Origin: Sacculina carcini | Lineage: Eukaryota; Arthropoda; Thecostraca; Sacculinidae | Direction: 5' to 3' | Assembly (NCBI GenBank): GCA_916048095.2 | Contig: OU696574.1 | Coordinates: 6,235,587 to 6,299,586, forward strand | Length of the DNA: 64,000 nt | In this document: positions 1-64,000 of the stretch, in pieces | Numbering within the stretch: position 1 is the stretch's first letter | Layout of the letters: each line of letters starts with the position of its first letter | The notes under the pieces: model-generated | Told to the model about the DNA's origin: nothing | Database searches by the model: none | The model's input: only the letters and a program-made list of their open reading frames with translations | Program-made: the position numbers and the translations under genes

Positions 1-600
1 GCCTTTTACGACACGCGGCAGCTACGACGGCAGAATTCTAACCCCCCTACCGCAGGAAGTAAACGATTTGAGACGCTTGTAAAACAAAAATATATCCAAT
101 TGAAGCAGAAAACCTCGACAAATTAAGCTCATGCTTACCAGCGCCATCACCGCATCCTACTCTGATGTTAATTGTAGAAACATACACATTACTCTACTAC
201 AGCTACGTATTTCGTCACTGTTAACCTAGACCACTTGTAAGAGGAAACAACTTATCATTTCACTTTTTGCAAGCTCCATTTATTTGTAGTTGCATTTTGT
301 AGATGATGTAGATTGATGTAGTTGCATCACGAAACAAAAATCCGGAAGCTGAAACACCACCTAGACATGAGAGGCACACAAACACTCGCAGCAGCAGTCA
401 CCAACACAGGACATCCACCACATCACCACAAAACACAAGAAAACACAAACAGAAACATAAAAACAACACCAAGCACACTTTACCATAGACAAATTTTCAC
501 ATCACTTCCACCAGCTCCCCACACACATCAATCATGAAACACATACACACATGAGATCGCACTGAAAGCTATTATCTCACTACAACACAATACACTTATA
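1..600. other. Intronic sequence without a recognised gene
   Basis: No exon, RNA gene or clear repeat is recognised here. If RABGGTB continues off the left edge, this is part of its next intron. The stretch from about 320 to 600 is A/C-rich and probably belongs to the body of the decayed LINE whose 3' end follows at 601-951, but I could not align its translation to anything. Confidence 0.4.
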
Positions 601-951
601 CGAAGACACCCACCGGATATACACAAATCAGAAGACATACTCACACGCGAAAACAAGGTGCATCTGGCCAGGTTGAGATGCGATCATCATTCTGCCCTTC
701 TGTCATATCAGAAAAGGTGGAATGACTCAATCGATGACAGCTGTCCATATTGCAATTCAGCACAACACACCATCACACATATCATGGAGCACTGCACAGC
801 ACACACACAACTCAGACGCCAACACAAAATTAAATCCACCAGGGACCTGTGGAACAACCAGGTCGGCGCCGTGTCTTTCCTCAGGAGCTCGAGGTTGCTC
901 AGCGAGACAACCTGAGGAACGTCAACAACAATAACAACAACAACAACCAAG
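601..951 (+). mobile_element. 3' end of a decayed non-LTR retrotransposon
   Basis: An open frame from about 601 to the stop at 915 encodes the C-terminal tail typical of LINE polyproteins: a leucine/arginine-rich LARLRCDHH segment, then a CPYC-x(9)-H-x(4)-C zinc motif, then an LW...V.FLRSSRLL ending. The stop is followed by a CAA/CAACAATAA-rich tail to about 951, as expected for a LINE 3' terminus. Only the last ~100 codons are recognisable, so this is a 5'-truncated or decayed copy. It lies antisense in an intron of RABGGTB. The clade (Jockey/R1/RTE-like) cannot be settled from this piece. Confidence 0.6.
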
Positions 952-1005
952 ATTAAAGCCAGAAGGAGAAGTTCGGCACTGGAGTAGCATGCAGCGACCG
1001 CTCAC

Positions 1006-1164
1006 CAGGAGTGTGAGACAAGCGACGGCGCAAAACGAGAACCTCGTGTCCACCTCGGCCCAGCAGTCGCCGTGAAAACTGCCGTCGCTCTGCTGTAGAT
1101 TTGCAACGAAATCGACAATTTTATCCTTGTCCAGCGTATCCCAGTAGTCATAGATACAGCACAA
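1006..1164 (-). CDS. RABGGTB: RABGGTB, internal exon (third coding exon if 60136-60234 is the first)
   Basis: This exon encodes 53 residues of the beta subunit of Rab geranylgeranyl transferase (GGTase-II). In the cytosol, with the alpha subunit and REP, the enzyme attaches geranylgeranyl groups to Rab C-terminal cysteines. The translation contains LQQSDGSFHGDCWAEVDTRF and SFCAVACLTLL, matching the prenyltransferase repeat with the conserved GD-W-E-DTRFSFCA block that lines the active site. The acceptor is a TTTTCAAG at 1173-1166 and the donor is CTG|GTGAGC at 1006/1005; both ends are in phase 0. Remaining exons, which hold the zinc ligands and C-terminus, lie outside the window. The family assignment is firm. 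Confidence 0.9.
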
Positions 1165-1359
1165 CTTGAAAACAAAAACAACCATACATTTCAAATTATT
1201 GACAAAAAACTGCACCCATTAAAGTTGTCTTGAACAAATAATCCCATATATAGAGAAAACACATATATATTATTGTATTGTGAAGATCGTTTATCAACTT
1301 CATAACTTCCATAGTGTCAGCCACTAACATGTGGGACTAGCAGCGTTTCTGAGCACTAG

Positions 1360-1412
1360 TGTGTGTGTGTGCGTGTGCGTGTGTGTGTGCGCGCGTGTGT
1401 GTGCGTGTCTGT
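1360..1412. repeat. (GT)n microsatellite in RABGGTB intron
   Basis: Imperfect GT/GC alternating tract inside the 306-bp intron between the two RABGGTB exons. Open frames through it encode only Cys-Val repeats and are not genes. Confidence 0.9.
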
Positions 1413-1470
1413 CTGGCAGATAACAGTCGGTTAGTGCCAGCACTGAAATCAGCGTCCGTTCACCACGCAC

Positions 1471-1668
1471 CTGAACGGCACTAAGCGTGTAGATGAGATG
1501 GGAGTCGTGGCCGGGACTAGCCGCTATGCCGCCATCTTCGTTCTGACACCGGCACACCAGCGTCACAATTGTCTGGCGACACAGTTCGTCGCCGGCGCGC
1601 AGCAAGTGTAGCGCTGTGGCCGTCCAGTAAATACCACTGACACGCAGACATTCGGCCAAAGCGTTGTC
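1471..1668 (-). CDS. RABGGTB: RABGGTB, internal exon (second coding exon if 60136-60234 is the first)
   Basis: Sixty-six codons, phase 0 at both ends, flanked by a GGTGCAG acceptor (just right of 1668) and a CAG|GTGCGT donor at 1471/1470. The translation carries CLRVSGIYW, then CQNEDGGIAASPGHDSHLIY and TLSAVQ. This is the first prenyltransferase repeat of RABGGTB, where human has LRMSGIYW and GHDPHLLYTLSAVQ (recalled from memory). It joins in frame to the exon at 1006-1164 across a 306-bp intron (1165-1470). The first ~35 residues of the protein are missing upstream; everything immediately right of 1720 is transposon, so the N-terminal exon must lie far away. Confidence 0.9.
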
Positions 1669-1680
1669 CTGCACCGGCAA

Positions 1681-1687
1681 CACACAT

Positions 1688-1721
<34 letters not shown>

Positions 1722-1736
1722 CAACAACAACATATA
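1681..1736. repeat. (CA)n tract joined to the CAA tail of a LINE
   Basis: A (CA)n run grades into CAACAACAACAA at about 1717-1734. On the minus strand the CAA run is the TTG-repeat tail of the LINE at 1719-16915. The GT-rich minus strand here takes the place of the polypyrimidine tract of the 1669/1670 splice acceptor. Confidence 0.75.
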
Positions 1737-1945
1737 TTTAATAAAGCGCACGATAAAATGTGAAGGCGCGAAAACATATTAAAAGACAAGAGCATGCGGG
1801 AAAAAACAAGCGTATAAAAAGCACGCACAAGAAAAGACATACCGTGCACAAAATAAGAAAAAACAAGAGCAATCAGAGGCAACAACTTAAAAAATAACAA
1901 AGTGTTAAAGAAACGCATTTAGTCAGAAGAAGAAGCAAGAAGATG

Positions 1946-2362
1946 TGTGGTAAATGAGTGATGGTAGTCGCGAAGCAGCGTTGGCGTTATGCGCGTGCGT
2001 TCGTCCTTGAAACGGGCGCGTATGAGTGATAGCAGAGCGAGCGGTGGAAAGAGCGTTGTGTGTTGCAACGGGTGTCAGACGTCATGCGGTACATTGCCAT
2101 GGTGACGATGGTGCCGTGCGCACGAGCGTATTGCGTATGTATGTGTGTCTGTAGTTTGGCGAGCGACTGGATGAGGCAGTGTGTGTTGGGGGAGCGAGGC
2201 GTCGCGTGTGGTGCTGTTTGCGAGAAGTGTTGTGTCGCGAGTAGTGTTGTATTGTGAATAGTGTGCGTGCGAGTAGTGTGCCTTGTGTGTAGTGCTTTGT
2301 TGTGCTGTTATTCGTGTCATATAATTTTTCGCGTATCGTCCCGAATACATACATCTGTTACA
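1946..2362 (+). repeat. 5' LTR of element 1
   Basis: 417 bp, starts TGTGGTAAATGAG and ends CTGTTACA; nearly identical to 6018-6432. No TATA box stands out. Confidence 0.93.
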
Positions 2363-2374
2363 AGCTATTTCGGC
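2363..2374 (+). promoter_or_regulatory. Putative primer binding site: complement of tRNA-Phe nt 1-12
   Basis: AGCTATTTCGGC directly follows the terminal CA of the 5' LTR, where a primer binding site must lie. Its reverse complement, GCCGAAATAGCT, equals the first 12 nt of eukaryotic tRNA-Phe(GAA) as I recall it. There is no TGG motif, so a tRNA 3' CCA end cannot pair. The identical 12-mer occupies the same place in elements 2, 3 and 5. Confidence 0.75.
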
Positions 2375-2378
2375 TATC

Positions 2379-3116
2379 ATGGCAAGTCGGAATATCGAAG
2401 AAGGAATTGTCAGCGGGAATTCGTCTCTGGATATCCGACTCATCCCAGAATATGACGGCAAAGGTGACCCGTCAGAACGGCTAGGCAAAGTCAGAAAGAT
2501 GTGTAGACTGAGAGGCGTCAATGACGTAGCGACAGTTGTCATGATGAGATTGACTGGAAACGCTTATGCCGTTGTTGACCGTCTCAGTTACGAGGACCAG
2601 TTGAACGTGGACAAAGTGTGTTCTGCATTGCAGCGAGCCTTCGGTCTTGATCCGTACACATCATTGGACCGATTTGTAGAGCGAAAACTCAGGGATGACG
2701 AAGTTTTCGACGTTTTTGCATCAGAATTGGAGAAATTGGGTGCCAATTGCGGAATCACAGGAGATCTTACGTTGACGTGTGCGTTTCTCAGAGGCCTACC
2801 GGTCAGAGTGCGGGAAGTTTTAAGAGCCAACGCGAATCTAGAAGGGATGAAATTCAATTTCGTCATCGAGAGGGCCCGTACTATTTTGTCGGACTTGGAT
2901 AGCGCAAGCACCACCTCCGTGTCAGATTATTCGTTTGGAGCGACCCTGAAATGCTTCCATTGTGGACGCGCAGGCCACATATCGAGGAATTGTAAGTCTA
3001 GGAAACCGGTTGAAATCGTATGCTATCGCTGCGGAGAAAAAGGACACGTTCAAGCGGTATGTACGTTAAACGAGAAGGAGAGGTGGTGTGCGCCAGCCTC
3101 CTCTCCAACTCAGTGA
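2379..3116 (+). CDS. gag: Gag of element 1
   Basis: 245-residue capsid/nucleocapsid protein with its ATG only 4 nt after the putative primer site. The N-terminal two thirds is a helical retrotransposon-gag (capsid) domain (around RLIPEYDGKGDPSERL and FVERKLRDDEVFDVFASELE). Two CCHC zinc knuckles follow near the C-terminus, CFHCGRAGHISRNC and CYRCGEKGHVQAVC, for RNA packaging. The frame is intact and overlaps pol; a -1 shift at 3065-3071 would make Gag-Pol. It is about half identical to the Gag of element 3 by eye, more distant from those of elements 2, 4 and 5. Confidence 0.9.
   Translation: MASRNIEEGIVSGNSSLDIRLIPEYDGKGDPSERLGKVRKMCRLRGVNDVATVVMMRLTGNAYAVVDRLSYEDQLNVDKVCSALQRAFGLDPYTSLDRFVERKLRDDEVFDVFASELEKLGANCGITGDLTLTCAFLRGLPVRVREVLRANANLEGMKFNFVIERARTILSDLDSASTTSVSDYSFGATLKCFHCGRAGHISRNCKSRKPVEIVCYRCGEKGHVQAVCTLNEKERWCAPASSPTQ
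3065..3106 (+). promoter_or_regulatory. -1 frameshift signal: G TTA AAC plus hairpin
   Basis: GTTAAAC is in gag phase (G TTA AAC) at 3065-3071, and the pol frame opens through it. After a 5-nt spacer, GGAGAGG (3077-3083) pairs perfectly with CCTCTCC (3100-3106). The heptamer plus a spaced hairpin is the classic -1 programmed frameshift layout. G UUA AAC is not the most canonical heptamer, but an arterivirus uses it (recalled). Confidence 0.75.
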
Positions 3117-6033
3117 ACCAGGCGCTGGTGACCGTAGTTGCCAAAGTGAATGATGTGTCATGTCGCGTACTAGTTGACACCGGGTGCACGAGAAGTTTGG
3201 TGCACAAATCATTGTGTGGAAACAAAATCATGCAGATGAGAAATGATGTGTACGCCATGAACGGTGGAATGATTCGATGCGTCGGGCAGAGCAACATCGT
3301 GTTGGATGTACACGGAAAGGCAGTTGCGCTCACTGCTATTGTTGTCGCAGACCCGTTGTTTGGTCACCAATTTGTGCTCGGACTGGACGCGGTGGCTCTG
3401 CTCGGAGGTCTGTTTTTGTCAGCCAAATTGGAGTCGACGTTTGGTGTAGCATGCGGGTTCCATTCTGAGCCACTCGAAGAGAATATTCCCGATGCTCAGA
3501 GATGCAGTGAACTCGAGGTCGAGGGAAAATATTTTTCAGCGGAATTTCATTCTTCGCTGTGCCGATGGACGGCTCGCTGGAAGTGGTCTGGTGAACCTCC
3601 TGACCTCCCAAATAAAACAGCATAGTACCCAATGAAATATGACGTTCGGTCATGCTACGAAGACGAGGTGAGGTCGTGGATAGAAGAGAGTTGGTTGATG
3701 GAACACAGCGTTGGTAAGCACGGCGATGCTAGAGGACTCATACCCCTAATGGCTGTAGTACAGGCGAATAAATCGAAAGTGAGGCCTGTGCTCGATTTTC
3801 GGCAGATGAATCAGCACATCACATCCTACACAGCCGAGTCAGACGTGTGTGCGCAAAAGCTGCGTGAGTGGCGGAGGTGTGGCGACAATGTGGCCCTGCT
3901 CGACTTGAAGAAGGCGTATCTTCAGATACACATCGATCCGAGCCTGTGGAAGTTCCAGACGGTGATTTTTGGGGGGAAGAGGTACTGTCTCACGCGCCTA
4001 GGCTTCGGGCTGAATGTGGCGCCAACTATATTGAAGTCTGTGGTGCAATGTGTACTTGAACAAGACAAGAAAGTCAAAGAGGCGGTCTCAGTGTATGCTG
4101 ATGACATATTGGTGAATGAGAGTGTACTCAAGGCTCATCGTGTAGCAGATCACTTCCGACGCTACGGCCTGGAGTGCAAAGGTGAAAATCGAGCAGAAGA
4201 CGGCATGCGAGTTTTGGGACTTTTATTGAGGAAAGAACATGGGGAACTGAGGTGGTGCAGAGATAACAGAATATCAGAACCACCGGTACCATTAACCCGT
4301 CGCAGTCTGTTCTCCTTCTGTGGTCGAGTGGTTGAGCATCTCCCAATCTGCGGATGGATGCGTCCAGCAGTGTCGTTCTTGAAACGTGTGGCCAACGAAT
4401 CATGCAATGGATGGGATGATATCATCGATAACGCCAGACTCTCCTCGCTGGTGAGCGACTTGGCAGCCCGCATTGAGGATAACGATCCGGCTCGAGGTGT
4501 CTGGAAGGTGTCAGGAGAGAAGGCAGTTGTGTTGGTCGACGCTAGCCAGTTAGCCGTTGGAGCTGTGGTTCAAGTGAACGGTGAAATCATAGAGGACGGA
4601 AGTTGGCTACGCGGTAAAAGCGCCGCCCACATAAGTCTTGCTGAACTTGAGGCGTTGTTGAAGGGTCTCAACATGGCCGTAGTGTGGCGGATGAGTGAGA
4701 TATCATCCAAGACTGACTCGAAAACCGTTTTCCACTGGGTCAGTGACACAATGAGTGGACTAACGCGGGTCAAAACCAAAGCAGCCAGCGAGCTCCTCAT
4801 CCGTAGAAGGCTGGAAACTCTGAAGTCGGTGCGAGACGAGCTGGGTCTCAAGTTGTCTGTGTCTCTAGTGTCTACGTCAAAAAACTGGCTGATCGTTTGA
4901 CTCGTCTGCCTCGTTCGTGGACAAGAATTGGTGAGGCTGCCGGCGCAGTGATATCCGAAAATTCCCGGACCCCCGCAACACTCACAGATGTTAAGAACAT
5001 TCACAACGACGCCGGACATCCTGGAGTTCGTCGAACGCTGTATTTTTCACGGAGACGCTTCGGAGACGCGAGGCGAAGAGACGCTGCTCAAGTCGTTCGA
5101 GAATGCGACATCTGTAAGGCTATTGATCCTGCGCCCATCAAATGGCCCGGCGGACAACTATCTGTAGGTGAGACGTGGAAGAGAATTGCGCTGGATGTTA
5201 CGCATTAACAAGGTCATCACTACCTGACGCTGATCGACTGCGGCCCATCACGCTTCGCCATCTGGAGGAAGCTGGCCTCCGAGACCGCATCTTGCGTTGT
5301 GTCCCATCTGCAAAGCGTATTTTTTGAACGCGGCGCTCCGTCAGAATGTCTTGTGGACAATGGCACCAAGTTTCGCAGTGGCGAGTTCAGGCGATTGCTG
5401 CACGAGTGGAACGTGTCCGTGTGGTTTCGGTGCGCATATAGACCACAAGGAAATGCCATTGTCGAGAGGAGCCATAGAAGCGTGAAAGTGATAGCGGCAA
5501 GGAAGCGGTGTTCGATACAGGAGGCGGTGTATCGATACAATGTATCACCGCAGGATGATGTCAACGAAGCATCGACACCGACTAGTCAAGTGTATCGCTA
5601 CAATGTGAAGGTGAAAAACGCCGATCACACAGCGGGCAGTGAACAACCGAGCGGAGGCTCACGCAGACGAGGAAGCGGCGACGTCGGCAACAGGGTCTGG
5701 GTCAGACGAGCCGGAGCAAGATGTGATTCTCATTCTTCGCCCGGTGTGGTCACCTCGCAAGTGTCAGATCATTCCGTGGAAGTTGACGGCATTCCGATCC
5801 ATGTGAGAGACATCAGACCGCGTGGTGGGGCAACATCCGTGGACCAGGAAGGCCGGGCGTCCCAAGGTGATCCCGAGAGAACTGTTGAATCATCACCTGA
5901 GTCGATGTCAGCTCGCCATTCTGAAGCGGAGGCTGGTGGACAGGAACAGACTGTGAGGAGGAGCAAACGACGGAGGTGGCCTAGAACGTGTGCGACTTGT
6001 GATTCCTCAGGGGTGGATGTGGTAAATGAGTGA
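3065..6033 (+). pseudogene. pol: Pol of element 1 (PR-RT-RH-IN), inactivated
   Basis: Read in the -1 frame relative to gag. Protease: LVDTGCTRSLV. RT: VRPVLDFRQMN, DLKKAYLQIHID and a YADDILVN catalytic box. RNase H: VLVDASQLAVGAV. Integrase: an HH-CC zinc region (HNDAGHPGV...CDICKAIDPAP), then the catalytic core with DCGPSRF, LVDNGTKFRS and NAIVERSHR. Disruptions: in-frame TAG at 3623-3625, a small indel near 4880-4886 that shifts frame, and TAA at 5206-5208. The last codons run into the 3' LTR. Each break is an ordinary decay mutation, because elements 2-5 read through the same positions. Confidence 0.88.
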
Positions 6034-6432
6034 TGGTAGTCGCGAAGCAGCGTTGGCGTTATGCGCGTGCGTTCGTCCTTGAAACGGGCGCGTATGAGTG
6101 ATAGCAGAGCGAGCGGTGGAAAGAGCGTTGTGTTGCAACGGGTGTCAGACGTCATGCGGTACATTGCCATGGTGACGATGGTGCCGTGCGCACGAGCGTA
6201 TTGCGTATGTATGTGTGTCTGTAGTTTGGCGAGCGACTGGATGAGGCAGTGTGTGTTGGGGGAGCGAGGCGTCGTGTGTGGTGCTGTTTGCGAGAAGTGT
6301 TGTGTCGCGAGTAGTGTTGTATTGTGAATAGTGTGCGTGCGAGTAGTGTGCCTTGCGTGTAGTGCTTTGTTGTGCTGTTATTCGTGTCATATAATTTTTC
6401 GCGTATCGTCCCGAATACATACATCTGTTACA
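6018..6432 (+). repeat. 3' LTR of element 1
   Basis: 415 bp, begins TGTGGTAAATGAG after a CAGGGGTGGA purine-rich stretch that may be the polypurine tract, and ends CTGTTACA before the TSD AGATG. Confidence 0.93.
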
Positions 6433-7160
6433 AGATGTTTGTGGAGAGCAGATGAAAAGGAAGCAAAGGAACTAATTTGATGAACCTGAGGAGGTAGAGA
6501 GCTGTACAGGCGAGGGGCAGAAAAGTAGGACTTGGCCCACCACGTGGACTCGTTGATGGCGGGAACAGATGAGTGGGACAGGGTGTCCAGATGAGGGTTG
6601 TACTTGAGGTGACAGGAGTAAACGTAGGTAATACGGGGAAGAGGGAGACTTAAGAACTTTGAAAACTAAACATCAAATGTTTTAGTGAATTCTGAGGGGA
6701 GAAGGAAGCCAGCCAAGTTAGCGGATGTAGGAGGAGGTCGGCGTTCTTGGAGGAAGTCTCAGAACAAAGCGGCATGAAAAATTAATGACAGATTGAAGTT
6801 GGGGAATCGTCTTGAGAGGCAAGTGAAGAAATAGCGAATTACAGTAGTCCAGACAAGAGAAGATAAAGGCGTTAACGAGAAGAATTGCAGATGATTTATC
6901 GATGAGAGAACAGATAGGAAAAAATTTACGTAGAATAAACCGACAAGAGCGAGTGATGAGTGAAAAATTTCGGGTGAAAGATAGTGTGGGGTCAAATACT
7001 ACACCCAGTTTCCGAATTTGTGAGGCGACCGATAAATTGAGAGTTGGACGAGTGAGCCTGGGGGATGAAAGACCATGTACTCAGTGTTGTCCGGGTTCAA
7101 AAGGAGCTGCCTTGATGAGGCCCAAAATGAGATGTTCGAGATTAGGTCAGGAACAAAAGA

Positions 7161-7637
7161 TTATGAAGTATGTGAGATAGGGAAGTATATTTGCACGTCA
7201 TCCGCATAAATATGATAGGAGAGAGGATATGAACGAAGAAGAGGGCAAAGTGAAGATACATACAGATTGAACAAGAAAGGGCCAAGGAAAGAGCCTTGTG
7301 GAACACCATAAGTCATATTTGCAGAATCGGAGAGTGCGGAGTTACAGCGAACAGAGTAGGAACGGTTACTGAGATACGAATATAGAAGATAAAGTGCAGT
7401 GGAAGAGAGACCGGCATGTGCCAGATCCCGACAAAAAATATAGTGATCAACTAGGTCAAAAGCGGAGGAGACATCAAGTGAGATGAGGAGAACAGAATTA
7501 CCGAAATGAAAATTAGAGACAATATCATTTTGGAGACAAAGAAGGAGTGTTTCCGTGGAATGTTTGGCAACAAATCCTGATTGGCACGGATCTAGAGCAC
7601 CAGAAATGATAGGGAGGAGTTGATCGCGGATGGCGGA
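7161..7637 (-). pseudogene. Reverse transcriptase fragment of LINE copy 1
   Basis: Minus-strand open stretch with the RT core of CR1-type LINEs: DPCQSGF, STETLLLC, LISLDVSSAFDLVDH, YGVPQGSFLGP.LFNLY and the catalytic YADDVQIYF box. It closely resembles the RT of the full-length LINE at 23697-26635. Its upstream part resumes beyond element 2 at 16115. Reading frames on both sides are broken, so only this block is continuous. Confidence 0.8.
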
Positions 7638-7967
7638 TGTAGTTTGATGTGTATAGTTGACCGATTTCGTCATTCAGTTGCATTCAGTGTTGCATATAAT
7701 CGGAATGAATGGTTCTGCAAATGTTTGCGCGTTGTTGTGTGCATGTGTGTGTGTATGTGCTTGTGTGTATGTGCGAGCCTGTGCGCGTGTGCGTATGTGC
7801 AATCGGATCGCTTGGAATAGAATTTGCAGGACGCTTTTGCAATGTGGAAAATGACGTGCGTCAGTGGAGCTTGGGGTGTTGCGAGTGTGAGAGGTGGTAT
7901 GGTGAATACGGAGTGATAGAGTTGTTGCTGGTGAATACATTTTTTTCGTTCCTTTGTTCAGCCTACA
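7638..7967 (+). repeat. 5' LTR of element 2
   Basis: 330 bp, TGTAGTTTGATG to CAGCCTACA; contains a GT-rich tract (about 7734-7800). Matches 15785-16114 except for about two substitutions. Confidence 0.93.
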
Positions 7968-7979
7968 AGCTATTTCGGC
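7968..7979 (+). promoter_or_regulatory. Putative primer binding site: complement of tRNA-Phe nt 1-12
   Basis: AGCTATTTCGGC abuts the LTR end. The 3' LTR copy is followed by GCGGATTC instead, so the 12-mer belongs to the internal region and not to the LTR. Confidence 0.75.
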
Positions 7980-7995
7980 TATTTTGCACTCGACT

Positions 7996-8720
7996 ATGGC
8001 TGGAATTGTGAAATGCGACATGGTGAAGCCTTTCACAGGCGAGGGCAACGTGGTGGCTTGGTTAAAAAAGTAAATTTGGTGGCCAAACTAACGAAGGTCA
8101 CTGATTTGGCAAGCTTCTTGCCTCTCTATCTGGAGGATGACGCTCTGGCGGTCTATCTGGAGATGGATGAAGAGGCTCAGAATGACGTCGATGCGATTCA
8201 AACGCGATTGAAGGAGGCGTTCAGTGATGATGCGTTCGTGGCGTTCGGGAAGCTATCCGAGAGGAAGTGGGGTGGCGAGTCAGTCGACGCCTATGCCAAT
8301 GAGCTGCGGCGTCTGGCTGGACTGGCTCGCTTCGACAAAGCTGCGCTGGAGCATATTGTGAAGCTCTGTTTTGTTAATGGGTTTCCCGACGACGTCAGTT
8401 CGATCTTGCGCCGCATCGATGATGTCATGAGCCTCTCGATGAGTGTGCTGATAGGGCACGCAAGAGTACTGACTACGAATGGACATACCTCTCATGGTGG
8501 ACATGCTGCTGTTGCTCTGAAAGCCGGAAGGAGTGCACAAAGTAGCGGACGTGGAAAAGGGAGCCGAATTCCGTCAAGACCGAAGGTGGGTGGGTGCTTT
8601 CGATGTGGTGGCGCGCACTTCATCCGGGACTGTACTGAGAAGACGGTGGTGTGCTTTAAATGTGGCCAGAGCGGTTATATTTCAGGTGAGTGTCCCAACC
8701 AGAATTCGGAAAACTCCTAG
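7996..8720 (+). pseudogene. gag: Gag of element 2, frameshifted
   Basis: The ATG at 7996 opens a frame (MAGIVKCDMVKPFTGEGNVV) that hits a stop just after a six-A run near 8064-8069. The rest of Gag is open in the next frame to 8720. Comparison with the intact Gag of element 4 (GDGDVVAWLKTATLVAKL) shows that an indel at the A run is the defect. The remainder has the capsid domain and two knuckles, CFRCGGAHFIRDC and CFKCGQSGYISGEC; in the second the usual His-flanking Gly-His is Gly-Tyr, so one zinc ligand is replaced. Gag overlaps the start of pol. Confidence 0.85.
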
Positions 8721-8748
8721 GGGGCGGTGCGTGCGCCAGCAGCCGCCC
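8708..8748 (+). promoter_or_regulatory. -1 frameshift signal: G GAA AAC plus hairpin
   Basis: GGAAAAC at 8708-8714 lies in gag phase; after 7 nt, GGGCGG (8722-8727) pairs perfectly with CCGCCC (8743-8748). The gag stop at 8718-8720 lies in the spacer. The P-site slip GAA to GGA is imperfect, but the A-site AAC matches all the relatives. Confidence 0.65.
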
Positions 8749-10028
8749 TTCTTACCGTCAGGCGCCTCATGCACAGTTACCCATCATTGATGTTGTTCTT
8801 GGGGATACACACACCAAAGGTCTGATAGACACTGGGTGCTCTACAAGCGTTGTTCATGAGAAATACGTGTCACAGACTGATGGTACGGTGTTCGTGCAAG
8901 CTTTTGAAGGGAGTCAAATTAGGTGTACATATGCTGATGATGTGGCACTAGTTCTGAACGGAAGGTGTATCCGACTGAGAGTCGTTGTTGCTGATCGGCT
9001 GATTGAAGGTGTGGATGTCATTGTCGGGCTTGATGTCATCAATTTGATGGGGGGCGTTACGATCACTCAACAAGGTGTTAGTTTTTCCGGGTGTAAAGTT
9101 GCAGTGGCCGGTGGTAGCCAACGCGAGTCGTGTATGAGTCGTGAAGATGTCAGCAGCTCGGCACGATTCACTATAGATGACGCTGACTTCAGTGCTGATT
9201 TTGATGGTGAGAGGTGGACCGTGAAGTGGCGGTGGAAGAATGACATGCCAGTTGAGGTGAAAAATCAAGTGGGCAGCTATGGTGCAGGAAAGGATGATCG
9301 AGTCAAGGAAGAGTTCGACAAAGAAGTGCAAAGATGGATTTCAGAGGGAATTTTACTGGCATGGGATGGTGCTGTTTCAGGGGTGATTCCGCTGATGGCC
9401 GTAAATCAGCCACAAAAACGTAAAATCCGTCCAGTGCTAGATTTTCGCGAATTGAACGCAAACATCGAGTGTCATACGGGTGACGATTTCACCGATGTTT
9501 GCGAGGAAAAGCTGAGAAAATGGCGACGAGTGGGAGACAAAGCAGCGATATTAGACCTTAAATCTGCATATTCACAGTTGGGAATTCACAAAGAGCTGTG
9601 GAAATACCAGTTAGTCGAGTACAAGGGTAAAATTTTCTGTCTGACGCGTCTTGGCTTCGGCTTAAGTTCGGCTCCGCGAATCATGTCGAAAATTTTGAAG
9701 ACAATCTTGGACACGAACGAAGCTGTCGGGCGCGGAACAAGTTCATATATTGACGACATACTGGTAAATGAAGCTATAGTCTCTACAGCGGACGTGAGCA
9801 AGCACTTGAAGGCGTTTGGTTTGATTGCGAAACCAGCGGAGTCGCTCGATGGTGGATCGGTGTTGGGGCTGCAGCTGACGCGCTCCGGTGACCAGCTGGT
9901 ATTTCGGAGAGGTAACATCGTTCCTGAATTTCCTGAAGTGTTGACCAGAAGGAAGTTATTCTCCATCTGTGGCATGCTAGTGGGGCACTACCCGGTAGCT
10001 GGGTGGCTGCGAGTGGCGTGTAGCTATA

Positions 10029-10259
10029 TGTTGTTGTAATTTCTGCGAGGTGCCGTTGTGATGTTTATCACGAGAGTTATTGATTTAAATGTAGTGTAAT
10101 TTAAACTGTCTTGAATTTATCGATTAAACGAGGATTTTGGTATTTTTGGTGTGGGTGTTTGAAGTGGGGATTGGTGTTTTTGTTTTTGTTTTTGATATTT
10201 TTTGTGTGAGGGGATTGCTCCGTATTTTTCGTGTTTTTGGCTTGAATATATTTGCCACA
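10029..10259 (+). repeat. 5' LTR of element 3
   Basis: 231 bp, TGTTGTTGTAATTTC to TTTGCCACA. It contains a T/G-rich 40-bp segment that is missing from the 3' LTR. Confidence 0.93.
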
Positions 10260-10271
10260 AGCTATTTCGGC
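10260..10271 (+). promoter_or_regulatory. Putative primer binding site: complement of tRNA-Phe nt 1-12
   Basis: AGCTATTTCGGC abuts the LTR. The next bases (GTCATG) differ from those in elements 1 and 2 (TATC, TATT), so conservation stops exactly where the tRNA 5' end would stop. The gag ATG follows at 10275. Confidence 0.78.
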
Positions 10272-10274
10272 GTC

Positions 10275-11030
10275 ATGACTAAAGTTGAGGATGACTCGCG
10301 GATTGTCGAGAAGGAATTAGATCTGCGATTAATTCCAGAATTTGGCGGGAAAGGTGACGTCACTGACTGGCTATGCAAGGTAAAGAAGATGTGCAGACTT
10401 CGAAAGGTCGCAGATGTTGCTACCGTCATACAGATGAGATTATCTGGAGACGCCTACGCTGTAGTAGACCGGCTTTCCGATGGTGATCAACTTGACGTAA
10501 GTAAAGTCAGCGATGCATTGGTTCGAGCCTTCGGAGCAGATCCTTTCTCCTCATATGAGGCACTCATGTCGCGCACATTGATGGGTGGAGAATCTGCGGA
10601 TGTTTATTTGGCGGATGTTGAAAAATTGGCCGGCAGGTGCGGCATTACAGGTGACCTTCCACTCAAATGCGCGTTCATATGTGGTCTTCCGGAGAGTGTG
10701 AGGCATATCCTGCGCGCCAACACCAAGTTGGACGATATGCCACTGGAGCAAGTGCTGGAGCGTGCACGCGTGATTCTGTCTGATGAACGGAGACTGGCGG
10801 AATCGAGCAGTGCTATGTGCGCAGGTGGCCGAACTTTGTCAAGGGAGAATCAGCCAGTGCGCTGTTTCAACTGTGGCAAGATGGGACACGTGTCTAGAAT
10901 GTGTAATAAAGACAGACAGCCCATGGTGTGTTACAAGTGCGGCAAACAAGGCCACATCGCTGTAAGGTGTCCGGAACAGGGAAACGCGAAGGGGGGAGAG
11001 ACGTCAGCGCCGGTCTCTTCTCGTCAATGA
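10275..11030 (+). CDS. gag: Gag of element 3
   Basis: 251 residues. The capsid-like domain (LDLRLIPEFGGKGDVTDWL, KKMCRLRKV, LSGDAYAVVDRL) is followed by two canonical CCHC knuckles, CFNCGKMGHVSRMC and CYKCGKQGHIAVRC. The start is the ATG at 10275, four nt after the primer site. It overlaps pol at the frameshift signal and stops at 11028-11030. Intact. Confidence 0.92.
   Translation: MTKVEDDSRIVEKELDLRLIPEFGGKGDVTDWLCKVKKMCRLRKVADVATVIQMRLSGDAYAVVDRLSDGDQLDVSKVSDALVRAFGADPFSSYEALMSRTLMGGESADVYLADVEKLAGRCGITGDLPLKCAFICGLPESVRHILRANTKLDDMPLEQVLERARVILSDERRLAESSSAMCAGGRTLSRENQPVRCFNCGKMGHVSRMCNKDRQPMVCYKCGKQGHIAVRCPEQGNAKGGETSAPVSSRQ
10979..11020 (+). promoter_or_regulatory. -1 frameshift signal: G GGA AAC plus hairpin
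   Basis: GGGAAAC (10979-10985) in gag phase is a canonical slippery heptamer, also used at a betaretroviral gag-pro junction (recalled). After a 9-nt spacer, GGAGAGAC (10995-11002) pairs with GTCTCTTC (11013-11020), an 8-bp stem with one G-U pair. Confidence 0.82.
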
Positions 11031-13897
11031 ATGAGGCGCTTCCCAGTGTCCAACTAGTCGTCGACGGTGTGTGCAGAAATGTGTTGGTGGACACTGGGTG
11101 TTCTATCAGTATCGCCTGTGCTACTTGTTGTTTTCATTGGAGCAAAATAAATGTGAGTTTCGTAACAGTGAGTGGAGAGACTACAAAATGTTCTGGTGTT
11201 GGTTATGTGCTTGTGCAGTTGGACGGAGGACAATCAGCACGAGTGGAAGTGTTGGTGGTTGAATTCCATCCTATCGGGTTTGACATAATCCTTGGCATGA
11301 ATGGAATTAAGTTGCTGGGAGGAGTGTCTCTGTCATCTCGTGGAGAAGTGGTTCTTGGTGGCCAATCTCAATGTGTGTGTTTGACAGCTGCCATTCATGA
11401 CAAAGAAATGGCTGAGATCAAGTTAGACGAAAAAGATTTTCAGGTGCTCTATGACGACGGCGATCGATCATGGACCGTTAGCTGGAAATGGGCAGATGGA
11501 GAGGGACCTAATATGTTGAACAACAAGATTTCTCAGTACAGAATACCTGATACGGCCAAATGTAAATATGATCGTGAGGTTGAACGCTGGATAAGTCTCG
11601 GCTGGCTAAAACCGTTCGACGAATCTGTTCTTGGTCCGGCCAAAGGACTCATTCCCATGATGGCCGTCCAGCAAAGAAATGGAGAAAAGGTGCGTCCTGT
11701 AATGGATTACAGGGAGCTGAATCAGCATCTTGACGCTCATACGGCCGATGCTGATGTGTGTTCGGAAAAATTGAGGGATTGGAGATGTCGTGGAGACAGG
11801 GTTTCGCTGGTCGACCTGAAGGACGCATATCTTCAATTGAAAGTTGATAGTTCATTGTGGTCCTACCAGACAGTAATGTATCGCGGTCAAAGATTTTGCT
11901 TGACGAGACTAGGTTTTGGTCTTTCAATTGCTCCAATGGTAATGAAAACTGTTTTGGCGGCTGTGTTGAAGATGAGAGACGATATTTACAGAGGTACTTC
12001 TCCCTATGTTGACGACATACTTGTGGATGAAAGCATTGTGTCGCCAACTACTGTAGTGGATCACTTACGAAGGTACGGTTTGGTTTGCAAGCCACCTGTG
12101 CGCATTTACGACGGTGCCAAAGTATTAGGTGTACGCGTTGGCAGAGAAGACGGGGTAGTAATGTGGAGAAGAGATCAACAGATTCCCGAGGTGCCAACAA
12201 AACTTACTAGGCGCTCATTGTTTTCCTGGTGTGGAAGGGTAACCAGTCACCTCCCGGTATGTGGTTTTCTTCGACCAGCGTGTTCCTACATAAAACGTCG
12301 AGCAACGGCGGTCACCACTACATGGGATGAAGAAGTTGAAGACGTTAGTGTAAGATCGTTAGTGGATGATCTGTATGAGCGATCGAGGAGTAACGATCCA
12401 GCCAAAGGCAGCTGGCAAGTGAAAAATTATGAAGCTACTCTCTGGGTGGATGCCAGTTCGTTAGCGCTTGGTGTCGCTCTTGAGGTTGATGGCGACATAA
12501 TTGAAGATTCTTCTTGGCTGCGTCAGAACCAGGACGCCCATATTAACATGGCCGAATTAGACGCTGCGCTAAAAGGTATGAGCTTAGCAGTTGCCTGGCA
12601 GATGAAAAGGATTCACCTTATGACTGATTCCAGTTCGGTGTACCACTGGCTTAATGATGCTGTGTCAGGGAAAGCCAGACTGCGAACCAAAGCGTCAGGT
12701 GAGCTACTGATTCGGAGGCGGATTTCAACGTTCCAATCAATTGTGGAAGAATATGGTTTATCGGTGCTTGTACATTTGGTAAAGTCGGCAGACAATAGAG
12801 CCGATATTTTGAGTAGAGTTCCACAATCATGGCTGCGCAACAATAACAACGAACGCGCACCATTACAAACGTGTTTGCCTGTTACAGCTGCTTGTGCCGG
12901 GAATGATGTATTGTCTGATGTGTCAAGAGTTCATCACGAAACAGGTCATCCCGGCGTTCGCCGTACTTACTATTTTGTGAGAAGAGCAAAGTTGACCGCC
13001 AATCGCAGGCAAGTGGCTCAAGTTGTTTCCCAGTGTCAGACCTGCAAATCAATAGATCCTGCACCAGTGAAGTGGAGGGCAGGTAAACTCAGCGTGGAGA
13101 AAACGTGGCAGCGACTGGGAGTTGATATAACACACTATGGAGGACAACATTATTTGACGGTGATTGATCACGGTCCTTCGAGATACAGCATATGGCGGTG
13201 CCTGAGGCGGCAGGACTCGACGTGTGTGAGACAACAATTGGAGGCTATCTTTTTTGAGCGTGGCGCACCGGAACAATTGTTATTAGATAATGATACAGCT
13301 TTCCGGAGTCGAGAGTTCCGGTCGTTTGTTTCTGATTGGAACATACTTTTGCACTTCAGATGCGCATACCGGCCTTCGGGCAACGGTATCACTGAACGAT
13401 GTCATCGTACTGTGAAAACGGTAGCAGCCAGGAAGGGTTGTTCCATTCCAGAGGCTGTTTACATATACAACGTGACACCCATGGAACCGGCAGATTCGAC
13501 ATCCTCACCGGCTGAACGGTTGTATAACTACGAGATGAGGATTAGAGGTGTAGATCGGCGTGACGTAGCCCCAGCTGATAGAGGAGACATATCGTGTTGT
13601 TATGAAGTTGGTGATAGTGTGTGGGTGCGACCGCCTGGTGTGCGTTGTCATGAGCGATACGAGAAAGGAATGGTCACCAAGATTATGTCGCAAAATGCTG
13701 TTGAAGTGAATGGTATGCCTAGGCACATTCGTGATCTGCGACCGAGGATATCAGATGAGGACAATTTTCCTAAAACAGCCGAAGAAGATGACCTGAGAAT
13801 TGTCGTTGAACGTGAAAGGGACAATAATGATGATCTACAACCATTGAGAAGGTCTGAACGTGTGAGAAGACCTCCTCAACTATACGGTTGCGATTAA
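10979..13897 (+). CDS. pol: Pol polyprotein of element 3 (PR-RT-RH-IN), intact
   Basis: About 972 residues counted from the slippage codon, uninterrupted. Order: aspartic protease with VLVDTGCS (Asp about residue 38); RT with VRPVMDYRELN, DLKDAYLQL, LTRLGFGLS and catalytic YVDDILVDE (about 343-350); RNase H with TLWVDASSLALGVAL, DAALKGMSLAV and LMTDSSSV; integrase zinc region (HHETGHPGVRRTYYFV...CQTCKSIDPAP), then the core Asp in GVDITHY, LLLDNDTAFRS and the Glu in NGITERCHR. A C-terminal tail ends in RSERVRRPPQL. It has everything needed for autonomous transposition. Confidence 0.93.
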   Translation, partial: GKREGGRDVSAGLFSSMNEALPSVQLVVDGVCRNVLVDTGCSISIACATCCFHWSKINVSFVTVSGETTKCSGVGYVLVQLDGGQSARVEVLVVEFHPIGFDIILGMNGIKLLGGVSLSSRGEVVLGGQSQCVCLTAAIHDKEMAEIKLDEKDFQVLYDDGDRSWTVSWKWADGEGPNMLNNKISQYRIPDTAKCKYDREVERWISLGWLKPFDESVLGPAKGLIPMMAVQQRNGEKVRPVMDYRELNQHLDAHTADADVCSEKLRDWRCRGDRVSLVDLKDAYLQLKVDSSLWSYQTVMYRGQRFCLTRLGFGLSIAPMVMKTVLAAVLKMRDDIYRGTSPYVDDILVDESIVSPTTVVDHLRRYGLVCKPPVRIYDGAKVLGVRVGREDGVVMWRRDQQIPEVPTKLTRRSLFSWCGRVTSHLPVCGFLRPACSYIKRRATAVTTTWDEEVEDVSVRSLVDDLYERSRSNDPAKGSWQVKNYEATLWVDASSLALGVALEVDGDIIEDSSWLRQNQDAHINMAELDAALKGMSLAVAWQMKRIHLMTDSSSVYHWLNDAVSGKARLRTKASGELLIRRRISTFQSIVEEYGLSVLVHLVKSADNRADILSRVPQSWLRNNNNERAPLQTCLPVTAACAGNDVLSDVSRVHHETGHPGVRRTYYFVRRAKLTANRRQVAQVVSQCQTCKSIDPAPVKWRAGKLSVEKTWQRLGVDITHYGGQHYLTVIDHGPSRYSIWRCLRRQDSTCVRQQLEAIFFERGAPEQLLLDNDTAFRSREFRSFVSDWNILLHFRCAYRPSGNGITERCHRTVKTVAARKGCSIPEAVYIYNVTPMEPADSTSSPAERLYNYEMRIRGVDRRDVAPADRGDISCCYEVGDSVWVRPPGVRCHERYEKGMVTKIMSQNAVEVNGMPRHIRDLRPRISDEDNFPKTAEEDDLRIVVERERDNNDDLQPLRRSERVRRPPQLYGCD

Positions 13898-13933
13898 ATG
13901 AAAGATAACATCCGGTATGTTATCTGGGGGGAG

Positions 13934-14124
13934 TGTTGTTGTAATTTCTGCGAGGTGCCGTTGTGATGTTTATCACGAGAGTTATTGATTCAAATGTAGT
14001 GTAATTTAAACTGTCTTGAATTTATCGATTAAACGGGGATTTTGGTATTTTTGGTGTGGGTGTTTGAAGTGTGAGGGGATTGTTCCGTATTTTTCGTGTT
14101 TTTGGCTTGAATATATTTGCCACA
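13934..14124 (+). repeat. 3' LTR of element 3, 40 bp shorter than the 5' copy
   Basis: 191 bp; begins TGTTGTTGTAATTTC right after GGGGGGAG and ends TTTGCCACA. It lacks the T/G-rich block found at about 10164-10203 of the 5' LTR. Confidence 0.93.
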
Positions 14125-15784
14125 CTATATCAAGCGACGTGCATCTGGGGCTCGTTGGGATGATTTTATCGGCGACACAGCAATGCATATGATAAAGCAG
14201 GTGGTTGAAAAAGTCAAAACCGACGATCCAGTCAAAGGACTTTGGAGTGTTACGAGTGGAGCGCATTGTGAGGTGTGGTGTGATGCCAGCAGCATCGCAA
14301 CTGGTGTGGTTTTAGCGGTCGATGGAAAAATTGTTGAAGATGCTGCGTGGTTGCGTAAGAAGGATGATGAAAAACATATTAATGTGGCACAGTTGGAGGC
14401 TGTTCTCAAAGGTGTTAACCTAGCACTCAAATGGCACATGAAGACGATTGACCTGATGACCGACTCCGCGACCGTAGCCGCCTGGCTGCAGTCTGCACTA
14501 TACGCGGAGAAGCGGATTCACACCAGAGGAGCTGCAGAAATGATTATAAAAAGACGACTGGGAAATCTCAAAGAACTCGTAGAGGAATTTGACTTGCGCG
14601 TGGTGGTACACCTGGTACCTTCGAAAAGTAATAGAGCCGACGTGCTCACCAGGGTGAATAAACAATGGTTGATGAAATACGTAAGCGAATTTTCTCAGCA
14701 TTGCGTCAATGCTGTTGTAAATATCCGAGATTTGCACGATCAACATCATATGGGGGTGGAAAGGACTTAGTACCTAGCGAGAAAAGTTGATCCCACAGTG
14801 TCGAGAGAAACCGTGAAAAAAGTCGTACGTAACTGTATTCGATGTCAGTCGATCGATCCCGCACCTGTCGTACATCAAGGCGGTGAATTAAGCGTGGAAC
14901 ATACTTGGAGTCGACTAGCTGTGGATGTCACACACTATAGACAAGTACCCTTTCTGACCATCCTCGATTGTGGACCAGGCCGTTTCGCCCTCTGGAGAAA
15001 GCTGAGAAGAGAAGACGCACAAGAGATGACCGAGGTGTTGAACAGCATATTTCTCGAGCGGGGACCGGTAGATGAACTTCTTCTAGATAACAGTGCTGCA
15101 TTCCGGTCTCAGTATTTGGGAAACATGTTGACACGGTGGAAAGTTCGGAGGTTATTTCGTGCAGCATATCGGCCAGGAGGCAATGGCATAATTGAAAGAA
15201 ACCACCGAACTGTTAAAGCTATTGCTGAGAGAGGGGAGATTTGCCCTACTGAAGCCGTGTTCTGGTATAATTGTACTCCGCGGAATGGTCAAAAAGACGA
15301 AAGCGTACCGCAACGATCAGTGCACACTTACGACTGGAGATGTCTCAGAGATATTTCTCAAAGCGGAGATGAAGACCGGGTATCGGGGTCGAAAGTCAAA
15401 TTGGGGGATGAAGTGTGGGTGAAGCCCCCCAACGCGCGCTGCACTTCTCATTGGAGCAAGGGCGTCGTTACGAGAGTGAACTCCAACAACAACATCTCAG
15501 TTGACGGTATGCCTAGACATGTGCTGGACCTGCGGCCCGTTATTTATCCAGGGCCCGAGGAGATTCGTCCGCCTCCGAACGATGAAAACGAGAGCACACA
15601 TTCAGAATCTGCACCTACCATAGAGCGACCGAGGAGAGAGGTGACACGGCCAATCTGGATGAATGACTATGTGAGTAGCTAGTGTAGTTTATAGGGATAT
15701 AATTGTTTTTAAGTCATTTATATTGGGGTGTGTCGAGTTTCGTGTTCAATTCGAAATGATAATGATTATTAAATCACAAGGGTG

Positions 15785-16114
15785 TGTAGTTTGATGTGTA
15801 TAGTTGACCGATTTCGTCATTCAGTTGCTTTCAGTGTTGCATATAATCGGAATGAATGGTTCTGCAAATGTCTGCGCGTTGTTGTGTGCATGTGTGTGTG
15901 TATGTGCTTGTGTGTATGTGCGAGCCTGTGCGCGTGTGCGTATGTGCAATCGGATCGCTTGGAATAGAATTTGCAGGACGCTTTTGCAATGTGGAAAATG
16001 ACGTGCGTCAGTGGAGCTTGGGGTGTTGCGAGTGTGAGAGGTGGTATGGTGAATACGGAGTGATAGAGTTGTTGCTGGTGAATACATTTTTTTCGTTCCT
16101 TTGTTCAGCCTACA
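15785..16114 (+). repeat. 3' LTR of element 2
   Basis: 330 bp, TGTAGTTTGATG to CAGCCTACA, followed by TSD GCGGA. Confidence 0.93.
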
Positions 16115-17099
16115 GCGGATTCGAGAAGTTTGGAAGCAAGTGTAGGGATAGAGATAGGGAGAAAATTATGGGGAACAGATGAGTCCGAACCCGGTTTTTT
16201 GAGTATAGGAGTAATGACATGTTTAGATGCCAAAAATTATCCGTGAAGGAAGGACGAATTAATTAGGTGTGTGACGAATGGCGCAAGTAGAATAATGGAA
16301 TCGGAAAGGGCAGCATATTTAATGGGGTCAGAAGGACAATTAGTGTGTCGGAGTTTGACGAGCGACTTCGAGCGGTGGAAGAAAAGCAAAGAATGAGAGT
16401 GCATTACCAGAGGAGGAAAAGTAGAGATGTTGTGAGACTACTGGTATTTTGGAGTGCAGAGTGGCAATTTTCTGAGAGAAAAAGGACGCGAATTGATCAG
16501 CAGTGATTTGGCAAGGATCCCCGGTGTTACGGCCTGAGAGGGCTTTCAGCGTCGACAAGCGATAATGAGGGTGAGTTTTTAATCTGGGTAACTTAGATTG
16601 GGTAATTTTAACTTGGATTGGGTAATTTAGATTGGAAAAACAAAGATTTATAGGAAGCTAGTTCAGTGAGAAACAATTTACGAGTAGTACAGAAGTGATT
16701 CCAGGAAGAAGAGTTGCGAAGACATTGCCAGGAGCGCTAACGAGCGCGACACTCCGCCCGTAGGATTTGCAATTTAGAAGACCTCAAAGGAGAAGGAGGG
16801 TTCTTAAAGAGCAAAATATGTTGACAAAGGGGAAACTTTGATCATTTATACAAGAGAGAGCATCAGTTGAAAATGTGTGAAGAGAGGACGGAGGGAGAAA
16901 TAGATTATATACATATCTATATATATAAAAGAGATCCTGTGTGTGTGTGTCTGTCTGTCTGTCCCACCCTCATTGGTCCATTTTCTACAAGCTGCTACTC
17001 GGTAACCACTTGGTGTACCCGCTAACAATGTATACCATTACGTTAGAAATTTTCTGTCTACACGAAAAACTAAATTTTACATTTTAAAAAGAAAACCAA

Positions 17100-17896
17100 A
17101 AAATGCTAGAGCGGTCAAAATACAAAATGAACCCTGAAAAATGCGAAAATTTTGGTTAATATTCTACCATCTACTCCTCATAAACCAGCAATGGTACAGC
17201 TATACAGATTATACCACTTTGTGGAGAATTGTTTGTTCTACCAGATAAGCTATACTTGATATCCAAAAATAAATATAAAATATGTAAAAATGACAAAATT
17301 GCAATCTACATTCAAAATAATATTTGAACTCCACGCGTCCGATTTTCTATACTTTTTTATCTATTTCTCAGCAACTAAATATCACACATCTAAATAAATA
17401 ATACCATCATGCTGGGAATTTTGTATTCTACAGCACGGTATGAATTTTAATTTTCCAGAGCATATTAAAAAAAGTTACGGCGGTGTGAAGTCAAAATGCC
17501 AAAGTCAAAAAAGCAAAATTTGCACTGAAAAAACGTGAATATGTTTGTCAATATTTTGGTCAATACTCCTCATAAACTAGAAATGGCACAGCTATACGAA
17601 TTAAAGCACTGTGTAGAGAATGTTATGTTCTACAAGATATGCTATATTTCATACCCAAAAATTGCACCCAAAATGTGTAAAATTGGCAAAGGTCTAATCT
17701 ACGGCGAAAATTTTACTTGAACACCGTGCGACTAAAATTTATTAATTTATCGACCTATCTCTCAGTTACTATTTGTTACACATAAGAATAAATTATACCA
17801 TCGTGCTAGAAATTTGTTTTCTACAATACGGTATAATTTTTAATTTTCCAAAGTGTACCTAAAGGAAGTTACGGCGGTGTAAAGTCAAAAGGACAT
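17100..17896 (+). repeat. Internal tandem duplication of about 390 bp in Helitron-like unit A
   Basis: GTTACGGCGGTG recurs at 17474 and 17868, each preceded by a similar ACCATC.TGCT.GAA and TTCTACA block, so a ~390-bp unit is repeated with divergence. The same organisation appears inverted at 42590-43400 and 55280-56410. Short open frames here are not genes. Confidence 0.7.
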
Positions 17897-18957
17897 GTTG
17901 CCCAGTCTTGTTCTTGAGTTCGCCGTGTGTGGTTGTATTTTCGTTCGCTCCTTCGTGTTATCTGTGTGTCGATCTCGGAGTCTTTCTGCCCATTTTGCTA
18001 TGTCTACTCCACCCTCTGCAGCCAGCGAGTGTGCGTGTAAGTGTGGTGAGCCGGTGGGGGATGTGTCTGTCATCAAGTGCGAGGGATGCGCCGGCATGTT
18101 TCACGTGTCGTGCGCCGCGCTGACCAACCCTGCGTATAACGCTATACGCAGGTACAAGCTCTTCTGGCTGTGCGAAGAGTGCAAAGACGAGTACCGCGCG
18201 TCCCGTCGCCCCTCACTCACCGTGGAGAGAGTGTGTGCGGTGATCGACAGTCGACTGGAGACATTCCGCGCCTCTGTCCTTCGTGAAGCCAAGCCCGCCG
18301 ACACCTGTGCGCCCTCAACCTCTGTCTCAGAGCGCGACCAGCCTTTCACTCATCCATTCGCCCTAGTGCTGAAGAGTAAAGGAGCGGAGCCGGTGAAGGC
18401 AGAGCGCGTGCTGTCGGCCCTTCGCACTGTACCGGTGGCCAAGTCTCGCCCAACAAAATCTGGCGGTATGGTGCTGCACTGCTCCACTGAAGCCTCAGCT
18501 AACATGGCAGCCAAGTCTCTGAACGAGCACTTGGCTGAAGAACTGCATGTGGCTGTCACAGGCAATTCTGCCTCTCTTCTGCCGCGAATCACTGTGGCAA
18601 ACATTCAACAAATGTCACCTGAGGAAGTCATCAGCTCTTTGCGGCTGAAAAACTCTCATCTCGCCAACATCCCAGCGTCACAGATGAAACTGTTGTTCCT
18701 GACGAAGCCAAAAGACGGCCGCACCAATGCCGTACTCGTAGTGTCTCCGGAGGTGCGCCAACTGATTCGTGTCGCTGGCAACAGAGTGTTTGTCGGGTTG
18801 TGCAGCTGCCCGGTCTACGATCGATACTGGGTGACTCGATGCTGGAAGTGCTCGGGTCTGGGCCACAAATCTGATCGCTGCCCATCAGCTACAGCAATTT
18901 GCGGTCACTGCGCTGGTGCCCACCTGTCGTCAGCCTGCCCTGACAAGAGCAAGTCAA

Positions 18958-19210
18958 TGTTCAAGTTGTATTCAATGGTTAACCGAGACACGTCATATAT
19001 TCTTAACTCAATAGGAAACGCAGGTAAGACAACGACACTGGTCCAATGGACCCACACAACACGCACGTACACACTCGAACACAATCCAATAGATACTGTC
19101 GTCAACGTCCTTCAGACGCAGACCAAAACCCCCTTTGTCACGAGCTTCGGTTCAACGGGTTCATCGACCCCGCAAATGCGATGACTCATCGAACTGCGCT
19201 CACTCACACA
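18958..19210 (-). repeat. 3' LTR of element 6
   Basis: 253 bp; plus-strand ends TGTTCAAG and CTCACACA. The Gag-Pol stop lies inside it (19112). Confidence 0.95.
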
Positions 19211-22200
19211 CGCCCCCCTAGTCATGGACATGACTTCAATTAACCGCTGAGGACGACGGGTGTTTCTTGACGACCGCCGAAGTTGACCCTCTGCTTGTTC
19301 CTTTTCCGCTTCATCACTTGTTGGTGCAATGTGAGTACGTTGTCCATTTTCGGCTGAATCTTGATTGACGTGACCGTGTCTGCGACGTACATGTCGCCGG
19401 TTTCGAGCTACGACTCGTCCGCTAGCCATCTTGATTAAGTAGCGTCGGTGAGGTAGCTGCTCGATCACAATCCCATGCCGATTCCATTCCTTGGTGATGT
19501 GGCATTGTATCGCTACGTGACTTCCTGTCGCGATGTCACTTAGATCTCGAGCACTCTGGTTGTACTTTTCGTCTGTCTTCATTATTCTGTCCTGTTCACG
19601 TTTTTCGATCTGCTCATTTGATTGCTGCCACATGCCTTGAAATTGGCGTCGGTGTGCAGGGATGAAATCTCTAACGGGACGGCCATAGAGTATTTCTGCA
19701 GGTGACCTTCCATCTGGTCCAGGTGTGTTTCTTTGCTGCAATATCCCTCTGCACCAATCATGTTCGTTCAATTGTTTTTTTTCTTCACACCAACACTTTT
19801 TTATAAGAGCTTTTGCTGATTTTACTGCTGCCTCCGCCCTCCCATTAGACTGCGGATAGTGTGGGGAGGAGCGAACATGTGAGATTTTCCACTTGTTGAC
19901 GAATTGATGGAACTCGCCAGATGTGAACTGAGGTCCACCGTCTGAATACAATATCACTGGTACTCCCACCATGCAGAAAATTGTGCGAAGTGTCGATAAA
20001 AGTTTATTTGTGACGGATGTTTGTCCAAGGTCGTTGACAAATTGCCAGCCAGATAGATGATCCACCAGCACCACGAATTTATGGCTTCCGTATTCGGCAA
20101 AATCGACCGAGACGTGTTCAAACGGTCTTGTAGGTTTCTCGTGATGGCGGATGGTCTCTTTTGGTTGTGATGGTAAGTACACTTGACACTTTTTGCAATG
20201 TTTTGTGATGTTGTCAATATCTACGTCGATCCCGGGCCAATAAACAATATCCCGCGCACGTTGTTTTGTTTTTTCTTTACCAGCATGACCAGCGTGTAGT
20301 TCTTGCAGAATTTCTTTTCGCATGCCCGCTGGTATGACGAGCCGTCTTCCATAAAATATGAAGTCATCATCAATATAGAGATGCTCGTGCACCGGCCAAT
20401 ATCGACTGATAATTGGGTCCACATCGCATTTGCGAGTGGGAAATCCTTCCATTATGTTTTTTCGCAGCATTTTCATCTCGGCGTCGGAAGCGGATATGTC
20501 GTGCAATTTTCGTAATTCAACATCTGATATAGCTGCGTCTGTCGAAATTGTCGCGATGATGGAAAATTCTTCACCCATTTCTCCGGGAGCAGCAACGGAA
20601 GATACAGGAAAACGCGATAACGCGTCCGCTGCGGCGTGATCTTTTCCTGGCGTCCATTGTGCCGAGAATGGTCCAAGCTCTTCAAGCCTCAATCTCAAGC
20701 GCTGAATTCGAGGGTTCGCTAGGTCATCGACAGATTTTGAGTTTAAAATCGGTACCAAAGGACGATGATCAGTGATTACTTCAAAATGTTGTAGACCGGA
20801 GAGAAACATGCGACATTTTCTGAACGCCCAAACAATAGCCAACAACTCCAGCTCAATAGCAGCATATCTAGATTCCGCATCAGTGAGGAAGCGGGAGCCA
20901 CACTGTATGACGCATAATTTGCCGTCATCTTGTTTCTGCTGCAGGACAAATCCCAAGCCGTGCAGTCGACTGGCGTCCGTGCGTAAGAAAGTCGGAGCAT
21001 CTTGCTGAAAATATTTCAGTATTGTCGGCGATGATAGAGCTTCACGAGCTCGTTTGAAGCACTCGGTGTGGTGATTTTCCCAAACAAACACTCTTTTTGC
21101 GCTCAATAAGTCGCGCAGAGGTGTGAGCCGTTTCGATAGCTCAGGTGAAAATGATCCGATCTGATTGCACAATCCGAAGAACGATCTCAGACCTGTTACG
21201 TCGGTTGGAACCGGAAATTGCGCAATGGCCTCATACAAGTCTGGGTCAATGCTGTACCCTTCTGCGTTCAGCACAAATCCGGCGAACTTGCACTGTGTTT
21301 GCATATACTGCGCTTTAGTAATATTCAGTGTGATACTTTTCTCGCGACATCTCAACAAAAAACTACGCACGCGCGTCTGCAACTCCTGCTTTGTGCGGCC
21401 GTATATTATGACGTCGTCGACAAGACGCTGGATGCCCGGCAGTCCTTCCAGTGATTCATCCATGCGCCGATTGTAATGATCTGATATGGAAGAGATACCA
21501 TATGGAGCGCGCTTGAACATGTATCTGCCGTTCGGTGTAATAAACGTCGTGAGTGCTTGGCTGTCAGCATCGAGCGGACATTGATGATAACCTTTTTTCG
21601 CATCAAATACTGCGAAAAATTTTGCCTCTGACGCAATAATTGATGCAACGCATTCCGAGGGAGTGCCGGACTGAAAAAGTTCACGTTTCACACATTTGTT
21701 CAATTTGGTGAGGTCCACACACAGACGAACACCTCCATTTTTTTTCGGCGTGACTACAATTGGTGAGCACCAATCTGTAGGTTCAGTTACAGGTGATATA
21801 ATTCCTTGTTCTTGTAATTGCTGAATCTCGTCTTTCAGTCCTGCTTGTAGTGGAAGTGGTACTCTGCGTGGTGCTGAGACACTATGCGGAATTACGTCCT
21901 CTCGCAATTTTATTTTGAATGTCTCGCCAGTCAGAACTTTAATTTCATCGCTGAACACATCTGCAAATTCACTGAATATGTCATACGAGTGCGATTTCAT
22001 TTGATTCACCTGATGTGCAGTTTCACATGGCATACACGGTGACATTTGTACAGGGTAATTTACCGGAATCAAACGTAGCTCACGACAAACATGCCATGAG
22101 AGAAGGAGTCCATGAACGCCTTCTACGACAGTAATGTCTACCGTAGTCGATGCGTTGCCAATGGAGATGGTGGTTTGAAAGACACCCATCGAACGCATTT

Positions 22201-23251
22201 TGGTTCCGTCTGCTGCAATGGGGCTTTCAGTACTGGCTTTCAATCTGACATTCTTCAAATGTTTCATGATGTCCGTGCCGGCGACTGTAATGTCTGCTCC
22301 GGTATCTGGAAGAGCCGACACACGAATTTGACCCCCAAGCACGACGTCCACCTTTGGTGCTTTTACAGTGGTTACGTGTGAAACGACTGCTGCAGAGACA
22401 CGGTCGTTATCTGTACATTTCTGATGCGTCTTTTTGTGTGTGCTAATCACGCTACGGCACTTGATTTCGAAATGACCAAATTTACCGCACCGTTTGCATT
22501 GTTTTCCGAGCGCTGGACATTTTTCGCTCGCTTGATGGCGACGTCCGCATCTTGTGCACTCGTTCGTGTCCCTTCCTGTGCGCCTATCATGTGTCACAGT
22601 GGGGTGCCTATGGTGCACTTTATTGACGTGAGTATCCCGACTGTTTTCGATCAAATCTGTGTCGCGGTTGGCTGCCTCTTCAGCTCTGCATATCTCAACG
22701 GCTGTAGATAGCGTTAGATTTTTCACGCTGCAAAGTTTTTTCACTGTTGCTGTGTCTCTGACACCGACGACGATGCGATCGCGGATCAAGGAATCCCGGC
22801 ATTGGTCACAGAAATTGCAAGTGGTGCTCATCTCTCGGAGGCTGATCAAAAAATCTTCGAAGCACTCGCCAATTTTCTGAGAGCGGCCGTTGAAGTTTTT
22901 CCGTTCGATGACTTCGTTTACCTGGCCTTTTGCATACTCTGCCAGCATACGAACGATGACGTCGATGTTGTCTTTGTCGTTTTCATCTATTTGGAAATTT
23001 CTCACTGTTCTCAGCGTTTCATCGCTAAGGCACGATCGAAGTACTGCGGCCTGCATTTTTCTGGGTTGGTTTTGAAGACCGGTCAATAGCACATAATCTT
23101 CCCAACGATCTTTCCACACGAAAAATGACTCGCTCCGGTCAACACTCAGGTCCAGTTTTTCGGGCATAGGGACTCTCCCGGCCCATACTGACGTTTGAGA
23201 CGGCTGCATCTGATGAGACGAGCTTGCTGTGTCAACTGTCGGCTGCGCCAT
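19112..23251 (-). CDS. gag-pol: Gag-Pol polyprotein of element 6
   Basis: A single 1379-residue frame without frameshift. Gag contains two Cys-rich knuckles, CTRCGRRHQASEKC and CKRCGKFGHFEIKC (about 232-265), in the spacing usual for Mag-clade elements. The protease has LPDTGADITV (DTG at 316-318). RT: GGVRLCVDLTKLN and VDDVIIYG (about 611-618). RNase H: RTDASRLHGLGFVL. Integrase: a HAGHAGKEKT...CKKC zinc region, then the catalytic Asp in VDFAEY, YSDGGPQFTS and the Glu in NGRAEAAV. The start is the ATG at 23251-23249, of which only the A is in the LTR. The C-terminus reads into the 3' LTR. Confidence 0.93.
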   Translation of the reverse strand: MAQPTVDTASSSHQMQPSQTSVWAGRVPMPEKLDLSVDRSESFFVWKDRWEDYVLLTGLQNQPRKMQAAVLRSCLSDETLRTVRNFQIDENDKDNIDVIVRMLAEYAKGQVNEVIERKNFNGRSQKIGECFEDFLISLREMSTTCNFCDQCRDSLIRDRIVVGVRDTATVKKLCSVKNLTLSTAVEICRAEEAANRDTDLIENSRDTHVNKVHHRHPTVTHDRRTGRDTNECTRCGRRHQASEKCPALGKQCKRCGKFGHFEIKCRSVISTHKKTHQKCTDNDRVSAAVVSHVTTVKAPKVDVVLGGQIRVSALPDTGADITVAGTDIMKHLKNVRLKASTESPIAADGTKMRSMGVFQTTISIGNASTTVDITVVEGVHGLLLSWHVCRELRLIPVNYPVQMSPCMPCETAHQVNQMKSHSYDIFSEFADVFSDEIKVLTGETFKIKLREDVIPHSVSAPRRVPLPLQAGLKDEIQQLQEQGIISPVTEPTDWCSPIVVTPKKNGGVRLCVDLTKLNKCVKRELFQSGTPSECVASIIASEAKFFAVFDAKKGYHQCPLDADSQALTTFITPNGRYMFKRAPYGISSISDHYNRRMDESLEGLPGIQRLVDDVIIYGRTKQELQTRVRSFLLRCREKSITLNITKAQYMQTQCKFAGFVLNAEGYSIDPDLYEAIAQFPVPTDVTGLRSFFGLCNQIGSFSPELSKRLTPLRDLLSAKRVFVWENHHTECFKRAREALSSPTILKYFQQDAPTFLRTDASRLHGLGFVLQQKQDDGKLCVIQCGSRFLTDAESRYAAIELELLAIVWAFRKCRMFLSGLQHFEVITDHRPLVPILNSKSVDDLANPRIQRLRLRLEELGPFSAQWTPGKDHAAADALSRFPVSSVAAPGEMGEEFSIIATISTDAAISDVELRKLHDISASDAEMKMLRKNIMEGFPTRKCDVDPIISRYWPVHEHLYIDDDFIFYGRRLVIPAGMRKEILQELHAGHAGKEKTKQRARDIVYWPGIDVDIDNITKHCKKCQVYLPSQPKETIRHHEKPTRPFEHVSVDFAEYGSHKFVVLVDHLSGWQFVNDLGQTSVTNKLLSTLRTIFCMVGVPVILYSDGGPQFTSGEFHQFVNKWKISHVRSSPHYPQSNGRAEAAVKSAKALIKKCWCEEKKQLNEHDWCRGILQQRNTPGPDGRSPAEILYGRPVRDFIPAHRRQFQGMWQQSNEQIEKREQDRIMKTDEKYNQSARDLSDIATGSHVAIQCHITKEWNRHGIVIEQLPHRRYLIKMASGRVVARNRRHVRRRHGHVNQDSAENGQRTHIAPTSDEAEKEQAEGQLRRSSRNTRRPQRLIEVMSMTRGACVSERSSMSHRICGVDEPVEPKLVTKGVLVCV
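23236..23250 (-). promoter_or_regulatory. Primer binding site of element 6, overlapping the start of gag
   Basis: Directly after the LTR the minus strand reads TGGCGCAGCCGACAG. TGG at this place is a normal PBS start pairing with a tRNA CCA end. The first nine nt fit tRNA-Ser(UGA) as I recall it; the rest does not clearly fit, so the tRNA is uncertain. Confidence 0.55.
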
Positions 23252-23503
23252 GTTCAAGTTGTATTCAATGGTTAACCGAGACACGTCATATATTCTTAAC
23301 TCAATAGGAAACGCAGGTAAGACAACGACACTGGTCCAATGGACCCACACAACACGCACGTACACACTCGAACACAATCCAATAGATACTGTCGTCAACG
23401 TCCTTCAGACGCAGACCAAAACCCCCTTTGTCACGAGCTTCGGTTCAACGGGTTCATCGACCCCGCAAATGCGATGACTCATCGAACTGCGCTCACTCAC
23501 ACA
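23251..23503 (-). repeat. 5' LTR of element 6
   Basis: 253 bp, apparently identical to 18958-19210. Its last base is the A of the gag-pol start codon. Confidence 0.95.
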
Positions 23504-23696
23504 GTCAAAGTGCTCAAACTGCTGCCGTCATGGTAAACCTTCGAACCACTCTTCGTTTTCATCCTCTTGTTCCTCGTTCATTGCTGTGCAAAATTCTCTC
23601 CGCCAACGCACTATTGTGTCTTCCTCTCACTGTTCTGAATTGTCTCCTGTCACCGCTTCTTCCTGACAACCCAAGTCTGACTCTTCTCTTCCTAAA

Positions 23697-26635
23697 ATGC
23701 ATGTTTCTGACTCTACAGCTACTGCTCAATCTTGTCATTCCTCACATCTGGTTTCCCTCGTATCCAAAAATTCTGCTATTAACAATCTTACCCAATCTGC
23801 TCATATATCTCCCTTAGCCGTCACTAATTGTATTTCCTCCTTGGTTGGCCTGCTCAATATTCGGTCTGTACGTAATAAAGCAAATTTTGTTTCTAATGTC
23901 AATCTCTATCACAACTTCTCACTCTTTTTTCTCACCGAGACCTGGCTTTTTGACAGCGACGTCTCATCGTTTTCCGCCCAACTTCCACTTTCATTTAACT
24001 TCTTGCATGTGTCTCGCGATCTCACATCTTCTCGTGTCTCAAATCTTGCGGTGGTGGTGTCGGTGCTGTTTATCACTGTTCTTTATCTTTATCACTTTTA
24101 TCTACTCTACAATTTCCTTGTAGTTCCTTTGAATACGCTGCATTCTCGCTTTCTTTTCCTTCACACCCTAAATTAGGTATTCTATTGTTATATCGACACG
24201 ATCACACTGGCACATCCTCAGTATTTCTATCTGAATTTGATACACTCCTATCTTTCTTCTCAGATACATTCTCCCATAATTTCATTGTTCTAGGCGATTT
24301 TAATTTCTGGATTGACTCACCATCTCATGCGCATGTTTCTGATTTTCTAACTCTGCTCAATTCTTGGGATCTTTCCGTTATGAACAGTGGTGCTACTCAC
24401 CTATCCGGTCATACCCTCGACCTTGTGATCTGTACGCACTCCTCCAGACTGTCTCTCCTCGATACATTCACTTACCCCCCTGATTCTCTCATATCTGATC
24501 ATAGCCTCATCACATTTTGTGTTTCTCTTCCTTCACCTTCTAAGCCTTATTCCGCTTCACTGATGCTTCGTGATTACAAAAAATTTGATCCTTTATTATT
24601 TTTTCGTTTGGTTACCTCTCTTCTGAATCCCTCAAACTATTTGTTCCTCCCACCACTCCTACTCCCCAAGTTTATATCCGACTCTCTCTCCCTCATCAAT
24701 GATCAGATCTTCCCTTTGCGCTTACATCACTTTCGCTCAAGATCTCCTCCTCCTCCCTGGTGGTCGTCCGATCTATCCCGCTTGCGTTCAGAATGCAGAG
24801 CCCGTGAACGTTCTTGGCGGCGCTTTCGCTCTTCTTCATCATGGTTCTCTTTCTGTAGTGCCCGCAAATCTTTTTTCTCTATGGTTGCTTTGTCAAAATC
24901 TAATTTCTATCGTTCACAATTAGGCCAACTCCATTCATCTCGCTCACGATGGATGACTCTGAAATCTATTTCTGGTCGCTCTTCTAAGTCATCTTGCTCA
25001 ATATCTGCCAGTGAATTCGCCTCATTTTTCTCTTGTAAAATTGCATCCTTGCAATCCAATTTACCCACTAGCACTTTTCCTCTCCAATTTCCTCCTTGCC
25101 TTAGCACTGTTTCCTCTTTTTCCTCGATTGCTCCGTCTACCACAGCACGTTTTCTTACCAAACTTCAGAGGTCTAAATGTCCCACTGACCCCATACAATT
25201 TTCTGCTCTCTCTGATGCTATTATACTCCTTACTCCACTTTTCACATATATGGTTAACTCTTCTTTCCTTCACGGTTCATTCTTAGCTTCAAAACACGCC
25301 ACTATACTGCCGATTCTCAAAAAATCCAATCTTGATACCTCTCTGCCATGCAACTATCGTCCAATTTCTATTCTATCTCTGTCCTCCAAGCTTCTAGAAT
25401 CTGCCATCCTTGTTCAATTACGGCCTATCATCTTGCCTGTTCTCGATCCCTGCCAATCTAGTTTTGTATCTCAGCACTCTACCGAAACACTTCTTCTCTG
25501 CGTCTCCAATGATCTATTCTCTAATTTTTCATTTGGAAATTCCGTGCTTCTGATTTCCTTAGATTTTTCTGCTGCCTTCGATCTAGTCGACCACGAAATC
25601 TTATGCTGCGATCTTGCTTATCTAGGCCTCACATCTACTGCACATTCTCTTCTTACCTCATATCTAAATGATCGTTCCTATGCTGTTCGCAGTAATGCGG
25701 CTTTATCGTGCGACTTTCCTCTCACTTCTGGGGTTCCACAAGGCTCACTTCTTTGTCCTTTACTTTTCAACTTATACGTATCATCCCTTTGTCCTATTCT
25801 CCGCAGCTATCCAGTTTCATTTCACGTATACGCTGACGACATCCAAATTTATTTTCCTCTTTCTCCTCATTCTTCAAATTTGGTCTCTATGCTGCTCACC
25901 CAGACTTCTTCTTGGGCTGCTTCACGTAAACTTGTTCTCAAGCCTGACAAAACAGAATATCTAGTCTTTCACCCTCCTCGAATTTCTCCTCACTCTATCA
26001 ACCTTCCGCTAGCCAATCAAATGCGCAATTTGGGTGTCTTGTTCGATCCTAACCTTTCTTTCTCGACTCATTTTTCTCAGCTTATCCGCTCGTGCCGCTT
26101 TTTACTCCGACAATTTTACCCTATTCGTTCTTCGATTGATGTCTCATCCGCTAGTCTTCTGGTAAACTCCTATATCTTTTCTAAGATCGACTATTGCAAC
26201 TCGCTCTTCTTCCATCTTCCCTTGAAATCTATCCGCCAACTCCAAGCAGTGATCAACCTTGCTTGTCGGTTTGTACTGAGGCTTCCTCCGCGAACCCCTA
26301 CTTCGGTGCATATCCGACAGCTCGGTTGGTTACCTGCTCTTTCTCGTATCCGCTATAAGGTATGTTGTCTGGTCTTCAAACTTATCCACTCTCCCTCTTC
26401 TCCTTCATATCTCCGTTCCCTATTGACTCTCAATAATCGCACTTCTTGTCGCATTCCTGTGCCATTAGTCTGTCCTCCTGCTCTTAGTAAATCCTCTTGG
26501 TCATCCAAATCTTTTTATTTCTCTGCTCCTCGTATCTATAACTCGCTTCCATCTTACCTTCACCACAAGTCTTCATTCCGATCCATTTCTGCTGATCTTC
26601 ATAAATATCTGCTCACTCGTTCTCTTGATGACTAA
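23697..26635 (+). pseudogene. LINE copy 2 ORF2 (endonuclease-reverse transcriptase), one frameshift
   Basis: The ATG at 23697 starts an APE-type endonuclease: LLNIRSVRNK, FFLTETWL, then VLGDFNFW and SDHSL. A single frame change near 24045 separates the first ~115 codons from the rest. The downstream frame is then open to 26635 and holds the RT: NYRPISIL, LLISLDFSAAFDLVDH, SGVPQGSLLCPLLFNLY and catalytic YADDIQIYF (about 25826-25850), followed by a CR1-type C-terminal domain. The nominal length is about 980 residues, normal for CR1 ORF2. Only one lesion separates it from intactness. Confidence 0.88.
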
Positions 26636-27106
26636 ATGTATGATTTGTCTTTGGTTATATGTGTGTTGTTCGTGCTGATCGTCCTGTGTTGTACCCTCGT
26701 TGTTCTTGCTTGATATTTGTCTTTTTACTCACTGTGAATTATCTGTTTTCGTTGCTGCGTCCCGTTTTTGCATCTCTTGCATTCGTCGTTGTCTGGTCAG
26801 GCTTCGCCCTGCTACTGGTAACCGTGTAATTCCAGTACAACCAGATTCATGGTCGAGTCGTCGGCGACTAAACCGGCTCCCCCGCTGTTCTGCAGTGAGG
26901 AGGGTGGCTAGACACCCGACAGGAAAAAAAACAAAACCTGTTGCAAGGGCGGATGAGCTATCTGATAGCCAACGGCCATCTAGCATGTTCCAGTTTGCAA
27001 ACGTGTTTTCATTTTTCTATTTGTGCCTACTCCCTGCTCGCTGTGATGTTCCTGTCGGTTGTCTTTTTCGCGCCTGTGTATAAATATGTGCGCTATATTA
27101 AATATA

Positions 27107-27137
<31 letters not shown>
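26636..27137 (+). other. 3' UTR and (TTG)n tail of LINE copy 2
   Basis: No gene. It ends CGCGCCTGTGTATAAATATGTGCGCTATATTAAATATATG followed by TTG repeats; the same end occurs inverted at 1719-1790 and, more diverged, at 56630-56700. Confidence 0.8.
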
Positions 27138-27143
<6 letters not shown>

Positions 27144-28446
27144 GCCAAGTTGACAGCAATTATGCGCACTTGCGATTACACAGAAATATACACTGATTAA
27201 ATTTCACTGAAGCCCAATCACAATTAAGAATGCATCATATTAGCTCCAAGCATGGATGGTGTGGTTATATTGCGTACAGTTCAATTAATGCTACACTATA
27301 CTGAATACAAAGGCTTTATTGTCCTCAATATTTACACATTAATTGTTCCGCACGACGGCGGGTAAAATGCTACTGGGAACAAAGTAAGCTACTGAATTTA
27401 ACTGTAAATTAATTGGTTTAATTTCAAGTTGCATAAGCATATGGGTTGCAATACAATGTGATGCCAGCTTTATGCATATGCTGCTTTAGCGGAAGCATTA
27501 CCTGGGATTATAGAGATGACAGAAAGTTTCATTGATTTGATAGTGTTAAATTTTTTATCTACTACACACGAAGGACGGGTTTGAATTTGAGGTGTGTTGA
27601 AGGGAAAAAACTTCGTCAATAATTCAAACCAGAATTTACAAATTTAGATTTTTCTATTGGATAATATTTTTGCATTTGATTCATTATATTTTATTAACCG
27701 TTCCGCACGACGGGCGGATCTAAATATGAGGGTGTTCGAGGAAAAATATTTTCCCACATCTAAAATAAACACATTCATATTTAGAGTTTTCTATTGGTTA
27801 ATACTTTGTATGTGTTTACTTTTTTCTATTGCAATTTGTATTCGTTTTCTTTTATGAATTCAATATTTATTTTACTTTATTAATTGTTCTGCAAAACGGG
27901 AGGGTTTCAATGCTAGATGATACAAATTTATAAATATATTTTGTAAGCATTATGATAAAAAAAAGTTAAGTAAATTTTCATTGTTTCGTATCTGAATTTT
28001 GAATTATTCCGCACGACGGGCAGGTTTAAATATGAGGCGGGTTGAGGATAATATTTTGTGAAAATAATATAAAAATATAGAAATTTCGATTGTTATGGGT
28101 TTACTCTTTTCTTTTTTAATTCATATTCCTTTTCTCTTATGAATTGAATACAAATTTAATAGTATGAACTGTTCCGCACGACGGGTGGGTTACATGCTAG
28201 AACTTTCATTGTTTGTTACGTGTTTGTGTTCTGAATTATTCCGCACGACGGGCAGGTTCATATATGAGGAGGATTGAGGGATAATATTTTGTAAAATTTA
28301 AAATAAAAATATTCACATTTAGAGTTTTTTATTGCTGAACGTATTTAAAGGTAAAATGTTTTGCTTTTTAATTTGTATTCCGTTGATTGTATGGATTGAA
28401 TATGAATTTTACTTTATGAATTGTTGCGCACGACGTGCGGGTTCAA
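27138..28446 (+). repeat. Array of CCGCACGACGGG subrepeats in Helitron-like unit A
   Basis: No gene. About nine copies of a TTCCGCACGACGGGCGGG-type core recur at irregular spacings. They alternate between two contexts: one followed by TTTAAATATGAGGCGGGTTGAGG, the other by TTTnAATGCTAG, which resembles the 3' terminus of the unit itself. Confidence 0.75.
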
Positions 28447-28465
28447 ATATATACATATATATACA

Positions 28466-28534
<69 letters not shown>

Positions 28535-28556
28535 TTATATATAAATATATAAATAA
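28447..28556. repeat. (TA)n microsatellite, left of Penelope-like element 1
   Basis: Long TATATA tract with occasional TACATA; mirrored by 30113-30199 on the other side of the Penelope-like element. Confidence 0.95.
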
Positions 28557-28562
28557 TCGGGC

Positions 28563-29630
28563 CGCATAAGCTGTACAAGCTGGCAGGTGAGTACTCTCCA
28601 GGATATGCTTACGGAAACTTTAAGACACATCAAGACCGCAAACATCTGAGACCGATTATATCTCAGATTCCCAAAGCTACGTACCATGTGGCAAGTAAGC
28701 TCAATGAAATTCTGCAACCATTCGTACCAAGGGAATTCAGTATAAGCAGCTCACAGGAATTCATGGAGATCCTCCGCGGAACATCGTCTTCTGATGAAAA
28801 AATTATCGCCTCACTTGATGTGGATAATTTATTCACAAACGTTCTGGTGGACAGAACCATTGACATCATCATGGACCGTGTCTACAGATGTAACGACACA
28901 AAACCATTAGAAGTGCCCGATAAAGTACTGCGTACGTTGCTTGCAACATGCACCAAGAAAGCACCCTTCATCTGCCCCAGTGGACAGCTGTATCAACAGA
29001 TCGACGGCATTGCAATGGGCAGTCCGAGGTGTTTTGTTTGCGAATTTCTTCACAGGCAACGCAGAAACAAACATCATGAAACTGCACAAACCACTTGTAT
29101 ATTGCCGTTATGTTGACGACATGTTCCTGTGCGTCAAATCAAAAGACGAAGTGACCACAATCAAAAAAGCATTCGAAGACACAACCGGCCTGACATACAC
29201 CAGCGAACATGCACAAAACGGACAACTGCCATTCCTAGACGTCCTCATGCAAATCGAAGGAAGAAAGATGAAAACGTGTATATAGACGAAGCCGACGAAT
29301 GAAGGAATGTGCCTCAATGCTGCAAGCGAGTGCCCGAACAAATACCTACGCTCCACCATCAGCGCCTACGTTCGTCGTGCAATCACCCACTGCTCAGACT
29401 GGGAGTCAACACATCACGAGCTTGAGCGCTTGACACAGGCACTCGTGAACAACGGCTACTCAAATGAAGATGTGTCCAACGTCATGAAGAAAACGCTCAA
29501 CAAACAATTCATTCGCGATGTGCCCGAAAATGAAGATGCACAAGCGATATATATGCACTACAAAAACATCATGAGCTCTGCATATCGTGTGGATGAAAGA
29601 ATCATGCGAGAAATTATCGCTAAAACGTGA
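28563..29630 (+). pseudogene. Reverse transcriptase of Penelope-like element 1
   Basis: Fragmented RT: LRPIISQIPKATYHVA, IIASLDVDNLFTNV, QIDGIAMGSP, then after a frame change near 29026 GVLFANFFTGN and the catalytic CRYVDDMFLCV box, then LPFLDVLM. A stop at 29283-29285 (TAG) interrupts before TKPTNEGMCLN, where active relatives read a Tyr/Arg. The C-terminal helical region (about 29307-29630) follows in the same frame. Recognised from the family pattern. Confidence 0.82.
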
Positions 29631-29674
29631 AGGCCACCAGCGACACAAAAAAGGTCAAATTGGTAGTTTATTAT

Positions 29675-30103
29675 CAGTAGCGAAAAACTGTCAATGTTGT
29701 TATGAAAAACAGGCCCATGATGGAAAAGCCCAGCAAGTTGCAGCAGCACCATGTCGTATACCGATACACCTGTCCAAATGAGGAGTGTGGGCCTCATTCA
29801 TACATCGGTATGACGACCACAACGCTGTCGCGACGGCTGTCGTGCCACCTCAGCAATGGTGCAATCCAAAAGCACAACATCTCGGTGCACAAACAAAAGA
29901 TCAATAGGGAGCAGATAGTAAAAAGCACAGAGATCATTGACCAAGAATGTGACATACGGCGTCTGAAACTGCTTGAAGCAATTTGCATCACCAACTTGAG
30001 ACCAGCCATGAACGTGGAAGTTGAAGAAAACGGCATTTTGCCGACTCAGAGAGCCCCACGGTCTGAGCTGACTGGGTGCGTCCTTGCTGCAGCACAAGCG
30101 TGA
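29675..30103 (+). pseudogene. GIY-YIG endonuclease domain of Penelope-like element 1
   Basis: The open frame contains HHVVYRYTCPNEECGPHSYIGM, which holds the Y...YIG signature, then TTTTLSRRLSCHL with the catalytic Arg-type region, an alpha-helical LLEAICITNLRP block and a Glu-rich end. Upstream it is separated from the RT by a TAG near 29676. A paralogue lies at 36828-37262 on the other strand. The domain nicks target DNA to prime reverse transcription in Penelope-like elements. Confidence 0.82.
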
Positions 30104-30112
30104 CGACGCCAA

Positions 30113-30114
30113 TA

Positions 30115-30199
<85 letters not shown>
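30113..30199. repeat. (TA)n microsatellite, right of Penelope-like element 1
   Basis: Nearly pure TATATA tract directly after the element. Confidence 0.95.
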
Positions 30200-30202
<3 letters not shown>

Positions 30203-30408
30203 AAGCATTAACCGGGAATAATGAGATAATATTATGGAGAAAAATTCATTTATATACTAAAAAAATCATTATTATTTTGTGTTTACATTTCGAAATTATT
30301 CCTGACGACGGGTGGCGTCTAAGTATGAGGCGGGTTGACCGAATAATATGTCGTCAATTATTAGAATAAGAATATGCAAACTCAGAACAACAATTTTCTA
30401 TTGGTTTA
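30200..30408 (+). repeat. Helitron-like unit A, segment before element 7
   Basis: No gene. Matches, inverted, the sequence at 38160-38329, including GACGACGGG, TGAGGCGGGTTGA and TTTTCTATTGGTTTA. Confidence 0.7.
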
Positions 30409-30618
30409 TGTAGTGACGCAACGAGAGGCAACACGAATAACTAGATATATTATACTCACAAACTCACACAAGATAACCGAACAAAACCTGATACAAGAAT
30501 CACCACACCCAAACCACAACACACTGTCGCCTCGTCAATCCGAGAAACCGAATCGCCCCACTGCGGCGCAAACGTAGTTACAAGAACAATAACAATTATA
30601 TAAACAATGAACACTACA
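30409..30618 (-). repeat. 3' LTR of element 7
   Basis: 210 bp; plus-strand ends TGTAGTGACGCAACG and ATGAACACTACA. Confidence 0.92.
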
Positions 30619-30629
30619 TATCCCCGGCC

Positions 30630-33600
30630 TTAATATTCGAGCACGAAATCTTTAAATATTGCGGGGAGACGCCGACGCCGTCCTCGGGTCGGCTGTTCAT
30701 GTTCTTTCGGCCCGTCCTCCAGGCGCGTCTGCTCGGCCGCGTTTTCCGTTTCACCAGCCTGCGATGTTTGAGAATCGCTAGAGACCTCGACCTCTTTGTC
30801 TATGTCGTCCCCCGTCACCGTCGGTGGCCACAAGTACTCTTCGTCTGGTACATGGCCGCTGCTCTTGGCCAAATGAGCAGGGTTTCTCACCGACCCGTAC
30901 TCCAGCTGAAAAGATGATCCTCGACACGATACTATCTGTCGAGGCGAACTGAACCTCTTGTTGAGCGTGCCGGTAGCGCCCGGTGTCTGCACGTGTACCT
31001 TATTGCCAGGCTGAAACTTTGACGGCCTTACGGCTCGGCGGCGGTTGTAGTTGCGCTTGTTACGCGCTTGCTGTTTCTCCACTCGACCTCGGACACTGTG
31101 CAGAGTCGGTTTCGGCGCAGCAGGCAGCAGCAGGCGCATGGAACGCCCATGCAGCAGGACCGATGGTGAGACAACAGTCGTGCAGTGTGGTGTAGAGCGA
31201 TACACCGCAAATAGACGTTGGACCCGCTCCTCAAAATGTCCGGTGTGATGATGCTACAGCCACGATATAAACGTGCGGTTGAAACGCTCCACCGCACCAT
31301 TTCCGCGCGACCAGTAGGAAGCTGATCTAAGATGCTTGACTTTCCGGCGGTTCAGATATTCTGGGAATTCCGCTCCGACGAATTGAGGCCCGTTGTCCGA
31401 GACAAGTTGCTCAGGGAATCCCTCTCGGGCGAATATACCATCGAGAAAAGACATGATGTTGGTAGTCGTCACACTAGCCATCAACCCCACTTCTGCCCAT
31501 TTAGAATGATAGTCCAATAGGGTTACCGCGAAACGACATTTTTCTGGCGCCCCTGTGATAGGTCCCACAACGTCAACAGCCACCTTTGCCACGGTTCGGC
31601 CGGAAACTCCACCGGAGTGAGAGGTAATGGTCTATTGTGAGTGCTTAGCACTTTGTCGCTGGACTGACAATCCACACACGATGCCACGAGGTCATGGACA
31701 TCTTTATCCATTCGCGGCCACCAGGCCAGACTGCGCAACATCTGCTTCGTGCGCATCACTCCATCGTGCGCTGAATGAGCACGCTCGAGAAATGCCCTGC
31801 GGAGGGACTCTGGTACGACGATCCGGTGTCCTGATCGGACGATGAGTTCGCCGTCGGCAGAGAGCTCATGCCGAATTGCGAAATACGGTCGCACCAGAGG
31901 ATTGCAGTTTTTGGCGTAGCGGGGAAACCCACTCACCAGGCATTCGCGGACAGCTTGCATCTCCACATCCTGACGAACCGCTTCACGTACGTTGTCCGCT
32001 GAAATGCTGTCGTGGTTGTCCAGAAGTGCGATGACGTCGCCGTCCTCGCTGTCGGTCACGTATTCCGGGTCGACTTGCGCGGGCGGAAGTCTTGATAGAG
32101 CGTCTGCCGCTGGAAGACGATGTCCTGGTACGTGCTCAACCGTATATGAAAACGGTATCAATCGGGCCTGCCAGCGAGCAACTCGGGCCCCTGCCCGCCC
32201 ACTGAAATTAGCTGACAGGATTGACCTTAATGCAGAATGATCGGTTCTCAATACAAAATGACGGCCCAACAGAAATATCCTCCATCTTTCAATCGCCTGT
32301 GCGGCGGCCAGGGCTTCACGCTATGTAACGGAGTATTTGGATTCAGCCGATGAAAACCGGCGGCTCCAAAAGGCCACCACCCGTTCGTCGCCGTTGTCGT
32401 CCAACTGCGACAAAACCGCACCGGCACCGCGCTCGCTCGCGTCTGTCGTGACGAAAGTTTTGAACGACGGTTCATATTGCCGGAGCGGACGAGCTTTCAT
32501 GATCAGTCGTTTGACGTCCTCAAAAGCTTTGCTGTGTTCAGTCGTCCACACAAATGGCACTTCCTTTTTGAGCAGATCGTTTAACGGACTCACAGTTGTC
32601 GCGTACTGAGGCACGAAACGGGACAGCCAACTGCACAGCCCTATGAAACTCCGCAGCTCCTTCGCGTCACCCGGTCTCTGCGCCTCCCGGATTGCTCGCA
32701 GATAGTCTTCGGACGGCACTATGCCACGCCGAGACACGGAGAACCCGCAGAACATCATGCTTGTCTGCCCGATGGATGATTTTTCCATTGTTCAGCGTCA
32801 CATTGGCGCTGGTGAGATGGCCCATGATCGTTCTTAATCGCTCGTCGTGTACCTGTCTCGTCGGACCACAACAGACAATGTCGTCCATGTAGTGGACACA
32901 TCCTGGTATACCTTCGAGCAGGTGATCCAGCATTCTTTGAAAGGCGGCACCTGCCGATGCGAGGCCTAATGGCACCCTTTTGTACTGATATAGACCATCA
33001 TGCGTGATGAACGCTGTAATGTGCCTTGACCCTTCTTCGAGAGTCAGTTGATGGTAGGCGGAACGGAGGTATATTTTGGAGTATACCTCGCCCTGGAGCT
33101 GGCTGAGCAACTCTTCGACGGTCGGCAGCGGGTGTACATCGGCGACCATTTGGCTGTTCCGACCCCGCAAGTCCACACAGAGACGTATTCCGCCAGACTT
33201 GCGTCGTGCGACCACGATTGGGCTTATCCACTGCGACGCGTCAATCCGTTCTATGATGCCTTCGTCAAGAAGTCTTTTCAGCTCTGCTGAAACTTCGGCT
33301 CGAATGGCCATAGGAAGACGACGGAGTGGCAGCGCCGTGGGTACCGCCTCTTTCCTCAGTTGAATCTTGTGGGCGAATCCGGTGATAGCCGGAAGCTCTT
33401 GCGTCTTGTCAGCGGCGGCAGCAGGACTGTTGGAGTCGACTGCTCGAACCGCGCCCTCCTCCGGATGGATCGTCAGGCCCAACTCGGATAATGTATCGAG
33501 TACCAGCAGAGCCTCATTTGTTGGTATGTCGATGACAAAGAACGTCGTGTTTGCCGTGTGCTCACCTACAGTGATGACGACAGGTAGAGTACCTACCACT

Positions 33601-33929
33601 TTTAGCGGCTGACGACCTACGCCGAAAAGACGCGTCCCCGTGGCTGTCACCTCTGCGCCGCGAAAATGTGCTCGGGCCAGAGGCAGACTCAGTACGGAAG
33701 CACTTGCCCCTGTGTCTACTTGCAAGCGCAAGTTGGCCTGCTTTCCAGAGTGAACTGCAACCAGTGCGTCGCACGTGAGCTTCTTCTTGTCGCTCCCACC
33801 GCAATAGAGTATTGTGACTTCTCGGACGGACCGCTGCTGTGAGTTTGATTTTGTGACATTTGCCTGGAGTGTGGTTTTTCTCATTCCTCTTTGATTTGCA
33901 GACTGCACCCCAATGTCCATGTCGTCCAC
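30630..33929 (-). pseudogene. pol: Pol of element 7 (PR-RT-RH-IN), inactivated
   Basis: Protease LQVDTGASASVLS; RT with SGGIRLCVDLRGRN, KIYLRSAYHQL and a catalytic HYMDDIVCCG box (Met in place of Val). Frame changes near 32780, then LRSFIGLCSWLSRFVP and RNase H TTDASERGAGAVLSQL. A stop interrupts near 32319 (YSVT*REALAA). The integrase zinc region (HSAHDGVMRTKQML...CVDCQSSDK) and core (VDVVGPI, VSDNGPQFV, NGAVERFNR) are in two frames, broken near 31590. The C-terminal region ends at 30630. Decay is clear. Confidence 0.85.
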
Positions 33930-34644
33930 ACGCGTTGCAATTCGAGTTCCTCGCAGGGCAGAACTCGTGCCGAGGAAGTCTGTGATGTCGTCCGCAGTGT
34001 GAACATGGGTGTCCGCTATTCGTTGTCTTGGTCGGTCTCGTACCAGCTTTGCCGGTGGTCACAGCAGCTGTGGTCAATTCGGCTGAAGTTTGCTGAGGTG
34101 AAGACATCATGGCCGACTGTTGTCGCGACTTCTCAAAAGCCTCCGCGGTACCCAACAGGCTATCCAACGTCAGCGCTGCGTCTTGTAGAAGCCTCTCTCT
34201 GAGTCGTGGATAGATCGTGTTTTCTACGACCTGATCACGGATCATCTCATCTGCGAGATTTCCGAACTTGCAATTCGCCGACAAAGTTCTCAATATTGAC
34301 ACATATTCGGCAGTGGATTCAGTCTGCTGTTGCTTTCGTTGGCGAAATGTGTACCGTTCGGATATTACATTTACCTTTGGAGAATAATACTCCCGTAGAA
34401 CTCGCAGCGTCTCCTGGTACCGGTTCTCGCCTTCCTGCTTTGTCGCGGCCGGACGTTAACGATAAGCTCGTTGAGCCTCAGCGCCCACACAGTGGAGGAG
34501 GATGGCCCGGCGACGGTCGACAGTAAACGACTCACCGTTAATCGCCACTATGTAATTAGTAAATGCGAATTCCCATTCGCTCCAGGAAACGAGTGGTTTT
34601 CCAGGCCTTGCGAGAAATGCGGCTGGAGGTTGCACGCTATCCAT
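33790..34644 (-). pseudogene. gag: Gag of element 7, frameshifted
   Basis: The ATG at 34644 opens MDSVQPPAAFLARPGKP, LLHCVGAEAQRAYR, then a stop at 34456-34458. Gag continues in other frames (SILRTLSANCKFGNLADEMI, RPRLRERLLQDAALTL-like blocks). Two Cys-rich knuckles, CSHCGRHHRLPRHEFC and CNACGRHGHWGAVC, sit near 34000. The same architecture is seen in element 8. Confidence 0.8.
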
Positions 34645-34654
34645 GATACCGAAA

Positions 34655-34673
34655 AATCCCATCCTCGTCGCCA
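34655..34673 (-). promoter_or_regulatory. Primer binding site of element 7: tRNA-Ser(GCU) 3' end
   Basis: The minus strand reads TGGCGACGAGGATGGGATT three nt after the LTR. This is complementary over 19 nt, CCA included, to the 3' end of tRNA-Ser(GCU) as I recall it (...AATCCCATCCTCGTCGCCA). Confidence 0.85.
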
Positions 34674-34676
34674 ATT

Positions 34677-34886
34677 TGTAATGACGCAACGAGAGGCAAC
34701 ACGAACAACTAGATATATTATACTCACAAACTCACACAAGATAACCGAACAAAACCTGATACAAGAATCACCACACCCAAACCACAACACACTGTCGCCT
34801 CGTCAATCCAAGAAACCAAATCGCCCTACTGCGGCGCGAACGTAGTTACAAGAACAATAAAAATTATATAAACAATGAACACTACA
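34677..34886 (-). repeat. 5' LTR of element 7
   Basis: 210 bp, differing from the other LTR at several positions (e.g. TGTAA versus TGTAG at the end). Confidence 0.92.
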
Positions 34887-34891
34887 GTTTA

Positions 34892-36153
34892 GATTTTACA
34901 ATTTAGAGTTTTCTATTAGACTGGCTGTTTGCATTTGAATATGTATTACTTTTGTTATATTAATTGTTCCGCACGACGGGTAGGTTTAAACATTCAATTT
35001 TACCGTGTGGAATGAATCCATATACAAAACTCACGGGCTTGACTTCAAGATCCAGATTCACTAATGTAAATGTGAATTAAATGGTATATAATTATATTGC
35101 ATTATGCAACAAATGTGAATTTAGCTGCCTTACAGTTTGGTTCCGATACTAAATTGGCGGATTGAGAGAAAAGTATTGGTGGACCGCGTGATTAGACCCC
35201 TGGAGTAGATAATCTCAGTCTTCTGATTACAAATTATGATCGAATCAGTATATTTTGTGATCACAAACAAATAAGTTAAATCACCTCAGACTAGGCTGAG
35301 TGCGGTTAAGATTGGATGGTTGGGTTGGGTTGGGTAGGTTTGAATCAGGTTATATTGGGTTTTAGTGATAGCGGAAAATATATAAATTTTACCAATAAAT
35401 ATTATAGCGGTAAAAGTAAAATAGTACTTGATGTACTTAGTACTTGAAATAGCAAATGATGTTGGGGAATGATGTTAAGTAATAAATATAGTTTGGAAAC
35501 ATTCTGATGAAAAGATTTCATCATCTTTCATTGTTTGTTTCGTGTTTGTGTTCTGAATTATACCACACGACGGGCAGATATATATATCAGGCGGGTTGAG
35601 GGATAATATCTGTCAAAATATAAACAAATATATTCACATTTAGACTTTTCTATTGGTTAAGATATTTATAGGTTACATTTTTTGCTTTCCAATTTGTATT
35701 CCTTATATTTTATGGATTTAATATGAATTTTATTGTATGAATTGCTCCGCACGACGGGCGGGTTGAAAAAAAGTGTTTTTTTAGTTCATTTTTCAAATGG
35801 TTCATTTAGGAAAAGGTAATTTTTTTAACAAATAAAAATGCTCCGCGGACAGCAACTATAGACAATAGAACGTTCAATTTCCCCTGTATAATTAATCCAT
35901 GAAAAGATCCAGAACGGATCGAAATTATTCAGAAATCTGAATTATTCAGTACGACGGGCGGGTGTAAAAATGACTAAGGCGGACTGAGGGGAAATATTTT
36001 GTCGAAATAAAAATAATTAAACTTAGAATTTTCAATTGATTAATATTTTTATGAGTGTACCCTATTTGATTTTTTATTTTCCATATTTTTTATGAATTGA
36101 ATATGAATTTCATGTTATGAATTGCTCCGCACAATGGGCGGTTTTAATGCTAG
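34892..36153 (+). repeat. Helitron-like unit A, right end with subrepeats
   Basis: No gene. At least five CCGCACGACGGG-type cores, AT-rich spacers, and the terminal GGTTTTAATGCTAG at 36140-36153. A TGGGTTGGGTTGGGTAGG stretch lies near 35320. Confidence 0.7.
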
Positions 36154-36827
36154 TGTATATATATATATATACATGTATTTCTTTTATTTATATATAAAAG
36201 AAATTATCTGTCTGTCTGTGTATGTATGCTTGAATATCAGGTGACATAATTGCGCGGGTTCAATGGTATAGATCAGGGGTTTCAAACGCAAACGAAGCGA
36301 TGGCTCATTTTTATGAAATAATAATGTCCCGCGGGCAGCAACTATAGACAATAAAACGTTCAATTTCACCGTATAGAATGAATTCATATACAAAACTATT
36401 GGATTTGACTTCAAGATACAGAACGGATCGGGTTCGAGTTCTGAATTATTCCGCATGTCGGGTGGGTGAGTGAGATAAATAAAGATACAAATGTGAGGAG
36501 GGCTGAGTGAAAATATTTTTTCAAAAAAAATAATGAAACTTATAATTTTTGAATTGATTAAGGTTTTAATGAGTTTACCTTATTTATTTTTATATTTGCA
36601 ATATATTTATGAATTGTTCCGCACAACGGGAGGGCGGACTCAAACACTTCAAAAGCGTTCCTATATTCTGTAAGGTTTCGGAGTTTACTGACTCCATCTT
36701 TAGACAACTCATAAAAGCACAATACACATGATATACAATACACAACGAATATAAACAATTGTTCAAAATGTGGGCGAATATTTAAATACAATGACTATAG
36801 TCGCGCCTAGGTGCTAGCGACCAGGGA
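36154..36827 (+). repeat. Second Helitron-like 5' terminus and degenerate subrepeats
   Basis: No gene. A (TA)n run, then TTATATATAAAAGAAATT followed by TCTGTCTGTCTGTG at about 36187-36222, resembling the 5' start of unit A. Two CCGCA...CGGG cores follow (about 36450 and 36620). This looks like a short or truncated copy. Confidence 0.5.
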
Positions 36828-37262
36828 TCACGCCAAGGTGTTATCATCAAGCGGATGTGCGGGCGTCTGACTGTCGCAAGGGCGAGTCGAGTTTCGCTGA
36901 GTTGGAAGGACACCATTTTCTTCCTGCTGAATGTTTATTGATGGCCTCAGCTGGGTGATGTACACTGCTTCGAGCAGGCGCAGTCGACGTGCGTCGTTTT
37001 CATAGGCCAACACCTCAGTACCGCGAACAATATCAACACGTGTCAGTTTTTGTTTGTGAGCCGAGCTGAAATGTTTTTTGATGGCGCCGTTGCTCAGGTG
37101 GCAAGTCAGCCGCCGCGACAGCGTCGTCGTCGTCATACCAATATATCTTTGAGGTCCACACCCCTCAACATTGCATGTGAATTGGTGAACAACGTGATGC
37201 TGCTGCAGCTGCGCAGGCTTGTCACGTTCTGGTTTGTTGCGGAGAACCAAGTTTGCCAAGCG
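36828..37262 (-). pseudogene. Penelope-like element 2, GIY-YIG fragment
   Basis: An open minus-strand frame: LVLRNKPER, HHVVHQFTCNVEGCGPQRYIGM, TTTTLSRRLTCHL, LLEAVYITQLRPSINI. It aligns along its length with the GIY-YIG domain at 29675-30103 but is clearly diverged. The RT part is absent (5'-truncated near 37270). The frame is unbroken, yet without an RT it is a dead fragment. Confidence 0.82.
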
Positions 37263-37761
37263 ATTTTAGGATCCACCAGGAAAAAGATTGCAAAATGCGA
37301 AATTGCAATTGATTTTAATCTCGTTTGTAAGCGCGAAAATCTACTGCCTGGCTACACCAATATCATATATATAAACCCAACGTACATGTGTGTGTGAGTG
37401 TGTGTGTGTGTACGCAACCGCACATTTGTGTATTAGTGTGTGAGTCTGTGTGCTGAGCGTCCATGCTTGAAGCGATCTCAGCAGCGTTTGCAAGTGCAGA
37501 GTGGTGGACAGAGTGAGTAGCAAATATGAGCGTTAAATGAAATACATCATGTATGTGCGTATTACATATGTGTTTTTCGAATATGTATGTGTACCAATAT
37601 TGTATTTGTAATTTACATTGATTTTTATATTGGTGTTCATTTTTCACCTTTATTCTACACTGTGTCATTCAGTTTAGCGATTGCTCGAAACTTCCCTGCC
37701 AGAATGCCACCGTATTATATCTGCGAATTGTACTTGCATCATGTTGCATTGCATATATATA
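37263..37761. other. Spacer without a recognised gene
   Basis: AT-rich sequence with a (TG)n tract at about 37387-37412. Nothing else recognised. Confidence 0.5.
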
Positions 37762-38329
37762 CTAGCATTAAAACCCGCCCGTTGTGCGGAGCAATTCATA
37801 ACATGAAATTCATATTAAATTCATAAAAAATATTGAAAATTAAAAATGAAATAGGTACACTCATAAAAATAATAATCAATTGAAAATTCCAAGTTTAATT
37901 ATTTTTATTTCGACAAAAAATAAGATTATATTAGTAAATACATAGGCGGCTAAATTCACATTTGTTGCATAATGCGATATAATTATACACCATTTAAGTC
38001 ACATTTACATTAGTGAGTCTGGATCTTGAAGTCAAGCCAGTGAGTTTTGTATATGGATTCATTCCACACGGTAAAATTGAATGTTTGAACCCACCCGTCG
38101 TGCGGAACAATTAATCAAACAAAAGTAATACATATTTAAATGCAAACAACCAGTCTAATAGAAAACTCTAAATTGTAAAATCTATACCAATAGAAAATTC
38201 CTGTTCTGAATTTGCATATTCTTATTCTAATAATTGACGGCATATTGTTCAGTCAACCCGCCTCATACTTAAGCCCGCCCGTCGTCAGAAATAATTTCGA
38301 AATGTAAACACAAAATAACAATTAATTCT
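37762..38329 (-). repeat. Helitron-like fragment E, 3' end at 37762
   Basis: On the minus strand it ends GCGGGTTTTAATGCTAG followed by T, with two to three CCGCACGACGGG cores. It is interrupted at 38330 by element 8; similar sequence resumes at 40278. Confidence 0.6.
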
Positions 38330-38578
38330 TGTAGTGTTGTCCAATAGGCACACAACAAGCCTACACACACAGCTATCGTTCATCACCATATTTGGAAGTG
38401 TTCATCGTGTCACCCAGTGTTCAGTGTATGTATCGTGTATGCGTGTATGTGTGTATGTCACAACTGTGACCCTTGTTACAGACAGTCTGATGCTAGCCTC
38501 GCTTGGGTTTACTTCAATATAACCACTCGGGTGTTCTGTGTGTTTCTCGCCAATCAGAGGCGACACAAGAACATTACA
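38330..38578 (+). repeat. 5' LTR of element 8
   Basis: 249 bp, TGTAGTGTTGTCC to AAGAACATTACA. Confidence 0.93.
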
Positions 38579-38581
38579 TTT

Positions 38582-38591
38582 TGGCGACGAG
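38582..38591 (+). promoter_or_regulatory. Primer binding site of element 8 (tRNA-Ser-like)
   Basis: TGGCGACGAG begins three nt after the LTR; the ten nt match the start of the element 7 site, complementary to a tRNA ending CTCGTCGCCA. The following bases (TCTTTCC) do not match tRNA-Ser(GCU). Confidence 0.65.
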
Positions 38592-38624
38592 TCTTTCCTA
38601 CGCGGATATTTTATTTTGTCCATC

Positions 38625-40019
38625 ATGAATATTGAGGGCGTGTTACCACCGTCTGCGTTTCTGGTCATGCCAGGTAAGCCTCAGACCCCCTGGAACACTT
38701 GGATATTTTCTTTTGAAAATTATCTCATTGCTGTTGGTGGAGAACCATTTTCTGAAACTCGGCGCCGCGCACTGCTACTGCATTGCGTGGGTGCCGAGGC
38801 CCAAAGAGTTTATAACTCCTTGCCTGCGAGTCCCAAGCAAGAGGGCGAGTCCGAGTACGAGCAAGCCAAGAGACGTCTGCAAGAGTTCTTCACTCCAAAA
38901 ACAAACGTCATTGCTGAACGTTTCATGTTTCGCTAACGCAAGCAAAACCCCCACGAGTCAACAGCCGAGTATGTGTCTGCTCTGCGCGAGTTGTCTGCCA
39001 AATGTCAGTTTTCTACGCTTTGTGACGAAATTATTCGCGACCAAGTCGTGGAACACACACGTCATCCCAGACTGAGAGAGCGATTTCTTCAGGACAACCA
39101 GCTGACACTGTCGTCGCTGTTGTCAACCGCCGAGGCGTACGAGCTCGCTCTGCAACACACAGCCGTTATGACGAATTCCAGCCATACTGTGAATAAAATC
39201 CAGTCATCGCACAAATATCACACCAAGCAAGGTAAAGCAGCCAAGTGCACACACTGTGGCAAGAAGCATCAGCTGCCCAGACAACAGTTCTGCCCTGCAC
39301 GCTCGTCTACATGTCACTCATGTGGCCGCACCGGACACTGGTCCAGCGTCTGTCAGGCGACACGCCAGCACAGGACCAGAGGGTCAGTCAACAGCACATT
39401 CAGTGAGAGCAATCCGGTGAAGGGCGTCACAATTCTTGCCTGCACATCATCCACATCAGAGAAGATCACCTGTGCAGCTACTTTGAAAGTGAAGGAGTCA
39501 GGAGCAGAGGCGCGTACGACACTCCAACTTGACACAGGCGCTAGTGCGTCGATTCTCAGCTTGCCGCTGGCTAAGAGAATGTTCAGAGGAGCAGCAGTAC
39601 ACCAAACATTCACCAAACTGTACGGTCTGGGTCGACAACGACTAAAGGTTGTGGGATTTCTGCCTGCCACCGTCACTGTGCAAAGTCGAACAATTGACAT
39701 CAATTTCTATGTGGTGGACACAGCAACTTTTGAAGGTCTACTGGGCATGGACGCAATTACCAGCCTGGGCCTAACTATCTACCCGAGGCAACAGAGGTCA
39801 AAACGCGGTCACAGAACTCAGCAGCAGCTGCATTACAGGGCAAACGCTCACACAACCCCAGTCGTCACGTCACCGTCTCATTTTCAGCACGGCAGGAGAA
39901 CACGGTCAGCTACAGTGCTGCCGCAGACGGTAGAGAACGTGCGCGACTCCCGCTCGTCGGAGTCGTGGCTATCATCCACCTCCTGGATACGCTCATGTTC
40001 CCATACCAATTTTTTTTAA
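38625..40019 (+). pseudogene. gag: Gag-protease of element 8, one nonsense codon
   Basis: The ATG at 38625 starts MNIEGVLPPSAFLVMPGKP and LLHCVGAEAQRVYNSL, homologous to the Gag of element 7. An in-frame TAA at 38934-38936 interrupts, and the same frame continues to 40019. It holds two Cys-rich knuckles (CTHCGKKHQLPRQQFC, CHSCGRTGHWSSVC) and an aspartic protease with LQLDTGASASILS and LGRQRLKVVG. The frame ends in a basic, Ser-rich tail that probably joins to the remnant of the Pol C-terminus, followed by a GAGGGGA tract before the 3' LTR. Confidence 0.85.
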
Positions 40020-40030
40020 GTGAGGGGATA

Positions 40031-40277
40031 TGTAGTGTTGTCCAATAGGCACACAACAAGCCTACACACAGCTATCGTTCATCACCATATTTGGAAGTGT
40101 TCATCGTGTCACCCAGTGTTCAGTGTATGTATCGTGTATGCGTGTATGTGTGTATGTCACAACTGTGACCCTTGTTACAGACAGTCTGATGCTAGCCTCG
40201 CTTGGGTTTACTTCAATATAACCACTCGGGTGTTCTGTGTGTTTCTCGCCAATCAGAGGCGACACAAGAACATTACA
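40031..40277 (+). repeat. 3' LTR of element 8
   Basis: 247 bp, TGTAGTGTTGTCC to AAGAACATTACA; lacks one CA dinucleotide of the 5' copy. Confidence 0.93.
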
Positions 40278-40615
40278 ATTCTTTTAGTATATAAACGAAT
40301 TTTTTCCAAAATATTATCTCATAATTCCCGGTTAATGCTTCCACTAATGCATCATATTCAAACAGTTGTTATTTTTTGGATTACACCGATATTACAGCCC
40401 TTGATATTACAGCCGATATTATATTATGCAATCTTTATTCTGCTACGTAGTATTCCTAATACATATATCATCAGATCGCAAAATATATTTGAAGGTTCAC
40501 ATCATTCTCCACCATCATTTGCTCAAGAGATATTCTACTTTTATCGCTAGAATATTTACTGCTAGCAAAATATCATATACCTCGCTATCATATAAACCCA
40601 CTCTTTATAGATACA
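40278..40615. other. AT-rich spacer between repeats
   Basis: Remainder of the sequence that element 8 interrupted; no gene seen. Confidence 0.5.
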
Positions 40616-43576
40616 CTAGCATTAAAGCCCGCCCGTTGTGCGGAGGAATTCATAAAATGGAATTAATATTCATAAAAATTCATATTCATAAAAAATATTC
40701 CAAATTAAAAAAGAAAATGAAAACTCATAAGTGTCTTACTCAATAGAAAAGTCTAAGTGTGAATGTTGTAAATTTTTTTTGACAATATTTTCCCTCAACC
40801 CGCCTCATATATAAACCCACCCATTGTGCGGAACAATTTAGAACACAAACACGTAACAAACAATGAAAATTCTAGCATGTAATCCGCCCGTCGTGCGAAA
40901 CAGTTCACACTATTAAATTTGTATTCAATTCGTAAGAGAAAAGGAAAATGAATTAAAAAAGAGTGGAGTAAACCCATAAAAATTCTAAATTTCTATATTC
41001 TCACATTTATTTTCAGAAAATAGTTTGCCTAAACCGCCTCATATTTATACATGCCCGTCGTGCTGAATAATTCAGAACTCAGACACGAAACAATGAAAAG
41101 TGACTACACTTTTTCATTAAAATGTTTCCAAAATATTTTTATAACTTAACATCACCGTCTAGCATTGAAACCCGCCAGTTGTGCGGAGTAATTCATAAAA
41201 TGAAATTCATATTTAATTCATAAACATATTGCAAATTAAAAAAGAAAACAATTATCCTCATTAAAATCTTACTCAATTGAAAAGTCTAAATTTAATTATT
41301 TTCATTTTTATTTTGACAACCTATTTTCATTTACCCCGCCTCATATTGAAACCCGCCCGTCGTGCTCAACAATTCATAAAATAAAATGCATATTCAATCC
41401 ATAGAATAAACTGTCTAAAAATTAAAAAGCAAAAAATTTAACCTGTAAATACGTTCACCAAAAAAAAACTCTAAATGTGAATATTTTAATTATAAATTTG
41501 ACAAAATATTATCCCTTAATCCACCTCATATTTAAACCTACCCGTCGTGCGGAATAATTCAGAACACTAACACGTACAAAACAATGAAAACTCTAGCATG
41601 TAAACCCGCCCGTCGTGCGAAACAGTTCATACTATTAAATTTGTATTCAATTCATAAGAGAAAATAAATATGAATTAATAAAGAAAAGAGTAAACCAAAA
41701 AAATCCTATTTAAACCTGCCCGTCGTGCTGAATAATTCAGAACTCTGACACAAAACAATGAAAAATGACTAATATTTTTATCATAATGTTTTCAAAATTT
41801 ATTTATAACTCAACATCACCATCTAGCATTAAAACCCGCCCTTTGTGCAGAACAATAAATAAAGTAAAATGAATATTGAATTGAATATTGGATAAAAAAT
41901 GATTAGAAATAAAAAAATAAAAAATAAACCCATAAAAAGTCTTAACCAATAAAAAAGTCTAAATGTGAATGTTTTTATTTTAGATGTGGCAAAATATTTT
42001 CCCTCGAACTGCCTCGTATTTAAACCCGCCCGTCGTGCGTAACTATAAATAGAATATAATGAATCAAAAAGCAAAAAGCTTATCCAATAGAAAAATATAA
42101 ATTTGTAAATTCTTGTTTTAATTATTGACGAAGTTTTTTCCTCAACACTGCTCAAGTTCACATCCATCCTTCGTGTGTAGTAATTCAGAAGTGTAACACT
42201 ATCAAAACAATGAAACCTGTCATCTCTATAATTCCAGATTTATGCGTCCGCTAAAACAGCATATTCATATAGTTGGCATTGCATGATATTACAACCCATA
42301 TCCTTATGCAACTTAAGCTTATGCAACTTGAAATTAAACCAATTAAATTATACAGTAAAATTCATTAGTTAACTTTGTTCCCAGTAGTATTTTACCCGCC
42401 CGTCGGGCGGAACAATTCATGTGTAAATATTGAGGACAATAAAGCCTTTAAAAGCCTTGTTTAAAGCCTAACCATCCATGCTTGGAGCTAATATGATGCA
42501 TTCTTAATTGTGATTGGGCTTCAGTGAAATTTAATCGGTGTATATTCCTGTGTAATCGCAAGTGCGCATAATAGCTGTCAAATTGGTAATATGTGCTTTT
42601 GACTTTACACCGCCGTAACTTCCTTCAGATACACGTTGGAACATTACAAATTATACCGTATAGTAGAAAACAAGATTTCTAGCACGATGGTATAATTTAT
42701 TTTAATGTGTGAGAAGTAGTTACTGAGAAATAGTAGAAAAATGAATTAATTTTAGTCACCCGGTGTTCAAGTGTAATTTTGGATGTATTTGATAATTTTG
42801 CCAATTTTACACGTTTTTTGTATCATTTGTGGGTATAAATTATAACTTTTCTTGTAGAACACAGAATTATCTACACAATAGTATAATTTGTATAGCTGTA
42901 CCATTGCTGATTTATGAGGAATAGATAGCGGAATATTGACCAAAATATTCACGTTTTTGTGTGCAAATTTTGCCTTTTTGACTTTGTCATTTACACTTCA
43001 CACCGCCGTAACTTTTTTTTAATACTCTTTGGAAAATTAAAAATTATACCGTGTTGTAGCAAACAAAATTCCCAGCATGATGGTATTATTTATTTAGATT
43101 TGTGATAATTAGTTTTTGAGAAATAGAGAAAAAAGTATAGAAAATCAGACGCGTGGAGTATAAATAAAATTTTGAATGTAGATTGACTTTTTTCCATTTT
43201 ACATGTTTCATATTTAATTTTTGGGTATAAATTATAGTTCGTTGAGTAGAACAGAAAATTTTCTACACAGTGGTATAATTTGTATAGTTGTACCATTGCT
43301 GGTTTAGGAGGAGTAGTCTTCAGAAAATTGACCAAATTTTTCGCATTTTTCAGGGTTCATTTTGTCTTTTCACCGCTATAACTTTTTTGAATTATTTTTA
43401 CAATTTAAAATTTAGTGTAAAGTGTAGACAAGAAAATTTCCAACATGATGGTATAAATTTTTAGCGGGTACGCCAAGTCATGGCCGAGTAGCAGCTCATA
43501 GAAAATGGACCAAGGAGGGTGGGACACACACACAGACACACACACACACACAGAGGATCTCTTTTATATATATAGA
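40616..43576 (-). mobile_element. Helitron-like unit B, uninterrupted copy
   Basis: 2961 bp. On the minus strand it begins TCTATATATATAAAAGAGATCC at 43576 and ends GCGGGCTTTAATGCTAG at 40616, followed by T. It contains no protein gene, the ~390-bp internal repeats near its 5' end, and more than ten CCGCACGACGGG cores toward its 3' end. This is the cleanest copy for defining the family. Confidence 0.65.
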
Positions 43577-43930
43577 CTAGCATTAAAACCCGCCCGTGGT
43601 GCGGTGGAATTTATAAAATGGAATTAATATTCATAAAAATTAATATTCATAAAAAAATATTCCAAATTAAAAAAGAAAAAAATGAAAACTCATAAGTGTC
43701 TTACTCAATAGAAAAGTCTAAGTGTGAATATTTTTATTTTTATTTTTACATAATATTTTCCCTCAACCCGCCTCATATATAAACCCACCCATTGTGCGGA
43801 ATAATTCAGAACACAAATACGTAACAAACAATGAAAATTCTAGCATGTAAACCCGCCCGTCGTGCGAAACAGTTCATACTATTAAATTTGTATTCAATTC
43901 ATAAGAGAAAAGGAATATGAATTAAAAAAG

Positions 43931-44285
43931 TGTGGTTTTGAGATGTATTAGATGACCGAATACGAATGAGGTTGAACAATGCGATGAGACAGAAAACAAA
44001 CAATTAATACAATAAAAACTTCACCTGCAAATTCTCACAATTCAACAGCTAAAAGCGCTCCACGCTCGCAACAATAACCGCTCCACGCTCACGCCACACA
44101 CTCCACCACCGCACTGCCCCATTACTTCTCGCACCCTCTAAGCCCCGCCCATTGATCACATACATATAATCAGCTATCACACTGGTAACGCCATCTAACG
44201 ACAATATACACAACGTGTCTCCTCATCACTCTATACATAAACACAAATAGTCATATAACCAAAGCGTCTACACGGCAAAACCACA
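43931..44285 (-). repeat. 3' LTR of element 4
   Basis: 355 bp; plus-strand ends TGTGGTTTTGAGATG and GGCAAAACCACA. Confidence 0.93.
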
Positions 44286-44307
44286 CCTCCCCTTGATCTA
44301 AAGATCA

Positions 44308-47278
44308 CTACGCCGTGTAGTCGCTCATCCACTCAGGAGCCCGCCTTTCTCTTCCGGACCGACGAGGAAGTCGATCACTTCCCGGCTCATGGTCAACCTG
44401 TTCACCTCCGACAGCTTGATCTTCTTGCTTGATCTTCAGCTTGCTCCAGTCTTCAGTTTCGCCGATCGTCTCAACAACAACAGGACGTATATCCAAAACA
44501 TGACGTGGAATGCCATCAACCGACACATTATTCCGCGAATGAACACCAGTCACGGTACCCCTGTTCCATTGTGAAGTGCACCGTCTGTCCGCCGGCTTCA
44601 CCCATACTTCTTCACCAATTTCCACCGAACATCTCTCTTGGTTGCTCTCTGATGTAGTCTCTATGCATGGATGCCGCCACTCATAGTTATGCACATTACG
44701 ATGAGGAATAGACGTGAGCTCCACACCAACTCTGGGTGACACATTGTACCAAAACACGGCCGTTGTTGGTGGTACCTGTGCTCTCTCAGCAAGCGCTTTT
44801 ATGGTGCGGTGATGGCGCTCGACGATACCATTGCCGCTTGGGCGGTATGCAGCGCGATAAAATGGCATGATTTTCCACCGCCTCATCAGCTGCTGCATTT
44901 GTTGAGACCGAAACACACTGCTATTGTCCATGAGTAATTCACATACGGGTCCTCTCTCACGAAACACTTCATCAATATTCTTGCAAACCTGTTCAGCTGT
45001 GTCATTACGAAGTTCACGCCAGACTGCGAACCTGCCAGGACCACAATCCACCATAGACAAATATTCACGGCCACGATAGTGTGTCACATCAATTGCCAAT
45101 CTTCGCCAAGGCTCACTTAGGTTCAGATGGCCTGGTGTATGAACCGCGGGTGCTGGGTCGATCGATTGGCATCGCTGACACCCTCGCACAACCCGCCGGA
45201 CAACTTCTCGCGATACAGTGGGATCCACCTGTCGTGCCAAGAATAATGTGCGGTCAACTCCCATGTGATGCATGTTGTGCATTTCTCTCACGTCGTTCAC
45301 AGATGTCATGCACACATTCAAGTTATCTTCAGGACAGCGCAACGTATTTCTCGACCGCACCGCCGGCAATCCTAGCCACTGCTTTTTAACGCGAGTTAGT
45401 ATATCCGCTTTATTTGCTGTCGTTGGAACACTGGTCACACTAACTCTCAATCCCAGCTCCGAAATCAAGTCACTCAGTATACCTAACCGTCGTTTCACGA
45501 GGATTTCGGCTGCACCCTTGGTCTTAACTCTTCTTTCTTTAGTCAACAGTATACCGACCCAACCAGCTACTGTAGCGGAATCTGTCCGAATCTCAATTTC
45601 CTCGAGCTTCCATTTCACTGCCAGATTCACTCCTTTCAACACAGCTTCTAATTCTGCAACATTGATGTGATGCACATCTTCCTTCTTCCTCTGCCACGAT
45701 GCGTCCTCGACAATATTTCCGTCAATTTCTATCGCTGCACCAATGGCAAGCATGCTGGTGTCACACCATACAATACCGTCATTAGTTTTTCGAACATGCC
45801 ATGTTCCCCCCACTGGGTCATTCGCTGTCACCCTCTCAACCATATATTTTGTCAAACGCAACACGTTATCCCCTACAACATCATCCCACTGGACACAATC
45901 AGCATGACGCTTGAGGTAGCTGCAAGCGGGCCTCAGCCATCCGGCGACGGGGTAGTGGCCGATCCACTTGCCACAAAGTGAGAACAATTGGCGTTTCGTC
46001 ATATCGTCCGGTACGGCAGGTACTACGTTCCCTCTGCGGTACACCAAATGCCCCTGCTCGCTCTCTTGCAGTTGCAACCCAAGAACAGCACTTTGCTCAA
46101 TCGGCAACGGTTCTTTGGCTTTCAGCCCATACTTGGCTAGATGGTCAACTACCGCTGCACCTGACACTATCGACTCTTGCACAACGATATCGTCTATGTA
46201 CGAATCCGTTGCTTTTTCAACCAGTGACGCTTGCTGTAGGACCGTGCGCACAATTCGGGTCATGGCTTTAGGCGCAGAACACAAGCCAAACCCCATTCTA
46301 GTCAGACAGTATATATTTCCATCATATTTCAATAATTGGTGTTTCCACAATTTTTATGCTACGTGAACCTGGAGGTACGCAGCCTTCAAATCCACGATCG
46401 ATACTGGTCCTTCTATACGTCTCCATTCTCTTAAATTTTCCCCGCATACATCAATAAAATCATCTCCAGTGTGACTGTGCAAAAAGGAGTTAAGCTCGCG
46501 GAAGTCCAATACTGGCCTAACTTTGTTCTTGGTAGGTTGAACGACCGCTAGCAATGGCAATACACCCACATTTTGCGTACCCGTCCAAGGCACCAAAATC
46601 TTCTCGTCAACCCACCTACGCACCTCGGCATCAAATTCTTCCCTCACAGCATCATCCTCTCGTAACAAACCTGTGTCAAAGTGTCCTCTCGTAACAACCA
46701 ATTTTCTTTGTTAGTACCGGATTCTGCAACTTCGTTAACCATTCGACTTCCCACCTTTCACCATCAAACAACGCGCAAAAATCTGGATCCTCGATGCTCA
46801 GATTTCGCGGACCATCATTTCTACTGTTTTTCTCACGCACATTTGGTACTGGCACGCTGTCACACTTCATCTCCATTGCACAACATGACTGTTGTCCGAA
46901 GCGAGCAGATTTCTCACTCACAGTCACTCCACCCAAATGATTGATCAAATCCATTCCAACCACAATATCAATGTTGCTAACAAGCTCATCAACCACTATG
47001 GCCTTCACTTTCACATACTCATTCTGTACTCCCACTGTAATCCACGCTTCACCTCTACACTGCACTTGTCTACCATCAAACGCGAGCATCACACATTCAC
47101 CGTCAATATATTTTACAAAGCTCGTTTTTACGACCACAGCTGAACAACCAGTATCAATCAATGCCTTCGCCTTCATCTCATCTATCGTTACGTCAATAAT
47201 TGGCAGGCCTGACGATTGCGCCATTATTGGCTCATTGGAGTGACTGCTGGCGCACAAGCCACCCCACTCAAGTTTTCC
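44308..47278 (-). pseudogene. pol: Pol of element 4 (PR-RT-RH-IN), inactivated
   Basis: Protease ALIDTGCSAVVV; RT VRPVLDFRELN, DLKAAYLQV, LTRMGFGLC and YIDDIVVQE; RNase H IVWCDTSMLAIGAAI and RTDSATV; integrase zinc region (HNMHHMGVDRT...CQRCQSIDPAP) and core (DVTHY, LLMDNSSVFRS, NGIVERHHR). Two defects: a frame change near 46690, where GTTACGAGAGGA is present twice 29 bp apart (46655-46666 and 46684-46695), and a TAA at 46354-46356 just before the RT palm. The 680-residue stretch from 46350 to 44308 is otherwise open. Confidence 0.88.
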
Positions 47279-47964
47279 GACTTGCATTCAAATGACTTGT
47301 GTCCGTCTTTTCCGCACCAATAACACACGATTGGTTTACATTTGCTACAGTAGCGTGCCATGTGAGGCCCTCCACACACGAAGCATCGTCCGGTGAATCT
47401 TCGCGGAGCAGCATTATCTCGCAGCTGTGATTCTCTGCTCCCACTGACCGCTTCACCGGCGGCCACCACATTCACGGCTCTATTAGCAGCCAACACACGG
47501 GCATGGGCAATCAGCTCGCTGGTCGTCATCTTTAAAACATTTGCTAAACGCTGAAGCGTGACTCTGATGTCGGCAGGAAAACCATTCACAAACGCGAGTC
47601 TCGTTGCATGCTCAACACCTGCATTATCGAAAATGGCCAGTCCAGCCAACCTTCTGATCTCATTGGCATATACATCAACAGATTCGCCACTCCATCTTTT
47701 CTCACACAACTTTCTATGCGCCGAGAACGCATTATCCGTGAATGCTCCAATCAGCATTTGCTGAATCTGATCAGCATTGACCTGGGCCTCTTCAGACCGC
47801 TCTAAATATAGCGCTAACGCATCCCCCTCAAGATACAGCGGAATGAAACTGGCTAGGTCAGATACACCTTGCAGCTTTGCTACCAACGTTGCTGTCTTTA
47901 ACCACGCCACAACGTCTCCATCGCCGACAAACGCCCTGATCATATCGTGAGATATTTTTGCCAT
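47224..47964 (-). CDS. gag: Gag of element 4
   Basis: 246 residues, intact. The capsid-like domain (FVGDGDVVAWLKTATLVAKL, KRWSGESVDVYANEIRRLAG) is followed by knuckles CFVCGGPHMARYC and CYWCGKDGHKSFEC; the first has the shorter CX2C-GGPH spacing also seen in elements 2 and 5. The ATG at 47964-47962 lies 3 nt after the primer site. It overlaps pol. Confidence 0.9.
   Translation of the reverse strand: MAKISHDMIRAFVGDGDVVAWLKTATLVAKLQGVSDLASFIPLYLEGDALALYLERSEEAQVNADQIQQMLIGAFTDNAFSAHRKLCEKRWSGESVDVYANEIRRLAGLAIFDNAGVEHATRLAFVNGFPADIRVTLQRLANVLKMTTSELIAHARVLAANRAVNVVAAGEAVSGSRESQLRDNAAPRRFTGRCFVCGGPHMARYCSKCKPIVCYWCGKDGHKSFECKSENLSGVACAPAVTPMSQ
47238..47278 (-). promoter_or_regulatory. -1 frameshift signal: G GAA AAC plus hairpin
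   Basis: Minus-strand GGAAAAC (47278-47272) is in gag phase, the same heptamer as in element 2. Downstream, GAGTG (47269-47265) pairs with CACTC (47242-47238), and inside it TGGC (47261-47258) pairs with GCCA (47251-47248). The outer spacer is only 2 nt and the inner one 10 nt, so this hairpin is the weakest of the five. Confidence 0.55.
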
Positions 47965-47967
47965 TAT

Positions 47968-47979
47968 GGCCGGTTAGCT
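47968..47979 (-). promoter_or_regulatory. Putative primer binding site: complement of tRNA-Ile nt 1-12
   Basis: The minus strand reads AGCTAACCGGCC directly after the LTR. The plus strand, GGCCGGTTAGCT, equals the first 12 nt of tRNA-Ile(AAU) in vertebrates as I recall it. The five nt that are common to tRNA-Phe and tRNA-Ile (positions 8-12) are unchanged from elements 1-3 and 5, while the acceptor-stem part has changed. Confidence 0.75.
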
Positions 47980-49781
47980 TGTGGTTTTGAGATGTATTAG
48001 ATGACCGAATACGAATGAGGTTGAACAATGCGATGAGACAGAAAACAAACAATTAATACAATAAAAACTTCACCTGCAAATTCTCACAATTCAACAGCTA
48101 AAAGCGCTCCACGCTCGCAACAATAACCGCTCCACGCTCACGCCACACACTCCACCACCGCACTGCCCCATTACTTCTCCTCGCACACTCTAAGCCCCGC
48201 CCATTGATCACATACATATAATCAGTAGGGCTGTCAAAAAAGTAACCTAAAGATCATGAAAAAGTAACTTTATTTTTTAGAAAAAGTAACCTATAAAAGT
48301 AACCTAAAAATAACCTATGAGTTTCAATGTTATTATCACTTTTGTATCGCTTTATCACATGTTTATCACGCATTTGCTGATTAGTGTGCTATATGAAATA
48401 CACGGATTGTTTGTTGTTTGTTTGTGAACATAAAAAGTAACCTAATAACCTATAAAAAGTAACCTAATAACCTTTAAAAAGTAACCTAAAAACAACCTAA
48501 CTTTCGTAAAAATAACATTCAAAAAGGTCAATTTCTGTCTGCAGTTCTGAAGGAAGAAAATACACCAGTTCTTCTTTTCTATCCTCTTTCCGAGTTGATG
48601 CTATTTTTCACCATCTCTCCGATCTGCTACCATTTTTACAACAAACCACAAAAATTGACTCAACATTATTTGGCTAACATCGCAAAAAGGAGCATAACCA
48701 TCAAAATGTAATTTAAAGTGGAAAGCTAATATGTAAGTGAAATACACTAATTGCAAATGTAAATATTTTTAGTAATGGTCGCAATAATGTTCTTTATATT
48801 GTTTCAATGGAACTTTTTATCAAATAGCACGTACTACAGCTTGTATATTAGTGTGATCGTAAACACTGCATGTGTGAATGCCCCCGTCCCCCATATGTAG
48901 CACCCTGTGTTCACAGTCTTATAAATGTCAAACGTGGGAAAATGGTGCTATCTCCCGCCCTGAAAATCACGTGCTAATTCCTGTTCAAGTAAATACGTAC
49001 TGTCAAGTGCTACAGTGCAGTATCTGGTATAGAGAGCTCACACATCGTACTATACCACGCTCCAAGCATCTCACGACACCCTCCGGTTCGTGGACATTTC
49101 CTAAAATGGAATGACGCTATCCTGCGTACCCAAGAACGTATAAATAACGAGTAGCACAGATAGCACAGCAGAATATTTGACATTTCTCGATCTTCAGACC
49201 TAATATTTTTTCATTTCATTTCACGTATTTTGCGACAAGACACAAATATGAAAAATCAACACAGGATATATACATAAGGGAACTCGAAGCCTTGGGCTTG
49301 TTCTGAGTCCCCACATTCGTACAATATACACTAATACAAAGCAACACCACAGCAAATATTCCATCTCTTTTCCTATTTTATCCTCATATATACCGTTTTT
49401 GTGACTCTTATCTGCAAAAAGTCACCAAACTTTGTGGTAAACTTGCCTAATAACAAGAAAAATAACAAAAGATAACCTGACGATAAAAAAGTAACCTAAA
49501 AGCAAAAAAAGTAACCTAACGATGAAAAAGTAACTTTTGGTAACCTAATAACTTTTTAAATAATTATCGTACACAACTTTTTCATGCAGTCTTAGGCATC
49601 TTATGAAAAAGTGACCCTTAGGTGAAAAAGTAACTTTATTAACTTTTGACAGCCCTAATAATCAGCTAACACACTGGTAACGCCATCTAACGACAATATA
49701 CACAAACAACGTGTCTCCTCATCACTCTATACATAAACACAAATAGTCATATAAACAAAGCGTCTACACGGCAAAACCACA
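47980..49781 (-). repeat. 5' LTR of element 4, interrupted by an hAT-like element
   Basis: About 362 bp of LTR (47980-48225 and 49666-49781) split by the insertion at 48226-49657 plus an 8-bp duplication. Confidence 0.92.
48226..49657. mobile_element. hAT-type non-autonomous DNA transposon
   Basis: 1432 bp. Terminal inverted repeats TAGGGCTGTCAAAA / TTTTGACAGCCCTA and an 8-bp target duplication (ATAATCAG at 48218-48225 and 49658-49665). The other LTR of element 4 (ATAATCAGCTA once, about 44168) is the empty site. Many AAAAAGTAACCTAA motifs lie near both ends, probable transposase binding sites. No transposase frame is present. Confidence 0.92.
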
Positions 49782-50681
49782 AAAAGAGTGGAGTAAACCC
49801 ATAAAAGAGTCTAAATTTCTATATTTTCATATTTATTTTCACAAAATAGTTTGGCTAAACCGCCTCATATTTATACATGCCCGTCGTGCCGAATAATTCA
49901 GAACTCAGACACAAAACAATGAAAAATGACTAATTTTTTATCATACTGTTTTCAAAATATATTTATAACTCAACATCAGCATCTAGCATTAAAGCCCGCC
50001 CTTTGTGCAGAACAATAACTAAAGTAAAATGAATATTGAATTAATAAAAAATGATTAGAAATTAAAACAGAAAAAGTAAACCCATAAAAAGTCTTAACCA
50101 ATAGAAAAGTCTAAATGTGAATGTTTTTATTTTAGATGTGGCAATATATTTTCCCTCGAACTGCCTCGTATTTAAATCCGCCCGTCGTGCGTAACTATAA
50201 ATAGAATATAATGAATCAAAAAGCAAAAAGCTTATCCAATAGAAAAATATAAATTTGTAAAATATTGTTTTAATTATTGACGACGTTTTTTTCCTCAACA
50301 CTGCTCAAGTTCACACCCATCCTTCGTGTGTAGTAATTCAGAAGTGTAACACTATCAAAACAATTAAACCTTCTGTCATATCTATAATTCCAGATTTATG
50401 CGTCCGCTAAAACAGCATATTCATATAGTTGGCATTGCATGATATTACAACCCATATCCTTATGCAACTTAAGCTTATGTAACTTGAAATTAAACCAATT
50501 AAATTATCCCAGTAGTTCCCAGTAGTATTTTACCCGCCCGTCGGGCGGAACAATTCATGTGTAAATATTGAGGACAATAAAGCCTTTCTATTCAGTCTAG
50601 TGTAGCATCAATTAAACTGTACCCAATAAAACCACACCATCCATGCTTGGAGCTGATGTGATGTGATGTGATGCAATATGA
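49782..50681 (-). repeat. Helitron-like unit C, middle segment
   Basis: No gene. Continues the co-linear match to unit B (about 40960 to 42500), with five or so CCGCACGACGGG cores. An ATGTG/ATGATG run precedes element 5. Confidence 0.7.
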
Positions 50682-51057
50682 TGTGGTGTTGTATATGTGA
50701 TGCGTGTGTGTATAGCAATGTATAGCAATGTTGTGTTATGTTGTATAGCAATGTTGCAAATGTATTAGCAATGTATAGCAATGTTGATTCAGCAAAGTGT
50801 ATGTGCGTATGTGTGTATGCGTGTCTGTGCGGAATGGTGCTGCAGCGGTGTCATCTTGCAGGCGAGAGGAGACGGGTACGAGCTGAGACGAGCGGCAGTG
50901 CGGTGCAGGAGTCGAGAGTATTTGCGCGTGGTGTGTGTGCTGTATTTGCGTGTTTGCGTGTTGTTCTCTGAGACGGAATTAGCGTTGTTGTTATTCCCTT
51001 GGGTGTGTGTGTTATTTCATCATATCACCACTGCATCGTTATACAATACATACTTCA
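50682..51057 (+). repeat. 5' LTR of element 5, with expanded TATAGCAATG repeats
   Basis: 376 bp, TGTGGTGTTGTATATG to ATACTTCA. Four to five copies of TATAGCAATG-like units at 50713-50783 where the 3' LTR has one. Confidence 0.92.
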
Positions 51058-51069
51058 AGCTATTTCGGC
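51058..51069 (+). promoter_or_regulatory. Putative primer binding site: complement of tRNA-Phe nt 1-12
   Basis: AGCTATTTCGGC abuts the LTR end; the following TCCCC is unlike the sequence after the 12-mer in elements 1-3. The 3' LTR is followed by TATGATG instead. Confidence 0.77.
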
Positions 51070-51083
51070 TCCCCATTATCGTC

Positions 51084-51866
51084 ATGGCGAACCTGAAGCT
51101 AAATGATGTCATGCGGCAGTTCGATGGAGGACAAGACGTGGTGCAGTGGATTGATAAGTTCGCGAAAGTCGCCAAACTACAGAAGATCAGCGACCTGGCG
51201 AATGTGTTGCCGCTTTTTCTCGACGGCAAGGCATATGATGTATTTAATGAGATGAGCGAAGAGAAGAAGAATGTGTACGACAAGATAAAACAGAAGCTCC
51301 TTGAGTCATTCTCCATTAACAGATTTTCGGCCTACGAGAGATTCGCCTGTTGCAAGTGGAGTGGAGAGTGTGCAGACGTATATATGTCCACTCTCAGAAA
51401 GCTAGCGAAGCTGGCCGACATGGAGCATGACGAGGTATTGAAAAATGCCTTTGTGACGGGGATGCCTCGAGATGTGTCCAAGGAGCTGAGAACTATGGCG
51501 AACATTAAAACGGTCGGTCTGGATGATGTCATTGAACGAGCTCGAGTGTTGTTGGAAGAGGAAAGCGGAGGAGCGGCCATGGTCTCGAGGAGCGTGCGAG
51601 TCGAGGAGAAGAAGCCGTTCAGCGGATGTTTTAATTGCGGCGGCCCACACCTGGCGAGGGATTGTGGTCGTGTCGTTCGCGGTTCAAACGTGTCATCAAA
51701 CGGGAGTCGGCGCAGGATCGAGTGTTTCCGATGTGGGGGGCCTCATTTGATGCGGTTTTGTCAGCGATCGTCGGACGTCTCTCACGCTGCAGTCGGTGGC
51801 TCTTCGGGAAACGACGAGGGGAGAACTGGTGCGCCGGCAGCTCTCCCGACTCACAACGAGCTGTAG
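51084..51866 (+). CDS. gag: Gag of element 5
   Basis: 260 residues, intact, ATG at 51084 15 nt after the primer site. Capsid-like domain (FDGGQDVVQWIDKFAKVAKL, CKWSGECADVYMSTLRKL) and two short knuckles of the CX2CGGPHxxRxC type, CFNCGGPHLARDC and CFRCGGPHLMRFC. It overlaps pol for more than 200 nt. Confidence 0.92.
   Translation: MANLKLNDVMRQFDGGQDVVQWIDKFAKVAKLQKISDLANVLPLFLDGKAYDVFNEMSEEKKNVYDKIKQKLLESFSINRFSAYERFACCKWSGECADVYMSTLRKLAKLADMEHDEVLKNAFVTGMPRDVSKELRTMANIKTVGLDDVIERARVLLEEESGGAAMVSRSVRVEEKKPFSGCFNCGGPHLARDCGRVVRGSNVSSNGSRRRIECFRCGGPHLMRFCQRSSDVSHAAVGGSSGNDEGRTGAPAALPTHNEL
51806..51847 (+). promoter_or_regulatory. -1 frameshift signal: G GGA AAC plus hairpin
   Basis: GGGAAAC at 51806-51812 in gag phase; after 6 nt GGGAGA (51819-51824) pairs perfectly with TCTCCC (51842-51847). 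Confidence 0.82.
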
Positions 51867-54823
51867 AGGCGCTACCTTGTGTCTCAGCCGTTGTCAACGG
51901 GCGTCGTGTGAGTGCTGTTGTCGACACGGGCTGCACTAAAACAATTGTGCTGCGGGAGTTTGTGTGTCGTGTTCGTGGGTTTTGTCGCGTGACCAGTGTT
52001 GACGGTCGGAGTGTCGAGTGTGCGGGTACAGCGATGATTTATCTGTCCGTTGGAGGTAAGTTTTTTTGTATGAATGTTGTTGTGTCAGACAGATTGTTGG
52101 GCGATGTCAAGGTAATTCTTGGTTTGGACGTGATTATGAGACTCTGGGGCGCGTATATAGGAGCTAGAGGCGTGGTGTTTGGAGGGATAAGTGTTGAAGC
52201 GGACAGTGGGGCAGACAAAGCGGGAGGTGTTGCCTGTCTAGTCGATGAGGTTACCCAGCGTGGGGAAGCGTCTTTGCACGATGCAATACCGAGCCTATTC
52301 ATTGCTGACAGTGATTTTGAGGCGAGGTTCGACGGGGAAAAATGGGTGGTGAAGTACAAGTGGCAAAACGGGCCTACTGTACTGAATAACGCAGTAGACT
52401 GCTACAGAAGTGCTTATGACCCCAAACTGAAGCAGGAGTTCGATGAAGAGGTTCAACGTTGGATCTCTTTGGGTTGGTTGAAAAAGTGTGACGATCAACG
52501 AGACAAGAAGGGCATAATACCGTTGATGGCCGTTTTGCGGGCTAATAAACATAAAGTCAGACCTGTCATGGATTTTCGGGAATTGAACTGTTCTGTTGAG
52601 AGTAACCCTGGAGTGGATGTGGCAGTGTGCAGTGAAGCCCTACGAAAGTGGAGGAGAATGTCTAGAAATTTGAAAATTGTTGACTTGAAATCGGCTTACC
52701 TGCAAATTCATGTAGATGAAAATCTGTGGCGTTATCAACGTGTAATTTTCAAAGGGATAGTGTATATTTTGACAAGACTTGGCTTTGGGTTAAGCAGTGC
52801 TCCCAAAATTATGTCAAAAATCGTGAAGAAAGTGTTGGAGCAGGACGAGAAAATACAATCAGCAACTGACTTTTACATTGACGATGTCATTGTAAACGAG
52901 GATGTCATATCAGCTATGAGTGTTGTTAAGCATCTAGCTCGATTTGGACTTGTGGCAAAGGCACCTGAGAAGTTAGATGGCGGACGCGTTTTGGGACTGG
53001 CGCTGAAAAGAGATTATAAGAGCGAGCTGTCTTGTGGACGAGGAAATGTCTTGCCAAGTCTTGAGGACGTTGACCATTCCATGACAAAACGTCAGCTATT
53101 TTCCGTGTGTGGTAGAATTGGCGGGCATTATCCTGTATGTGGTTGGCTCAGAGTGGCGTGCAGTTTTACAAAGAGAGTCAGTGAGGGAGTGAATTGGGGT
53201 GATAGGGTTGGAGATGACGCTGTCAACATGGTGAGGGAAATACTGGCACGCATTTTGAGAGATGATCCAGTGAAGGGAGCATTTTACGTACCGTCTGGGA
53301 ACTCGGGACGAGTGTGGTGCGACGCCAGTGGATTGGCCGTAGGAGTTCTAGTAGAGATAGCTAGTCGCACGGTGGAAGATGCTACCTGGCTCCGAAAGCC
53401 AGATGATAGCCAACACATAAATATTGCCGAGCTGGACGCTTTCGTTAAGGGAATAAATTTGGCTCTGAAATGGGATTTGAAAAGAATTGAAGTGATGACT
53501 GATTCTGCGACTGTTCACAAGTGGGTTAATTCTACAATCACAGGGGATCGCAGGATAAAAGTCACTGGCATGTCTGAAATGTTGGTTAAAAGGCGGTTGT
53601 AGATTTTGAAAGATTTGGTGTGTGAACTAGATTTGGATCTGTCAGTGACTTTGGTAAGATCAGAAAAGAATAAGGCTGATGTGCTGACAAGGGTGGACAA
53701 GAGATGGTTCAAGAGCGAAAAGATCGGAAAGCGCGACGAACCGTGTGCTAAAAATAATGATAACGATGACGCATCTACTGCAGTGTGTGTCGTTTCATTA
53801 GATACGCTCCATCAAGATTATCACTTCGGCGTCGACAAAACCTATCAACTGGCTAAAATGGTGATGCAGGATGTGACAATTGACGAAGTGAAGCAATGCG
53901 TGAAGCGGTGCAGTAGGTGTTCAGTGATAGATCCACCGCCTGCTCGTCATGATACTGGCTCGTTGTCGGTGGAGAAAAATTGGGCCCGGTTAGCAGTTGA
54001 CACCACGCACTATCAAGGTCGCTGTTATTTAAGCATTGTTGACTGTGGTCCTAGTCGATTTGCTGTGTGGAGACAAGTAGACAGCGAAAATATGGCGGAG
54101 GTAGCCACAAATTTGGAACAGGTTTTCAGGGTAAGAGGGCCTCCGTCAGAGGTTCTCATGGAAAACAGTAGAACGTTCAGATCTGCTGCAATATCCAGCT
54201 TGTGCCAGCGATGAGGAGTTCGCAGGAGGTTTCGTGCGGCACATAGGCCTGCCGGCAATGGTATAGTGGAGCGGAATCACAGGACGATAAAGCGGACAGC
54301 TGCTCGCACTGGTGGTTCTCCTCTGGATGCAGTGTTCTTTTATAATCTGGCCATCCAAGACGCTGCTAGCAATGATTCGACCCAGAGTGCTGCTTTACAC
54401 ACCTACAAATGGCGACATCCAAGGTCGCAACCCGCGAAATTTGAGTATGAGAAGTCATGCAGGTATGTCGTGGGTCAAAAGGTTGTCGTGAAGCCTGTGA
54501 ATGCTCGCTGTACTTCCCGATGGTTACCCGGACGTGTGACTGGTGTTGTATCTGACGTGAACGTGGAGGTGGATGGGATGCCGCATCATGTGTTGGACTT
54601 GCGCCCTGTCAATGAAGAAAGCGCAAATGACGTGTCCTTCCTCCGGTCAAGTGGTGATGCGGTCGAGGATGATGCGGATCAGGCTGGGGGGCGATTGCCG
54701 TTAGTGAGCGATGATGAAGAAAATGGAAGAGAAACTGATGACGAGCAGTCTCGTAGTGACGTTCTTCGGAGGTCGTCTAGGATCAGGAGACCGCCGGTGT
54801 GGTTACAAGATTATGAGTTATGA
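51806..54823 (+). pseudogene. pol: Pol of element 5 (PR-RT-RH-IN), two nonsense codons
   Basis: Protease SAVVDTGCTKTIV; RT VRPVMDFRELN, DLKSAYLQIHVD, LTRLGFGLS and YIDDVIVNE; RNase H RVWCDASGLAVGVLV and MTDSATV; integrase zinc region (HQDYHFGVDKT...CSRCSVIDPPP) and core (DTTHY, VLMENSRTFRS, NGIVERNHR). In the second core motif the usual Asp is Glu (MEN instead of LDN), which may itself abolish catalysis. Stops: TAG at 53600-53602 in RNase H, and TGA at 54212-54214 where relatives have Trp. Confidence 0.9.
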
Positions 54824-54842
54824 TTTATATATCACGGGGGCG

Positions 54843-55188
54843 TGTGGTGTTGTATATGTGATGAGTGTGTGTGTTGCGTCAGAGCGGCGTTGTATGTATC
54901 TATGTATAGCAATGTTGATTCAGCAAAGTGTATGTGCGTATGTGTGTATGCGTGTCTGTGCGGAATGGTGCTACAGCGGTGTCATCTTGCAGGCGAGAGG
55001 AGACGGGTACGAGCTGAGACGAGCGGCAGTGCGGTGCAGGAGTCGAGAGTATTTGCGCGTGGTGTGTGTGCTGTATTTGCGTGTTTGCGTGTTGTTCTCT
55101 GAGACGGAATAAACGTTGTTGTTATTCCCTTGGGTGTGTGTGTTATTTCATCATATCACCACTGCATCGTTATACAATACATACTTCA
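54843..55188 (+). repeat. 3' LTR of element 5
   Basis: 346 bp, TGTGGTGTTGTATATG to ATACTTCA, followed by TSD TATGA. Confidence 0.92.
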
Positions 55189-56595
55189 TATGATGCATTC
55201 TTAATTGTGATTGGGTTTCAGTGAAATTTAATCGGTGTATATTCCTGTGTGCGCATAATAGCTGTCAAATTGGTAATATGTGCTTTTGACTTTATACCGC
55301 CGTATCCTCCTTCAGATACACTTTGGAAAATTACAATTATAGAAGTATTGTAGAAAACAAGATTTCTAGCACGATGGTATAATATATTTTTATGTGTAAC
55401 AAATAGTTACTGAGAAATAGTAGAAAAATGAATTAATTTTAGTCGCCCGGTGTTCAAGTGTAATTTTGGATGTATTTGAGAATTTTGCCAATTTTACACG
55501 TTTTTGTATCATTTGTGGGTATAAAAATAGCTTATCTTGTAGAACACAAAATTCTCTACACAGTAGTATATTCCTGTGTAATCGCAAGTGCGCATAATAG
55601 CTGTCAAATTGGCAATATGTCCTTTTGAATTTACACCGCCGTAACTTCCTTGAGATACACTGGAAAACTACAAATTATACTGTATTGTAGAAAACAAAAT
55701 TTCTAGCACGATGGTATAATTAATTTTGATGTGTGACAAATAGTTACTCAGAAATAGTAGAAAAATGAATTAATTTTAGTCACCCGGTGTTCAAGTGTAA
55801 TTTTGGATGTATTTGAGAATTTTGCCAATTTTACACGTTTTTTATCACTTGTGGGTATAAAATATAACTTTTCTTGTAGATCACAAAATTATCTACACAA
55901 TAGTTAAATTTTTATAGCTGTACCATTGCTGGTTGATGAGGAATAGATGGCGGAATATTGACCAAAATATTCGCGTTTTTCAGTGCTAATTTTGCATTTT
56001 TGACTTTGTCATTTTGACTTCACACCGCCGCAACTTTTTCTCAATACACTTAGGAAAATTAAAATTTATACCGTTTTGTAGATGACAAAACTTCCAGCAT
56101 GATGGTATTATTTATTTAGATGTGTGATAATTATTTTTTGAGAAATAGAGAAAAAAGTATAGAAAATCGGACGCGTGGAGTTTAAATATATTTTTGAATG
56201 TAGATTGAATTTTTTTCCATTTAACATGTTTTATATTCAATTTTTGGGTATGAATTATAGTTTGTTGAGTAGAAGAGAAAATTTTCTACACAGTGGTATA
56301 ATTCGTATAGTTGTACAATTGCTGGTTTAGGAGGAGTAGTCTACAGAAAATTGACAAAAAAATTCGCATTTTTCAGGGTTCATTTTGTCTTTTCACCGCT
56401 ATAATTTCTTTTGGTTTTATTTTTAAAATTAAAAATTTAGCCTACAGTGTAGACAAGAAAATTTCCAACATGATGGTATAAATTTGTAGCGGGTACGCCA
56501 AGTGATGGCCGAGTAGCAGCTCATAGAAAATGGACCAAGGAGGGTGGGACACACACACAGACACACACACAGAGGATCTCTTTTATATATATAGA
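55189..56595 (-). repeat. Helitron-like unit C, 5' segment with ~390-bp repeats
   Basis: No gene. Contains at least three diverged copies of the CACCGCCGTAACTT...ATGGTATAAT unit and ends at the TC terminus (56595). It has one more internal unit than unit B. Confidence 0.7.
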
Positions 56596-56629
56596 TTTAA
56601 GCCCGCCCGTCGTGCGGAACAGTTCATTA

Positions 56630-58925
56630 CAACAACAACAACAACAACATGTATTTGTTATAGCGCACCGAAGGGCTCGGGCGCGACACGGTTATAACAG
56701 TTGGGAACACGGAATACAAATAACAGGACAGATGCAAAAGAAGTAAACTACAAATATGCAATAAATGACAATAAATATAGAGACAAAATATGGGCAAAAC
56801 ATACAAAGCAGACGGACATGACGGACAAGACAACACGACTGAAACATAATAACACACAACACAGCAAACACAACTCGGGAGAATATAGTCATAGCGTAGA
56901 TATAGTAAGCATGCAAATGAGAGAAGGAATACGAGTAAGAACAGGCTAAAGTAACATGTTATAGTGTTGCAAAAGGTGTGAGAGTGTGGGGGACTGGGTC
57001 AAAAGAGAGGTCAAAAAGGTGTTTGGATAGCTTAGAGCGGAAAGAATTGTAGGAAAGAGAAGAAGTAATGTGAACTGGGATGGAATTGTAAAGGCGAGGG
57101 GCGGAAAAAAAGAATGATTTGGAGGACCAAGGAGATTCATTTACAGCACGAGGGCATACAAGGGGAAGAGGAATTCGGGAAGGAGTGAGGCAAGGAGTGA
57201 GGAGAAGGCGGAGATAGGATGGCTGATAAGGATCGTGGAGAAGCTTATATATCAGACAGCACAGGCGAAAGTGAATACGTGGAATAATAGGGAGCCAGCG
57301 AAATTGAAAAAGAAATTGAGAAGTGTGACGACAAGGAACAGGATGAAGGACAAAACGACAAGATTGATTAATGACGCGTTGTAGGATTTTAAGAGAACGA
57401 CGAGGAGCATGGATGTACAAAGAATTACAATAGTCAAGTCTAGAGAATACATGAGAGTGAATAAGTTTGATTGCGGAAGGTCTGTCGAGATATGAGCGTA
57501 TAGGATAGAGGGATCTCAAGATAAGACGACAAGTGCGGGCGACAAAGAGGATGTTGTCGGAGGAAGAGAGAGATGAGTCAAAAATAACTCCGAGATTGCG
57601 GACTGTCGATGATAGGATAAGACGTAAGCGAGGAGGAAGAATACGAGGAGGATGAAGAGCCAGAAACTCAGACTTGGACGGGTTGAGGAGAAGTTGACGG
57701 GACGACGCCCAAGAAGAGATGGTGGATAGGATGTCAGAGAAAAGACGGAGAAGGAAAAGCAAGAGGGATATATAACTGAATGTCATCAGCGTAGATATGA
57801 AATGAGATGGAATACTTAAGAAGGATAGGACAGAGGGAGGACATGTAAAGGTTAAAGAGTATCGGACCAAGAATAGATCCCTGAGGGACACCTGATGAAA
57901 GATGGATAGGATCAGATACAGAGGAATTGAAGTTGACAGAGTAGGTCCTTCCCGAAAGGTACGATTTAAGGAGAGAGAGGGCAGAAGACGAGATACCAAG
58001 ATGAGAGAAGTCATGAATTAGGATAGAGTGATTAACAAGGTCGAAGGCGGAGGACATATCGAGAAGAACGAGAAGAACAGAGCGACGGTACGAGAAGTGC
58101 GAAAGGATGCCATTGGAGATAGAAAGAAGAACTGATTCGGTAGAATGAGAAGGGCGAAACCCGGATTGGAAGGGATCAAGAGACTGGCAGATGAAAGGGG
58201 AAAGTTGCGCAGAGATAGCGGACTCGAGAAGTTTAGAAGCAAAGCTCAGAAGAGATATAGGACGATAGTTACTAAGTATAGAAGAGTCAAGGTTCTGTTT
58301 CTTAAGAATCGGACGGACAATTGCATGTTTGTCAGCGAGAAACTGGCCGTGAAGAAAAGAGGAGTTGATAAGATGCAGGAGATAAGGAGCCAGGGAAGGA
58401 AGGGATTTGGAGATAGCAGGGAATTTGATTGGATCAGCTGGTGAGAAGGATAGCTTGGAAGAGGAAACGAGGGAAAGGATATCATGAAGATCAATGTGAG
58501 AGAAGGACGTGAACCGGTGATGAGTGGAAGTGTGAGTGAGGGCAGCACAATTGGTGGGAATACTCGATTGTGTGAGTTTTACTTTTTCAGAGAAAAATGT
58601 TGAGAACTCGGGAGCCGTTAGAGGAGAGGAAAAAGCAGGAGAGTGAAGACCGCAGAGAGAGTTCAGAGTGGACCACAATGACTTGGAGGAACGAGAAAGG
58701 GACGAGAGTTTGGAACAATAGTAGCTACTTTTAGCAGCAGAAAGAGCAGAAGTGAAAGATGAGCGAGCGGAGCAAAACAAAAGCCAATCGGAAGAAGATC
58801 GTGAACGCCTCCAAGTACGCTCAAGACGTCGTTGAAGAGACTTGAGTACTCGAAGCTGAGGAGATGACCAAGGAGGAGAGCGAGAGGAAGATGAGCGAGT
58901 GATGATTGGGAACATACAATTATTT
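56630..58925 (-). mobile_element. CR1-like LINE copy 3, 5'-truncated
   Basis: A minus-strand LINE with a CAA/TTG tail at 56630-56649, a 3' UTR with GCGCAC near the tail, and RT coding sequence. ORF1 and the endonuclease are missing, the usual result of incomplete reverse transcription. It is a different subfamily from copy 2, since RT similarity is only moderate. Confidence 0.85.
56959..58915 (-). pseudogene. Reverse transcriptase of LINE copy 3, one frameshift
   Basis: From 58915 the frame holds SNYRPISLLSFASKLLESA, SVLLVLLDMSSAFDLVNH, SGVPQGSILGPILFNLY and the catalytic YADDIQLYIPL. It changes frame near 57755 and continues to 56959 with the CR1 C-terminal region (NLGVIFDSSL, FSRLDYCNSL, VINQSCRFVL, FFFSAPRLYNSIP). 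Only one lesion over 650 codons. Confidence 0.87.
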
Positions 58926-59817
58926 ATATGGGAGAGTGCGGAAAAATATAATTAATATTCAATTCATATAAAAATTAGTGCAAATTGAAAAAAACAAGCC
59001 CATAGGAAAGTTTTAGCCATTATAAAAGTCTAAATGTGAAATTTATGTTTCAATTTAGAAAACATGTTTTTCCACAACCCGCCTCATATTTAAAGCTGCC
59101 CGTCGTGCGGAATAATTCAGAACTCAAACACGAAACAAGCACAAAGAAAATTGATGAAAAACGACCAATAGAAAAAGTCAAATTTGTAAATTCTTGTTTA
59201 AATTATTGACGATGTCTTTTCCCTCAACACTGCTCAAATTCACACCCGTCCTTCGTGTGTAGTAATTCAGAAGTGTAACACTATCAAAACAATGAAACTT
59301 TCTGTCATCTCTATAATTCCAGATTAATGCTTCCGCTAAAACAGCATATGCATATAGTTGGCATTGCATGATATTACAACCCGTATCCTTATGCAACTTA
59401 AGCGTATGCAACTTGAAATTAAACCAATTAAATTACACAGTAAAATTCAGGAGTTTACTTTGTTCCCAGTAGCATTTTACCCGCCCGTCGTGCGGAACAA
59501 TTCATGTGTAAATATTGAGGACAATAAACACTTTCTATTCAGTATAGTGTAACATTAATTAAACTGTACGCAATAAAACCACACCATCCATGCTTGGAGC
59601 TAATATGATGCATTCTTAATTGTGATTGGGCTTCAGTGAAATTTAATCAGTGTACATTCCTGTGTAATAGCAAGTGCGCATAATAGCTGTCAATTAGCTG
59701 TCATTTAGAATGTACACCGCCGTAACTTCCTTCAGATACACTTTGGAAAATTAAAAATTATAGCGCATTGTAGAAAACAAAATTTCCAGCACGATGGTAT
59801 AATTCATTTTAATCTGT

Positions 59818-60135
59818 TACAATATCTCATAAACTGTGTTTGTAATATTGTTTTAAAGTTGTAAAGAGACTTTGTAGACCATGTATATATATTCGAATTC
59901 AGATAAGTATACATATTGCAAACACAACTCTTGGTTGAGACATCCTCCCAAATATGAAAACTGAATGTACGTTTCAAATTATGATGGATGCCAGCTTCTA
60001 AATTTTCCAATATTTTCCCCGATTTATATGTAAATTTGATTACAAAGTTGTCCGAACAATTTGAAAACAAACTCGTGAAAGCGAGTTTTTCCAGAGCTGC
60101 CGCTCTATATGAGAAAAATAACGCCAAACACTCAC
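59818..60135. other. Unique sequence, probably intronic
   Basis: No repeat or exon recognised between the end of the transposon cluster and the exon at 60136-60234. Confidence 0.5.
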
Positions 60136-60234
60136 GAGTGCGTATTTCTTCAAGCTGGGGTAGTTGACCAGATAAGTCACGTGCAGGTCTTTGTACAGAA
60201 CCAGTTGCTTGACGCATTCCTTATCCTCCTTCAT
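60136..60234 (-). CDS. RABGGTB: Probable RABGGTB first coding exon
   Basis: 33 codons from an ATG (60234-60232) to a perfect GTGAGT donor at 60135, ending in phase 0, the phase in which the exon at 1471-1668 begins. The residues include LVLYKDLHVTYLVNY, which lines up with LLLEKHADYIASY of human RABGGTB, and the distance from this Tyr to the conserved SGIYW (next exon) is 23 residues here versus 22 in human (recalled). An in-frame TGA lies upstream of the ATG. A possible acceptor (TTCAG, 60245-60240) leaves open an additional upstream exon. If correct, the intron is about 58.5 kb. The residue match is modest, so this is inference. Confidence 0.6.
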
Positions 60235-60558
60235 TTCATCTGAAGCATTATAAAATGTATTCACAATCACACGCACACAAAATCTTCAACAAAACACAGC
60301 GAACCACAACACGAGTTTTAAGCCCATACACGCTCAATAATATTGTACAATGTGGAGTACACAATATTTTGACGGTCGCCCCTAGACGTTCAATAATACT
60401 GTACAATATTATTTTTGTGCAAAATATTGTGTCGCGTGGAGGAGATATTGAAGGTTGTACAATATATTACACAATACTGACCACAGACATACAACTTTAT
60501 TGTGCAGTCAGTCCGTGCCAGAGCTTCGTAGAGTCAACATACTCTGAGTGACTCTGAG

Positions 60559-60775
60559 TTGTGTTCAGTAATTGTTGCTGTGGCAGCGAGTCGTGAGAAA
60601 GCGAAGGAAATAGGTTTGCGTAGAAAATGGGCCAAACAATGGTTGATTGATCGAAAGAAGTTCACCCACGAAAAATTACTCAATGAACTGAGAGTAATCG
60701 AGCCAAATTATTTCAGCAACTTTGTATGCAAGAATGGAGACATGTTTGACGAACTTTTGGCTTTGGTTGTCCCTT
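60559..60775 (+). pseudogene. N-terminal fragment of a Harbinger-type transposase
   Basis: An open stretch containing RRKWAKQWLIDRKKFTHEKL, LLNELRVIEPNYFSNFV and FDELLALVVPF. This matches the N-terminal signature of PIF/Harbinger (HARBI1-like) transposases (W-x-WL...LLxELR...F.NF.RM...FDELL..V.P). No ATG starts it, and right after VPF the frame runs into the internal inverted repeat, so the catalytic DDE domain is deleted. Non-functional. Confidence 0.6.
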
Positions 60776-61119
60776 TCAGGTCGCGCAAGAGTATTGATGG
60801 TGTGGGCGATGTTGACGAGTTGTACAATATATTGTACGATTTTCAGAAACTTGGAAATATATTGTGCAAGCTGGAAAATATTGTTTCATCTGTGGGCTGT
60901 ATTGCGCAATATACCGTCGGTCTTTTGGCTGTTTTGTTAACGTTTGTTAACGAAACAGTCAACGTTTGTTAACAAACAGTCAACGTTTTGTTACTACGTA
61001 GCTCGTATTTGCATTGTATCTGTGTATATAGTTCTTGAGAATTCAGGGGGTGCGAGAACTGACGGCTGAATTGAAAAGGGTGCGAAAACTGAAAAAGTTT
61101 GAGAACGGCCCATACACGC

Positions 61120-61300
61120 GCGATCGCCGGCAGCAGAGGGTGAAGCAGACATTGTGAAGGGCGAAATGGGTAGAGACGCCGAGATCGGCACACAGATAAC
61201 AGCACGAAGGAGCGAAGGAGCGAGGAACGAAAACAACCACGCCATCGTCCATAGTGCGCGACGGCATAGCGACAACCTACCCACACAACCCCTGGTGAGA
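61120..61300 (-). mobile_element. Isolated LINE 5' end (5' UTR and ORF1 start) in the Harbinger-like relic
   Basis: The minus strand matches the start of LINE copy 2 (about 17940-18040): TTCGCTCCTTCGTG, TTATCTGTGTG, CGATCTCGG, CCCATTT, then ATGTCTGC and a CCCTCTGC.GCC stretch that parallels the ORF1 start. Only the 5' end is present. LINE copies usually lose the 5' end and keep the 3' end, so this piece was probably captured or left by a deletion. Confidence 0.65.
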
Positions 61301-61473
61301 GACTGACGGGATATTGCGCAATACAGACGACACAATATTCCCCAGTTTGCACAATATATTTGCAAGTTTCTGATAATCGTACAATATATTGTACAACCCC
61401 TCAATATCGCCCACACCATCAATACTCTTGCGCAACCTGAAATAGTGTCAAATAATATTTTGCGTGTATGGGC

Positions 61474-61723
61474 CGCTATAGACGCAAATATATTGCCGTA
61501 AATTCAATAAACCCGTGGTCCGTAAAACGTCGCGCATATTATTTCGTTCTCTCACACACTCTCGCTCTCCTCTAAAGCGTGCGTTTCACACCGCCTCGAC
61601 AGAGACTACTGCAGAAATGCCACAACAAAACACGGGATGTATTGACATAACCAAATGAACGAATGAGAATCAAGCTTTTGTGCAAAAACACTCCACAAAA
61701 ATATAGATAAATCCATCCGTGAG
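61474..61723. other. Spacer downstream of the primase gene
   Basis: No gene. This is the 3' flank of the minus-strand primase gene and upstream flank of the probable RABGGTB start. Confidence 0.5.
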
Positions 61724-62974
61724 CTACCATTGAAGTAAGTCGGCATCTTTGCGCTTTGTAGACACCGTTTCCAGCGAAGACAAAAACTTGTCGAACAGCT
61801 GCATGTACGGTGCCAGACTGGTACAATTGGCAGAGAGAAATTCGGCGTGGGAAGTTGGTGTCTTCTCTTGCTGTTGCAGAAACTCACTAAGTTCGCTTTC
61901 CAGCTGAGTGATCGTGGGCACTGTGAAAGGATCGAACTTCTCCAAGTTGGCCAGGTCAATTGGCACACACACCTTTCCTGTTTTGGGGTGCACGCAGAAC
62001 GGCGCCTTGAGCAGGTGATTCATGCCTTTGCTGACCTCGATATCGAGCCGTGGGTAAGTGTACTGTAGGATTATCTCTTTGACCAGGTGCTTGCTGGTTG
62101 AGCGAGACAAGCAGCCACCGTCAAACTGGCGCTTGAACACGCTGGTGAGCCGGGTCCACTTGTCACGTGATGACGACACCGTGCTGAACACGGATGTCAG
62201 CTCGCGCCGCATTGTGTCGTCGGGGAGCAGCTTGAGCAGCTGCGCATGCTGCTCGGGCGAGCCAAACACATCCTGCTCGTCTAGACAAATCACGCCAAAC
62301 TGCTGCTTGCAGATGTCGAAGGCGCGCGCCACCATTGGGTGCAGATGGTCGCCGCTGATGCTCACCTTCTTGGCCTGCTGTCGGCTGGCACGCACCACCT
62401 GCAAGTATTCAGCGACGGCAGCACGTGCGGCCGAAGTGAGAGCGCGAGCAGCCTCGTCACACACCCAACAATGCACGCCGCGCCGGCCCGAGAACACCCA
62501 CAGCAACCGACTGAAGCCAAAGTCCTCGCGCAGCGCCGCGTCTACGCACTGCACGGCCACCACCATCCAGCGCCAGCACTTGCGACAAATATCGGCGCCG
62601 GAGCAGCACGTGCGCACGTCGTCATAGTCGGTCATGTCGATGTCGAACACCAGCTCACGCTGCACCGGCTCGAAAAGCGCAACGGCGCCTCGTTCGCGTG
62701 GTCGAAAATTATAGACGGCGCCGATGTCGATCTTGTGCGGTCGCTTCTTGAGCAGCTCACGCCGCAGTTCGCCTGCGTCGCGAAACGACTGGAAGCGCAC
62801 GTACACGTCGTTGGCCAGCATGAACGACAGCTCGCGACGGTCGAGCAACGTCGGCCCCATTCCACTGCCGCCTCCGCCACTGCCGTACTCCAGCCAGCGA
62901 CACAGCTTGTCCACAGGGAACATGTGGCGGTAGTAAACGGCCAGCAAGTCATCAAATGAGCCGGACTCGATCAT
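61724..62974 (-). CDS. PRIM1: DNA primase small subunit (catalytic), intronless
   Basis: 416 residues, close to the ~420 of animal PRIM1. The protein is the catalytic subunit of primase within the polymerase alpha-primase complex; it makes the RNA primers for nuclear DNA replication. Motifs: FDDLLAVYYRHMFP at the N-terminus; KIDIGAVYNFRP; the catalytic metal site VFDIDMTDYDDV (Asp 111 and 113); a zinc site CCSGADICRKCW (123-134); SGRRGVHCWVCD (162-173); and C-terminal PRLDIEVSKGMNHLLKAPF, HPKTGKVCVPIDL and FDPFTVPTI. The start is the first in-frame ATG (62974); the frame is open further upstream but without an ATG. A Gly-rich insert (GSGGGGSGMG) near residue 31 is lineage-specific. No introns or lesions, GC-rich compared with its surroundings. 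Confidence 0.96.
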   Translation of the reverse strand: MIESGSFDDLLAVYYRHMFPVDKLCRWLEYGSGGGGSGMGPTLLDRRELSFMLANDVYVRFQSFRDAGELRRELLKKRPHKIDIGAVYNFRPRERGAVALFEPVQRELVFDIDMTDYDDVRTCCSGADICRKCWRWMVVAVQCVDAALREDFGFSRLLWVFSGRRGVHCWVCDEAARALTSAARAAVAEYLQVVRASRQQAKKVSISGDHLHPMVARAFDICKQQFGVICLDEQDVFGSPEQHAQLLKLLPDDTMRRELTSVFSTVSSSRDKWTRLTSVFKRQFDGGCLSRSTSKHLVKEIILQYTYPRLDIEVSKGMNHLLKAPFCVHPKTGKVCVPIDLANLEKFDPFTVPTITQLESELSEFLQQQEKTPTSHAEFLSANCTSLAPYMQLFDKFLSSLETVSTKRKDADLLQW

Positions 62975-64000
62975 ATTGCTCACCACTAGCACTCACACAC
63001 ACGTACACACAAATCTGCCTCACTTCACTGCGGTCAATGGATAACTAAATCGGTCAACAAGTTGCACACCCGTACACACATGTATACAAGCACAAAACAC
63101 GAACGAGACGTTTAGTTCTCACACAAACAGCACACTTCTTTGACAGTTTTAGATTGAGAAGAACAAATACTGATACACTGGCCATAGATTGGTCAAACGT
63201 CAGCGAACGTCAGCAAACGCCCAAAAAGTTGCGCGCATCTATTCGACAGAATGTCTCTAGGACATAAAAATAGTGAAATACACTTGCCAAATCTGTATGA
63301 AGATTGGCGACCAAAAAGAATTGTTAAAACGCTTTGTTTTCAATTCAAACAATGTAATCGCCTAAGGTGAGCCAGACTCTCAAGCTGCTGAGTATTGCCC
63401 AGTTGTCCTGACAATAGTAACTCTCACAAGAAATTCGGGCGAGTGCAGGCAAAATATATCACCGCGATACAGCTCTCATTCTTTGAGAACTCAAAAGAGC
63501 AATGAAAATAAAACGTGAATACAATGTCAAACAACTGGCTCTTCTGGCATATACACGCGACAAATTTGTATAAGGACAATTAATGGAAGACGGCAGCATA
63601 AGCTATTCAGATTTAATCATTGTCTTTCTAGTTTTCTTTAATCGAATCATATAGTATTGTGCTGAAAATAAAGGAATGAACGATAATATGACTTAATGTG
63701 ATGTTAAAACAACACAACCAAAGAGTTATCATAAATATATCAGCCGAACGCTCATGCAAATATCTCGCTACCACAGCGCACATTTCCATCCACCAAAGTG
63801 GGCCTTCATACATAAGAGCGGTAATGCATACGTATAAGCATGTCGGTCGCTCAAAGTGCCCCACTTAGAACCACAGCGAGGTGTTACCTGATACCCCAGC
63901 CGTGACTCACAGCCAGCTGCCAATTATAAGAAGTAAACAAATTATGCTATAAATCATCAACCCAGCAAAACTGCAGCTGAACCACCATTCATCCATTAAC
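62975..64000. other. 5' flank of PRIM1, no gene recognised
   Basis: Contains the presumed PRIM1 promoter but no motif I can assign. The region is AT-rich, with a CACACGTACACACA stretch next to the start codon. No transposon similar to those in the rest of the window was recognised, and the open frames are short and unremarkable. Confidence 0.5.

Follow-up and report, generated by a model that had tools for sequence, protein, structure and literature searches.

Five LTR retrotransposons (E1, E2, E3, E5 and E8) in the window, the whole 64,000-nucleotide stretch of Sacculina carcini DNA that was analysed, probably use a primer site complementary to nt 1-12 of a host tRNA, from which a freed 5' fragment would prime reverse transcription (probability about 0.8). 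The tRNA would be tRNA-Phe in the majority of families and tRNA-Ile(AAT) in the others. The choice of primer is a defining step of retroelement replication, and the primer modes known to us are the CCA end of a tRNA, a cut or internal tRNA, and a self-primer.

Elements with a tRNA 5'-end-type site in the window

The 12-mer AGCTATTTCGGC is located directly 3' of the 5' LTR in E1, E2, E3 and E5. It is complementary to GCCGAAATAGCT, also written GCCGAAATAGC or GCCGAAATAGCU, which we take to be nt 1-12 of tRNA-Phe. These four elements had been named in the original prediction, and all four 12-mers proved exact, on the + strand and adjoining the CA end of a 5' LTR that has a matching 3' LTR. The list had missed E8, which lies on the minus strand and carries the tRNA-Ile version, AGCTAACCGGCC, at offset 0 from the LTR. 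The first 12 nt of the host tRNA-Ile(AAT) gene are exactly complementary to it, and the next best pairing of the site with any other retrieved host tRNA was 6 nt. Allowing up to one mismatch to AGCTATTTCGGC, four matches were obtained in the window against 0.15 expected, a number reached by none of 100 shuffles. The features of the five elements are as follows.

1946..2362, + strand: E1 5' LTR (TGTGG...TTACA), 99% identical to 6018-6432; target duplication AGATG on both sides
2363..2374, + strand: E1 putative primer site AGCTATTTCGGC, presumed to be complementary to nt 1-12 of tRNA-Phe
2379..6030, + strand: E1 coding region (Pfam)
2379-3113, + strand: E1 gag, two CCHC knuckles (Pfam)
3014-3622, + strand: E1 protease-like ORF (Pfam, under curated cut-off)
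3626-4897, + strand: E1 RT, DUF7047 and RNase H (Pfam)
5209-6030, + strand: E1 integrase-like ORF (Pfam, under curated cut-off)
6018..6432, + strand: E1 3' LTR, pairs with the 5' LTR
7638..7967, + strand: E2 5' LTR, 99.4% identical to 15785-16114; target duplication GCGGA
7968..7979, + strand: E2 putative primer site AGCTATTTCGGC, exact 12-mer match
15785..16114, + strand: E2 3' LTR, pairs with the 5' LTR
10029..10259, + strand: E3 5' LTR, matches 13934-14124; target duplication CTATA
10260..10271, + strand: E3 putative primer site AGCTATTTCGGC, exact 12-mer match
10275..13894, + strand: E3 gag and pol (Pfam, motifs)
10275-11027, + strand: E3 gag, two CCHC knuckles (Pfam)
10910-13894, + strand: E3 pol ORF of 995 aa, protease-like, RT, DUF7047, RNase H, H2C2 and integrase (Pfam, motifs, RT-RNase H fold)
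13934..14124, + strand: E3 3' LTR, 40 nt shorter than the E3 5' LTR
50761..51057, + strand: E5 5' LTR, 98% identical to 54891-55188
51058..51069, + strand: E5 putative primer site AGCTATTTCGGC, exact 12-mer match
51084..54211, + strand: E5 gag, pol and integrase-like ORF (Pfam)
51084-51863, + strand: E5 gag (Pfam)
51635-53599, + strand: E5 pol, protease-like, RT, DUF7047 and RNase H (Pfam)
53603-54211, + strand: E5 integrase-like ORF (Pfam)
54891..55188, + strand: E5 3' LTR, pairs with the 5' LTR
47980..48225, - strand: E8 5' LTR, 98.4% identical to 43931-44173
47968..47979, - strand: E8 putative primer site AGCTAACCGGCC, exact complement of host tRNA-Ile(AAT) nt 1-12
44311..47287, - strand: E8 coding region (Pfam)
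46679-47287, - strand: E8 protease-like ORF (Pfam, under curated cut-off)
44311-46353, - strand: E8 DUF7047, RNase H and integrase ORF (Pfam; integrase under curated cut-off)
43931..44173, - strand: E8 3' LTR, pairs with the 5' LTR

Paired LTRs were identified in all five elements and 5-bp target duplications in three of them (E1, E2 and E3), while a search for a target duplication at E5 and E8 found none. E3 is inserted within the DUF7047 segment of E2, which is split between 8690-10036 and 14111-14767. The order protease, RT, RNase H, integrase was seen as one ORF in E3. DUF7047 passed the Pfam cut-off in all five elements, integrase in E3 only, and zf-CCHC in E1 and E3, being below it in E2, E5 and E8. 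Protease-like matches were below cut-off in E1, E3, E5 and E8 and absent from the E2 ORF; the RVT_1 match of E3 was likewise below it, and in E5 only DUF7047 and RVT_3 were above. When 32 rows, the query among them, were aligned, the RNase H residues that we read as catalytic proved either invariant or conserved to 90% or more. Judged by these predicted domains (gag zinc knuckles, protease, RT with DUF7047, RNase H and integrase) the elements are LTR retrotransposons of the retrovirus/Ty3 type. At the protein level homologs were named for Trichinella, Trichuris, Amphibalanus, Petrolisthes and Macrobrachium, and no relatives were found in viral_contigs. A search of viral_contigs with CAAGCTATTTCGGC returned at least 120 stretches, which were taken as chance matches to a 14-mer. 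A TRIM9-like exon gave matches mainly to proteins without a name; those with one came mostly from arthropods, the closest at 35-39% identity.

Three further elements of the window have ordinary sites, which also adjoin the 5' LTR and are complementary to a host tRNA.

23236..23250, - strand: E4 CCA-end primer site TGGCGCAGCCGACAG, matches the 3' end of host tRNA-Ser(TGA/CGA), 12 nt beyond TGG
34655..34673, - strand: E6 CCA-end primer site TGGCGACGAGGATGGGATT, matches the 3' end of host tRNA-Ser(GCT), 16 nt beyond TGG
38582..38591, + strand: E7 CCA-end primer site TGGCGACGAG, matches the 3' end of host tRNA-Ser(GCT), 9-10 nt with TGG counted

E4 has a Ty3/gypsy-type pol and no DUF7047 match; E6 is of the RT_RNaseH type, with no DUF7047 match in the ORFs scanned. 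The sites of these ordinary elements start with TGG and pair with the 3' end of the tRNA, whereas those of E1, E2, E3, E5 and E8 would pair with the 5' end. When compared with the retrieved host tRNAs (27 distinct strings, a part of the full tRNA set), a CCA-end match was found for E4, E6 and E7 and for none of the five. The claim that no TGG is present has to be corrected, as TGG occurs within 18 nt after the site in E1, E2, E5 and E8, always as ATGG. In E1, E2, E3 and E5, however, the 30 nt after the LTR pair over at most 7 nt with the retrieved tRNAs, CCA included.

Genomic distribution and the two site types

The genome of 264 Mb contains 2021 exact copies of the 12-mer AGCTATTTCGGC (1005 forward and 1016 reverse), compared to 5 copies (2 + 3) of the pattern read backwards. 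Sixty further copies, places 9 to 68 of the genome listing and all on contig C1, were taken without choice and scored by the preceding bases rather than by LTR pairing. CA precedes the site in 60/60 and ACA in 56/60, the copies being spread over about 30 sequence clusters; in two of them (L311 and L315) the CA is part of a short segment that follows a tRNA-Ile-type site and is not the LTR end itself. ARAGORN identified no tRNA gene in any of the 60. The base 5' of the site is A in all 60, not the G needed to pair with C13, which sets the bound of the site. When windows 1.8-2.2 kb upstream of DUF7047 were sampled (60 sites, taken from the best-scoring among 150 that were scored out of 1957 candidates), 42/60 contained the exact Phe-type site and 6/60 the site with 1-2 mismatches, and in 12/60 it was not found. 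The Phe-type 12-mer is confirmed as a real and genome-wide observation, and the group of LTR retrotransposons with a 5'-end-type site is very abundant in this genome.

Covariation of the site with tRNA 5' ends, which the original prediction had proposed to look for in related elements, was found in the form of a second site type, the complement of host tRNA-Ile nt 1-12. AGCTAACCGGCC has 402 genomic copies compared to 22 for its reversed pattern. Thirty Ile-type loci were read, of which two were tRNA-Ile genes; CA precedes the site in 27 of the other 28. The acceptor stem of the host tRNA-Ile contains a G5-U68 wobble, by which the two strands can be told apart: the site reads ACCGGCC and is thus complementary to the 5' strand, whereas a copy of the 3' strand would read ACTGGCC. 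Of 55 candidates for a pol tree 37 were kept as rows, including only L004 and L007 from L001-L008, and 18 with pol matches below 180 aa (11 Ile, 7 Phe) were left out; on the resulting tree the Phe/Ile label requires at least two changes, both forced by well-supported branches. At four loci (L057, L062, L066 and L072) an Ile site is followed 7 nt later by a Phe site, intact or changed at one base. The primer tRNA thus appears to have switched repeatedly between Phe and Ile, at least twice. Nucleotides 8-12 (UAGCU) are the same in tRNA-Phe and tRNA-Ile, so that the covariation is limited to nt 1-7 and a primer ending at nt 10 is possible; it could be 10 nt instead of 12 if integrase trims two bases.

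Of the 60 sampled windows, 18 had no exact Phe site. A scan of these with the 5' ends of 40 tRNAs, 11 taken from host loci and 29 others, detected no third tRNA; six gave the Phe site with 1-2 mismatches and 12 gave nothing. Within these 12, L084 matches L129, L124 has a partial match to its siblings and nine match no other window. A possible third site type, AGCTA(G/A)TCCAGT, was represented by three loci among the matches listed (252 in all) and was dropped. L318-L320 belong to a common repeat of about 100 bp, and in L318, the only one of the three fetched over 5.6 kb, neither paired LTRs flanking the site nor a long ORF resembling pol was seen.

The Phe identity of the commoner site is presumed from the eukaryotic tRNA-Phe sequence, and the genome contributes to it a tRNA-Phe-like 3' half (L009) ending in TTTCGGC. 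A tRNA-Phe gene was not found in the searchable assembly with the human tRNA-Phe, its 5' 40 nt, arm patterns or GCCGAAATAGCTYRR as queries. The full human sequence gave only two 3' halves (L009 and L010), the 5' 40 nt and the D-arm pattern gave no matches, the anticodon-arm pattern gave four matches that were all tRNA-Cys, and GCCGAAATAGCTYRR gave 57 matches, none with C13. One of the latter (L135, ending in TTAG) was considered as a tRNA-Phe and rejected, because by eye it does not have the shape of a tRNA. Of 15,013 candidates in the Rfam tRNA search 63 were scored, and this search is therefore not a census. The missing tRNA-Phe is treated as a gap of the search or the assembly (an assembly gap or an intron), not as a refutation.

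Variation behind the site and the proposed priming mechanism

The base immediately after the site (+1) segregates in 8 of 25 families, compared to at most three for any other position; the copies counted share descent, and one LTR family can be represented by more than one of the 25 groups, and so these are not 25 independent measurements. No segregation at +1 was observed in the remaining 17/25 groups. The mean pairwise difference was 0.266 at +1 compared to 0.065 at +2 and 0.047 at +3, and none of the other 57 positions exceeded 0.107. One family contained 18 A, 14 T and 2 C at +1 (n=34) with the site intact in 31/34, and another contained 20 C, 9 G, 1 A and 1 T (n=31) with the site intact in 28/31. 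Hypervariability of +1 among near-identical copies is predicted by plus-strand synthesis that ends by run-off at the 5' end of the primer.

In the proposed mechanism the element RNA would invade the acceptor stem and the first D-stem bases of the tRNA, giving a 12-bp duplex. The RNase H of the element, or less likely a host nuclease, would then cut the tRNA after about nt 12, leaving a short 5' fragment with a 3'-OH that the RT would extend into U5 to give minus strong-stop DNA. Plus-strand synthesis would copy the LTR and the fragment and run off at tRNA nt 1, often with the addition of one untemplated base, and the second strand transfer would then make use of the 12-nt copy. Pairing with a tRNA 5' end, as originally predicted, gains strong support, mainly from the match to host tRNA-Ile nt 1-12, the two or more switches and the variation at +1; the priming itself, the nuclease and the untemplated addition are inferred. 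The accompanying claim that the 12 nt are under selection by themselves needs qualification, as a primer site is recopied from the primer in each cycle. A point against the model is the cost of opening the acceptor stem when the tRNA is folded.

The same primer might instead be host-made, a 5' tRNA fragment produced by an RNase of the tRNA-fragment pathway, or by RNase P as in Ty5, and captured ready-made. This is possible but clearly the less favoured source, because known host tRNA cuts are mostly in the D loop and anticodon loop while nt 12/13 lies within the D stem of the folded tRNA, and a cut at nt 12 is easier to understand if nt 1-12 are already paired to the element RNA. On the other side, the identity of the cutter is not readable from sequence, and Ty5 is described as using a tRNA 3'-end from RNase P cleavage (PMC5371799). 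A split contact, in which the tRNA 5' end anneals at the site while priming starts from the CCA end at a different position, would have parallels in the bipartite tRNA contacts of Ty1 and Ty3 (PMC5371799). It is improbable here, since the LTR boundary, which is set by the primer 3' end, lies at the site in 5/5 window elements and CA precedes the site in 60/60 copies, the 30 nt after the LTR of E1, E2, E3 and E5 pair over no more than 6-7 nt with the 27 retrieved tRNA strings, and hypervariability at the tRNA 5' end is not predicted.

The position of the 12-mer just upstream of the gag start codon would suit another role, such as an antisense target for tRNA fragments or a packaging or translation element, with priming elsewhere. 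Such a role is rather less probable still, as the 12-mer abuts the LTR end although the distance from site to gag differs among elements, and the 30 nt after the LTR showed no alternative primer-site candidate among the pairings with the retrieved tRNAs. Least probable of all is self-priming by the 5' end of the element's own mRNA, as in Tf1/sushi elements: a primer of 11-12 nt in this place and the presence of an RNase H would fit, but in the five window elements the longest piece of primer sequence within the 5' LTR is 4-6 nt, which does not exceed what shuffled LTRs contain, so that a leader supplied from another place would be needed, and the exact match of the site to a host tRNA 5' end would have no explanation.

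Comparison with known priming systems

The nearest parallel to priming by a tRNA 5' fragment is Tf1 of S. pombe, described as using an 11-nt 5' piece released by an RNase H cut between bases 11 and 12 (PMC7175516). Tf1/sushi Ty3/gypsy elements share with those studied here a very short primer from an RNA 5' end beside the 5' LTR (11 nt in Tf1 versus 12) and its release by the element RNase H, which is presumed here. They differ in that their primer RNA is the element mRNA, while here it would be a host tRNA and the LTRs lack the primer sequence. Copia, Ty5, plant Osser, Bryco, Gymco-II and Bianca are reported to use a tRNA half or an anticodon-loop cut (PMC5371799, PMC6317226), and so also obtain a new 3'-OH from a cut tRNA; in the present elements nt 1-12 would be the paired part, and RT, RNase H and integrase follow one another in pol, an order that is not copia-like. 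Complementarity to the anticodon arm, as in copia/Ty5, was not found, the E8 site pairing with tRNA-Ile nt 1-12. Fungal GalEa elements similarly lack an ordinary primer site, but in PMC5445492 they are described with a palindromic hairpin and no putative tRNA-complementary site, unlike the 5'-end-type elements. Tcn2-5 of C. neoformans are said to have possibly novel priming (PMC7175516). Among the titles and abstract starts listed from the PMC open subset, no description of priming by a tRNA 5' end was found.

We lean slightly towards the wider proposal that the DUF7047 group of animal LTR retrotransposons uses nt 1-12 of host tRNAs as primer, released by its own RNase H in a Tf1-like manner, swaps tRNA by capturing a new 5' end and adds an untemplated base in some cycles. 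If true, priming from the 5' end would add a further mode of tRNA priming to those that use the CCA end or a tRNA half. It might also link tRNA priming with self-priming and show how self-priming could arise from tRNA priming, or the reverse. Ordinary LTR elements are described as targets of 3' tRNA fragments (PMC7472051), from which 5'-end priming could allow escape. For primer-site finders that seek TGG and tRNA 3' ends, the 5'-end mode would account for some of their 'no PBS' calls.

Position and tRNA complementarity of the sites

Two types of 12-nt site were located at the LTR edge of five elements in the window: the Phe site, the complement of nt 1–12 of tRNA-Phe as we take it to be, and the Ile site, the complement of nt 1–12 of the host tRNA-Ile(AAT).

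2363, plus strand: Phe site AGCTATTTCGGC of element E1, directly behind the CA end of the 5' LTR
7968, plus strand: Phe site AGCTATTTCGGC of E2, same position
10260, plus strand: Phe site AGCTATTTCGGC of E3, same position
51058, plus strand: Phe site AGCTATTTCGGC of E5, same position
E8, minus strand: Ile site AGCTAACCGGCC, directly after the 5' LTR

The original prediction of the 12-mer exactly after the 5' LTR of four elements was confirmed at all four positions and extended genome-wide. All four elements have LTR pairs, and E1, E2 and E3 show 5-bp target duplications. Allowing up to one mismatch, the Phe site gave 4 matches in the window vs 0.15 in shuffled windows, and the 264 Mb genome contained 2021 exact copies vs 5 of the reversed pattern. 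Sixty copies (places 9 to 68 of the genome-wide listing, all on contig C1) were scored by the preceding CA, which was present in 60/60, and ARAGORN detected no tRNA gene at any of them. Single-linkage clustering of the 25 nt upstream gave 30 clusters, the biggest being a mixed, AT-rich group of 16 members, and in two copies (L311, L315) the Phe 12-mer is located behind a tRNA-Ile-type site.

The Ile site occurs 402 times in the genome vs 22 for the reversed pattern. Two of 30 loci read are host tRNA-Ile(AAT) genes (ARAGORN), starting with the complement GGCCGGTTAGCT, and CA precedes the site in 27 of the remaining 28, with several quite different upstream sequences. Of the 27 distinct host tRNA strings retrieved, which are part of the tRNA set and in some cases differ only in the ARAGORN end point, tRNA-Ile pairs with the E8 site over 12 nt (its nt 1–12, at LTR offset 0) and the runner-up over 6 nt. 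The chance of a given 12-mer equalling one of 27 tRNA 5' ends is approximately 1 in 600,000 (27/4^12). Because the host tRNA-Ile acceptor stem contains a G5-U68 wobble, its 3' strand (ACTGGCC) can be told apart from the complement of the 5' strand (ACCGGCC). The site reads ACCGGCC, which makes it a partner of the 5' strand and no copy of the CCA side.

Searches of the searchable genome with the 5' half and the anticodon arm found no host tRNA-Phe gene, while genes for many other tRNAs were found; the Rfam tRNA search scored 63 of 15,013 candidates. Every animal needs tRNA-Phe, so the missing gene is a limit of search or assembly. Human and other animal tRNA-Phe presumably start GCCGAAATAGCT. 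Two loci, L009 and L010 (around 1501), carry tRNA-Phe-like 3' halves that both start at nt 38, and L009 ends TTTCGGC, which pairs with GCCGAAA. The base just ahead of this start, base 37, is modified in tRNA-Phe, and the halves could be reverse-transcribed tRNA halted there. The proposed complementarity to a tRNA 5' end is supported: for Ile the host gene shows it at the sequence level, and for Phe it is very likely. L010 also adjoins jumbled DUF7047-type pol fragments.

Priming modes and base +1

CCA-end priming requires a TGG close to the LTR plus a tRNA match, and had been called impossible for want of a TGG. The absence did not hold, as TGG lies inside ATGG 5 to 18 nt past the site in E1, E2, E5 and E8 (E2 has a second at 22) and is missing only from the 25 nt past the E3 site; the rejection itself stood, the stretch past the site pairing over at most 6–7 nt with retrieved host tRNAs. 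Three other LTR elements of the window, E4, E6 and E7, have TGG sites matching host tRNA-Ser 3' ends, over 12 nt (E4) and 16 nt (E6) beyond the TGG and 9 nt with the TGG (E7). E4 and E6 encode Ty3/gypsy-type RNase H, and the ORFs scanned in them gave no DUF7047 match. E7 (38330–40277), presumably non-autonomous, is a 1.9 kb short LTR element whose primer site is of the ordinary CCA-end kind, for tRNA-Ser(GCT); one of its ORFs is protease-like and the second lacks a Pfam match. For self-priming of the Tf1 type the mRNA would have to start with the primer sequence; this mode was rejected because in none of the five elements does the 5' LTR contain more than 4–6 nt of that sequence, a length that shuffled LTRs also reach. 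Half-tRNA priming differs in that it pairs with the anticodon arm.

The base directly after the site, +1, was examined in 143 sites placed in 25 groups of near-identical copies, the grouping being blind to +1 to +3. Eight of the 25 groups segregate at base +1 and at most 3 at any other position; the mean pairwise difference at +1 is 0.266, compared with 0.065 at +2 and 0.047 at +3, which were equally unselected, and 0.107 for the highest of the other 57. Base +1 is invariant in 17 groups, and the counts come from copies of shared descent and are not independent. A search pattern that put no constraint on the site gave one family with the site intact in 31/34 copies and +1 as 18 A, 14 T and 2 C, and another with the site intact in 28/31 and +1 as 20 C, 9 G, 1 A and 1 T. 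By the established retroviral mechanism, the plus strand in ordinary tRNA priming stops inside the tRNA, and a variable +1 is not predicted. Run-off of the plus strand at the 5' end of a 12-nt RNA primer, plus untemplated addition of a base, would predict a variable base at exactly this position; alternatively, the variation could come from unprocessed tRNA with a variable base -1. From the position at the LTR edge and the +1 pattern, we infer a putative primer site.

Both tRNA priming and cut-RNA priming are known; the novelty would lie in priming from the extreme tRNA 5' end, of which searches of open PMC papers found no report, and we know of no such use. For Tf1, PMC7175516 describes how bases 1 to 11 anneal to the site and RNase H then cleaves between positions 11 and 12. 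On the best reading, by analogy, the host tRNA 5' end would take the role of the element's own mRNA 5' end in Tf1. The cut could be made by element or host and the primer could be 12 or 10 nt long, the sequence being compatible with each.

Element enzymes and exchange of sites

DUF7047 (PF23088) scored above cut-off in E1, E2, E3, E5 and E8, adjoining matches to RT and RNase H. Most of the five have gag knuckles, protease, RT and integrase, several of these below curated cut-offs. The RT-DUF7047-RNase H part of E3 gave a confident predicted fold (mean pLDDT 88.8) with similar Z, 22–23, against the RTs of MMLV/XMRV, CaMV, Ty3 and foamy virus. In our reading of the model, DUF7047 (residues 233–293) forms a three-helix run between palm and RNase H, in the thumb's place. 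The predicted fold and structural matches indicate an ordinary RT of the retrovirus/Ty3 type. Members of the DUF7047 group conserve the RNase H residues that we take to be catalytic. Among 120 listed of 665 protein homologues, identities were 49–73% and the named sources were Trichinella, Trichuris, Amphibalanus, Petrolisthes and Macrobrachium.

In a maximum likelihood tree built from 37 protease-RT segments, 19 with the Phe and 18 with the Ile site, the primer label has to change twice, both changes being forced by well-supported branches; of 55 candidate rows, 18 were left out for short matches. Covariation is limited to nt 1–7, since nt 8–12 (UAGCU) are identical in both tRNAs. Four of 28 Ile loci (L057, L062, L066, L072) contain the Ile site, then TGTAACA, then the Phe site, which is intact in two and has one base changed in two. 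Their sequence reads as an Ile site captured later, ahead of an old Phe site, a visible primer switch. L136 (G000:C1:6827100-6827400) is a second fetch of L057; the four loci apparently form a non-autonomous family with no pol match.

Other repeats

A ~100-bp repeat at L318, L319 and L320, with TACAAGCTA(G/A)TCCAGT...CATGGG, resembles the primer-site pattern and was rejected as a third site; no LTR pair was seen in L318. Within the window, repeats at 27835–28550 and 35693–36163 carry a GC-rich stretch such as CCGCACGACGGGCGGGTT, then ...CTAG in some copies, which we take to resemble Helitron 3' ends. Two tandem arrays of 8–14-bp units lie ~1.6 kb apart (28411–28600, 30076–30270). Common repeats with ~340–390-bp spacing occur at 42549–43410 and 55236–56600, ~12.6 kb between places, with inverted copies at 16915–17754. 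An ORF at 23999–26632 with an RT match and a weak endonuclease match is LINE-like.
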